Below, in pieces: positions 1-64,000 of a DNA stretch of 64,000 nucleotides. Position 1 is the stretch's first letter. Every line of letters begins with the position of its first letter. This stretch comes from Allomuricauda sp. CAU 1633. Its GTDB lineage: Bacteria > Bacteroidota > Bacteroidia > Flavobacteriales > Flavobacteriaceae. The stretch covers positions 62,001 through 126,000 of the forward strand of contig NZ_JAFLNE010000005.1 in assembly GCF_017313225.1 (NCBI RefSeq), in the 5' to 3' direction. Position numbers and translations under genes: made by a program. Below the pieces are notes generated by a model. It saw nothing but the letters and a program-made list of their open reading frames with translations. It made no database searches and was not told the DNA's origin.

Positions 1-52
1 CCACGGTGGCTCCATTGGTCAGGTCCTCAAAGTCCTCCAACCATATCGTTCC
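1..52 (-). repeat. 882-bp tandem repeat, third unit cut by window edge
   Basis: The first 52 bases match the start of the two units above (Gly codon at 52), so at least a third copy begins here. The total copy number cannot be seen. Confidence 0.8.
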
Positions 53-3000
53 CCCTGAAGGGATAGTACCATATGTGGCCGTTATACTCACTGCCGAAGA
101 TGGCATCGTTACGGTGGTAGAGGCGCTGTTGACATCAGCGACAGCTCCGACATCGCCCGTCCAGGCCTCGAACTGCTGGCCCGAGGGTGCTGCATCAGCT
201 ACTATGTTGACCACCTCACCCGACTCGTAACTTCCATCACCACTTCCGTTGTTCACCGTAAGTGCATACGTTGTACCGCCGATCGGACTGTATGTGGCAG
301 TCACACTCACTGCCGAAGATGGCATGGTAACCGTCGTTGAGGCACTGTTAACGTCAGCGACAGCTCCAACATCGCCCGTCCAGGCTTCGAACTGCTCGCC
401 CACAGGGGCCGGATCGGCAACAATGTTCACCACCGTGCCCGATTCATAACTTCCATCGCCGCTTCCGCTGTTCACCGTAAGCGCATAGGTTGTGCCCCCG
501 GCCGATTCACCCGTTACGGTCACATTGTCAATGAAATAAAATTCTGGGTTCCCGCTGACGATTATCTCTACCACGACCTGCACAGTTGAGCCCGTAAGGC
601 CACTAGCCGTAAAGGTCTGAGGGTCTATGTCGTCCGATACAGAACCGAACTCCACAGGGGTGCCACCGTCCAAAATGTACAGGGCTCGCACAAAATCATC
701 GCCTTCCTTGTTGTTGTTCACATCGTCCACATCAACGGATACCGAGACCGTTCCGCCTATCGCAATGACCTCGGAGGTCCACACTCCAGGAGTATCACTG
801 GCGCCCCTGGCCATGAATTGGCCATCGAGAACCTCAAAGGTCCCCCCGTCACGTGTCGAGGTCCAGGCTGTTGCTCCGTTGTCCACGGTGGCCCCATTGG
901 TCAGGTCCTCAAAGTCCTCAAGCCATATCGTTCCCCCTGATGGGATAGTACCATACGTGGCCGTTATATTCACTGCCGAAGATGGCATCGTTACTGTGGT
1001 AGAGGCGCTGTTGACATCAGCGACAGCTCCAACATCGCCCGTCCAAGCCTCGAACTGCTGGCCCGAGGGTGCTGCATCAGCTGTAATGTTGACCACCTCG
1101 CCCGACTCGTAACTTCCATCGCCACTTCCGTTGTTCACCGTAAGTGCATACGTTGTACCGCCTATTGGGCTGTACGTGGCGGTAACACTCACTGCCGAAG
1201 ATGGCATGGTAACCGTCGTTGAGGCACTGTTAACGTCAGAGACAGCACCCACATCGCCCGTCCAGGCTTCGAACTGCTCGCCCACAGGGGCCGGATCGGC
1301 AACAATGTTCACCACCGTGCCCGATTCATAACTTCCATCGCCGCTTCCGCTGTTCACCGTAAGCGCATAGGTTGTGCCCCCGGCCGATTCACCCGTTACG
1401 GTCACATTGTCAATGAAATAAAATTCTGGGTTCCCGCTGACGATTATCTCTACCACGACCTGCACAGTTGAGCCCGTAAGGCCACTAGCCGTAAAGGTCT
1501 GTGGGTCTATGTCGTCCGATACAGAACCGAACTCCACAGGGGTGCCACCGTCCAAAATGTACAGGGCTCGCACAAAATCATCGCCTTCCTTGTTGTTGTT
1601 CACATCGTCTACATCTACCGATATAGAGACCGTTCCGCCTATTGCAATGACCTCGGAGGTCCACACTCCAGGGGTATCACTGGCGCCCCTGGCCATGAAT
1701 TGGCCATCGAGAACCTCAAAGGTCCCCCCATCACGTGTCGAGGTCCAGGCTGTTGCCCCGTTGTCCACGGTGGCCCCATTGGTCAGGTCCTCAAAGTCCT
1801 CCAGCCATATTGTTCCAGAGACACCGCCTTCATTCCCTTCCAATCCAATGGTCAATGTCTCTCCAATGCCATAATCAATCACTAAATCAGCTGTTGCATC
1901 GCTAGATGAGCCTGTGTAGATCAATGATAATTGGTGTGTTGAATTTGCTTTTATGAATCCGGGATTCATCGCTCCGGATACAATGGCAAAATCTGATGCA
2001 TCTGGTCCGGTGATGTTCATTTCAGTAACATAAACACCTGTATTACCTCCTGAAGCGTCCACATCTACCAACGCATTATTACCCGAAGTCAATTGTACAG
2101 TTAAAGGTGCATCCAAGATACTTTCGGTACCAGCAACTCCAACTGGGGCATCCGTACCAAAATATTCCATATTCTTTTGATTACCTCCTCCACGACTTGG
2201 AGATCCAGCAACAACGTATACACCAGTACCTGATACAATAGCCTGAAAGCCATGGCGTTCAAAATTCATATCTTCCAATCTTGTCCACAACCCTGTGGAT
2301 GGATCGTATGATTCAGTTATTCGAAGGGCATCATCAACATTCTCTCCATAAACTATTTCGTTGCGTACTTCTCCGCCCATAACCAGCAAATTTCCATTAA
2401 AGTTTGCTACAGCCGGAGCAGCTCTTGGTGTGGGAAGATCAGCTGCCAGGGTACTCCATGATCCACTTGTGAAGTTAAAAACATCAACTTCTGGCAATAC
2501 AGGCTTAAAACCACCTCCATCTCCACCGGATTGTCTTCCACCAACGGCATATAAATTATCATCGATGACCACTGCATGGAAATGATCTCTTGCTCTTGGT
2601 GCATCAACTAAAGGCGTCCAAGTGCCTGTGGATGGATCATATTCATCAAACCAAGGCACATAACCTCCAGCATGACCCAACGTGTTTCCTCCTATGATGT
2701 AGAACTTGTCATCGTAAACTACCAAGCCTGCAGATCCCCTCTTTCTACTTTCAGGTATTTCCGGACCTTGTATCCATTCTTCATTTACAGGGTCAAAAGC
2801 CCAAATAAAGTCGGCAGGGGGTTCTGGGAACGTATTAGCCTGAAAAGCTCCAATAACCCAAATAAGACCTTGATATTCTGTTGCCTGAAAGTGATTAAAC
2901 TCAAAAGGAGCAGAATCAACAAGGGATGTCCATGAATCACTTGTGTAATCATAAATGTCCAATGTTCTAGCACTTTCACGGCCACCCATGAGGTAAAATT

Positions 3001-6000
3001 TATCCCCAACCTGAACGAAAGAGCATTCATGTCTTCCTGTATAATTTTGGTCCTCATTTTTAAGAACCCATTCCGTACCTATTGGTACTGCGTTTACTGT
3101 AATGGTCACTGTATCGGTATCTGTCTGGTCATCACCATCCGTCACCGTCAGTACTGCATCATAGTTGCCTGCTTCCGTATAGGTATGCATAGGGTCTGCT
3201 TCGTTCGATACTGGACTACCGTCACCAAAGTCCCATTCGTATTGCACCACTGCTACATCATCCGTGGAGTTGCTACCTGTGAAACTTACTTCTAGTGGCA
3301 TATCACCACTTTCCGGTGTTGCCTCTGCCAAAGCAGTGGGAGGAGAACTTGTAGTTGTACCACCACTAATTTGTATAGCGGACAACTTGGGCTGGTCTAC
3401 TCCTCCATCAGAAGCCAGTGCAGATAGGTATAGGTTCAGTATCCCATCATTTACTGTAACGGGATAACTCTTGATTGTGGGTGTTTCAGCACCAACGTCG
3501 GCCGTAATATCATAATCATCAAGTACCAAGGAGCCTTCAAGGGTTACATCGAACACCCTCAGTCCTTCACCTCCTGTACCACCTCCAGTGGCTCCCCAAT
3601 AGAGTTCTGCCATATGCAGCTGTACAATATAATCACCATTGGGAACAGGAATCTCATAGCTATAAAACTGATCAGAGGAACTACGTTCCGTCTGGTACAA
3701 CGGAGGAAGCGCTGCATCAGAATTTTCATAGGTGCTACCACCAACAAAATACTCATCTTGTTGGTAATCCACTCCATTATGGGTTAGGGCCGGACCACCT
3801 GCGTTGATGTTGAGTTCAAATGCACCCTGAGGGAGTATTACCCATTGAAAGGAAATAGATTCTATATCTTCGGTATCTCCATCGGTATCATCTACAATGA
3901 TGGTAACATTGTAAGGCGACCCAGTGGCCGCACCCATTTCTATAGTTCCTCCAATCTGACCATTTGTAGGCTCAATGGTTACTCCTGGTGGAAGGCCTAT
4001 GGCAGAATACTGAAGATTACCATCCCCTCCGGATGCTTGAACGAACAGGCTTCCATTCAAAGCTTCTCCTTCTTGGTTGGTTTGATTAGCCAGTTGTTGT
4101 ATTTCAATAGGGTTACTGGCATCAAAAGATTCTATGATTTCTATACCGCTTATTACGGCATCCCCATCGTTGAAGTTGATCAGCGAAATATTGATGAAGT
4201 CATCCAGTACCTCAATCGTTTGTGATAGCACTACACCATTTCTAAAACCATACGTCCCGGATAAATCAATATCATCCATGTTTGGGTAAATATTCCCTTC
4301 AACTTCAACATCAAATACCCTTTCCCCAGCTTCGGAAGTAGCGTTTAATCCCTCTCCCATATAAAGCCGTATTTCATAAAGTCCCTGAAGACTCACTGGA
4401 AACGAATAGGTAACATGGGGAATGGATTCAAAAGTGTCGTATCGTGATGTGTTGAAAATATCGGTTGGTGTGGTTGACAAATCCACCGAAGCATCAAAAG
4501 ATTGCATGGACTGTACATTTCCCACTGTGTTGGTTTCCCACTGAATAAGGTATTCATTGGGATTGGGATTGGTATCAGCAGCCCACGAAATGCCTCCGTC
4601 CAATGCCGCTATTTGCGGACCACCAGCATTCACTCTATAGATAACAGGAGATGCCGCTACATTCACATTGAACACAAATTCAGTAAAATTGGTGTCTTGG
4701 TCAGTTGCCCTGATGGTAATATCGCTATTTGCCGCTGTTGCTGGATAGTTAAGCGTTAAAATATTTCCATTTACTTGGGCGCCAATACTGGGGTCTGTAT
4801 TGCCCGATACCGAATAAACAAGGTTTTGATTTCCATTATCATCATCAAAATAGTTGTTTAAATTAAAGGTATCGGATCCAGAATTGATATAGGTATGAAT
4901 ATCTGAGATGGTACCCGTAATCGTTGGTGCTCCTCCAATAACATTCAAATAATCCCATGTTCCCTCCAATTCAACACCTGTGGTGTTTGAGGTTCCGATA
5001 AGTCCAACTGCCAGTGGATTCCCGGTTTGTTGGATTGATTCAAGAACTGCTCCTTGGGCTGTAATAGAGCCTAAAAGTTGCCGTGGTCCACCATCAAAGG
5101 CATATTCCAATCCTATTTCGCCTGTGGATGGGTCTACCAAGAAATAAAGAATGGCGCTGGCCCCAGGACGATTGCCAGGGGCAATGGCCAATTCTATTGG
5201 CGTCTGTTCTGAATCTGCGATCTCCTGACGTACCTGCAATCCTGCTTGGGTAATTACAAACTTAATGTAGTTACTCTGGGTTCCATCGCCCATAAATATG
5301 CCCAATTCACCATTTGCTGGGCTGGCTGCGTGGTATAGTTGTAAGTTGTCCGTAAAGTTGATAAGCCTTGAGACAATGGTATAGGGAGTAGTGGTTATGT
5401 CCGACTCCACTCCATATTGAAAAGCTTTTTCTTGACTATTGGCATTTCCTAAAGCTGTACCTGCGGTCAACTGCATGGTCATGGCCCCAATGGCCCCGCC
5501 AAGAATATCGTTGGGGTTTGGGTCGCTGGGATCATCCCTTCGATCCAACCATTGTAGCCAATTGGGATTGGCGTCCCCATTATTCATCATTCCGGTAAAG
5601 CCCAGTCCTAAATATCCCTTTAGTTCGGTATTACTTGAAAACATTTGATTGATCACCGGTATACTAAAGGCATCGGTTCCAGAATCTTTGGGATCTCCCA
5701 ATTGAAATGGATCCTGAGCATCTGGAATCCCATCATTATCATCATCAGGGTCGTTTAAATCCGAAACCAAAGTTCCTCCAGCTGTTTTATCAAAATCATT
5801 GGGTTGAGATCCACCATTGCACGGGTCAGACCCATTCTCGTCTTCATCTTGATTTGTATACCCATCAAAATCATAGTCATCCGTTGCATAGCCGGGTGTA
5901 CTGGGTGGATTACAAATGATAAAATCCTGTGGTTCAAATACGTAAATACCCCCTTCCAGAGTTGCTACCCATATAGACCCCGGAAAGATATCCGTATCAG

Positions 6001-7624
6001 AATTACAGGTTACGCCAAGTGCATTTCCTTCCAGTCCAGACAAAAAGTTACTGGTCAGGTTTTGCAATGACCCATCCGGATTTAATTCAACACGTCTCAA
6101 TCTCCCTGTATTTACCCCTGCAATTAAGTCGCCTTGCATGGCACCGCCAAAATTACTGGCTGTGTATTCGTCAATACCATTGGTATTGGTTCCCCAAAGG
6201 GTAATAATTTCAGCATCATCCCCATCTGGGTTGCTTATGCCCGGTCCACGCCAATCGCCTTCCACAGGGTTAGCCATGGCCACAGGCACTGGAGGCCAGT
6301 TTGCGGGCAATCCCAAATCTGGGTTTGTGGTTGAACCTGGCGTAGAGCCATCTGGATCATAAACCATTGTTCTAAATACCGCTCCATTGGTTGTTCCATC
6401 GCTCGATGGGTTAGTGTACAAGCCTGCCCCAAAAGGATTGGCGCGGGCGGGGTTGGCATGTCCCCCATAAAAACTTCCAGGAACATAGGTGTTAATATTA
6501 TTGGTGACCATTTTAAGGTTGTCACGGTTGTTAACCGATTCGCCACCAGAATCTGAACTGCTTCCAGGTTGTGCCGGATTATAATCATTGGTTACATTAC
6601 CTGTTCCCTCTCCAAATGGGAATCCACCCCAACCTTGGTTGGCACCGTTATCCGTAATATAAACAGCGCCACTTTCCGTAACTACAAAATCATATATGTT
6701 TCTATGCCCTGGGGAAAAAATCTGTACAGGGCCTCCCGATACCAACATCGCTTGATTTAAACCATCATTACCTCCAAAAGGATCATTTACATCAATACCA
6801 TTATAATCTTGATGATTGGGATCGGTTACGCCATTTACATTAGGGCGACTTGGATCATCCAACGTGGGTAGGTCGTAAATATAACTGCGGCCATCATCAT
6901 CCAGAACAGGCATACTTTCCAATTCATCCAAATCAACCGAAAGGAGTGCAGCGGTAAGCGCGTATTCGCCGGTGTAGGCAAAATTCCTGGAAGGCGACCC
7001 TGCATTGGTATGTCCACCTTGACCAATCAATAGATATTCTTGGCCATTGATTTGGGCCAATTCCAAACCGTTTGAGGCGTGATTTTCTTCGGATCTAGGT
7101 AGCCCTCGCACAATATCCACAACTTCCCATTCAGAGCCTGTCCATGAAATACGGGTTATTATCCCTGAGTTTGTATCGAGGCCGCTATCACCATTACCTC
7201 CACTACCAAATCCTCCAATCCTAAAGTCACTGGAGGCTACATAAATTACGGGGTTCTCTGCGGTTCCACCTACTTCAATTCCCAAGGTTTCCCGGGATGA
7301 ACTAAAAAATAGGCTTCCATCGTCATTGTGGTCCTGGATCGTGGTAATGGCATCTAATTCTTCCGTGGCTGTAACCACATAATTTCCTGGTCCATTTCTT
7401 TCGATAGTAAACACCAGGATAAGTCCGCGATAATCGGAGACATAGAGCCTTCCATCCGGTCCAAACTTCATGGAAGTTCCGTTGGTAATGGATGGAAATC
7501 CATTTAAATTGAGTTCATTTAATGAAAAACTGACCTGCGCATAGGTCGAGCTGCATAAAAAAAATAAAAAAGTTACACATAGAAGTCGGATACACCTATG
7601 TATTGTGGGGTAAAGTTGTATCAT
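1..7624 (-). CDS. Giant secreted malectin/Kelch multidomain protein, 3' end outside window
   Basis: The frame is open from an ATG at 7624 to the left edge (at least 2541 codons), so the C-terminus is missing. The N-terminus has a signal peptide ending near STYAQ. Domains in order, read by translation: a propeller-like region resembling sugar dehydrogenases (about residues 30-570); an Asp-rich calcium-binding stretch (DYDFDGYTNQDED); a concanavalin-like region; a cadherin-like segment; a malectin-like domain (VNAGGP); an Ig-like linker; a second malectin-like domain; one PKD domain; Kelch repeats; an abnormal-spindle-like beta domain. Then come 294-residue tandem repeats, each with a carbohydrate-binding-like part and two divergent InlB-type B-repeats (FEAWTGD). 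The first part parallels the protein at 8787-18014, so the two are paralogs. It is most likely exposed on or released from the cell surface and binds glycans. No enzyme activity is claimed. Domain names come from motif recognition only. Confidence 0.85.
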   Translation of the reverse strand, partial: MIQLYPTIHRCIRLLCVTFLFFLCSSTYAQVSFSLNELNLNGFPSITNGTSMKFGPDGRLYVSDYRGLILVFTIERNGPGNYVVTATEELDAITTIQDHNDDGSLFFSSSRETLGIEVGGTAENPVIYVASSDFRIGGFGSGGNGDSGLDTNSGIITRISWTGSEWEVVDIVRGLPRSEENHASNGLELAQINGQEYLLIGQGGHTNAGSPSRNFAYTGEYALTAALLSVDLDELESMPVLDDDGRSYIYDLPTLDDPSRPNVNGVTDPNHQDYNGIDVNDPFGGNDGLNQAMLVSGGPVQIFSPGHRNIYDFVVTESGAVYITDNGANQGWGGFPFGEGTGNVTNDYNPAQPGSSSDSGGESVNNRDNLKMVTNNINTYVPGSFYGGHANPARANPFGAGLYTNPSSDGTTNGAVFRTMVYDPDGSTPGSTTNPDLGLPANWPPVPVAMANPVEGDWRGPGISNPDGDDAEIITLWGTNTNGIDEYTASNFGGAMQGDLIAGVNTGRLRRVELNPDGSLQNLTSNFLSGLEGNALGVTCNSDTDIFPGSIWVATLEGGIYVFEPQDFIICNPPSTPGYATDDYDFDGYTNQDEDENGSDPCNGGSQPNDFDKTAGGTLVSDLNDPDDDNDGIPDAQDPFQLGDPKDSGTDAFSIPVINQMFSSNTELKGYLGLGFTGMMNNGDANPNWLQWLDRRDDPSDPNPNDILGGAIGAMTMQLTAGTALGNANSQEKAFQYGVESDITTTPYTIVSRLINFTDNLQLYHAASPANGELGIFMGDGTQSNYIKFVITQAGLQVRQEIADSEQTPIELAIAPGNRPGASAILYFLVDPSTGEIGLEYAFDGGPRQLLGSITAQGAVLESIQQTGNPLAVGLIGTSNTTGVELEGTWDYLNVIGGAPTITGTISDIHTYINSGSDTFNLNNYFDDDNGNQNLVYSVSGNTDPSIGAQVNGNILTLNYPATAANSDITIRATDQDTNFTEFVFNVNVAASPVIYRVNAGGPQIAALDGGISWAADTNPNPNEYLIQWETNTVGNVQSMQSFDASVDLSTTPTDIFNTSRYDTFESIPHVTYSFPVSLQGLYEIRLYMGEGLNATSEAGERVFDVEVEGNIYPNMDDIDLSGTYGFRNGVVLSQTIEVLDDFINISLINFNDGDAVISGIEIIESFDASNPIEIQQLANQTNQEGEALNGSLFVQASGGDGNLQYSAIGLPPGVTIEPTNGQIGGTIEMGAATGSPYNVTIIVDDTDGDTEDIESISFQWVILPQGAFELNINAGGPALTHNGVDYQQDEYFVGGSTYENSDAALPPLYQTERSSSDQFYSYEIPVPNGDYIVQLHMAELYWGATGGGTGGEGLRVFDVTLEGSLVLDDYDITADVGAETPTIKSYPVTVNDGILNLYLSALASDGGVDQPKLSAIQISGGTTTSSPPTALAEATPESGDMPLEVSFTGSNSTDDVAVVQYEWDFGDGSPVSNEADPMHTYTEAGNYDAVLTVTDGDDQTDTDTVTITVNAVPIGTEWVLKNEDQNYTGRHECSFVQVGDKFYLMGGRESARTLDIYDYTSDSWTSLVDSAPFEFNHFQATEYQGLIWVIGAFQANTFPEPPADFIWAFDPVNEEWIQGPEIPESRKRGSAGLVVYDDKFYIIGGNTLGHAGGYVPWFDEYDPSTGTWTPLVDAPRARDHFHAVVIDDNLYAVGGRQSGGDGGGFKPVLPEVDVFNFTSGSWSTLAADLPTPRAAPAVANFNGNLLVMGGEVRNEIVYGENVDDALRITESYDPSTGLWTRLEDMNFERHGFQAIVSGTGVYVVAGSPSRGGGNQKNMEYFGTDAPVGVAGTESILDAPLTVQLTSGNNALVDVDASGGNTGVYVTEMNITGPDASDFAIVSGAMNPGFIKANSTHQLSLIYTGSSSDATADLVIDYGIGETLTIGLEGNEGGVSGTIWLEDFEDLTNGATVDNGATAWTSTRDGGTFEVLDGQFMARGASDTPGVWTSEVIAIGGTVSISVDVDDVNNNKEGDDFVRALYILDGGTPVEFGSVSDDIDPQTFTASGLTGSTVQVVVEIIVSGNPEFYFIDNVTVTGESAGGTTYALTVNSGSGDGSYESGTVVNIVADPAPVGEQFEAWTGDVGAVSDVNSASTTVTMPSSAVSVTATYSPIGGTTYALTVNNGSGDGSYESGEVVNITADAAPSGQQFEAWTGDVGAVADVNSASTTVTMPSSAVNITATYGTIPSGGTIWLEDFEDLTNGATVDNGATAWTSTRDGGTFEVLDGQFMARGASDTPGVWTSEVIAIGGTVSVSVDVDDVNNNKEGDDFVRALYILDGGTPVEFGSVSDDIDPQTFTASGLTGSTVQVVVEIIVSGNPEFYFIDNVTVTGESAGGTTYALTVNSGSGDGSYESGTVVNIVADPAPVGEQFEAWTGDVGAVADVNSASTTVTMPSSAVSVTATYSPIGGTTYALTVNNGSGDGSYESGEVVNIVADAAPSGQQFEAWTGDVGAVADVNSASTTVTMPSSAVSITATYGTIPSGGTIWLEDFEDLTNGATV
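53..934 (-). repeat. 882-bp tandem repeat, second full unit
   Basis: Same 294-residue module as at 935-1816. By eye the two units differ at only scattered positions. For example 421-610 and 1303-1492 match almost without change. The internal pair of InlB-type repeats is itself a partial duplication. Confidence 0.9.
935..1816 (-). repeat. 882-bp tandem repeat, first full unit in gene direction
   Basis: In the gene direction this unit starts at the Gly-Thr-Ile-Trp segment (Gly codon at 1816) and repeats exactly 882 bases later at 934 and again at 52. It encodes 294 residues: a carbohydrate-binding-like beta domain beginning IWLEDFEDL, then two InlB-type B-repeats of about 69 residues with SGDGSYESG and FEAWTGD motifs. 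The spacing is a multiple of three, so gain or loss of a unit keeps the frame. Confidence 0.9.
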
Positions 7625-7967
7625 ATTTGTTCTTTATATGGGCTAAAAAGTAATTATGTAAAAAGCACGGGAAATCCCGGAAATGTTTATTATTTCATAT
7701 TGATTGTTTTTAGTAATAACGGGGGGCGATACGAATATATACCACATGTTTTAACTTGAACCATTACACTGTGCCAATTAAGACCAATTACCATAAAATT
7801 CGGTGAACGTCAGAATTGGACATTCATATGACTTGCAGTGCATTACCCTTACGTGTAAGATTTTACCGTCTTATGCATATAACTACTGGTTTTGAGAGGG
7901 TTGTATAGTTTTTTGTTTTAGGGTTCAGAAAGATTTTTTCCGCCTATTTTTGCACAAAGCGTTTTCT
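7625..7967. other. Divergent intergenic region
   Basis: AT-rich region between the start of the giant minus-strand gene (7624) and the PHP phosphatase gene (7968). It should hold both promoters. A short inverted repeat (cgggaaatcccg) lies near 7668-7680, but it has no T-tract and I do not call it a terminator. No open frame or RNA gene was recognised. Confidence 0.6.
7945..7952 (+). promoter_or_regulatory. Candidate -7 box for the PHP phosphatase gene
   Basis: TATTTTTG fits the Bacteroidota -7 consensus TAnnTTTG and would place the transcript start close to the ATG at 7968. No TTTG -33 element lies at the usual spacing, so support is weak. Confidence 0.3.
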
Positions 7968-8708
7968 ATGTTGAACTTTTTTTCGAAGAAGGAGTACCTT
8001 ATTGATCATTTGGGAGGTCTTGTGGACATCCATAACCATATCCTCCCTGGCATTGATGATGGCGCAAAGAAGGTTGATGATTCAATAGCGTTGATCAAAG
8101 GGTTTGGTGAATTTGGCGTAACCAGATTTGTATGTACACCGCATATTATGCACAATTACTATCCCAATACACCGAAAACCATTCAAGAATCCTTTGAAAA
8201 GTTGAGAAATGCATTACATAGTGAAGGTATGGATGGTGTGTCATTGGACAAGGCTGCTGAACACATGATCGATGATAACTTTGAACAATTGCTACACAAC
8301 AATCAGACCATGCCACTTAGAAAGTACCATTTGCTGGTTGAAATGTCTTTTTTGCAACCTCCCATAAATATGAATACAGCTTTGGACAAGATCATATCCA
8401 AAGGATTTTTCCCGGTACTGGCCCACCCAGAGCGGTATTTATTTTTGAGCAGTACCTCCAACCGTCTTAAAAGCTATAAGGAAAAGGGGGTTCTGTTTCA
8501 GGCTAACCTATTGTCGCTGGCCGAATATTATGGTAGTGATGTAAAAGCAAAAGCCGTTAAACTTATGGAAAACGATCTTATAGATTTTGTTGGTAGTGAT
8601 GTTCATAACATGCAACAATTAAAATCCCTAAAAGAGGCAACCATTACCAAAAAAACAAGTAAAATGCTGTATTCGATAGTCAATAATACCATTGAACAGT
8701 TCTATTGA
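7968..8708 (+). CDS. PHP-type protein-tyrosine phosphatase (YwqE/CpsB/CapC family)
   Basis: Predicted metal-dependent phosphatase that dephosphorylates the C-terminal tyrosines of Wzc-type kinases and so tunes capsule or exopolysaccharide export. The 246-residue protein has the PHP signatures: DIHNHILPGIDDG near the start, CTPHIMHNYYPN, LAHPERY, and GSDVHN near the C-terminus, which supply the metal-binding His/Asp/Glu set. I chose ATG 7968; an upstream TTG at 7950 is in frame but less likely. It has no signal peptide and is cytosolic. It is oriented opposite to both giant genes and lies about 9.6 kb from wzc (18265-20637), its probable substrate. The function is well supported by family; substrate pairing is inferred from locus membership. 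Confidence 0.9.
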   Translation: MLNFFSKKEYLIDHLGGLVDIHNHILPGIDDGAKKVDDSIALIKGFGEFGVTRFVCTPHIMHNYYPNTPKTIQESFEKLRNALHSEGMDGVSLDKAAEHMIDDNFEQLLHNNQTMPLRKYHLLVEMSFLQPPINMNTALDKIISKGFFPVLAHPERYLFLSSTSNRLKSYKEKGVLFQANLLSLAEYYGSDVKAKAVKLMENDLIDFVGSDVHNMQQLKSLKEATITKKTSKMLYSIVNNTIEQFY

Positions 8709-8736
8709 TTGATTTGGTTCATGAATATACTAAAAT

Positions 8737-8766
8737 GAAAAGCGGGCGATAATCGCCCGCTTTCTT
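8737..8766. terminator. Bidirectional terminator between convergent genes
   Basis: Perfect inverted repeat AGCGGGCGAT / ATCGCCCGCT (8741-8750 and 8752-8761), with an A-rich run on one side and a T-rich run on the other. It lies between the phosphatase stop (8708) and the giant-gene stop (8787), so it can serve both strands. Confidence 0.85.
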
Positions 8767-8786
8767 ATTTAAAAACACTTTGAACT

Positions 8787-11700
8787 TTAATTTCGTACCA
8801 GTAGTGCAACCCCTATAGGGTCACCTTCACTCAGTTCTACTGTGATGTAGTACAACCCGTCCCTAAGTGTAAATATTGGAATTGCATAATCTCCACTAGT
8901 TCCATCAACGTGTACTTCTGCTGGTTCATGTGACTCCATGAGCCTTCCAATGGCATCATGCAGATTGATTTTGGTGACTGTTGCCCCGTTTAAATTTCTT
9001 ACTCTAAGACTGGCATAGTCATCCTCAATCCTGACCGGGTTAGGCGCCACAATGGCTTCCATTTCCAATCCAGAACCAACTTCAATGGTTATGGTTGTGG
9101 AATCCATCGCTCCTTCAGCGTCAGTAACCGTTAGTGTGACTTCATAGGTTCCTTCTGTCTCAAACGTATAAGTTGGATCGGCTTCTGTAGAACTGGCCCC
9201 ATTATCATCAAAATCCCATGCATAGCTTACTACGCCAACATCATCTGTTGAGTTTGATCCTGTAAACACCACTTCCAAGGGTGCATTTCCGGATTCCAGT
9301 GAGGCCGTTGCTACAGCAATTGGAGCCTCATTACCGGTCACTTCAATGGTTATGGTTGCCGTATCCATCAATCCTTCAGCATCTGTAACCGTTAATGTGA
9401 CTTGATAAGTTCCTGCCACGTTAAAGGTGTGTGTTGGATCGGCTTCTGCCGAACTACCTCCATCATTAAAATCCCAAGCATAGGTTGCTATGCCTACATC
9501 ATCTGTTGAAGTTGAGCCCGTAAACACCACTTCCAAGGGTGTCTCTCCAGATTCTGGAGTGGCAGTCGCCACTGCAACTGGAGCTTCATTATTGGGTGCC
9601 GTTACGTTAATGGAAATTAGAACTGTATCGAACAACCCTTCCCCATCTGTAACCGTAAGCTCAACATCATAAGTTCCAGGTGCATCAAATGTATGGGTTG
9701 GATCAGCCACATCAGATGTTCCACCGTCCATAAAGTCCCAGGCATAGCTTACCACTCCATTATCATCGGTTGAATTACTTCCTGTGAAAGCAACTTCCAA
9801 GGGTGCAACTCCACTCAAGGGTATTGCCGAAGCAACTGCCTCTGGAGCTTGGTTGCCACCTAGTTCAGTAACCTGAATGGTCACAATATCAGTATCAGTC
9901 AATCCACTACCATCGGTAACCGTAAGTTCAACATCATAGGTTCCTGCTGTAATGAAAGTGTATGTTGGATTCATCTCGATGGATGTTCCACCATCCGTAA
10001 AGTCCCAAGCATAACTTACAATGCCCACATCATCAGTTGAACCGCTTCCTGTGAAAGCAACCTCCAAAGGTGCTGTCCCCGTTTCTGGGGTAGCTGTTGC
10101 TACAGCCATTGGGGCTTCGTTAGTCGAAACCGTTACGGTCACTATATCTGTATCGGTCAAGCCACCAGCATCGGTAACCGTAAGTTCAACATCATAGGTG
10201 CCCGGTGTACTGAATGTATACGTTGGATCTGCTTCCGTTGAGGTAGCTCCACCGTCCATAAAGTCCCAAGCATAGCTTACCACGCCTACATCATCAGTTG
10301 AACCGCTTCCTATGAAAGCAACCTCCAAAGGTGCTGTACCCGTTTCTGGGGTCGCTGTTGCCACAGCCACTGGAGCTACATTAGGTGAAACCGTTATGGT
10401 AACCACATCTGTATCGGTCAAGCCACCGCCATCGGTAACCGTAAGTTCAACATCATAGGTGCCCGGTGTATTGAAGGTGTATGTTGGGTTCGCTTCTGCT
10501 GACGTTCCTCCATCCATAAAGTCCCAAGCATAGGTAATAATACCCACATCATCTGTTGATCCACTTCCTATGAAAGATACTTCCAAAGGTGCTATTCCAG
10601 ATTCAGGAGAAGCAGTTGCCAACGCCACAGGTGGCAGATTGGGCTGGTTTACCGTTATGGTTATTACATCGGTATCCGTAAGTCCTTCTACATCCGTAAC
10701 CGTAAGTTCCACATTATAAACTCCGGGTGTATTAAAGGTATAGGTAGGACTTGCTTCGGTTGATGTACCTCCGTCTATAAAATCCCAAGAATAGGTGTCA
10801 ATAGCCAAGTCATCGGTTGAACCTGTTCCATCAAAAACAACCTCTAGAGGAGCATCGCCTTCAGTTGGGATGGCAGATGCCAGTGCCGTTGGAGCAACTC
10901 CTGTTCCATTAACCTCAATGGTTATGCTTTTTGTGTCAAAAGTATCGCCATCACCAACGGTTAAATCCACAACATAGGTTCCTATTTGAGTAAACTCATA
11001 AGTTGGGTCCGCTTGATCAGAAGTAGAACCTGTACCATCATTAAACTCCCATAAATAACTGGTGACACCTACATCATCCAAGGAATTACTTCCTGTAAAG
11101 TTGACGGTCAAGGGTACAAAACCACTGGTTACGTCAGCTTGTGGAACCGCGATCAGATCGCCAGGTTCTCCAATGTACCATACAAAGTCGATGGTTTCAT
11201 TTCCTGCAGGATCGCCATCATCGGTAACCGTTACGGAAACATTATAGGGGCTGTCATCAGCAGCTCCAGGGCCACTCACACCTCCACCCTGTTGGGATTC
11301 TGGTGCGTTAAGAACCGCATTGGTGTTGTTATTGTAACCCCACTCGTCCACTTTATACAATACCATTCGATCAATGGCATGGCCTAAAGAACGCTCTGAA
11401 ACTTCCATGGTATAGGTACCTGGATTTACAAACCAAACAAAGATTTCATGGTTATCGTTATCATAGGTTCTGGCCTGCCAATCATACACTTCAGAGGTTC
11501 CACCACTTCGATACACTTTGAAATAACCGTCAGCTCCTGCACCGTCTGGTGTGGTAGCAGGTGTTACTCTTGAACTACCAATAGGGAAAACAATTTCTGA
11601 TTGTGCGCCTTGAAGGTTTGCAATAATATCTGCTTCAGTTCCTGGGTTGCCCACAGTACCATCGATAGCGAAAAACCAAACATCATCATTATTAGGGAAA

Positions 11701-14700
11701 CGCAACCAACTATCATTTTCGTCAGCTGGCTCAGGCCCTGAAAAGAAGTTCTTCCAGTTGAAACGATAGACCCCAGCCTGGGTAATCGTGATTTCATAGG
11801 GTATGGTACCTGCATTTATATTGTTAAAACTGTTCGTATTGGCTATAATACCAGTTGCTCCATCCAAGTTGGTAATATCCCATCCTGTGGTATCTCCTGA
11901 TTCGGCTTCAATAACCACCAATCCGTTTTCTTCTATAAAATTATCTCCACTACCAGAGATAAAGCCATCATCAATGGTACCTGTTATGATACCTGTGTCC
12001 GTATTTATAGTCAAATCTGGTGGTAATCCTGTAGCACTGAACGAAGTGTTGTTCGGACTTGTTGCCTGAATTTGCAACGATACCACATCCCCTTCGTAGT
12101 TATACTGATCTCCGGGGTTTGTCACTCCAAAGCTAGCATCGGGATTATTAGTCAATGTAATACTATAAGTACTTGAGTCATCATAGTTAATGGTCAAGAT
12201 GGCAATCCTATCTGGGCCAGTACCTGACAATGAAACACTTAATGAATGTGTGCTGTTTGGATTGATCAAAGCATTTGTTAATTCACCTGACTCAATAGCA
12301 AAATCAGCTGCATTGGCTCCAGTGATTTCCATGGAGGTCACAAAAATTCCAATGTTACCGTCAATGACATTTAAGTCAACATCTACGGTTTCCCCATCAT
12401 TGATAACCACGGTATTTTCTGAAGACAGTACACTAACGACACTTGGAGACCCTACTGGGCTATCTTCCCCAAGGAATTCCATATTCTTTTGGTTTCCACC
12501 TGCTCTGTTGGGAGAACCACCCAAGATATGTACGCCAGGACCAGAGACAATGGCCTGTGTCCCATGTCGTTCAAAATTCATGTCGGCCAGTCGATCCCAC
12601 GATTGGGTCACTGGGTCGTATTCTTCTGTAATGGCCAAGGCATCATCTGTATTGACCCCATAGACCAATTCGTCTTGTACCTCACCCCCAATTACAACCA
12701 GTCTGTTGTTGAAGTTTACCGCAGCGGCTCCTGCTCGAGGTGTTGGGATATTCTGCCCGTTTGGCAAAGTGCTCCAAGTGCCAGAGGTAAAATCGTATAC
12801 ATCAACCTCTGGGATAACAGGCTTGAAAACATCATTAGGGAAAGGGCCAGAAAGTCTACCCCCCGCAGCATATAATTTGTCTCCGATCACTACTGCGGCA
12901 AAGTGGTCCCTTGCTCTTGGCGCATCGGCTAAAGGTGTCCAAGTGCCCGTAGCAGGGTCGTATTCATCAAACCAAGCCACATAGCCCCCATCATGCCCAT
13001 CATTGTTTCCACCTACTATGTAAAACTTATCATCATAGACCACCAAACCTGTGGATCCTCTTTGTCTACCCGCAGGTATTTCCGGTCCCTGAATCCACTC
13101 TTGGGTAGCTGGGTTGAACATCCAAATGTATTCAGCTGGCACTTCATTGGGATATAGATTGTCTTTGAATGCACCAATAACCCAAATGAGACCCTGATAT
13201 TCGGTAGCCTGGAAGTGGTTAAATTCTTCAGGCGCCGAATCAGTCAATGAAGTCCATGAATCAGTAGTATAATCGTAAATATCAATGGTTTGCGCTTCTT
13301 CGCGGCCACCCATTAAATAAAACTTATCACCCGCTTGTACGAAAGAATTTTCGTGTCTTGCGGTATAGTTTTCATTCTCATCCTTGTCCGTCCATAAAAA
13401 CTGGGTTTCCACATTCCAAATAAATGCTTGACTGGATGGAGCTGATAAAGGCTTTACAGCGGTGACCACCACAGCATGGGTTCCATTAGAATTGGGACCA
13501 CCTGTAGACGCAGCCGCATTGATAGTACCCGATATTTGACCTGTTGAAGGGTTAATGTTTATCCCTTGGGGTTGGCCAGAAATATAATAGGTAATATTTT
13601 CTCCGGAATCTCCTCCACTTGCAGAAGCATTGAAATCGACCGTATCCAGAATGCCATTGTCTTGATCGGGGATACTTGCCAAGGTCAATGTTGGATTACC
13701 GGTATCCACTGCATATACCTCAATGGCATTTACCAACGGATTTTCTGTTACATGGCCAAAAGAGATGTTCAATCCGCCATCATTGACTGTTGCCGGATAG
13801 GAAATCATTCCGCCTACTTGTTGGCCAAATCTTTCAACCAAATCTAAATCGTTTTCAACCAACGCTCCTTCAATGAAAATATCAAAAACACGGTCTCCGA
13901 TAGTACCTGTACCATCAAAACTATTTCCCATATAGAGATTGACCATATAGTCGCCATTTTCAACGGTCAACACATATTCCATTTCAGGTGCTGCGGCCAA
14001 ATCATAACGTTCTTCATTAAAAATGCCTAAATATGTACTACTGTCTATGTATGCCGGGATAGAGGAATCTTTAGTGTTGAACGACATGACCTCATAGTCT
14101 TCCGTACGTCCCGTGTTCACTGTATAATTGTTTCCCGTCTGGGCACCATTGCCCAAATCATCCTCCCAATTGGCACCTAGATCAGAAGCTACAACTTGAA
14201 CGCCACCAGCATTGATACGGTACATATAGGGTTCAACAATCTCCCATACAAAATTAATTTCTACCTGATCGCTGGTCAGTCCATCACTGTCATCAACCGT
14301 AATCGTGACGTTATAGGGACTACCTGAGAAAGCACCCTCTTCAATGGTACCAAAAATGTGGCCATTGGTAGGCTCAATATCCACACCTGGTGGTAAACCT
14401 GTGGCTGAAAAATCAAGATTACCATCACCACCAGCTGCATATAGTGCAAAACTTCCATCAACATCATCACCAGCAAAACCCAATTGGTCTGCAATTGGAT
14501 TTACATAGATAGGTGTGTCAGAATCGGAAGCATCCAATATTTCAATACCGTTAACCAATGGGTTTTCTTCAAGCCCATGCAGGAATTCAATATTTATGAC
14601 ACCGTCGGTAACTTTTACAATATGGCTGATCATGGTACCGGTATTAGGCCCATAAGTTTCCGACAAGTCCACATTATTGAGCAAAGGCATAACAACGCCT

Positions 14701-17700
14701 TCTATGGATACATCAAAAATCCGTTGCCCCGGTAGTGAAGTTCCTGCAAATCCATCACCCATGTATAAGCGAACTTCATAGTTGCCCGGTTGTGGAGCAA
14801 CAGGGAAGGAATATAGCATGTTAGGGCTACCAGGAATGTTATCATAACGTTCTGAATCAAAAATCGCATCAGGTGTGGTGGTTGTGTTTACGGAACCATC
14901 TGTGGTTGTAATTGTTCCGTTAGACGAACTGTTAGTACCTGCTACTGCCAAGTATATTGAATTATTGGCCTTAGTATCTTCACCCCAATCTATATCGCCA
15001 TCAATACTGGACAACAAAGGTCCTCCTGCATTAACCCTATATAAAATAGGTGGTGTCTCGGTTACTGTTACGGTAAAGGTATCATCGACAAAATTAAGAT
15101 CCTGATCTGTTGCCCTGATGGTAATATTGGATACCTCTGCCGTGGATGGAAATGAAAGCGTTAAGATATTGTCCGTAATGCTGGCACCTATTTGATTATT
15201 AGTATTGCCTTGAACATTATAGGTAAGATTGGCCGCGCCATTATCGTCATCAAAATAAACATCCAAGTTGATATTCTCATCGACTGAATCTATCAGTTTT
15301 TCAATATCGGGTATGCCTTGAACCACTGTAGGGGTTTCCGCTTTGACATACAAAAATTCCCAAGTACCTTCCAATTCAAAACCAGAAGCGTTGGATGTAC
15401 CGATAACCCCAACCGCCAAATCAGTATTGGCTAGCTGAATGGCATCTAAAACTTCGTCTTCTGCCGTAATGGTACCCAAAATGGTTCGGGAACCACCATC
15501 CAACTCATATTGTAATGAAACATCTCCTGAAACTGCATCGACCACAAAGTAAAAGTCAATACTGGAACTAGGTCTGCTAGGAACAGGAATATTAAAGGTT
15601 ATAGGTGTTTGTGCACTATCCCCTATTTCTTGCTGTGCTACAAGGCCCGAAGGCGTGGCCACAAACTTAATGTAGTTGTCTTGTGTACCGTCACCAATCT
15701 GAATTCCTAACTCACCGTTTGGTGTATTTGCATTGGTGTATAATTGGTTTTGGGTTATGTCAAAGCCTCTAATTTGACCATGTACTGTGAACCCTCCCAT
15801 GGATTGGTCCACTTGAACACCGTATTGGAATGCTTTTTCTTGGTCGTTATTGGATTCAAAAGCTGTTCCATCTCCCATTTGCATGGTCAAGGCACCAATG
15901 GCTCCACCGAGTAAGTCATCAGGATTTGGACCGGGTTTATCCAACCAGTCCAACCAGTTGTTGGCTGTGTCTCCGTTGTTCATCATACCTGTCAATCCTA
16001 GACCTAAGTAACCACCAAGCCCGGTGTCAGAATATAAGTCATTGGTAACGGGTAGTTCAAAGGCATCACTCCCTCCTACATTGGGATTACCCAATTGGAA
16101 CGGGTCGTTGGCATCAGAGATACTATCATCATCATCGTCATTATCATTAAGATCGGAAATTGAATCGTCATCGAAGTCGCTAGGCTGTGAACCACCATTA
16201 CAGGGGTCGGTACCATTATCTTCTTCATCTTGATTGGTAAACCCGTCAAAATCGTAATCGGCATTAGCATCATATTCTGGATCACTGGGATCTAAACACT
16301 CCACAAAATCTTGGGGCTCCAAAACAATGATGCCTCCGGTAGAAGTATTAAAAAGACCTACCCAAATGGTCCCTGGAAAAGGATCCAAATCACTATTACA
16401 GGATATCCCCAAAGCATTGCCAGCTCCCCCGGCATTTAACCCAGATGCCCAAGATTGCTCCAGTTCATCTAAACTGCCATCAGGATTTAGTACGACTCTA
16501 TGTAAAATACCATTGTTCTTCCCTACAATAAGGTTCCCTTTATAAAAGTCACCACCATTACTAGCAGTATATTCATCAATGCCATTGGAGTTTCTTGGGA
16601 AAATTGCAATGGGTTGATCATCCGGACCATCAGGATTAGGTACCGACGGGCCGCGCCAGTCTCCTTCCACTGGGTTTGCTACCTCAACTGGTGGCCAATC
16701 CGCAGGAAGTGCGATAGAAGGATCATCCGTATATCCAGCTCCTGGACTTGAAGGATCGTAAATCAACGTCCTATACGTAGCATTATTAGGATTGGAATCA
16801 GGAGAGGTTAGCAGCCCTGCACCCGTTGGGTTTGCCCGTGTTGGGTTGGGATGCCCACCATAAAATGTATTAAATGTATAATTTTGAATATCAGTGGTAA
16901 TTAGTTCCAAATGATCTTCATTGTCCATACCTTCACCATTCTCTGTGTTGGTGTTAATATCCCCGCCAGGTTCTCCAGGACGATAGGCATTGGTAACATT
17001 GGCTGTTCCTTGATTTTCTGGGAGTCCTCCCCACCCTTCATTAGCCCCGTTGTCCGTGACATACAGTGCGCCGCTTTCCGTAACTACCAAATCGTATGCA
17101 TTTCGATACCCAGGTGATAAAATTTTCACAGGGCCACCAGCAACAACCTTGGCTTGGTTCAATCCGTCATTTCCCCCAAAGGGGTCATTTACATCAATAC
17201 CGTTATAACCGGGTGCACCTGGATCGGTAACACCATTTGCATTGGCTCTGGTTGGGTCGTCCAATGTTGGCAGATTGTATTTGTATACTCTTCCATTGTC
17301 AAACTTATCTGTCATGGCCTCTATAGCATCCAAGTCTATTGCCAGTATGGCCGCAGAAAGTGCATATTCGCCCAATAAAGCAAAATTAATGGAAGGTGAT
17401 CCTCCATTGGCATTTCCCCCTTGAGCCACGATTAGGTAGTTTGTACCTCCAATGTTTACAAACTCCAAACCGTTGGTGGCATGATTTTCTTCAGAGCGAG
17501 GCAATCCCCTTACCAGATCGGCCACATCCCAAGAGCTTCCATTCCAAAAGAAACGGGTAATGGTTCCTGAATTGGTATCCAATCCTGTGTCTCCATCACC
17601 AGTAGTAGCCCCACCTACTCTAATATCACTGGAAGCCACATAAATAATAGGATTAGCTGCAGTTCCGGCAACGGCCAGACCTGTTGTTTCCCTTAGAGTG

Positions 17701-18014
17701 CTTGAGTTATTGGTACCATCATCATTATGGTTCTGGATTCCTTGGACACCTGTAAGGGTTTCCATGGCAGTTACCTTATAGTCATTGGTCCCATCGCGCT
17801 GTATAGTCATAACATGAACCAGACCGGTATATTCAGTGGCATAAAGCCTCCCATCCGGACCATAGGTCAGTGACGTAATCCCTGAGGTAAATGTTCCCTG
17901 TCCATTTAGATCCAACTCACTTTCCAGAAAACTTAATTGTGCTTGTACTTTAGTTGAGCATATTGTTGCAAAAAGTAAAAATAACAATACGAATTTGGGG
18001 TAATTTCTTTTCAT
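8787..18014 (-). CDS. Giant secreted malectin/Kelch/PKD protein with probable T9SS sorting domain
   Basis: About 3075 residues. I prefer the ATG at 18014 (MKRNYPKF...), which gives a normal signal peptide ending TKVQAQ; an in-frame ATG at 18038 adds eight residues. Domain order: sugar-dehydrogenase-like propeller (about 30-560), Asp-rich thrombospondin-3-like calcium segment (DFDGFTNQDEEDNGTDPC), concanavalin-like domain, cadherin-like segment, two malectin-like domains (VNAGGP, INAGG) separated by Ig-like linkers, Kelch repeats, a beta domain, a CBM6-like region, eight PKD domains, and a C-terminal 96 residues starting near APNPV that resemble a type A type IX secretion sorting domain. It is predicted to cross the outer membrane by T9SS and be anchored or released. 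It is paralogous to the gene at 1-7624 but ends in PKD domains instead of 294-residue repeats. The glycan ligand is unknown. Confidence 0.9.
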   Translation of the reverse strand: MKRNYPKFVLLFLLFATICSTKVQAQLSFLESELDLNGQGTFTSGITSLTYGPDGRLYATEYTGLVHVMTIQRDGTNDYKVTAMETLTGVQGIQNHNDDGTNNSSTLRETTGLAVAGTAANPIIYVASSDIRVGGATTGDGDTGLDTNSGTITRFFWNGSSWDVADLVRGLPRSEENHATNGLEFVNIGGTNYLIVAQGGNANGGSPSINFALLGEYALSAAILAIDLDAIEAMTDKFDNGRVYKYNLPTLDDPTRANANGVTDPGAPGYNGIDVNDPFGGNDGLNQAKVVAGGPVKILSPGYRNAYDLVVTESGALYVTDNGANEGWGGLPENQGTANVTNAYRPGEPGGDINTNTENGEGMDNEDHLELITTDIQNYTFNTFYGGHPNPTRANPTGAGLLTSPDSNPNNATYRTLIYDPSSPGAGYTDDPSIALPADWPPVEVANPVEGDWRGPSVPNPDGPDDQPIAIFPRNSNGIDEYTASNGGDFYKGNLIVGKNNGILHRVVLNPDGSLDELEQSWASGLNAGGAGNALGISCNSDLDPFPGTIWVGLFNTSTGGIIVLEPQDFVECLDPSDPEYDANADYDFDGFTNQDEEDNGTDPCNGGSQPSDFDDDSISDLNDNDDDDDSISDANDPFQLGNPNVGGSDAFELPVTNDLYSDTGLGGYLGLGLTGMMNNGDTANNWLDWLDKPGPNPDDLLGGAIGALTMQMGDGTAFESNNDQEKAFQYGVQVDQSMGGFTVHGQIRGFDITQNQLYTNANTPNGELGIQIGDGTQDNYIKFVATPSGLVAQQEIGDSAQTPITFNIPVPSRPSSSIDFYFVVDAVSGDVSLQYELDGGSRTILGTITAEDEVLDAIQLANTDLAVGVIGTSNASGFELEGTWEFLYVKAETPTVVQGIPDIEKLIDSVDENINLDVYFDDDNGAANLTYNVQGNTNNQIGASITDNILTLSFPSTAEVSNITIRATDQDLNFVDDTFTVTVTETPPILYRVNAGGPLLSSIDGDIDWGEDTKANNSIYLAVAGTNSSSNGTITTTDGSVNTTTTPDAIFDSERYDNIPGSPNMLYSFPVAPQPGNYEVRLYMGDGFAGTSLPGQRIFDVSIEGVVMPLLNNVDLSETYGPNTGTMISHIVKVTDGVINIEFLHGLEENPLVNGIEILDASDSDTPIYVNPIADQLGFAGDDVDGSFALYAAGGDGNLDFSATGLPPGVDIEPTNGHIFGTIEEGAFSGSPYNVTITVDDSDGLTSDQVEINFVWEIVEPYMYRINAGGVQVVASDLGANWEDDLGNGAQTGNNYTVNTGRTEDYEVMSFNTKDSSIPAYIDSSTYLGIFNEERYDLAAAPEMEYVLTVENGDYMVNLYMGNSFDGTGTIGDRVFDIFIEGALVENDLDLVERFGQQVGGMISYPATVNDGGLNISFGHVTENPLVNAIEVYAVDTGNPTLTLASIPDQDNGILDTVDFNASASGGDSGENITYYISGQPQGININPSTGQISGTINAAASTGGPNSNGTHAVVVTAVKPLSAPSSQAFIWNVETQFLWTDKDENENYTARHENSFVQAGDKFYLMGGREEAQTIDIYDYTTDSWTSLTDSAPEEFNHFQATEYQGLIWVIGAFKDNLYPNEVPAEYIWMFNPATQEWIQGPEIPAGRQRGSTGLVVYDDKFYIVGGNNDGHDGGYVAWFDEYDPATGTWTPLADAPRARDHFAAVVIGDKLYAAGGRLSGPFPNDVFKPVIPEVDVYDFTSGTWSTLPNGQNIPTPRAGAAAVNFNNRLVVIGGEVQDELVYGVNTDDALAITEEYDPVTQSWDRLADMNFERHGTQAIVSGPGVHILGGSPNRAGGNQKNMEFLGEDSPVGSPSVVSVLSSENTVVINDGETVDVDLNVIDGNIGIFVTSMEITGANAADFAIESGELTNALINPNSTHSLSVSLSGTGPDRIAILTINYDDSSTYSITLTNNPDASFGVTNPGDQYNYEGDVVSLQIQATSPNNTSFSATGLPPDLTINTDTGIITGTIDDGFISGSGDNFIEENGLVVIEAESGDTTGWDITNLDGATGIIANTNSFNNINAGTIPYEITITQAGVYRFNWKNFFSGPEPADENDSWLRFPNNDDVWFFAIDGTVGNPGTEADIIANLQGAQSEIVFPIGSSRVTPATTPDGAGADGYFKVYRSGGTSEVYDWQARTYDNDNHEIFVWFVNPGTYTMEVSERSLGHAIDRMVLYKVDEWGYNNNTNAVLNAPESQQGGGVSGPGAADDSPYNVSVTVTDDGDPAGNETIDFVWYIGEPGDLIAVPQADVTSGFVPLTVNFTGSNSLDDVGVTSYLWEFNDGTGSTSDQADPTYEFTQIGTYVVDLTVGDGDTFDTKSITIEVNGTGVAPTALASAIPTEGDAPLEVVFDGTGSTDDLAIDTYSWDFIDGGTSTEASPTYTFNTPGVYNVELTVTDVEGLTDTDVITITVNQPNLPPVALATASPESGIAPLEVSFIGSGSTDDVGIITYAWDFMDGGTSAEANPTYTFNTPGTYDVELTVTDGGGLTDTDVVTITVSPNVAPVAVATATPETGTAPLEVAFIGSGSTDDVGVVSYAWDFMDGGATSTEADPTYTFSTPGTYDVELTVTDAGGLTDTDIVTVTVSTNEAPMAVATATPETGTAPLEVAFTGSGSTDDVGIVSYAWDFTDGGTSIEMNPTYTFITAGTYDVELTVTDGSGLTDTDIVTIQVTELGGNQAPEAVASAIPLSGVAPLEVAFTGSNSTDDNGVVSYAWDFMDGGTSDVADPTHTFDAPGTYDVELTVTDGEGLFDTVLISINVTAPNNEAPVAVATATPESGETPLEVVFTGSTSTDDVGIATYAWDFNDGGSSAEADPTHTFNVAGTYQVTLTVTDAEGLMDTATITIEVTGNEAPIAVATASLESGNAPLEVVFTGSNSTDDVGVVSYAWDFDDNGASSTEADPTYTFETEGTYEVTLTVTDAEGAMDSTTITIEVGSGLEMEAIVAPNPVRIEDDYASLRVRNLNGATVTKINLHDAIGRLMESHEPAEVHVDGTSGDYAIPIFTLRDGLYYITVELSEGDPIGVALLVRN
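9078..11157 (-). repeat. Array of eight tandem PKD-domain repeats
   Basis: Within the 3075-residue protein, eight consecutive modules of about 86-88 residues each carry PKD hallmarks: APLEV.F.GS.STDD, YAWDF.DGG, TYTF...GTY.VELTVTD. Modules 3-5 are the most alike, suggesting recent duplication. They probably form a rigid stalk holding the glycan-binding domains away from the cell. Confidence 0.9.
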
Positions 18015-18182
18015 AACGGTAAAAGTGTTTTCAACCATTTTTTTTATACGGTAAAAATTGGCAATACTAAGGTCTAAAGATACTTTAATGCATATGAAGC
18101 CAGCGGATTGTCTATGTATTATTCGTTCAATCCTATTTCTTTATCGATAAAATACAATGACGCATATTTAGCAGTGCAGAAC

Positions 18183-18215
18183 AAAAAAAAACGCAGGATT
18201 TACCTGCGTTTTTTT
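18183..18215 (-). terminator. Terminator downstream of wzc
   Basis: Stem ACGCAGG / CCTGCGT (18191-18197, 18203-18209) with an A-run at 18183-18190 that becomes a U-tract on the minus-strand transcript. It follows the wzc stop at 18265, separating the export operon from the giant gene. Confidence 0.85.
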
Positions 18216-18264
18216 CCGATAAAAATTCTCTTGAACAAGATTATTTTATAAAAAATGGGGGATT

Positions 18265-20637
18265 TTAGAATTTCCACCATTTTTTGGCGACTTTTCCATA
18301 ACCGTAGCCATATTTGCCACCATACCCTAAGTTATTCAATTTCACATCATTGACCACAAAGGAAAGTCCTTTTATTTTACCTTCTTTCAGTAATTTCAAT
18401 GGAAAATCAAGTGCCTTGGTCTCGGTCACATCAGCTCGGGTAACGTAAATCAATTGGTCTGCGTGTTCACTGATCAAAAGTGTATCTGAGACCAACATCA
18501 TAGGTGCTGTATCAACAATGACATAATCATAGCGTTCCGAAACTTCATCCAAAAGCTCTTTTAGTCTCCCGCTCATAAGAAGTTCTGAAGGGTTTGGGGG
18601 TATTCTCCCTGAGTAAATTACATCAAAATTGTTGTCATGTACCAGCATGGTATTCACAATTTCCTTGTAAGAAGATATATTTCGGTCATGCAGATATTCG
18701 GTCAATCCATAATCCGATTTATTCTGCCCCACGGAAAGTTTATCAACATTCTTTCCGGTAAAAAAGCTTTTAAATTTAGGGTTACGTACATCGGCCCCGA
18801 TCAACAAAACCTTTTTGTGGGTATTGGCCAATATCATGGAGAGGTTCACCGATAAAAAGGTTTTACCCTCACCTGGCACACTTGATGTAATGTAAATAAT
18901 GTTATCAGATTTTTTATTGGGCCTGGATTTTATCAAATAGTCCAAATTGGCCCTAATAATACGAAGTGCCTCGGCCAAAACCGAGCGATCATCCTTGGTA
19001 ACAACTTTTTGCTCTTTTTTGGAAAGTCGTGGTAACTCGCCGAGTATGGGCACACTGCTGTGCACGATTTTCTCCAAATTGTGCATATTGTGCACTTTGT
19101 TGTCCAATAAGTCTTTACCATAGATTACGGTAAAGGGTATTAAAAGTCCTAAAATCCCAAAGGCCAAATAAACTATCTTCTTTCTTGGAGATACTGGTAG
19201 TTCTTCAAAATACGCACTGTCGATCAATTTAGACTTTGGTGCTGTTGAAGCTACTGTAATTTGGGCTTCTTCCCTTTTTTGCAAGAGATACAGGTATAAG
19301 GATTCTGTGGTTTGTTGGCGTCTTGTGATGTCCCGCAGGGCCCTTTCGTTCTTTGGCGCTGAATAAATCTTTGAGTTGATGATGGCTTGTTGCCCGCTCA
19401 AGGTGTTCACCTGTAGTCCCAAGTTGTTCACCGTACTGTTTAAACTTGCCTGCATTGTCCTTTTTAAGCTACTCAATTGCTGGTCAAGGTTAACAATGAC
19501 AGGGTTCTTCTCATTGGAACTTTCCAGAAGACGATTTCTTTCTTGAACCAATTGGTTGTACTGCTGTGTAGTATTGGCTATGGTAGGGTCTGATAGTCCC
19601 AAATTGGCAGGGAGCACTTCAAAGCTTTCTTGCTGGTCCACCATATCCCGCATGGAGGAGGCAATGTTCAATTGTGTTTCAGCATTGGCCAAATCTTGTC
19701 GATTGGCCGCCCCTACATTGAGGTTGAGATTGGCTTCAGAAGCAATATCAGTTACGCCTCTACCCGTTTTAAAATCCTCTGCAGATTGGTCTACTGAGGA
19801 TAAGCTCGATGATATATCGGCTATCCGCCCTTCAATAAAACTTGAGGTTCTATCCGCAATCTGTTGCTTATCCTCAATGGCGTTCTTGTTATAAATGGCC
19901 ACCAATTCATTAATGATATCCCTAGCCTTTTCTTTCACGGGATCTTGTAAACTAATGTCAAGAATATTTGAAAAATCATTTGGCTTGGAAATAATGATTT
20001 CAGTTTGGTATACCGTCGCAATTGTGGAAAGGGGCAACACCTGAACTTTAAGTCTTTTCCCTAAGTGCTTGCTAATATAATCTGCATTGGGCGTAATGAC
20101 TATATCCCCAATAGAGGTTGTAATATTCTTACCAAAAGCATAATTTTTGGGTGCTTCATCTTCTTCAACAGAATATCCAAAGCTTGTTGTAGAAGAATTT
20201 AGTTCCAAATAAAACTCAAATTCTGCCTTATAGATGGTAGAATCCGGAGCTATGATGTTCAGGGTTATTGGTGAATTATTGTAAAGTTCCGTATTTCGGA
20301 TACTGCCCAGGGAGTAAACCTTGGTGTTAAGGCCCAATTTCTTGGCTACTTCAATCAAGTTGGAACGAGACGTAATGATTTCAACCTCATCCTCAACATT
20401 GTTTTCCATATCTGAAAAAACATCTATGTCTTGCAAAAGACTAGCCCCAGGGCTCGCTGATTTTTCCTGAATAATTTGAATTTTTCCTTTCGCCAGATAT
20501 TTGGGTGTTGAATATCGAATAAAAAGGTGGGCAACAATAACTCCAATGATAAAAGATAGGGCAAACCACTTCCAATGTTTGGTATACTTTCTTATTTCAT
20601 CACTAAAATTAAAGTCACTAGTATTATTTTGACTCAT
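18265..20637 (-). CDS. wzc: Polysaccharide co-polymerase / tyrosine autokinase (Wzc family)
   Basis: Inner-membrane protein that controls chain export together with Wza and autophosphorylates on tyrosines. Of 790 residues, a Wzz-type N-terminal domain has a first membrane segment near residues 28-48, a long periplasmic region with coiled-coil character, a GNVR-like region, a second membrane segment near 490-510, and a C-terminal BY-kinase. Walker A is SSVPGEGKT (about 585-595), Walker B is YDYVIVDTAPMM. The Walker A' segment reads LLIGADVRNP, with Gly where the classical motif has Asp. The tail is Tyr-rich (GYGGKYGYGYG), the expected phosphorylation cluster. I chose ATG 20637 over an in-frame TTG six bases upstream. 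It lies 28 bases after the wza stop, in one operon. Confidence 0.92.
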   Translation of the reverse strand: MSQNNTSDFNFSDEIRKYTKHWKWFALSFIIGVIVAHLFIRYSTPKYLAKGKIQIIQEKSASPGASLLQDIDVFSDMENNVEDEVEIITSRSNLIEVAKKLGLNTKVYSLGSIRNTELYNNSPITLNIIAPDSTIYKAEFEFYLELNSSTTSFGYSVEEDEAPKNYAFGKNITTSIGDIVITPNADYISKHLGKRLKVQVLPLSTIATVYQTEIIISKPNDFSNILDISLQDPVKEKARDIINELVAIYNKNAIEDKQQIADRTSSFIEGRIADISSSLSSVDQSAEDFKTGRGVTDIASEANLNLNVGAANRQDLANAETQLNIASSMRDMVDQQESFEVLPANLGLSDPTIANTTQQYNQLVQERNRLLESSNEKNPVIVNLDQQLSSLKRTMQASLNSTVNNLGLQVNTLSGQQAIINSKIYSAPKNERALRDITRRQQTTESLYLYLLQKREEAQITVASTAPKSKLIDSAYFEELPVSPRKKIVYLAFGILGLLIPFTVIYGKDLLDNKVHNMHNLEKIVHSSVPILGELPRLSKKEQKVVTKDDRSVLAEALRIIRANLDYLIKSRPNKKSDNIIYITSSVPGEGKTFLSVNLSMILANTHKKVLLIGADVRNPKFKSFFTGKNVDKLSVGQNKSDYGLTEYLHDRNISSYKEIVNTMLVHDNNFDVIYSGRIPPNPSELLMSGRLKELLDEVSERYDYVIVDTAPMMLVSDTLLISEHADQLIYVTRADVTETKALDFPLKLLKEGKIKGLSFVVNDVKLNNLGYGGKYGYGYGKVAKKWWKF

Positions 20638-20665
20638 TACCAAATGTTGTAAATAGAATTATAAC

Positions 20666-21442
20666 CTAACTTCTGGTTATAAGAATAATGGTTGATGTAA
20701 TTAATATTGAAGCAATTGACACATAAATTCCGGCCCTATTATCCAGGCTTGAGGCCGTTACAGCAGATTTGTTGGGCTCTACATAGACCACATCGTTTTG
20801 TGTCAAATAATAAACCGGCGAGCTCAAGACCTCTTTGTTGGTCAAATCGACCTTGGTGTAGACTTTGGTACCATCAAAATCGCGGATGACCATTACATTG
20901 TCACGTCTACCCTTAATAGTTAAATCACCTGCAAGCCCTATAGCCTCCAATATTGTAATACGCTCTCCTTCAACATTGTATGTTCCAGGATTGTTGACGT
21001 CCCCCAAAATAGTTACAGTAAAGTTTTTTAATCGAATATTAATGATGGGATCTTTTAAATAATCGCTCAACCTTTCCCGTAAAAGTACTCTCACCTCTTC
21101 TGGGGAAAGACCTGCTATCTTAATTTTTCCAATTACCGGAAAATCAATTTCGCCATCTTGGTCCACCAAGTAATCAACTTGCTCGGGACGCATACCGTCT
21201 TCCTGTGACCCCCTAAAAAGGTTAAATGGTACACTGGCCTCTGGATTCAGGGTAGATATGTGGATTCCGACCAAATCATCAACCTTGAACTTAGGTGAAA
21301 ATGTGTTTTTATCAACCAAAGTTTCAAAGTTGTTTGAGTTTTGAAAATAAACCACATCTTTCGGTGATGCACATGACGCCACCAACAAAACAATTGTGGC
21401 CAACACTACAAGATGATGACTCGCTTTTTTTAAAATTCCCAT
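20666..21442 (-). CDS. wza: Polysaccharide export outer-membrane lipoprotein (Wza family)
   Basis: Outer-membrane export channel component. From ATG 21442 the protein has 258 residues with a lipoprotein signal (lipobox LVASC near residue 24). It then has a poly-export domain (VDDLVGIHISTLNPE...GEIDFPVIGKIKIAGLS) and an SLBB domain (VTILGDVNNPGTYNVEG), with a C-terminal hydrophobic helix (SIASILITSTIILIT). An upstream in-frame start would add 28 residues before the signal and overlap the preceding gene, so I reject it. It lies between the dehydratase and wzc genes with short gaps. Confidence 0.93.
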   Translation of the reverse strand: MGILKKASHHLVVLATIVLLVASCASPKDVVYFQNSNNFETLVDKNTFSPKFKVDDLVGIHISTLNPEASVPFNLFRGSQEDGMRPEQVDYLVDQDGEIDFPVIGKIKIAGLSPEEVRVLLRERLSDYLKDPIINIRLKNFTVTILGDVNNPGTYNVEGERITILEAIGLAGDLTIKGRRDNVMVIRDFDGTKVYTKVDLTNKEVLSSPVYYLTQNDVVYVEPNKSAVTASSLDNRAGIYVSIASILITSTIILITRS

Positions 21443-21464
21443 TGAAGTTGATTTATTGTATTGA

Positions 21465-23399
21465 TTAAGAATGCATAATTTTTTTGTCCTCAATCTCATC
21501 TTTGTCGGCAGTTTTGGACTTATCAAATCTACAAAGATCAGAGTTATTAGAAATATACTCCGGCACTATTTCTTTCATTATTTGCACGATGGAACCATTA
21601 AAGAACATATTGGACACAAAAAGTTCATCGATTTTGGAACGGACAAACTCATAGTTTAAGTCCCTAACCTTGCTAATCATAATCTTTTTGTTGTAGGTAG
21701 GCAATGTATTTTCGCCATTGGCCAACAATTCCTCATACAACTTTTCACCAGGTCGCAGACCTGTAATTTTTATGTCAATATCTTCAGGATATTTAAGTCC
21801 GGAAAGTTTGATCATGTTTTTGGCCAGATCAAAGATTTTAACCGACTCGCCCATATCAAAAATAAAGATCTCGCCACCTTTTCCCATGGCCCCAGCTTCC
21901 AATACCAATTGGGATGCTTCTGGAATGGTCATAAAATAACGTGTAATGTCTTTATGGGTCACCGTAAGCGGACCACCTTTTTCAATTTGTTTTTTGAAAA
22001 GCGGTATTACGGAACCATTTGAACCCAATACATTTCCAAATCTGGTGGTTATGAACTTGGTTTTCTGTTCCTGCTGCTTACAACTAATGTACATTTCAGC
22101 GATACGTTTGGTCGCACCCATTACATTGGTTGGGTTCACCGCTTTATCTGTGGACACAAAAACAAACTTCTCTACATTATGGCTTATGGAAAGGTCTGCA
22201 ATGATTTTGGTACCTCCCACATTTATTTTGATGGCTTCATACGCATTGTACTCCATTAAAGGCACATGCTTGTAGGCCGCTGCATGAAACAAAATATCTG
22301 GCTTATGCTCTTCAAAAAAGTGGTTCATCCTATTTTTATCCCTGATATCAGCTACAATGGGGATAAAATTATGGTGCCCAGCTTGTTTTAATTCTTGCTG
22401 AAGGTCATATAATGCAGACTCTGCCTGATCTATTATCACCAAGGACGAATAGTCATAGTTTGCAATTTGCCTTGCTATCTCACTTCCAATTGAACCCGCA
22501 CCTCCGGTCACCATAATGGTCTTGCCCTTAAGCTCCTCAGAGACTTTGGACTTTCTAATGCTGATTGGTACCCTATTCAACAAATCTTCAATCTGTACAT
22601 TCTTGATCTGGGATACTTTAAACTCTCCATTGATCCAATCTTGCACAGGCGGTACGATCTTAACCTGCACCGGTAAATCAACCAAGCCTTCAACCAGTCT
22701 TCTAAGTTTGATGTTGTCAATCTTATGAATGGCAACAATAATCTCGGTTATGTTGTATTTATCAATCAAGTACTCGGTCAAGTCCGATCTTGAATGTACA
22801 GGAAGACCATTGATGCGTTTTCCGGCTTTTTTCTTATCATCATCAATAAAACCAACCACTTTGGAATTGGTAGCAGTATGATTGCTAAGTGCATTACAGG
22901 TTATAATCCCCGATTCTCCCGCACCATAGATGAACACATTTTTGAAAACCTTGAACTTCGCGACCATATTATGGTACATGGCCTTAAAAATATATCTTGA
23001 TGCGGTAAGTCCCACAAAACTGATAAGGCTGTGTATTATTATAATGGAAAGTGGTATGGTAAAACCATCAACATACTCGAACTGCCTATTGAGAATAATT
23101 ATAAAAATGATTAGGATACTGGATAGGCATATGGCATTGAAAATATTGTAAATGTCCTTGATTCCCGTATGTCTAACAAAACCCTTGTGAGATCCCGTTA
23201 CCACAAAAGCAGCGGCTGCCATGAACATCACAACGGGTAATTGCACCAAAAGCTTCGACACGTCAAAATCAAAGGAAAGGTTAAACCTGATGATATAGGA
23301 AAGCACAAAAGAAAATGCAATCACTAAAGTGTCAATGGCCAGAACCAGCCATTTTGATGCATATCGGTGTGAATTCTTTAAAATGTATTTTTTTAGCAT
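21465..23399 (-). CDS. UDP-N-acetylhexosamine 4,6-dehydratase, membrane-bound (CapD/PglF/WbpM-like)
   Basis: Predicted to convert UDP-GlcNAc to the 4-keto-6-deoxy sugar. It has 644 residues, with four N-terminal membrane helices (about 15-130), a CoA-binding-like Rossmann domain (FIYGAGESG), and a second Rossmann SDR domain (VTGGAGSIGS near 293). The catalytic stretch STDKAVNPTNVMGATKR lies at about 414-430, where Met replaces the usual SDR Tyr, as known for the PglF/WbpM group. The stop of the upstream aminotransferase overlaps this start by one base (TAATG), so translation is probably coupled. The aminotransferase is the natural next enzyme. The exact stereochemistry (retaining or 5-inverting) cannot be read. 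Confidence 0.92.
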   Translation of the reverse strand: MLKKYILKNSHRYASKWLVLAIDTLVIAFSFVLSYIIRFNLSFDFDVSKLLVQLPVVMFMAAAAFVVTGSHKGFVRHTGIKDIYNIFNAICLSSILIIFIIILNRQFEYVDGFTIPLSIIIIHSLISFVGLTASRYIFKAMYHNMVAKFKVFKNVFIYGAGESGIITCNALSNHTATNSKVVGFIDDDKKKAGKRINGLPVHSRSDLTEYLIDKYNITEIIVAIHKIDNIKLRRLVEGLVDLPVQVKIVPPVQDWINGEFKVSQIKNVQIEDLLNRVPISIRKSKVSEELKGKTIMVTGGAGSIGSEIARQIANYDYSSLVIIDQAESALYDLQQELKQAGHHNFIPIVADIRDKNRMNHFFEEHKPDILFHAAAYKHVPLMEYNAYEAIKINVGGTKIIADLSISHNVEKFVFVSTDKAVNPTNVMGATKRIAEMYISCKQQEQKTKFITTRFGNVLGSNGSVIPLFKKQIEKGGPLTVTHKDITRYFMTIPEASQLVLEAGAMGKGGEIFIFDMGESVKIFDLAKNMIKLSGLKYPEDIDIKITGLRPGEKLYEELLANGENTLPTYNKKIMISKVRDLNYEFVRSKIDELFVSNMFFNGSIVQIMKEIVPEYISNNSDLCRFDKSKTADKDEIEDKKIMHS

Positions 23400-24523
23400 T
23401 AGTCTAGATTGTTTAAGATTAGGGAGGTTATTCGGTATAAATCTTCTTCAAGTAAGTTAGAGCCACTGGGCAAGCAAAGTCCTCTCTTAAAAAGATCAGA
23501 AGACGTTCCATTGGTATAACTTTTAAAATTTTTGAAGACGGGTTGTTCGTGCATGGGCTTCCAAAGTGGTCTACTCTCAATATCTTCCACTTGCAGGGCA
23601 AGCCTAATTTTTTCCCTCACCTCATAAGATGGGGTTAGGATGCAGGTAAGCCAGCGATTACAGTAAAATCCATTGGGTTCCTCCAAAAATTGAATTGTTT
23701 CAAGGTGACCCAATCGTTGTTTATAATACTGGTAATTTGCTCTTCTTGCGGTGACCCTATCGTCCAAAACTTCCATTTGTCCACGACCAATACCCGCTAA
23801 AATATTGCTCATTCTATAATTGTGTCCAATGGAAGAATGTTCATAATGTGGGGCGTTATCCCTGGCTTGCGTGGCCAAGAAAACTGCCTTTTTCTTTATC
23901 TCAATATCTTTTGTGAGCAGTGCACCACCGCCAGAGGTAGTAATGATCTTATTTCCGTTGAACGACAATATACCAATGTCTCCAAAACTTCCACATTTTT
24001 GTCCGTTTACAGAACTGCCCAGGGCTTCAGCACTATCCTCCACTACTGGAATTCCGTATTTCGCGGAAATCTCAGCGACCTCTTGGGTCTTATAGGGCAT
24101 ACCATATAAATGTACCGCCACGATCGCCTTGGGTTTTTTCCCGTTCTCAATACCGTCTAAAATGGCTTCTTCCAATAATTCTGGAGAGATGTTCCATGTA
24201 TCCTTTTCACTATCAACAAAAATGGGATTCGCCCCCAAATAGGTTATTGGGTTTGCAGAAGCTGAAAATGTAAAACTCTGACAAATAACATCATCATCAT
24301 GGGAAACGCCTAAAAGTTTTAGTGCCAAGTGAATTGCTGCAGTACCTGAACTCAATGCCGCAGTATTTACCTCATTAGTATAGTAATCGGATATTGAGGC
24401 TTCAAAACCATCAACGTTTGGCCCCAAAGGAGCTACCCAGTTGGTGTCGAAAGCTTCTTTAACATAGTGCTGTTCGGTTCCTCCCATGTGGGGTGAAGAC
24501 AACCATATTTTGGTTTTTGTCAT
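23399..24523 (-). CDS. PLP-dependent sugar aminotransferase (DegT/DnrJ/EryC1/StrS family, PglE-like)
   Basis: Predicted to transfer an amino group to the 4-keto sugar made by the downstream dehydratase, giving a UDP-4-amino-4,6-dideoxy-HexNAc. From ATG 24523 it has 374 residues, normal for the family. Seen are ALSSGTAAIHLAL (phosphate-binding), VVEDSAEALGS (Asp for the pyridine nitrogen), and the Schiff-base Lys in FNGNKIITTSGGG (about residue 192). It is the first gene of the minus-strand operon and has a good upstream promoter (24557-24585). PglE is the closest match in memory, but the exact product sugar is inferred. Confidence 0.92.
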   Translation of the reverse strand: MTKTKIWLSSPHMGGTEQHYVKEAFDTNWVAPLGPNVDGFEASISDYYTNEVNTAALSSGTAAIHLALKLLGVSHDDDVICQSFTFSASANPITYLGANPIFVDSEKDTWNISPELLEEAILDGIENGKKPKAIVAVHLYGMPYKTQEVAEISAKYGIPVVEDSAEALGSSVNGQKCGSFGDIGILSFNGNKIITTSGGGALLTKDIEIKKKAVFLATQARDNAPHYEHSSIGHNYRMSNILAGIGRGQMEVLDDRVTARRANYQYYKQRLGHLETIQFLEEPNGFYCNRWLTCILTPSYEVREKIRLALQVEDIESRPLWKPMHEQPVFKNFKSYTNGTSSDLFKRGLCLPSGSNLLEEDLYRITSLILNNLD

Positions 24524-24556
24524 CAAAATTGAATCTAGTTAAGGTTATTCGGGAAT

Positions 24557-24585
24557 CAAATGTAGCCATCTGCGTCCTAGCCAAA
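24557..24585 (-). promoter_or_regulatory. Bacteroidota-type promoter for the aminotransferase-dehydratase-wza-wzc operon
   Basis: On the minus strand, TTTG (24582-24585) is followed after 17 bases by TACATTTG (24557-24564), matching the TTTG / TAnnTTTG -33/-7 consensus. The predicted start lies about 25-30 bases before ATG 24523. Confidence 0.6.
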
Positions 24586-24769
24586 GCCATAATTCGTTCA
24601 AGACTTAAAATTATCGATTAAAGGGATATTAAAAGTGAAATTTGTATAAACATTCTTTGGTTGTGTGTCAGTGAACGAAATAAGTAGGTAGTATGTCCTT
24701 TTTTGCGAACAATAATGGAAAGTTTTTAAAGTTATTATAACATTTGCAAAAAAGAAACCTAAATCCCTA

Positions 24770-26167
24770 ATGAAAAAAATCAATAAGATTTGTTGTATTG
24801 GTGCTGGCTATGTAGGCGGCCCCACTATGGCAGTAATAGCAAAGAATTGCCCAGAAATTGATGTCACCGTGGTAGACATCAACCAAAAAAGAATCGACCT
24901 TTGGAACCACGACAATCTTGACCTTCTTCCTGTTTATGAGCCCGGTCTAAAAGAAATTGTTGACGAAACCAGAGGGAAAAATTTATTTTTTTCAACCGAA
25001 GTGGATAAGGCCATCGATGAGGCTGAAATGATTTTCATCTCGGTAAACACACCTACCAAGACCTACGGAAAAGGGAAAGGCCTAGCGGCCGACCTTAAAT
25101 ATATTGAGCTTTGCGCAAGAAATATTGCTAAAGTGGCCAAAACGGATAAGATTGTAGTTGAAAAGTCTACATTGCCCGTGCGGACCGCAGAAGCCATTAA
25201 AAGTATTTTGGACAATACCGGTAAAGGAGTCAAGTTTGAAATCCTTTCCAATCCGGAATTTTTGGCCGAAGGTACTGCTGTTGAAGATTTATTGAATGCT
25301 GATAGAGTTTTGATCGGTGGCGATGAAACCAAATCCGGTCAAGATGCCAAGGACACCCTTAGTTGGGTATACGAACATTGGTTGCCCAAAGAACGCGTAT
25401 TGCAAACCAATGTTTGGTCTTCCGAGCTATCCAAATTGGTGGCCAACGCATTTTTGGCACAACGGGTTTCTTCCATTAACTCAATTTCTGCGCTTTGTGA
25501 AAAAACTGATGCCAATGTGGCCGAAGTATCCAGAGCTATTGGTTTTGATAGCCGAATAGGATCTAAATTCCTGAACTCCTCGGTTGGTTTTGGAGGTTCA
25601 TGCTTCCAAAAAGACATTCTAAACTTGGTATACATCGCCAAAAGTTATGGGCTTACCGAAGTCGCCGACTATTGGGAGCAGGTCATCATCATGAATGATT
25701 ACCAAAAAAGACGTTTTGCCGACAATATTATTTCCACACTGTACAATACGGTTTCAGGGAAAAAAATCTGTTTCTACGGCTGGGCGTTCAAAAAAGACAC
25801 CAACGATACGCGTGAATCTGCCGCTATATATGTAGCAGATGCCCTTTTGGACGAACAGGCCCAAATTGTAGTCTATGATCCAAAAGTTTCAGAAGAGACC
25901 ATTTATGCAGATTTGGATTATCTGGGAACCAGAAGTCCAGAGGAGAACAGAAAACTTTTAAAAGTGGTTAAAGACCCTAAGGAAGCCTGCAAAGATGCAC
26001 ATGCCATTGCCATTTTAACGGAATGGGACGAGTTTAAAAACTATGATTGGCCTGCCTTATTTGAGTTGATGCTAAAACCCGCCTTCGTCTTTGACGGAAG
26101 AAGAATCCTTGAAAAGGAAAAAATGGATTCTATCGGGTTTAAATACTACAAAATTGGGCAATCATGA
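24770..26167 (+). CDS. ugd: UDP-glucose 6-dehydrogenase
   Basis: Oxidises UDP-glucose to UDP-glucuronate with NAD+. It has 465 residues, closer in length and motifs to the animal-type enzyme than to short bacterial forms. It has the N-terminal Rossmann GAGYVGGPT, the central [10 protein letters not shown], and the catalytic Cys278 in [10 protein letters not shown]; the C-terminal UDP-binding half carries [11 protein letters not shown]. It is the first gene of the plus-strand unit divergent from the aminotransferase operon. Its stop overlaps the next start by four bases (ATGA), so the two are translationally coupled. Confidence 0.95.
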
Positions 26168-27183
26168 GAATATTGGTGACCGGTGCCGCTGGTTTTATAG
26201 GATATCATCTATGTGAAGCATTGCTAAAGGGTGGTCATTCCGTTGTTGGACTTGACAACCTCAATGACTATTACGAGGTAAGTCTAAAGTACGACCGTTT
26301 GCAGCAATTGGGAATCGACACCAAGGATGCCCAGCAAGAAAAAGTACAAAGTTCCAGCAGCATTCACGGTGAAAAAATGATCTTCGTTAAAATGAATTTG
26401 GAAGATAGGGAAGCCCTTCCAACTCTTTTTAAGGATCATGATTTTGATGTGGTCTGCAACTTGGCGGCTCAAGCCGGGGTTCGTTATAGTTTGGAGAACC
26501 CCGCTTCCTATATTGACAGCAATATTGTTGGTTTTTTGAACCTTTTGGAATGTTGCCGACATCATAACATAAAGCACCTGGTATATGCCAGTAGTTCCAG
26601 TGTGTACGGATTGAACGAAAAGATTCCGTTTTCCGTACAGGATAATGTGGACCATCCCATAAGCCTGTATGCCGCCAGTAAAAAAAGCAATGAACTGATG
26701 GCCCATACCTACAGTCATTTGTATGGGATACCCACCACAGGACTTCGGTTTTTTACCGTTTACGGCCCTTGGGGAAGACCTGACATGGCCATTTATCTGT
26801 TTACAAAAGCGATAACCCAAGGTAAGCCAATAAACGTTTTTAACCACGGCAAAATGGAACGAGACTTTACTTATGTGGCTGATATTGTGGAAGGGGTTGA
26901 ACGTATCATAGAAAAACCGGTGAACGAACGGAAAGAGCTGTACAAGCTTTATAATATTGGCAACAATAGCTCTGTAAAATTGATGGATTTTATTGAAGCT
27001 ATTGAAACCAGTTTGGGCGTAAAAGCGGAGAAAAACATGATGCCCATGCAACCTGGTGATGTAACCCGCACCTGGGCCGATGTGGATGATCTCATCGCTG
27101 ATTACAATTACCGCCCCAATACGCCTGTTGCCGAAGGCATTCAATCTTTTGTGGATTGGTATAAGGGTTATTATGAGTTATAG
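26164..27183 (+). CDS. UDP-glucuronate 4-epimerase (CapI-like SDR)
   Basis: Predicted to interconvert UDP-glucuronate and UDP-galacturonate, the next step after Ugd. It has 339 residues of extended SDR type: GAAGFIGYH at the N-terminus, SSSSVYG, catalytic Tyr169 and Lys173 in YAASKK, and the CapI-like segment [15 protein letters not shown] followed by [13 protein letters not shown]. Overlap with ugd supports the substrate. A role with another UDP-uronate cannot be excluded from sequence alone. Confidence 0.9.
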
Positions 27184-27218
27184 AACATTAATTCTAAAAT
27201 TAATCAAGTAAAACACTG

Positions 27219-28130
27219 ATGGAACAAGGCAAAAAAATAAAGGTACTTTACTTTGCCGGATCGGGAAGGTCTGGATCTACCATTTTGAATATAATTTTGG
27301 GGAACCATCCTCAAATTTTTGGAGGAGGAGAATTGCAGAACATGAGAGAGGTCTACAATGACAGCAAAATTTGTTCATGCCAAAATGTTTTGGTCAATTG
27401 TGAGTTTTGGTCATCTGTAGTAAATGATTGGTTTTCCAAAGTTGAAGAAGACAGTACCTTATCTGGCTTTAAAAAATGGAGCGCGTTTGAAGGTGTTTTT
27501 TCTTTTAGGGCTTGGTTTAAGATGTATTTTGGAATCGGAGAAAAAAGTACCGAATTCAAGAAGTATCAAATGAGCACTTCAGAATTTCTCCGCGCCGTTC
27601 AAGAGCATAGCAAAAAAGAGGTTTTGGTCGACATATCCAAAAATCCACTTCGGGCTTGGGCACTGGAAAAAAATCCTGATATTGACCTAAGAATGGTTCA
27701 TCTTGTTCGGGATGGAAGAGCAGTGACCTGGTCCCTAAAAAGAACCGCTGAACGGCAAAACAGAAACAGACCAACATGGAGAGCTGCTATTTTTTGGGCA
27801 TTGATCAATAGAATGACAAATTTGGTGCGATCCAAAGTTGAGCATAAAACTTTGGTTAGATATGAGGATTTTATTGAGAACCCCAGAAAAATTCTAACCC
27901 AAATTGGTGAGATGGCGGAGATAGATTTTTCGGATATTATAAATAAAATAGAAAACAATGCTGATTTTAGCATTGAGCATGTGATGGCCGGTAACGGCAT
28001 CCGAAAGGCAGACACCATAAAATTTGAGACTACCAAGACAGATGGGTGGATGCAAAAATTGAAGCCAAGCAGCAAAAATCTTTTCAAAGTTCTTTCATAC
28101 AGTTCTTTGAGGAAGTTTAACTACAGCTAA
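27219..28130 (+). CDS. PAPS-dependent sulfotransferase
   Basis: Predicted to move sulfate from PAPS to a carbohydrate hydroxyl. In its 303 residues the 5'-phosphosulfate loop is GSGRSGSTI (about 15-22) and the 3'-phosphate segment VHLVRDGRAVTWS is near 158-170. A Cys cluster (CSCQNVLVNCEFW) typical of one bacterial sulfotransferase subgroup is near residue 48. There is no signal peptide, so it acts in the cytosol, presumably on the lipid-linked repeat unit or a sugar nucleotide. It lies 35 bases after the UDP-uronate epimerase and is probably co-transcribed. It converges with a second sulfotransferase gene. The acceptor is unknown. Confidence 0.88.
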   Translation: MEQGKKIKVLYFAGSGRSGSTILNIILGNHPQIFGGGELQNMREVYNDSKICSCQNVLVNCEFWSSVVNDWFSKVEEDSTLSGFKKWSAFEGVFSFRAWFKMYFGIGEKSTEFKKYQMSTSEFLRAVQEHSKKEVLVDISKNPLRAWALEKNPDIDLRMVHLVRDGRAVTWSLKRTAERQNRNRPTWRAAIFWALINRMTNLVRSKVEHKTLVRYEDFIENPRKILTQIGEMAEIDFSDIINKIENNADFSIEHVMAGNGIRKADTIKFETTKTDGWMQKLKPSSKNLFKVLSYSSLRKFNYS

Positions 28131-28183
28131 AGGTCTTCGGTCCACTCCTTTCCAAATGTCCAATCGCATTGGATTAGTTTGGC

Positions 28184-29071
28184 CTATTCAAAAAGAATTT
28201 GGAGCTTTTCTCTTTCTTCTGGAGAGAAAAAAGTTTCATTGTTCTTGTTCTGGTTATAGATTTTGTTCTTTATAAAATAATCAAAACATACCTTGTCTTG
28301 GCTTAAACCAGTATAAGAAAGAATTTTTTGAATTGTACTTTCAGGGTTTTTGATAAAGTTGGAATATTCCACTCTTAATGCATCTGGTCTGAGTTTATCA
28401 ATCTCATTTTTGGTCACCTCAGTGACTTTTTTTACTTGGTAGGCCGTAATTTGAACACTATCTGATTTGTTGGATTCCAACCAATCATAATCCTTATCAT
28501 TATAGGCCCCCTTCCACCAAAATGAGGTCATACCCCTAGTCTTCCAAAAAGGCACCCGCATCAATGAATTTACCACGGCAATAGGGTCTCTGGTGATATG
28601 GACAACCTTTGCATCCGGAAAAATACTCAACAAATAGTTTAACCGTGAAGGCCCGGTTATCTTAAATGCCAATCTTTTCTTGCCCTGTTTTTTAACCAGT
28701 TTCTTAAAAAAAGAAACAATTCGTTTCTTCTCTTCTGGAGTAGCCTCTTCATTGATTAAAAAATCCTGGGAAAAACTTATTCCATCTCGTACCAAATAAT
28801 TCCACATAGGATAGGCTTCCACAGAGCGAAATATGAAGTAATTTAAAAGGGATACTTTATTGAGCTGTTTTTTTTGACCGTGAAATCTCCAGAACGGATT
28901 ATCCGCCAGTCTTCTCAAATAGTTGATATTGGTATTTCCTAAAACCCGAGATTGATATTGGGACGGGTATGCCAAGTCTTTATGACGCATCACAATTTCA
29001 GAAATAACTGATGTGCCTGACCTTGGTGCTCCCAAAAAAATGATAGGCTGCTCCAAATAATTGGTTCCCAT
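28184..29071 (-). CDS. Second PAPS-dependent sulfotransferase
   Basis: In 295 residues the PAPS loop is GAPRSGTSV (about 14-22) and the 3'-phosphate segment is VVHITRDPIAVVNSLMR (about 150-166). It is clearly a separate family branch from the enzyme at 27219-28130, lacking its N-terminal Cys cluster, so the two probably modify different positions. It is transcribed alone on the minus strand between the other sulfotransferase (convergent) and the lyase gene, whose terminator lies upstream at 29261-29296. There is no signal peptide. The acceptor is unknown. Confidence 0.88.
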   Translation of the reverse strand: MGTNYLEQPIIFLGAPRSGTSVISEIVMRHKDLAYPSQYQSRVLGNTNINYLRRLADNPFWRFHGQKKQLNKVSLLNYFIFRSVEAYPMWNYLVRDGISFSQDFLINEEATPEEKKRIVSFFKKLVKKQGKKRLAFKITGPSRLNYLLSIFPDAKVVHITRDPIAVVNSLMRVPFWKTRGMTSFWWKGAYNDKDYDWLESNKSDSVQITAYQVKKVTEVTKNEIDKLRPDALRVEYSNFIKNPESTIQKILSYTGLSQDKVCFDYFIKNKIYNQNKNNETFFSPEEREKLQILFE

Positions 29072-29260
29072 AAAATAGAATGCTTTGTTATCCGGAAGAC
29101 TCTTTACGTCTTTGGAGGTTTTGGTCTTAAAAATAACAATTTCCCTGAACTAACCATCCAGTATTTCAAGACACTCGACCAAAAACCCTTTTTTGCCTCA
29201 TTTGATTCAGGTTGAAAGCATCTTTACAAAGGTTACAAATTGGCAATATCAAAGAATCCC

Positions 29261-29296
29261 AAAACTAAAACCGCCCTATGAAATTCATAGGGCGGT
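29261..29296 (-). terminator. Strong terminator downstream of the lyase gene
   Basis: Inverted repeat of about 13 pairs (29270-29282 with 29284-29296) flanked on the low-coordinate side by an A-rich run, which is a U-tract in minus-strand RNA. It sits 55 bases after the stop of the lyase gene. Confidence 0.9.
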
Positions 29297-29350
29297 CCAT
29301 TAAAAATTAGAAGCGGAGTTGATTTTTGCATTAACGCTGAATCAAGAAAA

Positions 29351-31570
29351 TCAGTTGCTAATGCTTAGATTATTGGTACCATCAATCATGGTCTCAAACC
29401 CTCCCGCATAATATTCAGCACATATTTCAAGATTGGTATACCCTGCATTGTTCACAACAGCATATCCATCAGCAAAAGTCCAATCCACATGGGTTGTCAA
29501 CATATCATTTGGATTATTGGGGTTAAGATGGGCATGTTGGTTCTCAAACCAATCCGGCATGTTATCCCCATCTGAATCCGTATACATTGATGTTCCGGTG
29601 AAACTGGTCTGTGTCCACGCACCTGTAGGTCTATATTCCCTTTCGGTAGCATTGTTTCTGGTCTTGTTAAAGTAAGAACTATCCAAATCATCAGAACCAT
29701 AATAAGGCGTACCATCAGCATTTATACCTCTATTGTGACCAACACTTGCCATAAGTTTTTCGGGTACGTCAACCGCATCCCAATACCCATCAGATGGTGG
29801 ATTAAAGAAAAATTGTTGGCTGGTGATGAAAAATTCATTTGGAACAGGTCCATCTTCACGTACAGGTACTCCATAAAACTCTTGGGATGAAGACCTAAAC
29901 CATCTATAAAGATTAGATTGTAGGCTGCTGGTGTCATCCATGTTAATACCTTCCGTTAAATTGTAACCAGCAAATATGCGTGGCTCATTACCGTTCCAAT
30001 CCTCGGTGAAGTTTAGTTTATTGCCCCTATTGTCCATTCCTCCCAAACTGCTGGTTTTGTTTCCCTGCATGTTATAGTTTCTATGATAATCCACATTAGG
30101 GGTTACATTATACCGGGATAATCTTGCCGACCAATTGACAATGAAGTTGTTGTAAATTTCAAAATTTCCATTGGCGTTCAAATTTGGGAATCTGTGCGAT
30201 ATATTGTAGGTCATATTTCTTGACCATGTATGCTCTCCAATATCTGTATATGTTGGTGTATCTCCTTGCCTGTTTAAGATAGAGGCAGTACTATGGTCCG
30301 GATCAGCTTCGGCCAACAGGTTATAGGTGAAAGAAGAAGTATTTCTAGATGCATCACCTCCTTGATTATGAGTACTCACGTTCAATGTCCAAGTCTGATC
30401 AAGACCGTACCTTAAACTACAATGGTCAACCATATTACTGGTACCATTTTCAATCTGTAAATAATTAAGGGCATCAAAACAGTTTTGGTTGACTACACAG
30501 GGTAGTCCCAAATCTGATTGCAAAGTCATAAACCTGAAGATTAGATTGCCCGCTCTTGTAAAAGACATTCTGGGATGACTAATGGTAAGTCCCAACCCTG
30601 GTGCCATTTGACCCCAAACAGCAATATCACCACTAGATGTGTCATACTCTGCATACGGATTTGAATCTGCTACCCTACCTTCTACTTTAACGATAACTAT
30701 TCGCGAACCTGATGCCTCAAAAGCTTCTCTAAAAGAGCCTGGGCCAGATGTGTTCAAGTTTGTTACTTCATAGATTCTGGCATTGGAAGGGTTTACCCTT
30801 GCAAAAGCACCTGCTCCAATAGCTGAAGGAAATGCTTTTAGTTCATTAAGTGTAATTACATCACCGATTACAATAGTACCATCGTCATCAGCGTCATCTT
30901 CATCATCTGTTTGTGGATTGCCATTGACCTTGCCCGTATATTCAACAACCAAGCGAGGGCCAGGGTTGTTTGGGCTCTCTTTGGAGGATATGGAAATATC
31001 GTTCCCGGATGCAATGTTCAATACAATCGAGGTCAAAGACGGTGTTAACGCTTCACTATCCAATGGAATACGCTGGTCAAAGCCAATCGAATATTCACTG
31101 TCTACCTCCCCTAAAAGAGTTCCCATGCTTGGGGCATTTTCAAGGGATAAGGTTTCTTCGGTCCAATCCGTACCAGCTCCTTTATAAGCTTCTAAATGGC
31201 CATGGCCTTGATCGGAATCCGTAGTAAATTCAAGGTACGCATCAGTAATGGTTCCTTCAATAGGTCTTAGATCAAATTTTAGGTATGTTGTTCTTACATT
31301 GGCTTCAACACGGACAATGTCTTCATCAAAACCTTTACCATCCTGCAAGTAGGCATCATCAATGGCATTCAATGTAATGGTTGACGTTTCAACTTCGGAA
31401 CCATCTTCTCCATCAGAATCAGAACTGCTATCATTGTCAGTTATGGAATCTGGTTCATCCAAAACTGCTTCTGCGAACAAATCTGAATCTTTCTGACATG
31501 AAGAAAACAGCAAAAAGAAAAAGGAAACAACAAACAACATAAACGTAGTTGGGGTGGGGTTACGTTTCAT
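29351..31570 (-). CDS. Secreted polysaccharide-lyase-like lipoprotein (pectate-lyase fold with DNRLRE/CBM96-like domain)
   Basis: The 739-residue lipoprotein has lipobox LLFSSC (Cys near residue 25). An Asp/Ser-rich linker comes next, then a DNRLRE/CBM96-like domain (about 65-215; DAYLQDGKGF, RTTYLKFDL) that in other proteins binds acidic polysaccharides. A right-handed beta-helix of the pectate lyase superfamily follows (about 240-680; IYEVTNLNTSGPGSFREAF). A C-terminal DSDGDNMPDWFE segment is often seen at the end of PL1-type proteins. Lyases of this fold cut uronic-acid polymers by beta-elimination. The neighbouring UDP-GlcA/GalA genes make self-polysaccharide trimming plausible. It has a separate minus-strand transcript. 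The catalytic residues could not be assigned with confidence, so a non-catalytic role is possible. Confidence 0.72.
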   Translation of the reverse strand: MKRNPTPTTFMLFVVSFFFLLFSSCQKDSDLFAEAVLDEPDSITDNDSSSDSDGEDGSEVETSTITLNAIDDAYLQDGKGFDEDIVRVEANVRTTYLKFDLRPIEGTITDAYLEFTTDSDQGHGHLEAYKGAGTDWTEETLSLENAPSMGTLLGEVDSEYSIGFDQRIPLDSEALTPSLTSIVLNIASGNDISISSKESPNNPGPRLVVEYTGKVNGNPQTDDEDDADDDGTIVIGDVITLNELKAFPSAIGAGAFARVNPSNARIYEVTNLNTSGPGSFREAFEASGSRIVIVKVEGRVADSNPYAEYDTSSGDIAVWGQMAPGLGLTISHPRMSFTRAGNLIFRFMTLQSDLGLPCVVNQNCFDALNYLQIENGTSNMVDHCSLRYGLDQTWTLNVSTHNQGGDASRNTSSFTYNLLAEADPDHSTASILNRQGDTPTYTDIGEHTWSRNMTYNISHRFPNLNANGNFEIYNNFIVNWSARLSRYNVTPNVDYHRNYNMQGNKTSSLGGMDNRGNKLNFTEDWNGNEPRIFAGYNLTEGINMDDTSSLQSNLYRWFRSSSQEFYGVPVREDGPVPNEFFITSQQFFFNPPSDGYWDAVDVPEKLMASVGHNRGINADGTPYYGSDDLDSSYFNKTRNNATEREYRPTGAWTQTSFTGTSMYTDSDGDNMPDWFENQHAHLNPNNPNDMLTTHVDWTFADGYAVVNNAGYTNLEICAEYYAGGFETMIDGTNNLSISN

Positions 31571-31656
31571 AAGTTAGGTTAAAAAAGGTACAATTAAAGA
31601 TTCAGTATGCAATACTATATCAAAAACGAAAAACTCCGATTAAAAGTTGTCTTTTT

Positions 31657-31699
31657 TCGATGAAATACATGCTTTTTTAAATATGTGTTATTTCATCGA
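31657..31699. promoter_or_regulatory. Inverted repeat, possible operator or RNA hairpin
   Basis: An 11-base arm TCGATGAAATA (31657-31667) has its exact complement TATTTCATCGA at 31689-31699, with 21 bases between. It lies about 90-130 bases upstream of the lyase ATG. The arms are too widely spaced for a classic terminator and no T-run follows. A dimeric regulator site is one reading. Confidence 0.4.
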
Positions 31700-31828
31700 T
31701 ACTAAAATTCATAACAACTCAGCGTATGGCATGCTGCAATTTTTTTTTCTTCCGAGATACGGGAGCAATCTTCTTTTGGATTTTTAGATCAACTTTTTTA
31801 ACATTGATTTAGCGTTTTACCCCATTAA

Positions 31829-31849
31829 TAGCATCCAAAATGGATGCTA
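31829..31849. promoter_or_regulatory. Perfect 8-bp inverted repeat
   Basis: TAGCATCC / GGATGCTA with a 5-base loop (31837-31841). There is no adjacent gene end and no clean T-tract on either strand, so regulatory-site or hairpin function is only a guess. Confidence 0.3.
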
Positions 31850-32096
31850 GAACGAAAAAATGTGTAGTTGGGATGATAAAATGTTTTTGGCTCGAAAAAA
31901 GTTTAGACCTTAGCGCAAAATTTATTGAAACGGTTGTTGGAATTTCATTTGACCAAATAGAACTAGTAGAATCTTGAATGCAATATAATTTTATAGATTT
32001 CTATACCCCCCGCCAGAGTTTAAAAAATGGTCAATGCACAACAATAAATGACTGAATCACCGTTAACTTTTTATAGACTAATATTGTAAACTTTTT

Positions 32097-33632
32097 ATGG
32101 GTCCTTCCAAGAACGATTCACTTACCAAAAAAGGAATTAAAGGCTTTATTTGGAATTTTTCGGGTTCAGTTGTCCAAATTGTTTTGCAGTTATTGGTCAT
32201 AGGTATTCTATCTAGATTACTTACTCCTGAAGAATTTGGTGTTGTTGCCATTATAATGATCGTGGTCAACTTTACACGGCAAATTACCCGAATGGGGATT
32301 GCCAGTTCCCTTATTCAATTGCCTGTAATAACTGACAAACATATTGCATTAGGGTATACTTCTTCCATTGTATTGGGAACTCTTTTAGGGTTTGTCTATT
32401 ATTTGCTGACTCCTTTGTTTGCCGATTTTTTCAATATTCAAAAAGATCTTGATGCCCTTCAGTTTTTTTCCATCTTTTTTCCATTGGTGAGCTTTGGAAG
32501 CGTTGGAGAAGCACTTTTAAGTAGAAAATTTAGATTTGATGTTGGGGTTAAAATTGGGTTGATAGCGTACCTCATTGGCTCAGGAATCGTTTCAGTGGCC
32601 ATGGCCTTTCTTGGTTTTGGGTATTGGTCACTCATTTGGGGACAGTTTATTACACTTTGCTTTACCATCATCCTAACCATCTATTATGAGGTGCCCAAAT
32701 TTTCATTGCGTTGGGAAAAACAGCCTTTAAAGGATTTGTTCTTTTTTGGTTCGGGACACACCTTGGGAATCATCTTTAATTTTTTTGGAGAGAAAGCAGA
32801 CAATATTGTGGTTGGTAAAATTTTAGGAACCGCTTTATTGGGTTTTTATTCAAAGGCCTTTCAACTCTATTCCATACCTGCCAGTTTTTTTGGTACTATT
32901 TTCGACAAGGTTCTGTTCCCTATTCTATCCCAAAAACAAAACGATATTAAAAAACTGTCGTCTTTCTATACATTTAGTACAACCCTGTGTTTTGGTCTTT
33001 TGATTCCCATAAGCGTATTGATTTTGATCAACTCAGAACTTATCATCGATGCATTTTTGGGGAATCAATGGAAATCAGCAGTACTCCCCTTGCAATTGTT
33101 GATATTGGGACTGTCCTTTCGTTTTGGAACCAGGATAAACAAGTCATACCTTAAATCTTTGGGAATTGTTTACAGGGGGGCTTATTACCAGCTCATATTT
33201 GCACTTTTAATGTTTGTTTGCACCTATGTTGGTGGGCAGCTCTATTCGTTGCCCGGGGTTGCAGCAGGGGTATTGGTGGCTACAGTGATAAATTATGTGC
33301 AAATAGCATATAGACTCTATAAGTTATTGGATTTTTCAGGTATTGGACTGATAAAGGACCTGTCCAAAAATATCATGTTCCATTTCATATTTGTTTTGGC
33401 AACCATGCTATTGTATTACTTTGGAATTACATCAAAATGGATTCACCTAGCCATAACAGTAATAGTATATTTGCCCATATTTGTACTCTACTTTAAAAGC
33501 AAGAAAAATATCGTTTTTACACCTAACAATCGCCCCATGTTTATTACCGTAAGCAATTCGTTGCCCGGAAAGATTAAAAATTATATGGGTCGAGTACCTA
33601 TATTTAAAGACTTTTTTGCACAGCATTCATGA
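32097..33632 (+). CDS. wzx: Lipid-linked oligosaccharide flippase (Wzx/WzxC-like, MOP superfamily)
   Basis: Predicted to flip undecaprenyl-linked repeat units across the inner membrane. It has 511 residues with about 12-14 membrane segments. The N-terminal GIKGFIWNFSGSVVQIVLQLLV and LLTPEEFGVVAI are typical of the polysaccharide transporter branch. It is the first gene of the assembly block after a long intergenic region. Its last four bases overlap the start of the polymerase gene. Confidence 0.9.
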   Translation: MGPSKNDSLTKKGIKGFIWNFSGSVVQIVLQLLVIGILSRLLTPEEFGVVAIIMIVVNFTRQITRMGIASSLIQLPVITDKHIALGYTSSIVLGTLLGFVYYLLTPLFADFFNIQKDLDALQFFSIFFPLVSFGSVGEALLSRKFRFDVGVKIGLIAYLIGSGIVSVAMAFLGFGYWSLIWGQFITLCFTIILTIYYEVPKFSLRWEKQPLKDLFFFGSGHTLGIIFNFFGEKADNIVVGKILGTALLGFYSKAFQLYSIPASFFGTIFDKVLFPILSQKQNDIKKLSSFYTFSTTLCFGLLIPISVLILINSELIIDAFLGNQWKSAVLPLQLLILGLSFRFGTRINKSYLKSLGIVYRGAYYQLIFALLMFVCTYVGGQLYSLPGVAAGVLVATVINYVQIAYRLYKLLDFSGIGLIKDLSKNIMFHFIFVLATMLLYYFGITSKWIHLAITVIVYLPIFVLYFKSKKNIVFTPNNRPMFITVSNSLPGKIKNYMGRVPIFKDFFAQHS

Positions 33633-34942
33633 ATCTTAAGATTACATACATAATCATTGCTCTTTTATTGGCAGTTGACAATGTCTTTATCCGTTTCCGA
33701 GTGGGTGGCATCATTAGTTTTGACCGTGCATTGGAGTTTGTATTCTTTTTTATCCTTTTTAAGCCTTATTTGATAGCATTGAGGGAGAATAGTTTTTTTA
33801 GAGGCTGGAATAGATTCTTGATTGCCTTTATTGTATTACAGTTGGTAGTGGACCTTCGTCTTTTGGTCCAAAACCAATTAGAGCTAAAAGGATTATTGAT
33901 AGATGTATTCAAAGGTCTTTCATTCATTGTTTTTTCTTCACTGTTCTTTTTAACGGCCAAAAAAAATTTAAAATATGTGAATATTATATTGATTGGCCAT
34001 TTTGCGATATGCATATTCTCATTGTTGCAACACCCATTGTCTCCCATTGCAGGTCAGATGCTTGACATTAAAAGAACCCTATTATCTGCACCTACAGACG
34101 GTAGGATTTCCCAAGGACTTGAAAATGAAAGCATGTACATTGCTGGTGGGCACGCCGACCGATTCAGGATGGCAGGACCTTTCGTGTCGACCATATCATT
34201 TACCTATTTTGCAATTTCCAGTTTTTGCATGGCCTTTTTTATGTATATAAAGACCAAGAAAAGATTTTATCTGATGGTTCTTGGAGCTGTTTTTATATGC
34301 TCTGCGCTGAGTCAGACCCGTTCATTATTGCTCGGAGAACTTGTGTTAATTGGCGGTTATTTCTTTTTGATTCCCCATAAAAAAAGACCCATCTATCAGA
34401 CTGCCATGGTTATAGCAGGCCTGGTCCTTTCCCTCTCCATTGTAGTGGGACAAGAGTATTTTTTGCCCAAAAACTCTAGGTTGACCAAGTTGAGTTCGCA
34501 AGGAGAATCAGACAGTAGACCGCTATTATGGCTAACCGGTGTCACCGCGGCTGTGCGTTACCCCTTTGGGGTATCCAAAAGAGAATACCAGACCGTAAAA
34601 CAAGATATGTACCACAAATATGGACATACGGCCATACTGCACCTACCGTCGCACCATGGTATCATCAATGTTGGCATTTATTATTCATTGCTTGGCTATG
34701 TACTGCTCTTCATGTTGGTGAAATTTTTATTGGAGCACAATAGAAAGTCAAATTCCATTATGCGGGTCTTTTTTATTCTGTGTCTATTGGGATATACTAC
34801 ACACCTAACCTTTCACAACAATATTTTTCTGATTGCAGATTATCCCTTTTTTATGGTTCTGATGTTATTGGGACTTGAATCACAAGGCCTTATTCCAATA
34901 CCGGAAGAAGAATCACAGCATGTAAATCCAATCACTGATTAA
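33629..34942 (+). CDS. wzy: O-antigen polymerase/ligase-like membrane protein (Wzy-like)
   Basis: A polytopic membrane protein of 437 residues, rich in hydrophobic segments, with a larger periplasmic loop around residues 130-200. It has a Wzy_C-like stretch (AALSQTRSLLLGELV, later RPLLWLTGV), as in O-antigen polymerases and ligases. These proteins share little sequence, so the call rests on topology and its place directly after wzx (ATGA overlap). It is predicted to link repeat units in the periplasm. A ligase role cannot be excluded. Confidence 0.78.
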   Translation: MNLKITYIIIALLLAVDNVFIRFRVGGIISFDRALEFVFFFILFKPYLIALRENSFFRGWNRFLIAFIVLQLVVDLRLLVQNQLELKGLLIDVFKGLSFIVFSSLFFLTAKKNLKYVNIILIGHFAICIFSLLQHPLSPIAGQMLDIKRTLLSAPTDGRISQGLENESMYIAGGHADRFRMAGPFVSTISFTYFAISSFCMAFFMYIKTKKRFYLMVLGAVFICSALSQTRSLLLGELVLIGGYFFLIPHKKRPIYQTAMVIAGLVLSLSIVVGQEYFLPKNSRLTKLSSQGESDSRPLLWLTGVTAAVRYPFGVSKREYQTVKQDMYHKYGHTAILHLPSHHGIINVGIYYSLLGYVLLFMLVKFLLEHNRKSNSIMRVFFILCLLGYTTHLTFHNNIFLIADYPFFMVLMLLGLESQGLIPIPEEESQHVNPITD

Positions 34943-35037
34943 ATGGGGTTTCCAGCTAAAAACAATGGCCAGATGATGCGCATAACAACTAAACCGTAAG
35001 AATTTTTGAATAACCAAACCTTAAAATCTACCTAGCA

Positions 35038-36141
35038 TTGGAAAAAAAAATTGATGTCCTTTTTATTTTGCCATCATTGCGTTCAGGGGGTGCTGAGCGG
35101 GTCATGTCCTTTTTGGCGCAAAACATTGATCCTACTCTATTTGATTCCCATTTGCTGATTACGGGCTCCAACAAGGACCAGAAATATAAAGTAGAAAACA
35201 TTCCCGTAACCTTTTTAAACAAAAGTCGGGTCAAACATGCCATCCCTGCAATTATCAAGTTTCTGATCATGTACAGACCAAAAATAGTGATAGGTGCCAT
35301 GGGACACGTAAACACGGTAACAGGGTTTATTGGCCTTGTGTTCCCTTGGATAAAATTTGTGGCCAGGGAAACCACTATATCCAGTTTTAGTATGGAGGGC
35401 GACAAGACCGAACATGAAAGACCTGCTTTACCCTATCGCTTGGCACTAAAGTCCCAGGATAAGATTGTATGCCAATCCAATGACATGAAACATGATCTAA
35501 TTGAGAACTTTGGGTTGCCAGTTTCAAAAATGGTCGTCATCAATAATCCGGTGACTTCAAAATTCAAATTGAAAGAACGCATCTTTGCGGAAGACAATGT
35601 ATTACGGTTCATTACCATTGGTAGGTTAACGGAACGAAAAGGGTTTCAGAGGGTCTTAAAAGTCTTGGCAGAGTTCAACAAACCTTTTCATTATACCGTT
35701 ATTGGTTCGGGAGATTATAAGGATACCTTAGTTAGCTTGATTGACGAACTGGGGATTACTGAAAAAATCACATTTGTTTCCCACACCAATAAAATCAATG
35801 AGTATTTGGCGCAAAACGATCTTTACTTGCAAGGGTCTTATGTTGAAGGTTTTCCAAATGCATTAGTAGAAAGTTGTGCCACGGGCACTCCGGCCGTTGT
35901 TTTTGATGCCCCTGGTGGAATCAATGAAATCATTATTCCAGGGGTGAACGGGTACATGGCCAAAGATCATTCGGATTTTTTAGAAAAATTGGAATTGTCC
36001 ATCAACCACGATTGGAACCCAAGTGCAATTCGCGAGTCTGTGTATTCCAGATATTCAGAGGAAAAGATCTTGTCTAATTATGAAAACCTTTTTTTAGGGT
36101 TGGTCTCCCCCAAGAAAAAAATTCAGAAAAAAATAAAATAA
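35038..36141 (+). CDS. Glycosyltransferase family 4
   Basis: A GT-B enzyme of 367 residues. The N-terminal half has FILPSLRSGGAERVM. The C-terminal nucleotide-sugar-binding half has FITIGRLTERKGFQ, VIGSGDY and the EX7E-type region EGFPNALVESCATGTPAV. No in-frame ATG lies near the start. The reading frame is closed upstream at 35011, so TTG 35038 is the likely start. It is cytosolic or membrane-peripheral, adding one sugar to the lipid-linked unit. Donor and linkage are unknown. Confidence 0.88.
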   Translation: MEKKIDVLFILPSLRSGGAERVMSFLAQNIDPTLFDSHLLITGSNKDQKYKVENIPVTFLNKSRVKHAIPAIIKFLIMYRPKIVIGAMGHVNTVTGFIGLVFPWIKFVARETTISSFSMEGDKTEHERPALPYRLALKSQDKIVCQSNDMKHDLIENFGLPVSKMVVINNPVTSKFKLKERIFAEDNVLRFITIGRLTERKGFQRVLKVLAEFNKPFHYTVIGSGDYKDTLVSLIDELGITEKITFVSHTNKINEYLAQNDLYLQGSYVEGFPNALVESCATGTPAVVFDAPGGINEIIIPGVNGYMAKDHSDFLEKLELSINHDWNPSAIRESVYSRYSEEKILSNYENLFLGLVSPKKKIQKKIK

Positions 36142-36180
36142 TCTGATTTGCTACGTTATGTAGTAGAGAATTTCAATTAA

Positions 36181-37275
36181 ATGAAGGTTTTACAGGTAAT
36201 TAATTCTTTAAATTCAGGTGGGGCGGAAAAACTGGTCACAGATTTATGTATCGCTTATCTAAAAAAAGGAGTGGATGTTGAACTGGCTTTGCTGAACGGC
36301 AAAAAAACAGCGTTCATGGACCGTTTGACAAAAATTAGCCCCGAATTAAAAATCCACGATTTGGGCGAGGGAAAAAGTATGTACAGCCCGACGCATATTT
36401 TTAAACTAAAAAGATTGCTGAATCAATATGATGTGGTGCATGTGCACCTATTTCCATCTTTTTATTGGGTTGGGTTTGCAAGTTTTTTGGGGAATGTGCG
36501 GGCAAAACTTTTTTACACAGAGCACAACACCACAAACCGGAGGAGAAATCATCCCCTACTAAAACATATTGACAAAATCATCTACAAACGGTACACTAAA
36601 ATCATTTCCATATCAGATGCAGTGCACGAAAACTTGCAGGAACATCTTGGTAAATTAAGAAAGTTGGTGTATCAAATCAATAATGGAATCAATCTAAATG
36701 AGGTAAGTTCCGCTAAGCCATACCAAAAATCAGATCTAGGTTTTGACCAAACCACCACGCTTTTGCTACAGGTATCGAGTTTTACACCGCAGAAAGACCA
36801 AAAAACACTGATTGAAAGTTTACTCCACCTACCGGAGACCACACATCTTATTCTAGTGGGCGATGGTCCGCTAAGAGCGGAACATGAAAAACTGGCAGCT
36901 TCGTTGAAGCTATCGGACAGAGTTCATTTCTATGGACTGCGAAGCGATGTGCCCCGTCTTCTAAAGACCGTTGACATAGTTGTTCTTTCCTCAAACTTTG
37001 AAGGCTTGTCCCTATCTTGTGTTGAAGGCCTTGCCTCGGGGAAACCTTTTATGGCTTCAGACGTACCTGGCCTTACCGAAGTGGTCCAAGGACATGGAAT
37101 CCTATTTCCAAAAGGAGATCACGAATCATTGGCTGTAAACATAACCAAACTGACAACGGATGAGGTTTACTATAAAGACGTAGTTGAAAAATGTATGATA
37201 CGATCTAAAGATTTTGATATAGAAGATATGGTAGAAGGCTATTTGCAATGCTATACCGATGCCATTAAAAAATAA
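36181..37275 (+). CDS. Glycosyltransferase family 4
   Basis: A GT-B enzyme of 364 residues. The acceptor-side motif is VINSLNSGGAEKLVTDL, with FYTEHNTTNRRR in the middle. The donor side has LLQVSSFTPQKDQKTL, LILVGDGP and FEGLSLSCVEGLASGKPF (EX7E). It starts at an ATG 39 bases after the previous gene and belongs to the same block. Donor sugar cannot be read. Confidence 0.9.
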   Translation: MKVLQVINSLNSGGAEKLVTDLCIAYLKKGVDVELALLNGKKTAFMDRLTKISPELKIHDLGEGKSMYSPTHIFKLKRLLNQYDVVHVHLFPSFYWVGFASFLGNVRAKLFYTEHNTTNRRRNHPLLKHIDKIIYKRYTKIISISDAVHENLQEHLGKLRKLVYQINNGINLNEVSSAKPYQKSDLGFDQTTTLLLQVSSFTPQKDQKTLIESLLHLPETTHLILVGDGPLRAEHEKLAASLKLSDRVHFYGLRSDVPRLLKTVDIVVLSSNFEGLSLSCVEGLASGKPFMASDVPGLTEVVQGHGILFPKGDHESLAVNITKLTTDEVYYKDVVEKCMIRSKDFDIEDMVEGYLQCYTDAIKK

Positions 37276-37302
37276 GGAGCCATTCAATAATCGCCACAAT
37301 CA

Positions 37303-38442
37303 ATGACAAAGCCAAAAGTTTTAATTATTTGTTCTGTTTCCTATTCCCTGCTCAACTTCAGGAAAGATTTTATAGAAGAACTTGTTCTAGCAGGCTATGA
37401 TGTTTGGTGTGCAGCCCCAGATTATGACAAGGTTAACTCTGACGCCGTTAAGGCCATGGGCGCCCATCCTGTTGAATTCAATCTGCAGCGTAAAGGGCTA
37501 AATCCCTTCAAAGATTTTAAAAGTGTGAGGGAACTCAAAAAAATCATGAAAGACCTTGAGGTGGATTTTGTGTTTGCCTACACCATTAAACCGGTTATTT
37601 ATGGCTCTTTTGCAGCTCAGCAATTAAAAATCAAAACCTTTTCGCTGATTACAGGGCTCGGTTTTACCTTCAGCGGGGTTTCCCTAAAATCGAAGCTTTT
37701 GGGTCAGGTTTCACGACTATTGTATAAGCTTGCTCTCAGAAAAAACAACGTTGCCATTTTTCAAAATGTGGATGATAAAAACCTCTTTTTGGAACAAGGT
37801 ATTCTGCCCAAAAACAAAGAATCCTTTGTGGTGAACGGCTCTGGAATCAACATAGATCGCTTTCGCCCTAAAACTGATGATGAATTCAATAAAGGGGGCA
37901 CTGTAAATTTTATCATCATTGGCCGATTGATGGTTGAAAAAGGCATTGAACTGTTCCTTGACACCGCTGTATCCGCACATAAAGAAAATAGGGACGCCAA
38001 ATTCCATGTGGTTGGCAGCCCTCCTGAAGATTTGACCGCATTGGCATCAAGATTACAAAAGCTACATGATACTGGTGTAATTGTGCACCATGGGACGCAA
38101 ATGGATGTTAGGCCTTATCTCTACGCCGCGGATATTTTTGTCTTGCCCACTTACTATAGGGAAGGCGTGCCAAGGTCCATTTTAGAAGCCCTATCGGTAG
38201 GTTTGCCAATAATAACTACACGAACTCCCGGATGCAGGGAAACCGTAGAGGAAGGAAAAAATGGCTTTTTGATTCCGCCAAAAGAATTGGAGCCTCTTAA
38301 AAAAGCCGTAAACTACTTTTTGGACCATCCAGGTAAAATTGAAGCCATGGGAAGAGAAAGTAGAAAACTTGCGGAACAGAAGTTTGATGTCCGCTTGATA
38401 AATGCTGATTTACTCAAGATCATCAATCAAAATATTGCATGA
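37303..38442 (+). CDS. Glycosyltransferase family 4 (PglA-like)
   Basis: A GT-B enzyme of 379 residues. It resembles PglA, which adds the second sugar onto undecaprenyl-diphospho-bacillosamine. Seen are [13 protein letters not shown], a membrane-associating [11 protein letters not shown] and [11 protein letters not shown] region, [17 protein letters not shown], and [21 protein letters not shown] (EX7E). It overlaps the downstream sugar transferase by four bases. That matches a pair where this enzyme acts directly after the initiating transferase. The exact donor is inferred, not seen. Confidence 0.9.
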
Positions 38443-39053
38443 TGTATTCAAAATTCTTTAAACGAATAATAGATTTTTTGGTCTCATTGGTGGCGCTACT
38501 GGTGCTATCTCCCATTATTTTAACATTGACCATTCTGCTTGCATGGGCAAATAATGGAAAACCCTTTTTCTTTCAAAAAAGGCCGGGGAAAAATGAAAAG
38601 ATCTTCACCATTATCAAGTTCAAGACCATGAACGATAAGAAGGATGCCCAAGGCAACCTCCTCCCCGATATGGAACGCATTACCAAAGTGGGCAAGTTTG
38701 TGCGTGGTGCCTCTCTTGATGAAATTATGCAACTTATCAACGTACTTAAAGGAGACATGTCCATTGTTGGACCGAGACCCCTTTTGGTGGCCTACCTCCC
38801 ACTCTACAATTCCGAACAGGCCAAACGGCATAATGTAAAACCCGGAATTACAGGATGGGCACAAGTCAATGGCCGTAATGCCATAAGTTGGGAAGAGAAA
38901 TTTAGGCTGGATGTGTGGTACGTCAATAACATTAGTTTTGCCACTGATGTAAAAATCTTGGTCAAAACCGTGCAAAAAGTAGTACAACGCGATGGTATAT
39001 CGGCCAGTGAAGACCAAACCATGGAACGGTTCATGGGAACCAAAAACCAATGA
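38439..39053 (+). CDS. Initiating phosphoglycosyl transferase (PglC-like small PGT)
   Basis: Moves a sugar-1-phosphate from a UDP-sugar to undecaprenyl phosphate, the first committed step. Its 204 residues correspond to the minimal monotopic PGT. A single N-terminal re-entrant hydrophobic segment ([17 protein letters not shown]) is followed by the catalytic Asp-Glu pair in ASLDEIMQL, then [12 protein letters not shown] and [14 protein letters not shown]. Size matches PglC rather than WbaP-type long enzymes. A UDP-4-amino-4,6-dideoxy sugar from the operon at 21465-24523 is a plausible substrate. Confidence 0.93.
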
Positions 39054-39179
39054 ACCTCTTTTACAAGGATGCATATTCAAAATAGCTGCATCCTACCACT
39101 TATGTACGATTCAAAGAAAGTTTGAACAACTTTATAGATAAAAATCAAAGCCATACCAATAAATACCTAGATTTGGACA

Positions 39180-39956
39180 ATGGACAAATTAAGGCAAGCT
39201 GATACAACCATGAAAACTGTAATGATTTTAGGGGGATCCAAAGGAGTAGGAAAGGAAATCCTCAAATCCTGTGTAAAGAAGGGCTATAACGTAGCCTTTT
39301 GTGGGCGAAACCAAGAGGAAGGCCATAAGGTCATCGAATCCACACAAGCTCAAGATCAACTCTATTTCCATAAAATTGACTTGAATGACGTTGAAGACAT
39401 TAAAGACTATTATGAGAAAACCATAGAGCGTTTCAAAAAAGTGGATGCTTTGATTTTGTATGCAGGTACCACTTCAATAGCATCAATACTTGATGTAGAG
39501 GAGGACGTGTATGATAGTGTGTTCAACATCAACCTTAAGGCACCCTTCTTTTTATTGAAACACGTGCTAAAATCCATGGTTGAACAGCAGTCAGGTTCCA
39601 TTCTATTTTTTGGGTCGGCGCACATGGATTATGGCGAAGTCGACAGAGCTCCGTATGCCTTGACCAAAAGCAGTTTATATACATTATCAACCCATATAGC
39701 ACATCATTATGCCAAATATGGCGTGAGATCCAATTATTTGGTCATGGGTTGGACCAATACCGAAGGAGAACTTGAGCTACGCGACAAAGAAGGTGTAAGC
39801 GAGGAGAAACTAAAGGAAAAGGCATCGGGAATCATCCCAATGGGTAGAATGCTCAATACATCGGACCCCATACCCGCAGTGATGTACTTTATTTCAGACG
39901 AATCAGCAATGACAACCGGCTCATTGATGCGAATTACAGGAGGAGAGTTTATTTAG
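39180..39956 (+). CDS. Short-chain dehydrogenase/reductase
   Basis: A classical SDR of 258 residues (about 248 if the ATG at 39210 is used). It has the cofactor motif GGSKGVGKE and LILYAGT in place of NNAG. The catalytic Ser lies in FFGSAHMDYG, with Tyr and Lys in YALTKS, and the tail TGSLMRITGGEF is typical. It is oriented with the assembly block, so it may make or modify a nucleotide sugar or precursor. The substrate cannot be read and a generic oxidoreductase role is equally possible. Confidence 0.85.
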   Translation: MDKLRQADTTMKTVMILGGSKGVGKEILKSCVKKGYNVAFCGRNQEEGHKVIESTQAQDQLYFHKIDLNDVEDIKDYYEKTIERFKKVDALILYAGTTSIASILDVEEDVYDSVFNINLKAPFFLLKHVLKSMVEQQSGSILFFGSAHMDYGEVDRAPYALTKSSLYTLSTHIAHHYAKYGVRSNYLVMGWTNTEGELELRDKEGVSEEKLKEKASGIIPMGRMLNTSDPIPAVMYFISDESAMTTGSLMRITGGEFI

Positions 39957-40068
39957 ATAGAATGACCCCATCTTCAACTTTTGAAAATAGAATTCCAAAC
40001 ACCATAAAATCTGCACCTGAAAGCAATATTTATGGTGGTGGTTTGTTTTATAATCAATCGAATAAACT

Positions 40069-41310
40069 ATGAGTCAATTGAATACTGTTGAAATAAGCGT
40101 CATTGTACCCATTTATCGGATTGAAAAGTACTTGCCTCAATGTATTGATAGTCTGCTGGATCAATCTTTTTCAGATTTTGAATTGATTTTGGTGGACGAC
40201 GGCAGCCCAGACAATTGCCCTAAAATTTGTGATGATTACGCAAAAGAAGATGCTAGGATAAAGGTTGTTCACAAAGAAAACGGCGGACTCTTAAGTGCTC
40301 GAAAAGCAGGATTGGACAATGCCAGTGGAAAATATATTGCATACGTTGATGGTGATGATTGGGTGGATACGTTTTATTTGGATACCTTGTACAAACTTGC
40401 GGTGGCAAATGACTCAGACCTTGTGGTTACAGGCCATTTTAGGGAGTTCGATGGTAAAATAGAGACCATAAAACCAAAAGATACCGGCACCTATAGTCAT
40501 GAAGAAGTACAATCCTCCATTCTTCCCAACGCTATCTATAATGGCCGTTTCTGTGAGCATGGCATATCAACCTACGTGTGGAACAAATTGTTCAAAAAGT
40601 CGCTGTTGAGTGAGGTTCTGTATGATGTCCCCAATGAGATAATCATGGGAGAAGACGCAGCCATAACCTATGCCTACCTTACCATTTCAAAAAAGATTAC
40701 CGTAAGCAAGGTTCCAGTGTATTACTATAGACAGCGACATGATTCAATTGTGAAGTCCATTGAGAATCCGCAGATGGAATACTATAGGTTGGGGTTGTTG
40801 ATGAGTTTTCTAAAATCAAAGCTCAGTACAGTTCTTGACGCAAAAAATCTGGATAAGCAAATTACATATTATTTGTACTCTCAAATTTTGGTTCGCTCCG
40901 GGGGGTTGATTTTTGACAAGGATAGCAATTTGATTTTCAATCCTTTTTTAAATGTTGGCCCTAAATCGCGAGTCGTTGTTTATAGCTCTGGTTCTTTTGG
41001 ACAACATATTTTGTCTACCAATACCAAGGCCAACTTTTTTGAGGTGGACAAGTGGATAGACTTGGATTTTCATCCTTTAAGTATTGGCGGAAACCATGTA
41101 CAACCCATCAGTGCTGCAAACAACAATGATTTTGATCATTTGATCATCGCCACCATCAATCCCACAAATCATGATGAAATCCAAGAGGAGCTGGAGCTTA
41201 TGGGCATTGATGCAAACAAAATTGTAGAAATTAACACAAACATAGAGGACATTAAAAAATTACTGATGGATTTGGGCTTTAATGACCAATTTGAGTATCA
41301 AAAAAATTAA
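40069..41310 (+). CDS. Glycosyltransferase family 2 with C-terminal Rossmann-like domain
   Basis: The 413-residue protein has a GT-A domain at its N-terminus (about 8-230): SVIVPIYRIEKYL, LVDDGSPDNC, and the DXD-type YVDGDDWVD. After a helical part, residues 305-400 form an extra domain that begins VVVYSSGSFGQHIL and contains DFDHLIIATINPT. This looks like a Rossmann fold of the type found in sugar-modifying acyltransferase N-termini. It may bind a nucleotide or control the transferase; this is inference. The next gene encodes an ATP-grasp enzyme. Confidence 0.85.
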   Translation: MSQLNTVEISVIVPIYRIEKYLPQCIDSLLDQSFSDFELILVDDGSPDNCPKICDDYAKEDARIKVVHKENGGLLSARKAGLDNASGKYIAYVDGDDWVDTFYLDTLYKLAVANDSDLVVTGHFREFDGKIETIKPKDTGTYSHEEVQSSILPNAIYNGRFCEHGISTYVWNKLFKKSLLSEVLYDVPNEIIMGEDAAITYAYLTISKKITVSKVPVYYYRQRHDSIVKSIENPQMEYYRLGLLMSFLKSKLSTVLDAKNLDKQITYYLYSQILVRSGGLIFDKDSNLIFNPFLNVGPKSRVVVYSSGSFGQHILSTNTKANFFEVDKWIDLDFHPLSIGGNHVQPISAANNNDFDHLIIATINPTNHDEIQEELELMGIDANKIVEINTNIEDIKKLLMDLGFNDQFEYQKN

Positions 41311-41379
41311 TCCCCCACCCAATTAAAATTGAAACCTCAGAAACATCAAAATAAGACGATGTTGTAATAACTTTGATTT

Positions 41380-42648
41380 ATGAAAAGACTTATTATACTG
41401 GGAGGTAACCCAGAAACGGCTGTTTTGGTAGATGTGGCAAATGCAATGGGCATTTATACCATTGTAGTTGACCCAAATCCCAATGCGCCAGCCAAAAAAA
41501 ATGCTGCTGAATCCCATGACTTTGATGGTTTTGATGTTGATGGCATTGCGCAATTGGCTAAAGACCGTAATGCGGATGCTGTGTTGGTTGGAGTGGCGGA
41601 CATCTTGGTAAAACCCTACAGGGAGATTTGTGAAAAATTGGGCATACACTGCTACGCCACCAAAGAAGCCATTGAGGCCTTTTGCAGTAAAGATGGCTTT
41701 AAAAGGTATTGTGCCGAATATAATATTCAGGATATTCCAGGAATTTATTTGGATGCATCAAACATTGATAAGCCAGAAAATCTGGACTATCCCTTAATGA
41801 TAAAACCTGTTGATAGCGGTGGTGGGGTTGGCATGAAGATTTGCAGAGACGATAACGACTACAATGAGTCGGTAAAGACCGCATTGAAATTTTCCAAAAA
41901 AGGAGTCGTCTTAGTTGAAAAATACATGGACTGCGATGATATGGCTGCGTATTATACTTTTAGAAATGGCGTTCCGTATATTTCAGCAATATCTGATAGA
42001 CTTACTACAAAAAAACAAGGGGATGCCAGTCCGGTTTGTATTGGAGCAGTATATCCATCCAAACATTCCCAGCTGTTTATTGATCAAGTGCATCCAAAAC
42101 TTTGCGAGCTCTTTAAGGGGCTGAAAATCCAAAACGGGGTACTCAATATTCAGTTTTTTGTGGAAAATGGCGTAGTCTATGCCTATGACCCCGGCTTTAG
42201 ATTGCAAGGTGAGGCACCACACATCCACATTAACCACATCAACGGATTCGATCATAGGGAAATGCTGGTAAATTATGCCTTTACCGGTGTTTTGGGAGAA
42301 GATGATTTTGCCGAAAAAAATGATTATTGGTTCAGAGGAAAAAATGCCTGTACCATTTGGATACTACTAACAGGAGGTGAAATTGGGTCCATTGAAGGTG
42401 TGGATGAAATAAAAAATGATCCAAATACCGTTTTTGTATTGGAACGATTTAAAGAAGGGGACACTGTTGAAGAAGAATGGCTAGGAACCGAGCGACAGGT
42501 GTATTCCAGAATCTATGTCGTGGCGGATACCATTGCGGAAATCAACTCCAAAATCCGTGCTTTTAAAGATGTTTTGAAAATCAAGGACACTAATGGCGAG
42601 AACATGATTTTGGAATGGTTGAAGCCTTTCAACGAAGATGACTATTAA
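41380..42648 (+). CDS. ATP-grasp enzyme of polysaccharide locus (carboxylate ligase-like)
   Basis: The 422-residue protein has the three-part ATP-grasp layout. The pre-ATP-grasp Rossmann part is LIILGGNPETAVLVDVANAMG. The ATP-binding core has YPLMIKPVDSGGGVGM (glycine-rich loop) and VVLVEKYMD. The metal-binding part lies around YAYDPGFRLQGEAPH, and an extra C-terminal domain follows from about 330. The family makes acyl-phosphates from carboxylates and couples them to amines or thiols. With UDP-uronate genes in the same locus, amide formation on a uronic acid is possible, but the substrate cannot be deduced. It is not a carbamoyl-phosphate synthase by size. Confidence 0.8.
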   Translation: MKRLIILGGNPETAVLVDVANAMGIYTIVVDPNPNAPAKKNAAESHDFDGFDVDGIAQLAKDRNADAVLVGVADILVKPYREICEKLGIHCYATKEAIEAFCSKDGFKRYCAEYNIQDIPGIYLDASNIDKPENLDYPLMIKPVDSGGGVGMKICRDDNDYNESVKTALKFSKKGVVLVEKYMDCDDMAAYYTFRNGVPYISAISDRLTTKKQGDASPVCIGAVYPSKHSQLFIDQVHPKLCELFKGLKIQNGVLNIQFFVENGVVYAYDPGFRLQGEAPHIHINHINGFDHREMLVNYAFTGVLGEDDFAEKNDYWFRGKNACTIWILLTGGEIGSIEGVDEIKNDPNTVFVLERFKEGDTVEEEWLGTERQVYSRIYVVADTIAEINSKIRAFKDVLKIKDTNGENMILEWLKPFNEDDY

Positions 42649-42864
42649 ACAAAAGAAAACTCCTTTCGTTTAAACATATAGAAGTAGTTTGCCCCATAAA
42701 ATGGCACTAAATCAATTTTATTTGTCAATACTGAAGGATGCTCTAGTTTTATGCTGATTTTGAGGGCAATATGAAAAAATGAATTGTCTCATTATTCGTA
42801 TCAAAGTCCTCAAATCTGCATTTTTTAGTGATAAAAACAACAACACAACCCAATCAAGATTGCA

Positions 42865-43899
42865 ATGAAATTAAGCATACTTATTCCGCTTTATAACAAG
42901 GAAAAATATATTGAGCGCTGCTTTAAAAGTCTATTAGATCAAGACCTATCAGCAAATGAATATGAGATTATCATTGTTGACGATGGCTCCAAAGATTCAG
43001 GAGCTGCGATTGTGGCTGACTATGCTGAAAAGCATGCCAACATCCATCTCATAAAACAACAAAATCAAGGCCCAAGCGTGGCTCGAAACAAGTGCTTGGA
43101 GGCAGCCAAGGGTGACTACGTCTATTTTTTGGATGCAGATGACTATTTGGCCACCAATGTCTTGAAAGCCTTGATTGATTTGGCTACAGGGCATGATTTG
43201 GACGTACTCGAATTCGAAACCAAGGAAAAGAAGGAAGGTTCAGAACTCGACTTTGATTCCATGACAAAAAACCCACAAGATTTACCCGTGGAGGTCATGG
43301 ATGGCATTAGTTATGTTGCCGAGTACGGCTTTAGAAATGAAGCATGGCGCTATATTGTTAAAAGAAGCCTTTTGGAGAATGCCGGGGTAAAATTTATTGA
43401 AGGTACTTTGTACGAAGATGCCATTTTTACTGCCAGTCTCTTTTTTAAGGCCAGTAGAATGGCCAAAGTGGACATGGATGTCCACCGCTATATCGTGGTT
43501 GAAAATTCCATTGTTACCAGCAAGGACCGGGCGCACAACCTCAAATTTATTCATGGCATGGTCAATGCCATTGAGCATTTTCATGGTTTGATCAAAGGAT
43601 TGGATAGCTCCCACCCCGATTATGGTAGAGTGGTTAAAAATCTAAAAGGTAAACAGCAGGCTTATGTTTTTGCCTTGATTATAAGAACTTTAAAATACCG
43701 TTTGCTCAGTTTTAAGGAACTGAAACAAATACTATCCAAATTGCATACGTTTGAGGCGTATCCCATGGATCCGAAAATTGGAGGTATTGGTGAAGGCAGT
43801 ACAGGGCGTTTATACAACATGACTTTTGTTCCGGCATTTAACAATAAGACCTGTCTTTATTTGGGTATGGGGTTGATGAAAATTATGCCCTCACGTTAG
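42865..43899 (+). CDS. Glycosyltransferase family 2
   Basis: A GT-A enzyme of 344 residues with SILIPLYNKEKYIERCF, IIVDDGSKDSG, QGPSVARNKCLE and the DXD-type YFLDADDYLA. It is preceded by a 216-base gap, longer than others in the block, so it may have its own promoter, although no clear TAnnTTTG box was found. It is the last gene before the terminator at 43930-43965. Donor and acceptor are unknown. Confidence 0.9.
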   Translation: MKLSILIPLYNKEKYIERCFKSLLDQDLSANEYEIIIVDDGSKDSGAAIVADYAEKHANIHLIKQQNQGPSVARNKCLEAAKGDYVYFLDADDYLATNVLKALIDLATGHDLDVLEFETKEKKEGSELDFDSMTKNPQDLPVEVMDGISYVAEYGFRNEAWRYIVKRSLLENAGVKFIEGTLYEDAIFTASLFFKASRMAKVDMDVHRYIVVENSIVTSKDRAHNLKFIHGMVNAIEHFHGLIKGLDSSHPDYGRVVKNLKGKQQAYVFALIIRTLKYRLLSFKELKQILSKLHTFEAYPMDPKIGGIGEGSTGRLYNMTFVPAFNNKTCLYLGMGLMKIMPSR

Positions 43900-43929
43900 T
43901 TAATAACGACATTAATTTAATTTTGGTTG

Positions 43930-43965
43930 AGCTACAGTGTAATAAATATGCTGTAGCTTTTTTTT
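43930..43965 (+). terminator. Terminator of the polysaccharide assembly block
   Basis: Stem AGCTACAG / CTGTAGCT (43930-43937 and 43951-43958) followed by a run of T at 43959-43965, directly after the last glycosyltransferase gene. Confidence 0.9.
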
Positions 43966-44180
43966 GTACCAAAAATTCAAGGGAATCTGCCACAAAGAAT
44001 TAACTGCAAGGTCCTGTATAGTCCTATTCTTAAGAAATTTGATTGTTTTAAGCACTTGAACTACAGATAGTGTAAAAAGCCCTCCTTACTTTCATTCAAC
44101 TTAGAGTTAATCCTTGAAGGACACTTAGAAAAAATAATTTTCATCCAGCCGAAATCAATCCTACTTTGGAAAATGCACAT

Positions 44181-44212
44181 AAAAAAAAGCCATAGCTTTC
44201 ACTATGGCTTTT
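44181..44212 (-). terminator. Terminator downstream of ompA-family gene
   Basis: Stem AAAAGCCATAG / CTATGGCTTTT (44185-44195 and 44202-44212) with an A-run from 44181 that is a U-tract on the minus strand. Confidence 0.9.
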
Positions 44213-44234
44213 AAGGTTTGATATATGTGTAATC

Positions 44235-45404
44235 CTAAAATTCAACAATCTGAAATTCCGATCTTCTGTTCTTGGCATGTTTATCTTCCGTACAATACAC
44301 CCCATCTCCACAGTCGTTTGTCAATTGGGTTTCCCCAAAAGCTTCATGACTGATTCTGCTTTCAGGTATTCCTTTTGAAGTGACATAGGCCACGGTACGT
44401 TCTGCTCTTCGCTCCGAAAGCCATTGGTTATACTCGTTGGTTCCTCGGGAATCCGTATGTGCCGTTACCTTAATGACCAAGTTTGATTCATCATGCATAA
44501 CGGCCACCAATTGATCCAAAAGTTCTTTGTCCTTAGAAGTCAAGTAAGAAGAATTAAGCTTGAAATAAACATTGCCCAATCCGTTAATCTTGTTCTGAAG
44601 GGCAGCGCGTCTGGCATCCTCAGCATCTTTTTTGGCCTTTTCGGCAGCAGCCAACTCAGCAGCTTCTTTTTCTCTTTGTAGACGTTCAGCCAACAAACGG
44701 GCTTCCTCCTCTGCCTGAGCAATGGAATCTTGAACTCTTTTTTGTTCTTCTTCCATTTCTTTCAACAAAGCAAGTTTTTCCTCTCCTTTTCGGGAAAGTC
44801 CTTTTTCCACTTCAAAACGATAGGCTACACCCAAGGCATGCTGGATATGATTTGTGGCATTTTCGGTGCTCATGGCCCATTTACCAGTAGTATTTAGGTC
44901 CAATCCCCAATGGTCGGAGAACCATGTCCTAAACCCCAAAACAGCATTATAGGTCCCCCTACCCTGATTATTGGCATCAGTATATCCTGCACCAATTCCA
45001 ATATAAGGGTCAAAAAATCCGGTTTCCCCCAAAATCTTATTAAGGTCATAACTTACCCGAAAATCAAGAGCCAAATAATCAATGTCCTCCGTAATTTCCA
45101 CTTTATCAACAATCTTGCCCTCTTGGTATTGGTTGTAAGACCCAATGGCCTCAAGACCGAGTCCATTCTTAAAATAACGTCCCACACTGACTCTAGATGG
45201 GAAAGGAACCATGTTCCAACCCTTTTCCAGGTCAAACAACTCGCCGAACTCATCACCAGAGTCATCAACGGCATTGACCCCAAGGGTTACAAGCCAGTAA
45301 CTCTGTACTATACTATCCTTCTTTGTTAATTCAACATCTTGTGCAAGGATTGATGCCGTGAAGAAACAGGCCAAAGCCACAAGAGCTGGTTTTGAAATAT
45401 TCAT
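44235..45404 (-). CDS. OmpA-family outer-membrane protein
   Basis: In this 389-residue protein a signal peptide ends near SILAQ. It is followed by an outer-membrane beta-barrel (about 30-200), an Ala/Glu/Lys-rich coiled coil (about 205-270), and a C-terminal OmpA/MotB peptidoglycan-binding domain (about 275-389; TAHTDSRGTNEYNQWLS, AERTVAYV, KNRRSEF). It tethers the outer membrane to peptidoglycan. It has its own -7 box at 45431-45438 and a terminator, so it is monocistronic. Confidence 0.93.
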   Translation of the reverse strand: MNISKPALVALACFFTASILAQDVELTKKDSIVQSYWLVTLGVNAVDDSGDEFGELFDLEKGWNMVPFPSRVSVGRYFKNGLGLEAIGSYNQYQEGKIVDKVEITEDIDYLALDFRVSYDLNKILGETGFFDPYIGIGAGYTDANNQGRGTYNAVLGFRTWFSDHWGLDLNTTGKWAMSTENATNHIQHALGVAYRFEVEKGLSRKGEEKLALLKEMEEEQKRVQDSIAQAEEEARLLAERLQREKEAAELAAAEKAKKDAEDARRAALQNKINGLGNVYFKLNSSYLTSKDKELLDQLVAVMHDESNLVIKVTAHTDSRGTNEYNQWLSERRAERTVAYVTSKGIPESRISHEAFGETQLTNDCGDGVYCTEDKHAKNRRSEFQIVEF

Positions 45405-45430
45405 TATTTATGATTTGAGGTTATCAATAA

Positions 45431-45438
45431 CAAAGGTA
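45431..45438 (-). promoter_or_regulatory. Candidate -7 box for the ompA-family gene
   Basis: TACCTTTG on the minus strand matches TAnnTTTG and lies 27 bases before ATG 45404. No exact TTTG is at -33. A GCACTT/AAGTGC palindrome lies just upstream (about 45467-45480). Confidence 0.5.
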
Positions 45439-45516
45439 TGTCACTGTTATAAAATGGTGCGTTTTGCACTTTTAAGTGCTTTTATTTTCGATAAGAAGTA
45501 CATATTTCCATTTGGG

Positions 45517-45972
45517 TTACCATCCCACCTTTTGAAAGTTCAGTAATTTGGCGGTCAACGGCATTTTATATAGATAAAAGGGATATTGAATGGGTGCTGC
45601 TTCCATATTTTCAGCGCTCTTTTGGTCTGATAGCTCAACGGCAATGGTTAGTTCTCCTTCTGTTTCATTGATTTTGGACAACAATGGTAATTTTTCTCCT
45701 TTTTGTTCTCCCATACAGACCACAATGACGATTTCCTTAGAAAAATCCACCATGGGCACTGGAAGTCCCGGTTTTCGGGTCCTATTGATCTGGGAATAGA
45801 ACTTGTTCAAGGATTTTGTATCACGAATTTCCATGGCTTCATACTCCGTAATACCACTATAGCCATCTTTTGTTACAAGCTCAACTTCCTCCATTTTTTC
45901 TCCGGCCAAGTCCTTTTGAGCCTTGCATGAAAATAAACAAAGTGTAAGCGATAACAACAGTATAAATCGCAT
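45517..45972 (-). CDS. Small lipoprotein, PrcB-like
   Basis: The 151-residue protein has a lipoprotein signal (lipobox LCLFSC, Cys near 16). The body has a conserved-looking core (VVCMGEQKGEKLPLLSKI, LTIAVEL, YPFYLYKMP) that recalls the PrcB C-terminal domain of protease-complex proteins; that match is from memory and weak. It starts three bases after bshA ends, so it is the last gene of that transcript. Function unknown. Confidence 0.7.
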   Translation of the reverse strand: MRFILLLSLTLCLFSCKAQKDLAGEKMEEVELVTKDGYSGITEYEAMEIRDTKSLNKFYSQINRTRKPGLPVPMVDFSKEIVIVVCMGEQKGEKLPLLSKINETEGELTIAVELSDQKSAENMEAAPIQYPFYLYKMPLTAKLLNFQKVGW

Positions 45973-45975
45973 AAA

Positions 45976-47118
45976 TCAAAAGGTATTTTTGAAACGGGAT
46001 TTATAGGCTTTTTCATAAAGTTCCTCGTAAAGGGGCAAAATATGGACTATATCAAACTTGGAGGCCACATTGTACGCGTTTTGTTTGAATTGCTCCAGAA
46101 CTTTGTCATCCCGAAGGATTTGCAGCGACTTTGACGCCATATCCTCCACATCCCCAACATTGGACATAAATCCAGAAATCCCATCTTTGTTCACTTCTGG
46201 GATTCCACCCGTATTGCTGGAAACCACAGCTACTTTATTGATCATCGCTTCCAATGCCGCCAAACCAAAGCTTTCCGTTTCCGATGGCAATAGGAACAAA
46301 TCCGAAAAACAAAGGATTCTATCAATTTCAGTACTGTTGCCCAAAAACAATACTTTTTCTTTCATTCCAAGGTCATCACATAATTGCTCTGCCTTTTCTT
46401 TTTCGGGCCCCTCACCCACCATAATGAGTTTTGCGGGAAGCTCCTTTTGAATCTTATAAAACACCTTAATCACATCGGGAATACGCTTTACCTTCCTAAA
46501 ATTACTGATGTGGGTGATAATGCGTTCATCCTCTTTGGCCATCAAGGAACGTTGGCAATCGGTATATGCAGTGCTATATTTTGATTTTTCGATGAAATTG
46601 GGAATGACCTCTATCTCCTTTTCAATATCAAAAAGTTCTATGGTACTTTTCTTCAACGCTTCGGAAACAGAAGTGACCACATCAGATTTGTTGATACTGA
46701 AGGTTACTGCCGGTTTATAAAATGGATGTTTGCCCACCAAAGTAATATCGGTTCCGTGCAAAGTGGTGATCATGGGAATAAAAATCCCGTATTCCTGAAG
46801 CATTTTCTTCGCCATATACCCTGCATAGGCATGGGGAATGGCATAATGCACATGCAATAATTCAATTCCATAAAGCTTTATGGTATCCACCAATTTGCTG
46901 GATAAGGCCAATTCATAGGGTTGGTAATGAAAAAGAGGATACTCGGGTACGTGCACCTCATGAAAGTGGATATTATTCCCCAAAAGGCCCAACCGCACCG
47001 GTTGCCGATAGGTAACAAAATGAACTTCGTGGCCCCTCTCGGCCAAGGCTATACCCAATTCAGTGGCTACAACACCACTACCACCAAATGTGGGGTAACA
47101 AACAATTGCAATTTTCAT
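45976..47118 (-). CDS. bshA: N-acetyl-alpha-D-glucosaminyl L-malate synthase
   Basis: First step of bacillithiol synthesis: transfers GlcNAc from UDP-GlcNAc to L-malate. It is a GT4 enzyme of 380 residues. BshA hallmarks are CYPTFGGSGVVATELG at the start, HVHYAIPHAYAGYMAK, TTLHGTDITLVG, and ETESFGLAALEAM. It lies between the GH3 fusion gene (29-base gap) and the small lipoprotein. bshB and bshC are not in the window. Confidence 0.95.
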   Translation of the reverse strand: MKIAIVCYPTFGGSGVVATELGIALAERGHEVHFVTYRQPVRLGLLGNNIHFHEVHVPEYPLFHYQPYELALSSKLVDTIKLYGIELLHVHYAIPHAYAGYMAKKMLQEYGIFIPMITTLHGTDITLVGKHPFYKPAVTFSINKSDVVTSVSEALKKSTIELFDIEKEIEVIPNFIEKSKYSTAYTDCQRSLMAKEDERIITHISNFRKVKRIPDVIKVFYKIQKELPAKLIMVGEGPEKEKAEQLCDDLGMKEKVLFLGNSTEIDRILCFSDLFLLPSETESFGLAALEAMINKVAVVSSNTGGIPEVNKDGISGFMSNVGDVEDMASKSLQILRDDKVLEQFKQNAYNVASKFDIVHILPLYEELYEKAYKSRFKNTF

Positions 47119-47147
47119 GACTACAAATCTAAGTCAATATTTGTTGT

Positions 47148-50060
47148 CTAATTTATAATGGAATCATAAATAGCTTGCTGAATCCTGGTTCGCAAGCCAG
47201 ACCTGATTAGCAAAGTGTTGGAGGACGATGGGTATGTCCGGTTCGATAAAAAGACGTAAACCAGTTCTGCATCGGGGTCTGCCCACGTATAGGTGCCCGT
47301 AAAACCACTATGTCCGAAGCTTTTTGGAGACACACACCCGCAAGTAGGCCCACTTTCTTCCAATTGGGGTTTATCAAAACCAACCCCACGTCGTACGTTT
47401 TTATTGCAGAAATAGCAGGTATTGAATTTTTTTACGGTACGTTCGTTTAAAAATCGTTCTCCACCATAATAGCCGCCTTGCAGATACATTTGCATAATCT
47501 TGGCTACATCATTGGCCGTACTGAACAAACCTGCATGTCCTCCTACGCCACCTTGCATGGCGGCTCCCATATCATGCACGTAGCCTTGTATGGTTTGATA
47601 CCGATAATAATCGTCCTCCTCAGTGGGAACAATTTCATTTTTTGAAAATTTATCCAGTGGATTGAACGATGTGTACTGCAGTCCCATAGGTTTATAAAGA
47701 AACTCATCTATAAGCTTGTCCACAGACTTTCCATAAGTGTCTTCAATAAATTTTTTGAATACATAATAGCCCACATCACTATAGCGATACCGGTTTGATT
47801 TTAAACTTTGACGGCCAATGCGCTCATAGATAGAATCTTTATAGGCGTTGGTAAGATACAAGTGGTCCGCCACCTGATAGGAAAAGTCTTGGGAGGGGTT
47901 TTGACTGTAAAATTCTGGGGAAGGCTTCCTTTCTTTGTTCAAAGTATCCAAATAAAATGCAATCCAAGCAGGGAGACGGCCATAATGTGACAGTGCCTTT
48001 AGCACAGTTACATCTTTAAGTTCAGTGTTTTCATACTCTGGAACCAGTTCCTTGAACGTATCGTTCAACTCAATTTTCCCCTCTTCCTCCATTTTCATAA
48101 TCAAGGGAAGGGTTGATAAAATCTTGGTCAAAGAGGCCAAATCGTAAATGGATTCTTCATTGATTTGTACCTCGCTGTTGTAGGTAGGTTTGCCAAAACT
48201 TTTATTGTAAATCACCTTTCCCTTTCTCGCCACCAAAACTTGTGCTCCAGGGTACATCAATGAATCCAATCCGTTCTGTACCAAAGTATCCACCATGGCC
48301 AATTGTGAGGAACTCATCCCTACGCGTTCGGGTATGCTGTACCCCAATCGTTGTAATGGTTTTACTTCCACTCCCGTATTCACTGGAAATTCACCGTGGG
48401 CAGAAACTGGGAGTTTTCCTGTTGCACCAATAGCGCCAAAAATAACCTCTGCAGCCTTTTCTTGAGCTATCGCACTATTCTGGTATCCAACAACCACTCC
48501 GTCCATAGTATCAAAATTGAGGACGTCCAAGAGTGCGTAAGGTTTTGCAAATAGGGTCAATATGGTATTGCTAGTGCGGAGTCTTGAGATTTCCTCAAGC
48601 CAAAACAATTCATTTTTGGAAAACTTATAGCCTTTCCAAGGGCTTTCATTACTCTTGTGAAAACCTATGATTACCAAATTATAATTGGCCAATTCCTTTT
48701 TATACCCAGCGATATCTTTCGCCTCAATTTTAGTGACCTTAAAATATTTGTTCAGGGTCTTATAAAATTTATCCCCTGAATCATCCCCAAACTGTACATA
48801 GGCAATTTTCTTGTTGTCCAATTTTCTGATGGGCATCAACGAAAAGTTGTTTTTGGCCACTGTAATGGCCCCTTCAATGGCTTCTTCGTAGACCACATCA
48901 TTTTCAATCCCATTCAAATCCTCATATAAATTTTCCAAGTCAACAGGATGGTAATTGGATAGGCCGACCTTGTACTTGGCCATCAATATTTTTTTGACCG
49001 AATGGGCCAAGCGCTCTTCGGAAATGACACCGGTATGGTAGGCCTCAATCAATTTTTCTTTGGCTTTAAGTACATTTTCGGGCATCAGCAGCATATCATT
49101 TCCCGCCAAAAAAGCTTGGAGTTCAACCTCTCCATCAGGAGCAAATTGCGATACCGCCTTCATATTTAGGGCATCCGTAAAAACCAACCCTTTAAAACCC
49201 ATTTTATCTTGCAATAATTGGTAGACGATATCATTTGAAAGCGATGAAGGATACCCTTCCCTACTTTCCAAACTAGGTACATCCAAATGAGCTATCATAA
49301 TGGAACTTAAGCCACTTTCCATTGTTTTCTTGAAAGGATACAATTCAATGGAATCCAATTGTTCCCGAGTCGAATTAATGATGGGCAAAGCTTTATGGGA
49401 ATCCGTAGCGGTATCGCCATGACCTGGAAAATGTTTTCCACAGGATAAAACCCCGGCCCGCTCCATTCCTTTCACAAAGGCAATTCCTTTTTCAGCAACA
49501 TTTATAGGGTCTTCTCCAAAGGAGCGATTGCCAATTATAGGATTTTGTGGGTTGTTATTGACATCCAAATCCGGAGCAAAATTGATGTGCACTCCCAATC
49601 GTTTGGCATGTTTTCCTATTTGGTAGCCTACTTTTTCCACTACGGAATTATCTTGAATCGCTCCCAAGGTCATATTCCATGGAAAGGCATAGGTGGAATC
49701 CAACCGCATGGCCATACCCCACTCTGCGTCAGAACCAATAAGCAGTGGCACTTTGGATGAGGATTGATATTCATTGGTCAATTTTGCTTGTTGCACAGGA
49801 CCACCGGCCAAGAAAATCACGCCGCCAATACCCTGCTCTCGTACAAGTTTTTTGATTCTATCCTTTGAAGCTTGATCTTGATTGGAAGCTATGCTCACCA
49901 TGAACAACTGCCCCACCCGCTCTTCCAATGACATTGCGTTGTATTGACCATTAAGCCAATTGGTTTGGGCAAGCGAGTCCTTGGTGACCAAAGGATGATT
50001 TTGGCCCATTGCATGCAAACAAAAAAACAGGAAAAAGGAGAGGTAGATCTTAATCTGCAT
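47148..50060 (-). CDS. GH3 (NagZ-like) and serine beta-lactamase-like fusion protein
   Basis: The 970-residue protein has a signal peptide (ending HAMGQ). GH3 domain, about 35-370: KHFPGHGDTATDSH, the NagZ-type His loop, and the nucleophile Asp in VFTDALNMK. A GH3 C-terminal-like part extends to about 560. A serine-hydrolase domain of beta-lactamase/penicillin-binding type fills 600-970: SLTK near 642, RYSDVGYY as the second motif, GHSGFTGT as the third. It acts in the periplasm or on the surface, probably on muropeptides by removing beta-GlcNAc and cleaving peptides. The fusion occurs in other Bacteroidota. The precise substrate is inferred. Confidence 0.92.
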   Translation of the reverse strand: MQIKIYLSFFLFFCLHAMGQNHPLVTKDSLAQTNWLNGQYNAMSLEERVGQLFMVSIASNQDQASKDRIKKLVREQGIGGVIFLAGGPVQQAKLTNEYQSSSKVPLLIGSDAEWGMAMRLDSTYAFPWNMTLGAIQDNSVVEKVGYQIGKHAKRLGVHINFAPDLDVNNNPQNPIIGNRSFGEDPINVAEKGIAFVKGMERAGVLSCGKHFPGHGDTATDSHKALPIINSTREQLDSIELYPFKKTMESGLSSIMIAHLDVPSLESREGYPSSLSNDIVYQLLQDKMGFKGLVFTDALNMKAVSQFAPDGEVELQAFLAGNDMLLMPENVLKAKEKLIEAYHTGVISEERLAHSVKKILMAKYKVGLSNYHPVDLENLYEDLNGIENDVVYEEAIEGAITVAKNNFSLMPIRKLDNKKIAYVQFGDDSGDKFYKTLNKYFKVTKIEAKDIAGYKKELANYNLVIIGFHKSNESPWKGYKFSKNELFWLEEISRLRTSNTILTLFAKPYALLDVLNFDTMDGVVVGYQNSAIAQEKAAEVIFGAIGATGKLPVSAHGEFPVNTGVEVKPLQRLGYSIPERVGMSSSQLAMVDTLVQNGLDSLMYPGAQVLVARKGKVIYNKSFGKPTYNSEVQINEESIYDLASLTKILSTLPLIMKMEEEGKIELNDTFKELVPEYENTELKDVTVLKALSHYGRLPAWIAFYLDTLNKERKPSPEFYSQNPSQDFSYQVADHLYLTNAYKDSIYERIGRQSLKSNRYRYSDVGYYVFKKFIEDTYGKSVDKLIDEFLYKPMGLQYTSFNPLDKFSKNEIVPTEEDDYYRYQTIQGYVHDMGAAMQGGVGGHAGLFSTANDVAKIMQMYLQGGYYGGERFLNERTVKKFNTCYFCNKNVRRGVGFDKPQLEESGPTCGCVSPKSFGHSGFTGTYTWADPDAELVYVFLSNRTYPSSSNTLLIRSGLRTRIQQAIYDSIIN

Positions 50061-50152
50061 AAATATCTTGTCTATGACATCAACTTACAGCACATAAAAA
50101 TATTGCATTTCATCGAAGAATGCACAGAAATTAGGATAATTTAAGATTCTAT

Positions 50153-50635
50153 CTATACAAAACGGGCATGCCAACTTTCACTGGCCGGGACTTCCCAGTT
50201 TTCCAAATACTCTTGTTTTGTGGCCACCAAATTGTTAAAAACTACTGTGTTTTTGGAAACGGCCTTGTCTTTGGCCAACTTCTTAAAGTCTTTTAACGGT
50301 TTATAGGCGATAAACTCACCTTGTTTAAAAGATACGTTCATTCGATCCAATAAGATCACATTATATTTTTGTTCCAAACGTTGAATAAAATGTACCGAAG
50401 CATCAATGGAACAACCCGAAGCACTGGCATTCGTTTGATCTAATCCGATAACAATAAAACGCTTGTATTTTATTTCAAAACCGGCGTGTAAATCGCTACC
50501 GTGGGCTGTCCATTCTTTTAGGAAACTGGTCAAACCCTCTTCAAGTTCCTTTTGTTCTTCTTCCGTAAAACTCCTATTGGCTTGATATATCCAAATTCTG
50601 GAGTGGTCTGGCAATTCATTGAAATCTACTAGCAT
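50153..50635 (-). CDS. Conserved Bacteroidota protein of unknown function
   Basis: 160 residues from ATG 50635 (MLVDFNELPDHSRIWIYQA); an upstream in-frame start would add 13 residues and is less likely. Relatives are often labelled 'ABC transporter ATPase', but no Walker A, signature or Walker B motif is visible here. The visible core is RSFTEEEQ, FIVIGLDQTNASASGCSID and a Cys near the middle. It lies 60 bases after the CCG-domain protein and may be in the same transcript. Function unknown. Confidence 0.8.
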   Translation of the reverse strand: MLVDFNELPDHSRIWIYQANRSFTEEEQKELEEGLTSFLKEWTAHGSDLHAGFEIKYKRFIVIGLDQTNASASGCSIDASVHFIQRLEQKYNVILLDRMNVSFKQGEFIAYKPLKDFKKLAKDKAVSKNTVVFNNLVATKQEYLENWEVPASESWHARFV

Positions 50636-50695
50636 TTTTTTTATACTTTTTAAGGAGAACACCCCTGTAGTCACCTCAAGGGGACAATTTAATTC

Positions 50696-51487
50696 TTACA
50701 AATTTAGGGAGTTTGCCAATACTTCGGCAACATCCAAAACCGTAACACTACCTTCTTTTTCATGTGCTTTAATGCCATCCGTCATCATGGTATTGCAATA
50801 CGGACAACCTGTTGCAATAATATTGGGTTGGATCTCTAAAGCATCTTTGGTACGCAGTACGTTGATATCCATATCTCCCTTTTCAGGTTCTTTGAACATT
50901 TGGGCACCTCCCGCACCACAACAGAGGGCAGTTTTTTTATGGCGTTTCATTTCCACCAATTCTGCATTGGTTTTAGCGAGCAGTTCTCTAGGAGCATCAA
51001 AAACGGAATTGGCCCTGCCCAAATAACAGGGATCGTGGAAGGTAATGCGTTTTCCTTTGTATGCTTCTCCTTCAAGCTTCAAACGGCCCTTATCTATTAA
51101 TTCTTTAAGATATTGGGTGTGATGAAGAACTTCATACGTACCCCCCAAACCTGGATACTCATTTTTTAGCGTATTGAAGGAATGTGGGTCACATGTAACA
51201 ATCCTTTTTACTTCGTAACCATTCAGCAATTCTATGTTCATCATGGCCTGCATCTGAAACAAGAACTCATTGCCGGCCCGTTTGGCCACATCTCCTGTGG
51301 AACTCTCTTCGGTACCTAAAACGGCAAAAACAACATTGGCCTTGTTCAATAACTTTACAAACGCTCTGGAAATCTTTTTGGCCCGATCATCATAACTACC
51401 TGCTGAGCCTACCCAAAACAATATTTCGGGCTGCTTGCCTTCTGCCATAAACTCTTGCATGGTTTTCACCTTCAATTGCTCGCTCAT
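50696..51487 (-). CDS. Fe-S protein with CCG domain (heterodisulfide reductase subunit B-like)
   Basis: In 263 residues the cysteine-rich CCG motifs are visible: HDPCYLGR and CCGAGGAQMF, and CPYCNTMM near the C-terminus. It likely works with the membrane Fe-S protein encoded directly upstream (stop 51498, start here 51487). Together they resemble a two-subunit electron-transfer unit of the GlpC/HdrDE type. Electron donor and acceptor are unknown. Confidence 0.9.
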   Translation of the reverse strand: MSEQLKVKTMQEFMAEGKQPEILFWVGSAGSYDDRAKKISRAFVKLLNKANVVFAVLGTEESSTGDVAKRAGNEFLFQMQAMMNIELLNGYEVKRIVTCDPHSFNTLKNEYPGLGGTYEVLHHTQYLKELIDKGRLKLEGEAYKGKRITFHDPCYLGRANSVFDAPRELLAKTNAELVEMKRHKKTALCCGAGGAQMFKEPEKGDMDINVLRTKDALEIQPNIIATGCPYCNTMMTDGIKAHEKEGSVTVLDVAEVLANSLNL

Positions 51488-51497
51488 AGTTCCAAAT

Positions 51498-52820
51498 TTA
51501 TTCGTTCACCCAGTTTAAGCGGTCCATTTGATTGTAGGGCCAAGGTGCACCGTTGTTCTCGATATTGGACATCATGTTGTTCAACTCCATCGGCGCTGCG
51601 GATTGTTCCATGACCAAATAACGTCTCATCTCCACAATAATGGATAAAGGGTCAATGCTCACAGGACAAGCCTGGACGCAGGCATTGCATGTAGTGCACG
51701 CCCATAGTTCTTCTGGGGTGATATAATCATTCAACAATTGTTTGCCATCGTCCACGAATTCACCTTTGTTGGCATCCATAATCTTCCCGACTTCTTCCAG
51801 ACGGTCACGTGTGTCCATCATGATTTTTCGGGGTGATAGTTTTTTTCCGGTTTGGTTGGCCGGACATTCTGAAGTACATCGACCACATTCGGTACAGGTA
51901 TAGGCATTCAAAAGCTGGACCCAATTCAAGTCCATTACATCAGAAGCTCCAAATTTTTCGGGAACCGGTGCATCTTCAGGTGGTGCTGCGTAGGGATCAG
52001 CGGAAGGGTCCATCATCAATTTGACCTCATTGGTGACAGATTCTAAATTATTGAACTGGCCTTGTGGTTTCACCTTACCGTAGTAGGTATTGGGGAAAGC
52101 CAACAAAATGTGTAAATGTTTGGAGTAATATAAATAATTCAAAAAGGCTAAGATGCCTAAAATATGAAGCCACCATGCGGCTCTTTCAATTACAATAAGG
52201 GAGGAAATGGATAGACCGTCAAATAAAGGTGTTATAAACTGACTAATGGGAAATGCGCCTGCCTCCGTGTAATGTGCAGCTCCCAGTTGTTGTAGTTGGG
52301 AATCGGCTGCATTCATGGTCAAAAATAGCAGCATCAACACAAATTCGATATAGAGAATTAGGTTCCCGTCTGTTTTGGGCCAACCTTTCATTTCAGGTTT
52401 TATGAACCGTTTTAGTCTGATGATATTTCGTCGTATCCAAAAAATCACCACAGCCACAATGACCAACAGGGCCAAAATTTCAAATGAAGCAATTAAAACA
52501 TCATATAATGTACCTAGTGGCGCAAACAGGCGATGGGTTCCCAAAATACCATCCAAAATAATCTCCAACACCTCAATATTGATGATGATAAAGCCGACAT
52601 ATACAAAAATATGCATGAGCCCCGCTACCGGACGTACCACCATTTTAGTTTGTCCGAGTGCAATACGAACCATGTTTCTCCAACGCTGGGGCTTGTTGTC
52701 ACTAACATCCACATCCTTACCCAATTTGATGTTCCGGGACAATTTTTTAACGTTCCTTGTAAAGAAACCGATACCTGCAATCAGGGCTATCACAAAAAGT
52801 ATATTGGGCAAATATTCCAT
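51498..52820 (-). CDS. Membrane 4Fe-4S protein (HdrE/NarI-like fused to ferredoxin domain)
   Basis: In 440 residues the N-terminal half has about 5-6 membrane helices like nitrate reductase gamma or HdrE subunits. The C-terminal half carries two 4Fe-4S motifs: CTECGRCTSECP and CTTCNACVQACP. It is a probable quinone-linked electron-transfer partner of the CCG protein that follows after ten bases. It starts six bases after the MCE gene ends. Confidence 0.9.
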   Translation of the reverse strand: MEYLPNILFVIALIAGIGFFTRNVKKLSRNIKLGKDVDVSDNKPQRWRNMVRIALGQTKMVVRPVAGLMHIFVYVGFIIINIEVLEIILDGILGTHRLFAPLGTLYDVLIASFEILALLVIVAVVIFWIRRNIIRLKRFIKPEMKGWPKTDGNLILYIEFVLMLLFLTMNAADSQLQQLGAAHYTEAGAFPISQFITPLFDGLSISSLIVIERAAWWLHILGILAFLNYLYYSKHLHILLAFPNTYYGKVKPQGQFNNLESVTNEVKLMMDPSADPYAAPPEDAPVPEKFGASDVMDLNWVQLLNAYTCTECGRCTSECPANQTGKKLSPRKIMMDTRDRLEEVGKIMDANKGEFVDDGKQLLNDYITPEELWACTTCNACVQACPVSIDPLSIIVEMRRYLVMEQSAAPMELNNMMSNIENNGAPWPYNQMDRLNWVNE

Positions 52821-52826
52821 GATACA

Positions 52827-53798
52827 CTAGTTCTGGGTCTGTATTGAATCGGCCGGATCGTTTTCAGGAAGGGTATATTCCTTTTGCTTTTTCCCAAATA
52901 CGGATACGTTGACATAACGTTTGGGGTTGAGTCTGAAATCCTGTAACAATAGTTCCAATTGCCTTGAAGATTCTGCCAAATTATTGTACAAGGCATCATC
53001 TTTATGAAGTTTGCCCAATGATCCCTCGCCTTGTTCAATTTTTTCGAGGATACCGTTCAACTTGTTAACCGTTTCTTGGAAATTGGAAAGTGTCCCTGCC
53101 AAATCTGCACTAGCCAATGAATCTGAAAGCTTTGAAAAATTGGATGTAATATTACCCACATTTTTAAGGGAGCTGTCCAATTGCTGTTGGTTGTTCTCCA
53201 GTAGCAGGTTTATTTTATCCGCACTGCCCTTAAACGCTTTTACCAATTGGTTGAGCGAAACGATGGTTTCCTTCAACTCTCTTTTGGTAGGGTCGTCCAA
53301 AATTTGGTTGACATTCATCAACAAGGTGTCTGCATGGGATACCGCTCCTTCCACTTTCATTTGCAAAGGAGTTAATTTTTGTTGCACCAATTCTGTAATC
53401 CCCGGTTTTATATTTGATTGAAGTGTGTCTCCAGATTTTGCATTGGGAGCTCCATCAAAAACAGGGACAATCTGAATACCTTTCCCGCCTATAATTCCTG
53501 TATCAAAAAGCTCTGCGGTGCTATTTTGGGAAAAATCAAATTCGTTGCTCACCGAAAAGGTCACCAACAGCTTTCCAGAACTGTCCTTAAATCCAATACT
53601 GGTAACATTGCCCACATTATACCCATTTATAGATACTTGCGTACCGGGTTGCAAACCGCCTACATTATCATAAACGGCATAAAACATTTTATTGTTTTCA
53701 AAAAGTGGGGAGGATTTTAAATAGCTCAGCCCAAAAACAAAGGCAAAAATTCCTACGAGTACAATAACCCCGGTCTTAACTTCCCTGGATAGCTTCAA
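52827..53798 (-). CDS. MlaD/MCE-domain protein
   Basis: In 323 residues there is one N-terminal membrane helix (about 10-28) and an MCE domain (about 38-115; MFYAVYDNVGGLQPGTQVSING). A long helical region follows (about 140-270), as in phospholipid-transport MlaD-type hexamers. The start is a TTG at 53798; no in-frame ATG fits. It is predicted to shuttle lipids between membranes, but no mlaE/mlaF are nearby. It is followed by the Fe-S gene after six bases. Confidence 0.9.
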   Translation of the reverse strand: MKLSREVKTGVIVLVGIFAFVFGLSYLKSSPLFENNKMFYAVYDNVGGLQPGTQVSINGYNVGNVTSIGFKDSSGKLLVTFSVSNEFDFSQNSTAELFDTGIIGGKGIQIVPVFDGAPNAKSGDTLQSNIKPGITELVQQKLTPLQMKVEGAVSHADTLLMNVNQILDDPTKRELKETIVSLNQLVKAFKGSADKINLLLENNQQQLDSSLKNVGNITSNFSKLSDSLASADLAGTLSNFQETVNKLNGILEKIEQGEGSLGKLHKDDALYNNLAESSRQLELLLQDFRLNPKRYVNVSVFGKKQKEYTLPENDPADSIQTQN

Positions 53799-53863
53799 AG
53801 GATTCGGTTTATGGTTTAAACAAAATTAGGAATATTTTTGACAAGGCTGTCAAAGATGTTCAT

Positions 53864-55084
53864 CTAGTTGGTTGCTTGTGATATAGGCACTCGCTTACCA
53901 TCTTTATAGGCCACTATATATGAGGTGGTGTAGCCTTTAGCGTCTGCATTGGCCTTTAATCTTTTGGCATCCTCCAACGTACTGGCATTGCCATACATAT
54001 ATCTGTAGAGGTTTTTGTAGGGCTCCCTGGACAATACATCCAATCCATTAAAATTTGCTCCTGTAAGGGGTATGCTCTTTGCGCTAGCCAAAAGCTGTAC
54101 TTTAAAAACCACTCCTGTGTTGGTGGATACAACAGGCGGTGCCTTAGTTTCTTCTTTTGGTGTGGATGGAACGATTGTTTCTTCCTTTTTGGGAGTTTCC
54201 TCCTCCTTTTTTGGGGGTTCCGCTACACTTTCAGTTTCCTCTGGGATATTCACAGCAACTTCGGTGTCTTCTATTTCAGTGGAAATGGTGCTGATATCAA
54301 CTCCAGTGTTAATCTCAGACTTGTATGCTAAAACAGCATCGGCAATGGCTTTGCCCATCTCTCGTTGACCATTTTTTGAGTTTAGATAGCTTCCTTCATT
54401 TTTGTTGGTCAAAAAACCGGTTTCCACCAATACACTGGGCATAAAGGTCTGGTGCAGTACAATAAAACCTGCTTGTTTAACCTTCCGGTCTTTTCTTTTC
54501 AACTTTACGGTGAAGTTATCCTGCAGTTTTTTGCCCAACAGAATACTTTGATCCAAGAATTCTTCTTGCATAATAGTCAAACCAATAATGGATTCTGGAG
54601 AATTGATGTCGTATTCTGCGTACCGCTGTGCATAATCGTCCTCTAAATAAATTACAGAGTTCTCCTTTTTGGCCACCTCAAAATTACGCTGATTGGCATG
54701 CAGCCCCAGTACAAAAGTCTCTGCGCCATTGGCATCGGAATTGTGGGCATTGCAATGCACGGACACAAAAAGGTCCGCATTGGCTTGATTGGCAATTTCC
54801 CCTCTTTTAAAGAGGTCAACAAAGGTGTCATCATCCCGGGTATAAAGGACTTTAATTGTGGGGTCCTTTTCCAATTCTTTACCGGCTTCGAGCACAACGT
54901 TTAATGCAATATCCTTCTCCAAATACCCATTTCCAATGTTACCGGGATCATGCCCGCCATGGCCGGCATCAAGAACAACAATGAACTTGTCATTGGGTGT
55001 TTTTTGTAAATTGGTAATGTTAAATGAAATCAGTGGTGGGGTTATGAATAATAAAACGAAAAATGTAATCCAACTTTTATTCAT
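53864..55084 (-). CDS. N-acetylmuramoyl-L-alanine amidase (Amidase_3) with C-terminal SPOR-like domain
   Basis: In 406 residues there is a signal segment, then a zinc amidase domain (about 32-260): DAGHGGHDPG, a Glu in the following helix, VSVHCNAH, and VLVETGFLTN. A Glu/Pro/Lys-rich linker and a C-terminal domain (about 325-400, VFKVQLLASAKSI) that resembles SPOR follow. It cleaves stem peptides from peptidoglycan in cell separation. It is divergent from lptD and first in the run leading down to the lipoprotein at 45517. Confidence 0.92.
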   Translation of the reverse strand: MNKSWITFFVLLFITPPLISFNITNLQKTPNDKFIVVLDAGHGGHDPGNIGNGYLEKDIALNVVLEAGKELEKDPTIKVLYTRDDDTFVDLFKRGEIANQANADLFVSVHCNAHNSDANGAETFVLGLHANQRNFEVAKKENSVIYLEDDYAQRYAEYDINSPESIIGLTIMQEEFLDQSILLGKKLQDNFTVKLKRKDRKVKQAGFIVLHQTFMPSVLVETGFLTNKNEGSYLNSKNGQREMGKAIADAVLAYKSEINTGVDISTISTEIEDTEVAVNIPEETESVAEPPKKEEETPKKEETIVPSTPKEETKAPPVVSTNTGVVFKVQLLASAKSIPLTGANFNGLDVLSREPYKNLYRYMYGNASTLEDAKRLKANADAKGYTTSYIVAYKDGKRVPISQATN

Positions 55085-55161
55085 AAGAACTGTTTATTTA
55101 TGGTCTCCCAATATTGGTTAAAAATATCGTAATCCCCAATAAGCGGAACAAAAAATATATG

Positions 55162-55169
55162 TAAGTTTG
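55162..55169 (+). promoter_or_regulatory. Candidate -7 box for lptD
   Basis: TAAGTTTG matches TAnnTTTG about 47 bases before the TTG start at 55216. No clean -33 TTTG was found. Confidence 0.4.
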
Positions 55170-55215
55170 GGCACAAAAACTGAGCCAACCCAGCACAAAA
55201 ATAGGATTTATCACG

Positions 55216-57912
55216 TTGCAATCAAACAAACATCTTTTAGTTTTCCTATTTGTTCTTCTTTGCGGTAAACTTACCTTAACAGCTCAGGAAGACCGTATTA
55301 CCCCTTTGCCCATAAAAGCTGCACAGGATAGCATCACGGCTCCTTTACTGACTGCCGACATGCTCAACAAATCCAATTCTGTGGATTCTGTGGAGGTGGA
55401 TTCCGTCTCCGGAAACCAGCCGCTGCTATTGGATAAAATCAATTATAAGGCCAAAGATTACGTTCGGTTGAGCCAAAAAGAAAATAAAATTTATTTGTAC
55501 GATGAGGCCGAAATCTATTATCAAGATACCGAGCTCAAAGCAGGTGTTATTATAATGGATTATGTAAAAAATGAGGTGTATGCTGGGCGTATTAAGGATG
55601 AAAAGGGTGTTTATACCCAACTCCCCTACTTTAAGCAAGGTGAAAACGAGGTTCGGCCAGATTCCATTCGTTTTAATTTTGACACCCAAAAAGCCCTTAT
55701 CTGGAACTCCCGGACTGAACAACAAGCAGGTGCGGGAGCATTGGGAAGCGATGCGATGAACGTCTATGCCAAAATCACAAAAAAAGAAAACGATTCTGTT
55801 TATTTTTTGAATGAAGGAAAATTGACCACCTCAAAAGACACTGTAGACCCAGATTATTACATCAGGGTACGCAAGGCCAAGTTTGTTCCCAAAAAGAAAA
55901 TCATTGCTGGTTTTAGCAATATGTACATTGTGGATGTCCCTACACCCATTGCCCTGCCATTTGCCTATTTTCCATTGACCCAAGGACGTGTGGCAGGTCT
56001 GCTTTTCCCAACCTTTGGTAACGATCCGCAACGGGGCTATTTTTTACAAAATGGGGGATATTATCTACCCATAAGCGATTATGTAGATCTAAGTGTCACA
56101 GGTGATTATTATACCAATGGCAGTTATGGTTTCCAGGGGCAGACCATTTACACCAAACGATATAGGTTTAGAGGGAATGTCAATGTCAGCTACGAAAATC
56201 TTATCCGTAGCCAAAGAGGTTTTGATGATTATAGTCGAACGAGCAATTATAATATTCGAATATCACACACCCAAGATCCCAAGGCAAGTCCGTATTCGCG
56301 TTTTTCCGCTTCGGTGAACTTAGGAAGTAGTCAGTACTATACGAACTCCCTTAATCAGGTAAACCGGAACAATTCCCAGACCAATACGTTTGCCTCATCC
56401 ATAAGTTATTCCAAAACGTTTCCTGAATACCCATCGGTGAACGCCAGTTTAACTTTGAGCCACACCCAAAACTCCAGGACGCAAACCATAAACATGTCGC
56501 TGCCTACCCTACAGGCCAGTATGGAACGTATTTTCCCTTTTGCTAAAAGGGATGGGATAAAAAAAGGAATTTTGCAAAATGTCAATTTTCAGTATGATGT
56601 AAACGCCCAAAACAGCATTACCACCACAGAAGAGGACTTTTTTACCAGCAAAATGTTCGAGGATGCCCGTATTGGTGCCCGGCACCGGATTCCCATTGGC
56701 ACCAACTTTAAAGTGGCAAAATACCTCAGTGTGAGCTTAAACGGTAGCTATGAGGATGTTTGGACCTTGGAAACCCTACGCCGCAGATATGATACCGATT
56801 TGGAAGAGGTTGTTACCGATACCATTCCAGGTTTTGACAGGTTTAACCGATATAACTTAGGAGCAAGTCTGGGAACGGTTGTCTATGGTACCTTTAATTT
56901 TGGTGAGGATAAAAAAATTCAGGCCATACGCCATGTCATGCGGCCTTCCATTGGGTATAGTTACACCCCTTCCTTTGAGCAATTTTATGAAACGTACACC
57001 GATGAGGATGGTGAAGAGGTACAGTACACGCCTTTTGAAACAAGCATCTATGGTCGCCCATCCTTGACTCGGGGAAGCTCCCTTAGTTTTTCCTTACAGA
57101 ACACACTCGAAGCGAAAGTGAGAGACAAGGATTCCACGGCAACGGAACCAAAAAAGGTGAGCATATTAAGCAACCTTACCTTCTCCACAAGCTATAATTT
57201 TGAAGCGGATTCCCTCAAACTAAGCCCCATCAATATGAGTGGGGCCACAGAGATCATTAAAAATGTTCCCATAAACTTTTCCGCCACTTTTGACCCCTAT
57301 GCCATAGACAACAACGGTAGGCGCATCAATACGCTCAATGTAAAAAATGGAGGTAGTTTGTTACGACTTACTTCTGCTCGATTGAACACAGGATTCTCTA
57401 TCAATAGCGATATGTTCAAAAAAGGGGGGGGCAAAAAGCAACAGGAAGGGCAGACAGGGCAAGACCCCGATTATGGTGCCAACCCTTTTGAACTGAAAGG
57501 TGCTGAAGATGGTCGGTCCAATTTTCAGCAAGAAAAGCAAGGCGGTGGTGAACAAGAAAACCCCATTTACGGCACCCAAGTTCCTTGGGATATGCGTTTA
57601 ACCTATGTGGCTACATATAGCAATAGGAACCGGGAAAAAGAAATCACCAACCACTCCTTGATGTTTACCGGAAACGTTCAACTTTCTCCCAAATGGGAAA
57701 TTGGCTTTAATTCGGGATATGACTTTAAAAACAAGGGATTTGCAGATACCCGATTCAACTTTAAGCGCGATTTAAGCAGTTTTAGGCTCAGTTTTGATTG
57801 GACGCCCTTCGGACGTTTTGAACGATGGTACTTTTTTATTGGGATAAAGAGTTCCATACTTAGTGACCTTAAATGGGAAAATAGAAGCCAACCATTTAGT
57901 GGTCGTCGATAA
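55216..57912 (+). CDS. lptD: LPS-assembly protein LptD-like outer-membrane protein
   Basis: In 898 residues a signal peptide (ending LTLTAQ) is followed by an N-terminal OstA-like beta-jellyroll region (about 60-210; YLYDEAEIYYQDTELKAG), then a large outer-membrane barrel with many alternating Tyr/Ser/Asn strands. It fits the Bacteroidota LptD group that inserts LPS into the outer leaflet. The start is TTG 55216, as no upstream in-frame ATG is available. It is divergent from the amidase gene and 39 bases before ridA. Confidence 0.88.
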   Translation: MQSNKHLLVFLFVLLCGKLTLTAQEDRITPLPIKAAQDSITAPLLTADMLNKSNSVDSVEVDSVSGNQPLLLDKINYKAKDYVRLSQKENKIYLYDEAEIYYQDTELKAGVIIMDYVKNEVYAGRIKDEKGVYTQLPYFKQGENEVRPDSIRFNFDTQKALIWNSRTEQQAGAGALGSDAMNVYAKITKKENDSVYFLNEGKLTTSKDTVDPDYYIRVRKAKFVPKKKIIAGFSNMYIVDVPTPIALPFAYFPLTQGRVAGLLFPTFGNDPQRGYFLQNGGYYLPISDYVDLSVTGDYYTNGSYGFQGQTIYTKRYRFRGNVNVSYENLIRSQRGFDDYSRTSNYNIRISHTQDPKASPYSRFSASVNLGSSQYYTNSLNQVNRNNSQTNTFASSISYSKTFPEYPSVNASLTLSHTQNSRTQTINMSLPTLQASMERIFPFAKRDGIKKGILQNVNFQYDVNAQNSITTTEEDFFTSKMFEDARIGARHRIPIGTNFKVAKYLSVSLNGSYEDVWTLETLRRRYDTDLEEVVTDTIPGFDRFNRYNLGASLGTVVYGTFNFGEDKKIQAIRHVMRPSIGYSYTPSFEQFYETYTDEDGEEVQYTPFETSIYGRPSLTRGSSLSFSLQNTLEAKVRDKDSTATEPKKVSILSNLTFSTSYNFEADSLKLSPINMSGATEIIKNVPINFSATFDPYAIDNNGRRINTLNVKNGGSLLRLTSARLNTGFSINSDMFKKGGGKKQQEGQTGQDPDYGANPFELKGAEDGRSNFQQEKQGGGEQENPIYGTQVPWDMRLTYVATYSNRNREKEITNHSLMFTGNVQLSPKWEIGFNSGYDFKNKGFADTRFNFKRDLSSFRLSFDWTPFGRFERWYFFIGIKSSILSDLKWENRSQPFSGRR

Positions 57913-57951
57913 TTTTGAATAATTTCATACCCTCAAGTTAAAAAGAAGACC

Positions 57952-58332
57952 ATGAAAAAAATAGTCAATACCCCAAATGCTCCAGACCCCATCGGCCCAT
58001 ATAACCAAGCGGTACTCATTAAGGACACTTTATATATTTCTGGCCAAATTGCACTAGATCCATCAACAGGAGAGCTGGTAAAAGGCGATGTAAAAACGGA
58101 GACAAAGCAATCCTTGGAAAACCTAAAAGCTATTTTGGAAGCCGCCGATATGACGTTTGAAAATGTGGTAAAGACCTCCATTTTTATCAAGGATATGAAT
58201 CAATTTTCCCGAATTAATGAGGTATACGGTACTTATTTTGACGCAGAGACTGCTCCAGCACGAGAAACAGTAGAAGTTGCGAACCTTCCGAAGTTCGTCA
58301 ATGTTGAAATCTCAATGATTGCCGTTAAATAG
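57952..58332 (+). CDS. ridA: RidA-family enamine/imine deaminase
   Basis: At 126 residues it is normal for the family, with NAPDPIGPYNQAV, YISGQIALDPSTGELV, SIFIKDMNQF, and ARETVEVANLPK carrying the conserved Arg. It hydrolyses reactive 2-aminoacrylate-type intermediates. Its last eight bases overlap the 3' end of the convergent kinase gene. Confidence 0.95.
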   Translation: MKKIVNTPNAPDPIGPYNQAVLIKDTLYISGQIALDPSTGELVKGDVKTETKQSLENLKAILEAADMTFENVVKTSIFIKDMNQFSRINEVYGTYFDAETAPARETVEVANLPKFVNVEISMIAVK

Positions 58333-59176
58333 TTTCTTTGTGGAATTCAACGAGTCCTTCAATGGGTCTTCTGCGAATCACACCCAAAATCAAATCATTT
58401 CTTTCCAAACAAGCCGTAAGTTCGTCTTGTAAAAAATGGGCTATACTACCCACAAAGCTAATTGGGACTTTTGTGGCCAACTCAAATTGCATGATGTAGT
58501 TGTTCACAAATTGCTGGAATCCTTTTTCAATGACACCTTTGCAGTAGGGGTGTTCCTTATTTTCAATGATAAAGCGGGCAAATGTGGCCAAATAGGTGTT
58601 CGGATTGGGTTGCTTGTACAGGTTTTCCTTTATCACATCCGCGTCCAGATTGTATTCCTTGGCGAACTTTATGCCCAAATCTTGTGGCATCTTATGGAAA
58701 TAATAATCCCGTAACAATTTTCTTCCGAAGAAATTACCACTACCATCATCCATTAAAATATACCCCAAGGAGGTCACCTTTTGAAACAATTGATGGCCAT
58801 CGTAATAGCTACAGTTGGACCCCGTTCCCAAAATACAAACAATACCCTGACGACCAATCTTGGTTGTGGAGTAGATGGCAGCATAGGTGTCTTCACGAAC
58901 CTCGGCCTTGGCATTTGGGAAAAAATCCTTAAAGATTTCTTTCAAGAAATTCTTCATTCTATCGGTACCGCATCCGGCACCATAGAAATACAACTGACGT
59001 ACATCTGCTTTGTTTTTGGAAAGCTCAAAATTGTTGGCCAAACGATCCTCGATTACCTCACGGGTAAGAACCTCTGGACTAAGTCCCAAGGTTTGGGTAA
59101 GGAACAATTGGTTTCCTTTATCGTCTAGGGCAATCCAATCGGATTTGGTTGCGCCACTATCCACGATTAATATCAT
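58325..59176 (-). CDS. BadF/BadG-type sugar kinase (N-acetylglucosamine kinase-like)
   Basis: The 283-residue protein has an actin/hexokinase ATPase fold: DSGATKSDW as phosphate-1 loop, ILGTGSNCSYYDG as phosphate-2 loop, and LMDDGSGNFFGRKLL typical of GlcNAc kinase. It is predicted to phosphorylate an amino sugar from peptidoglycan or chitin turnover. It lies after gapA on the minus strand with a hairpin between them, so co-transcription is uncertain. Confidence 0.88.
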   Translation of the reverse strand: MILIVDSGATKSDWIALDDKGNQLFLTQTLGLSPEVLTREVIEDRLANNFELSKNKADVRQLYFYGAGCGTDRMKNFLKEIFKDFFPNAKAEVREDTYAAIYSTTKIGRQGIVCILGTGSNCSYYDGHQLFQKVTSLGYILMDDGSGNFFGRKLLRDYYFHKMPQDLGIKFAKEYNLDADVIKENLYKQPNPNTYLATFARFIIENKEHPYCKGVIEKGFQQFVNNYIMQFELATKVPISFVGSIAHFLQDELTACLERNDLILGVIRRRPIEGLVEFHKETI

Positions 59177-59199
59177 ACGTCAGTGTTTAGTTAGTGAAT

Positions 59200-59226
59200 C
59201 CTGAAAGGAGCTGAGCCCCTTTCAGG
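59200..59226. terminator. Hairpin between gapA and the kinase gene
   Basis: Stem CCTGAAAGG / CCTTTCAGG (59200-59208 and 59218-59226) with no T-tract, so it may be a weak terminator or an RNA-processing or stability hairpin downstream of gapA. Confidence 0.45.
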
Positions 59227-59250
59227 AATATAGTGTGGTAAGATAATAAA

Positions 59251-61261
<2,011 letters not shown>

Positions 61262-61396
61262 TCAAAATTTTAAAGGGTCAAAACTAGGAAACTTTATTTA
61301 AAATACGAATGCCTTGATAATTTATTTGTTTTCCCAGAAATCCTCAAACGTTTTCGTAAGAATTTTAATGAAAACAGTGAAAAAATTCATCTGCTT

Positions 61397-64000
61397 CTAA
61401 GGCCGTTTTAAAGGTGATTCCTTTTTGGGCAAAAAAAGTATCAAACTATCTTGCCCCATGGTTTCCACAGGTTGTTCAAATTCCTCCTCTTCCGGAGAAT
61501 CTGCTACTTTCTCTTTTTTATTGAAAACTTTTTGCATCAACTCCTTAAAGCTATTGAAATCTACCTGATACGAGAGACCCACACCTTGAGTGTAGCCTTG
61601 CCGTTCGGCCAAAAATTGTTGAATCTGATTTTCCCTATTGAAAATCTTGGCGCTAAGGGTTCCCTGCTCGTTCAGCAATACTTGGACCTCAACATCACCG
61701 GCCACCACAGTCTCCGAAACGCCCCCAACCGGAACTCCTACCCTACCATTCACAAGAATGCGGTCCGATATCTGCGTGGAAACCGTAACCCCTATCCGGT
61801 TCTCGGTTTGGATATCGGCATTCGGATCTAAAAGACCTTGTTCGTACGACAATCCCAAATTGAACTTGTCATTGCTTCCTCCCAAAATTTGATTGAGCAA
61901 TCCCGATGCCGTTTGAATGAGATTTCCCGTAACGGCTTGTTGGTTGATACCGGTCTGGGGATTTACAAAGGTTCCTTGTGCCAATAGGAAAAATGCATTA
62001 CGCTCTTTTACAGTAGGGTCCTGAAGTCTGTACTCCAATTCGGATTGCACCACAGAGTTGGTCCCAGGAAAATCAATATCAAAATTGATGTTTGGACTTT
62101 CCAATTCCCCATCCAACCGAACCACCACTTCTGTGGGGATTCTTCCCGTGTATCCGGGATTGTCCAGCAAGGGTGCCGGATTTGCATTTAAGGAGTACAC
62201 CGCTTCCAAATTTAACTGTGCTGCCAAAGGATCCCGCTCCCAGAGAATAGTCCCTCCAGGCCGCACTTTGAATTTTTTATCGATTACACCACCATACTTA
62301 AAATTGTATTCTCCGGTTACCGCAACAAATTCGCCATACATATTGAATTTTCCGTTGGTATTGATTTCTATCAACAAAATCCCCTCCCCTGTTCCTTTAA
62401 GGGAACTTCCCGAGCTCCTATCCACTACAATTTCCACCTCGGCCTCTGGGGTCACGGCAAGGTCAAATGCCATCTCCAGACCTTGATAGTCCTGTAAAAC
62501 CCGTTCTTCTGTAAAGGATTCAGATTCTCCTTTTTCAATAAAATTGATAAAGGAATAGTCCCCCACGCTGGTAACATCGCTCAAAGGAATTTTTAGGGAT
62601 GTGCCTCTGGCCGTGGTGGCATCCACCGAAATGGTAAGTGCATCAGTAGAGCCATAAATGCTACCCGTTCCATTGATAAAGCCTGTTCCGTAATAGAGCG
62701 ACTCCTCATCAAATTCTGTGTTCAAGATCATAAACCGATTGTTCTTAGTGTCCACATCGAGCCCCAAATACCAATCCTCGAAGCCTGTATGGCTAATGGT
62801 GCCGTCCAAGGTTGCCGTAGTACCTTCCGCAACATCTGAAAGGCCCACATTTTCAAAATAAAAGGTTTGATCAAATAGACGGACACGGGAGTATTGCGCA
62901 AAATTATAATCCACATTGAGGTATGGAATCCCAATGCCTGCATCCACCAGACTCAACGAACCATTAATGGATGGATTATTGACACTACCCGTGATCTTGG
63001 CACTTCCAATAATGCTCCCCCTTATATTGGATATGACATCTTCTCCCAGAGGTGCAAAGGGTTCTAAGCTAAAGTCCGTAAAATTTGCCGACAGATCTAG
63101 TTCTTGCTTGTTGTTGATATTGGTGACCTTTCCATTAATACTCATCTTCTCCTTTCCATTATCATTGAGCCATGTGCTCACTCCAAACTGGGTAAGGTCA
63201 TTGTTTCCAAATATACCTACTTCCAAATCTCCGAGCCGAATATCATTGACACTAAAGTTGCTAATGTTTAGGCTGGAGGTGGGCAGATATTTACCGTCTT
63301 TTTGAAGAATATTCAGGAAGCCATCCACAGCGCCATTCAATTTTAGGCTATCTATGGCAGGGGTAATCTTGCTCAGGGAAACAATTTTAAACTGAAGATC
63401 CAAATCCTTGTAGGTGGAATCAGCAAATTCTCCCCTTAGGCGAATCTGCTCCCTATTGTTATTGTCCATCACCACATCCTCTATGCGGATACTGTCCAAC
63501 GTTCTGTTGATGATAACTTTGTTCTGGCTGTTACCATCCTTGTTCAACACCCAGGTGTTCCCTTTAAAACTAACATCGGATTTCTTAAGTCCAATAACGG
63601 ATTTATTGTTTTCATTGAAGGTATGATAGAAATTGAGGTTGTAACTGTCGTTGTACTCGCTTCCTCCCTTGAACTCTGTTCTAAAAAATAGGGTGTCCTT
63701 TAAGGTGGTGTTTATCAAGCTAAAATCCTTGACATCATAATAATTTGTGGACAAGTCCTCAACAGACACGAAGGTGTTAAAAAGAGGGTTCTTGTTGTCG
63801 ATTTTTAATTCGATGTTATCAAATTTGTTCCCAAAGGCCTCAATGCTGGGCGATTTAAAAGTGAGCTTAAAATCTCCTTCATCCGAAACAATGTTTCCCC
63901 TTATAAACGTATTGGGGTCAAAGGCCACATCTGGGAAAAAGACGTCCACAATCTTATTGTAAATCTTAAAATTAAAATCCAAATGTTGCCCTTCCGAAAT
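61397..64000 (-). CDS. TamB-like translocation/assembly module protein, 5' part outside window
   Basis: The minus-strand frame runs open through the right edge (codons I-S-E-G-Q-H precede the first possible internal TTG start), so only the last 867 residues are seen. It is rich in beta-strands with repetitive DUF3971/AsmA-like segments. It ends with the TamB DUF490 region (GEFVAVTGEYNFKYGGVIDK, PGGTILWERDPLAAQLNLEAVY, LEYRLQDPTVKERNAFFLLAQGTF). These proteins bridge inner and outer membranes and help move lipids or outer-membrane proteins. The start cannot be given. Confidence 0.88.
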   Translation of the reverse strand: MSEGQHLDFNFKIYNKIVDVFFPDVAFDPNTFIRGNIVSDEGDFKLTFKSPSIEAFGNKFDNIELKIDNKNPLFNTFVSVEDLSTNYYDVKDFSLINTTLKDTLFFRTEFKGGSEYNDSYNLNFYHTFNENNKSVIGLKKSDVSFKGNTWVLNKDGNSQNKVIINRTLDSIRIEDVVMDNNNREQIRLRGEFADSTYKDLDLQFKIVSLSKITPAIDSLKLNGAVDGFLNILQKDGKYLPTSSLNISNFSVNDIRLGDLEVGIFGNNDLTQFGVSTWLNDNGKEKMSINGKVTNINNKQELDLSANFTDFSLEPFAPLGEDVISNIRGSIIGSAKITGSVNNPSINGSLSLVDAGIGIPYLNVDYNFAQYSRVRLFDQTFYFENVGLSDVAEGTTATLDGTISHTGFEDWYLGLDVDTKNNRFMILNTEFDEESLYYGTGFINGTGSIYGSTDALTISVDATTARGTSLKIPLSDVTSVGDYSFINFIEKGESESFTEERVLQDYQGLEMAFDLAVTPEAEVEIVVDRSSGSSLKGTGEGILLIEINTNGKFNMYGEFVAVTGEYNFKYGGVIDKKFKVRPGGTILWERDPLAAQLNLEAVYSLNANPAPLLDNPGYTGRIPTEVVVRLDGELESPNINFDIDFPGTNSVVQSELEYRLQDPTVKERNAFFLLAQGTFVNPQTGINQQAVTGNLIQTASGLLNQILGGSNDKFNLGLSYEQGLLDPNADIQTENRIGVTVSTQISDRILVNGRVGVPVGGVSETVVAGDVEVQVLLNEQGTLSAKIFNRENQIQQFLAERQGYTQGVGLSYQVDFNSFKELMQKVFNKKEKVADSPEEEEFEQPVETMGQDSLILFLPKKESPLKRP

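Follow-up and report, generated by a model that had tools for sequence, protein, structure and literature searches.

A lipoprotein with a conserved anchor motif and a variable lyase-like domain in surface-polysaccharide loci of Flavobacteriaceae

The polysaccharide locus of Allomuricauda sp. CAU 1633 (Flavobacteriaceae; NZ_JAFLNE010000005.1, GCF_017313225.1), at positions 18265–43899 of the 64,000-nt stretch of DNA analyzed here (the window), encodes a lyase-like lipoprotein of 739 amino acids (29351..31570, minus strand). We favor, with modest confidence and on the strength of sequence comparisons, the reading that this lyase is a surface depolymerase matched to the cell's own, probably sulfated polysaccharide, and that recombination exchanges its catalytic domain. 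A shared N-terminal anchor would take the lipoprotein to the outer membrane, probably to its outer face, because a CxKDxD stretch in the anchor resembles a known Bacteroidota export signal. A CBM96 module and a PL1-type domain would bind the polysaccharide chain and cut it by beta-elimination beside a uronate, trimming, freeing, or remodelling the cell's own coat. In lineages whose polysaccharide genes or decoration enzymes change, recombination within the lyase gene could replace the catalytic domain, and the anchor would stay.

Pfam and NCBIfam scans recovered every gene listed for this locus in the first-pass annotation, including the five glycosyltransferases (three GT4 and two GT2) and both sulfotransferases. 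The genes are arranged in several units and on both strands rather than as a single operon. The minus strand encodes a Wzc-type chain-length/kinase protein (18265..20643; Wzz, GNVR, and AAA_31) with a tyrosine-rich tail recognized from its sequence, a Wza-type export lipoprotein (20666..21526; Poly_export, E 1e-15; SLBB), a PglF-like membrane UDP-sugar 4,6-dehydratase (21465..23399; Polysacc_synt_2, E 1e-120), and a DegT/LegC-like aminotransferase (23399..24526; DegT, E 1.5e-89; 381 bits to a LegC-family model with a cut-off of 420). The plus strand encodes a protein of the UDP-glucose 6-dehydrogenase family, Ugd (24770..26167; domain scan), an NAD-dependent sugar epimerase of the extended SDR type (26164..27183; Epimerase, E 8e-61), a Wzx flippase (32097..33632; Polysacc_synt_3, E 3e-68), a Wzy-like polymerase (33629..34942; Wzy_C, E 1.8e-5, below the cut-off), GT4 glycosyltransferases a, b, and c (35038..36141, 36181..37275, and 37303..38442; domain scan), a small PglC-type initiating phosphoglycosyltransferase (38439..39053; Bac_transf, E 1e-62), a short-chain dehydrogenase (39180..39956; adh_short, E 9e-40), an ATP-grasp ligase (41380..42648; CPSase_L_D2/Dala_Dala_lig_C; best solved relative 4dim, E 6e-13), and, on either side of this ligase, GT2 glycosyltransferases a and b (40069..41310 and 42865..43899; domain scan). 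The epimerase and the DegT aminotransferase fell below every NCBIfam cut-off among the matches listed. The product would be a Wzx/Wzy/Wza polymer, probably started on a 4-amino-4,6-dideoxy sugar and containing at least one uronic acid; the description "uronate-rich" goes further than the single Ugd, single epimerase, and PL1-like lyase that back it.

The genus member G039 has the same gene order without sulfotransferase 1, and the fetched part of the Saonia flava locus (L024), beyond whose end wzx lies, contains the same genes, with the block from wzy to GT2 b inverted relative to the window. The window locus is thus more than a chance run of genes. The outer flanks also recur in several genomes, with a gene of 3083 amino acids on one side and ompA, GT4d, and nagZ on the other, and the whole is best explained as a surface-polysaccharide locus specific to the strain, in a member of the Flavobacteriaceae.

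The lyase lipoprotein consists of the anchor (residues ~1–56), CBM96 (65–210), a PL1/PelZ-like region (~245–650), and a conserved C-terminal tail (~661–735). CBM96 is its sole Pfam match (E 2e-10). The protein matched the NCBIfam PelZ model at E 4.6e-13 (48.8 bits, cut-off 840) and the phage pectate-lyase family phrog_27797 at E 1.9e-13; on its own, it lies under the Pfam and NCBIfam cut-offs for pectate lyases, and it gave no match at E<=1 in a phmmer search against the PDB. The solved PL1 relatives emerged via a relative and a group profile rather than from a single-protein search with the window lyase. This profile (A3, 28 of the 38 members of the PL1 group) matched 9buj at E 1.1e-67, VexL second best at E 2.6e-25, and also PelB, 3zsc, and PelC, all of which we take to be PL1 enzymes. 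Residues R460 (in the motif HRFPN) and D382 were invariant in all 28 aligned members, and R460 aligned with the RxP motif of VexL, Jun a 1, PelB, and 3zsc, the arginine of which is presumably catalytic in the solved PL1 lyases. A scan of the genome contigs with the window lyase found one relative, that of Saonia, and when the lyase domain was modelled from these two sequences, the mean pLDDT of 27.6 and pTM of 0.17 were too low for the model to be informative. A terminator-like hairpin of 14 pairs (29268..29298, minus strand), between the lyase and sulfotransferase 2, was the best-scoring one in a consensus scan that gave 19 in total, hardly more than the 16.7 in shuffles; its position 3' of the lyase suggests that the lyase is a single-gene unit.

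The anchor (31403..31558, minus strand) combines a lipobox with SCQKDSDLFAEAVL. Its shared form is a lipobox plus SCxKDSDLFxExV; in an alignment of 26 sequences (A1), the C and D of the motif are invariant, and the anchor profile matched the window lyase at E 2.5e-20. Within the genus, there were 56 matches at E<=5e-6, in 54 of the 60 genomes, and the next match was at E 1.4e-5; the earlier proposal of a dedicated lyase in the locus is strengthened by this near-constancy of an anchored gene of such a kind. The six genomes that lacked a strong match were G003, G006, G007, G014, G038, and G058, three of which are <90% complete, with G058 at 100%. We used pglF, present in 51 of the 60 genomes at E<=1e-100, as the locus marker, and all 45 anchored genes on a contig with pglF lay within 31 kb of it, so the idea that the lyase is an accidental neighbor was rejected. 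Among the 31 anchor matches from genomes outside the profile, 23 were near pglF, five were in polysaccharide loci as judged by their neighbors, one was on a contig too short for a judgment, and two were outside polysaccharide loci (the anchored proteins L102 and L106 are so placed).

In other genera of the family, the anchor profile matched 23 of 198 genomes, a count that may be low because the family searches scored at most 34–41 first-look candidates per genome. Loci were fetched for 20 of these 23, and all 20 had homologues of the window locus around the anchored gene, one of them being that of Saonia, itself part of the anchor profile. A broader profile (A4, 67 of 78 candidate anchors) matched 30 of the 198 genomes at E<=1e-4, of which 20 had contributed sequences to it and the remaining 10 matched weakly (E 1.7e-6 to 8.9e-5). 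In a class-level sample, one of 197 other genomes was matched by the anchor profile, and weakly. The optimal export signal of Bacteroidota surface lipoproteins is C-X-K-(D/E)2, according to PMC5080379, and the anchor shares with it a charged K-D stretch directly after the lipobox cysteine. The fit of the window motif CQKDSD to the C-X-K-(D/E)2-X given there is partial, with K at +3, D at +4 and +6, and S at +5, and the anchor differs in continuing as DLFxExV, its profile marking a protein family. The view that the anchor is merely a general export signal was rejected, given one strong match in most genomes of the genus versus the single match in the class-level sample.

Only the short anchor motif is constant. 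The local anchor search yielded 82 proteins, and after the exclusion of a duplicate of L024 (L155_6) and of two proteins truncated in the fetched stretch (L025_17 and L121_7), the C-termini of the remaining 79 fell into seven in-locus sequence groups, one non-locus pair, and three singles; looser clustering joined 60 of them, partly via common CBM96 or Ig parts. Where any match exists, the groups are mostly lyase-like or phage-tail-like. Among the 77 proteins of alignment A5, which also leaves out L102_11 and L106_9 (outside polysaccharide loci), the domain matches were PelZ-like (35), Beta_helix (10), Polysacc_lyase PF14099 (three), and chondroitinase B (one), and the Pfam pectate lyase PF00544 was matched at E<=1e-4 by only two. 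The matches to phage families were to pectate lyase (35), hydrolase (30), tail protein (10), virion structural protein (six), and tail spike (four). PDB searches with L161 and L159 gave no match at E<=0.1.

Comparisons between relatives revealed mosaic lyase genes. The window and G039 aligned over 29 kb, with breaks in coding sequence only at sulfotransferase 1 and at the core of the lyase (residues ~288–661; 29588..30707, minus strand), which had no DNA match to G039, although the DNA on either side aligned over 1.4 and 13 kb. The identity of the two lyases was 85% in the N-terminal part, 36% in the core, and 93% in the tail. Among the other genes common to both loci, the Wzy-like polymerase was 77% identical and the rest were 88–98% identical. 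In Saonia, which has both sulfotransferases, the lyase core was 79% identical to that of the window, even though its other locus genes were more distant. In a second pair, G005 and G001, the DNA was 92.8% identical on the conserved side up to a break inside the lyase gene, at residue ~221, beyond which the locus genes were 45–77% identical. Mosaicism was clear in these two pairs only: of 14 further pairs, picked mostly for similar lyases, a conserved N-terminal part with a changed core was seen in one, again G005/G001, and in most of them the first 60 residues were less conserved than the middle. G145 carries sulfotransferase 1, yet its lyase core resembles that of G008, which has no sulfotransferase at the locus. 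Lyase similarity was also correlated with the sharing of variable genes (637 pairs at 60–80% core identity; r 0.32), a value reached in none of 2000 label shuffles, which do not keep relatedness. This coupling was not uniform: in the stratum of 65–70% core identity, the eight lyase-similar pairs had 0.4 common variable genes versus 0.8 in dissimilar pairs. This comparison used the 38 genomes with core genes, and because the fetched loci are partial, its common-gene counts may be low. Differences in the lyase core accompany differences in the locus in G039, in G005/G001, and in the variable-gene coupling.

The genes encoding sulfotransferase 1 (Sulfotransfer_3; 27219..28130, plus strand; PF13469, E 7e-12) and sulfotransferase 2 (Sulfotransfer_3/1; 28184..29071, minus strand; PF13469, E 1e-17) are both above the curated cut-off. 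The former is absent from the near-identical G039 locus and present in Saonia flava, and the latter is kept in both (92% and 82% identity, respectively). Sulfotransferases occur at the polysaccharide locus in seven of the 60 genomes of the genus and are therefore an optional component. None of the scanned proteins of the window locus is PAPS-making; APS kinase and ATP-sulfurylase-like genes lie at ~353–356 kb of G000:C1, beside two more sulfotransferases in a second polysaccharide locus of the genome. It is plausible that the two enzymes sulfate the polysaccharide, since both pass the Pfam cut-off, the genome has the APS kinase and ATP-sulfurylase-like genes, and the single entire gene by which two near-identical loci differ is a sulfotransferase. 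That they act instead on lipids or another molecule, leaving the polysaccharide without sulfate, is rather unlikely. The closest solved relatives, which are enzymes with non-carbohydrate substrates (polyketide/CurM sulfotransferases for sulfotransferase 1 and a weak match to 2z6v for sulfotransferase 2), and the lack of a PAPS-making gene among the scanned locus proteins would fit such a target, but both genes lie inside a polysaccharide locus, the lyase core differs together with the absence of sulfotransferase 1 in G039, and in the second polysaccharide locus the APS kinase and ATP-sulfurylase-like genes adjoin further sulfotransferases. PADLOC gave no match for sulfotransferase 2. The suggestion that sulfation would set this locus apart as a distinct class is weak, because sulfated polysaccharide clusters are published for Vibrio sp. 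KMM 8419 (PMC11641403), Cobetia marina KMM 1449 (PMC11766843), and synechan (PMC8205485). The Vibrio capsule cluster likewise contains sulfotransferase genes but differs in having an ABC transporter and PAPS synthesis genes in the cluster, the latter described as a hallmark of sulfated capsule clusters, whereas the PAPS-type genes of our strain are at another locus; no word beginning with "lyase" occurs in the main text on that cluster (PMC11641403), and the window locus has a built-in lyase.

Several of the C-terminal groups had no enzyme-family match, and some could therefore be non-catalytic binders. The anchored protein might be a lectin or adhesin of the surface, in which an inactive lyase fold holds the cell's polysaccharide to the outer membrane and varies so as to recognize each polymer; CBM96 adjoins the lyase domain, and the common anchor and tight linkage to the locus would suit tethering equally well. 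We regard this as unlikely, because the domains are repeatedly lyase-like and of different families (PL1-like, PF14099, and chondroitinase-B-like), which would be odd for pure binding, and because D382 and R460 do not vary among the 28 aligned members of the PL1 group. Still less probable is a depolymerase acquired from a phage and retained for competition or phage defense, shedding the cell's own coat receptor or attacking neighbors with the same coat. Besides the matches of the 77 proteins to phage tail-protein, tail-spike, and pectate-lyase families, L117 was 27–30% identical to tail-spike/neck-appendage proteins of Bacillus phages among the best 10 of 175 matches; however, the window lyase had only 23–33% identity to phage records (12 records) and L041 matched none, so recent transfer is not visible, and the occurrence of the anchored gene in most of the genus suggests a general role. 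An enzyme for foraging on external polysaccharides of a pectin-like or alga-like kind, by chance beside polysaccharide genes, is very improbable even though Flavobacteriaceae are rich in pectate-lyase-like foraging enzymes and the solved relatives include pectate lyases, given that no SusC/SusD or sugar-use genes were found among 20 scanned locus proteins and that the linkage to pglF was without exception among anchored genes on the same contig.

Enzymes that depolymerize the coat of the cell that makes them are already known, and the window lyase gene, like theirs, lies inside a surface-polysaccharide biosynthesis locus. AlgL, to which the lyase had at first been compared, is a lyase of the biosynthesis locus whose polymer, alginate, it cuts, but it has a different fold, is periplasmic, and belongs to a synthase-dependent pathway; the comparison holds for the role only, and VexL and WceF are nearer parallels. 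In Achromobacter denitrificans, the Vi capsule locus encodes the lyase VexL (PDB 6fi2), a beta-helix enzyme acting on capsule, whose match to the PL1-group profile is given above. It is periplasmic and part of an ABC-transporter capsule system (Liston et al. 2018, cited in PMC7949094), whereas the window lyase has a lipobox, an export-signal-like stretch, CBM96, and a common anchor, and sits in a Wzx/Wzy/Wza/Wzc locus. WceF of Pantoea stewartii, a tailspike-like beta-helix enzyme, is encoded in an EPS cluster, acts on its own EPS, and is linked to phage tailspikes; it differs in being a trimer with a twin-arginine signal, and the available portion of PMC7949094 describes no lipoprotein anchor with exchangeable domains. 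A literature search by title, which fell short of most subscription papers, found no polysaccharide locus from Flavobacteriaceae or other Bacteroidota that encodes its own lyase. A broader statement is tentative and slightly less likely than not: in a clade of Flavobacteriaceae, nearly every strain-specific surface-polysaccharide locus may encode the host's own equivalent of a phage tailspike, built from one shared surface anchor and an exchangeable depolymerase domain that comes from several sequence groups with at least two folds. The anchor end would stay with the constant flank and the catalytic domain would move with the sugar-building or sulfotransferase genes, keeping the cutter matched to the coat.

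Marine Flavobacteriaceae make diverse surface polysaccharides, whose structures are difficult to determine. If every locus identifies the enzyme that cuts its product, the short motif would be a search key for polymer-specific lyases, which could be of use in solving coat structures and in studying coat release as marine carbon and the coat differences that matter to phages. The window and G039 provide a natural strain pair that differs in one sulfotransferase and in the lyase core, with little change in the remaining locus. If the reading is true, self-depolymerases would be a regular part of the Wzx/Wzy systems of this clade, in contrast to the single examples known so far, among them AlgL, VexL, and WceF.

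The genes named in the first-pass annotation, which had proposed a sulfated, uronate-rich Wzx/Wzy polysaccharide locus with its own lyase, were all found within 25.6 kb (18265–43899). In this interval, degT, pglF (21465–23399), wza, and wzc are located on the minus strand, and ugd, an epimerase gene, and the gene for sulfotransferase 1 (ST1; 27219–28130) on the plus strand. After the ugd–epimerase–ST1 group lie the minus-strand genes for sulfotransferase 2 (ST2; 28184–29071) and a predicted lyase lipoprotein of 739 amino acids (29351–31570). The genes for Wzx, Wzy, three GT4 proteins, PglC, an SDR protein, a GT2 protein, an ATP-grasp enzyme, and a second GT2 protein are on the plus strand. In G039, a genome of the 60-genome genus set, the gene order is that of the window, without ST1. 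The sole named relative of the lipoprotein found in the genome search was in Saonia flava, a member of the Flavobacteriaceae. The fetched part of its locus has the window's genes, but the block from wzy to GT2b is turned round. Because the outer flanks recur in several relatives (a gene for 3083 amino acids on one side; ompA, GT4d, and nagZ on the other), the window locus occupies a constant place in the chromosome while the genes within it can be exchanged, like capsule and O-antigen loci. The 3083-amino-acid gene (8787–18038) adjoins wzc, its G039 copy is 93% identical over the part fetched, and parts of it resemble regions of some anchored proteins from other genera. A minus-strand ORF of at least 2541 amino acids (2–7624) continues past the left window end.

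When the window lyase was compared with the 60 genus genomes, many matches were limited to the first 60-odd residues, and the N-terminal-only matches examined were lipoproteins at the same locus with different C-termini. A profile of this anchor, whose common start is SCxKDxDLFxEAI, gave 56 matches at E ≤ 5e-6 in 54 of the 60 genomes (next match, E 1.4e-5). All 45 matches sharing a contig with pglF were within 31 kb of it. Among the 31 matches in genomes outside the profile, 23 were near pglF, five were in polysaccharide loci judged by their neighbours, one was on a contig too short to judge, and two were elsewhere. The profile also matched 23 of 198 genomes of other genera in the family at E ≤ 1e-5; homologues of window-locus genes surround the anchored gene in all 20 loci fetched from these 23 genomes, one of which, Saonia flava, is itself a profile member. 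In the family, the extra matches yielded by a broader profile were all weak; in a class-level sample, one of 197 other genomes was matched, weakly. Two mutually similar anchored proteins, of 557 and 541 amino acids, are encoded at L102 and L106 in a non-polysaccharide neighbourhood, and each of the two genomes has a further anchored gene within its polysaccharide locus.

Clustering of the last 280 residues of 79 anchored proteins gave groups of 38, 13, 7, 6, 4, 3, 3, and 2 and three singles, the group of 2 being the pair from outside polysaccharide loci. These are sequence groups, and several of them, which look like beta-helices, may be distantly akin; looser clustering of whole C-termini joined 60 of the 79, partly via common CBM96 or Ig parts. 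One group looked all-helical by eye. Among the 77 proteins other than that pair, the domain families were PelZ-like (35), Ig-like Big_9 (19), Beta_helix (10), CBM96 (9), and, more rarely, Polysacc_lyase PF14099 (3), pectate lyase PF00544 (2), and chondroitinase-B-like (1). The phage families matched by these 77 were pectate lyase (35), hydrolase (30), tail protein (10), virion structural protein (6), and tail spike (4). Direct matches to phage records were distant: the window lyase had 12 at 23–33% identity, Cellulophaga phage phi10:1 among them, and the L117 protein had 175, the best of those listed at 30% identity; the L041 protein had no match in these records. The domains thus belong to families that phage depolymerases also have, with no visible recent transfer.

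The window lipoprotein itself consists of CBM96 and a PelZ-like region. As a single query it had no solved-structure match at E ≤ 1. A profile built from 28 of the 38 members of its C-terminal group (the PL1 group) matched the PL1 enzymes 9buj (E 1e-67), VexL (E 2.6e-25), PelB, 3zsc, and PelC; of these, VexL acts on capsule. D382 and R460 were invariant in all 28 members aligned, and the arginine of HRFPN falls on the RxP motif when aligned to PL1 lyases of solved structure, in which it has a catalytic role. At one locus of another genus genome (L036, 9147–12621, in G004), two anchored PL1-group genes lie in tandem.

The window locus and that of G039 are nearly identical: across window positions 17001–46000 they were 83–88% identical in DNA outside three gaps in the blastn alignment: one spanning ST1, absent from G039 (27175–28187), one in the middle of the lyase gene (29588–30707), and one intergenic (43977–44146). 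The lyases were 85% identical over residues 1–230, 36% over 291–650, and 93% over 661–735. Saonia flava, which carries both ST1 and ST2 and is more distant than G039, had a lyase core (residues ~288–661) 79% identical to that of the window and an N-terminal part only 63% identical. Among these three loci, similarity of the core tracks which sulfotransferases are present and not how closely the genomes are related. The pattern is less tidy in three further genomes: G008, with no sulfotransferase at the locus, and G145, with ST1 and no ST2 within the 20 kb fetched, have cores 70% identical to each other, and G045, with no PF13469 in its genome, is 58–59% identical to both. Such mosaics may not be general: among 14 further pairs, picked mostly for similar lyases, a conserved N-terminal part with a changed core was clear only in G005/G001, a second close pair, where the conserved side aligns at 92.8%, the break falls inside the lyase gene at about residue 221, and the locus genes beyond it are 45–77% identical (94% for the last small ORF). 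Since the first 60 residues were less conserved than the middle in most of these pairs, the constancy of the anchored proteins resides in a short motif. Lyase similarity correlated with the number of common variable genes (r 0.32 over 637 pairs of genomes at 60–80% identity in core genes), a value reached in none of 2000 label shuffles, which ignore relatedness. In the 70 to 90% strata, pairs with similar lyases had on average 5.2–6.9 common variable genes versus 1.3–2.2 in the others, whereas the 65–70% stratum showed the reverse (0.4 versus 0.8).

Both sulfotransferases scored above the Pfam cut-off for Sulfotransfer_3, and their starts, GRSGST and PRSGTS, are P-loop-like. PF13469 was present in 15 of the 60 genus genomes, including the window's own, and five of these, namely the window's own genome G000 together with G039, G033, G028, and G025, had at least one copy within 20 kb of pglF. 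In G002 and G013, which had no pglF match at E ≤ 1e-100, one PF13469 gene was at most 10 kb from the gene for the anchored lyase. A sulfotransferase thus occurs at a window-type locus in seven of 60 genomes, and sulfation is therefore, as predicted from gene content, an optional decoration. The nearest solved relatives of ST1 and ST2 are non-carbohydrate sulfotransferases, so the acceptor is not named by sequence alone. Another polysaccharide locus of the window's own genome (L038; G000:C1:340001–360000) encodes an APS kinase (E 3e-64), next to which lie two further sulfotransferase genes and genes interpreted as CysN-like (Pfam GTP_EFTU) and CysD-like (PAPS_reduct); PAPS can therefore probably be made, but not from window-locus genes. 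An initiating transferase, a flippase, and two Wzy-like genes also belong to L038, as does an Inositol_P-family gene that is perhaps CysQ-like. The three genus loci with a PF14099-type anchored protein (L045, L047, and L051) all carry sulfotransferases, which hints at a link between such proteins and sulfated polymers.

Locus-encoded depolymerases such as VexL and AlgL are known singly. WceF is likewise a single known case (PMC7949094), and sulfated capsules with gene clusters have been described (PMC11641403). A clade-wide common anchor with exchangeable lyase domains had no precedent in the open-licence literature searched. The K–D stretch of the anchor partially resembles the Bacteroidota surface lipoprotein export signal, C-X-K-(D/E)2 (PMC5080379). 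We infer the surface location, catalysis, and substrate of the lyase: the cell's own polymer would leave through Wza and be cut by a lyase displayed on the outer membrane, which could set chain length, release stuck chains, or shed the coat. Since such an enzyme has to match its substrate, a change in the polymer, perhaps even the gain or loss of a sulfate, could be accompanied by exchange of the lyase core.
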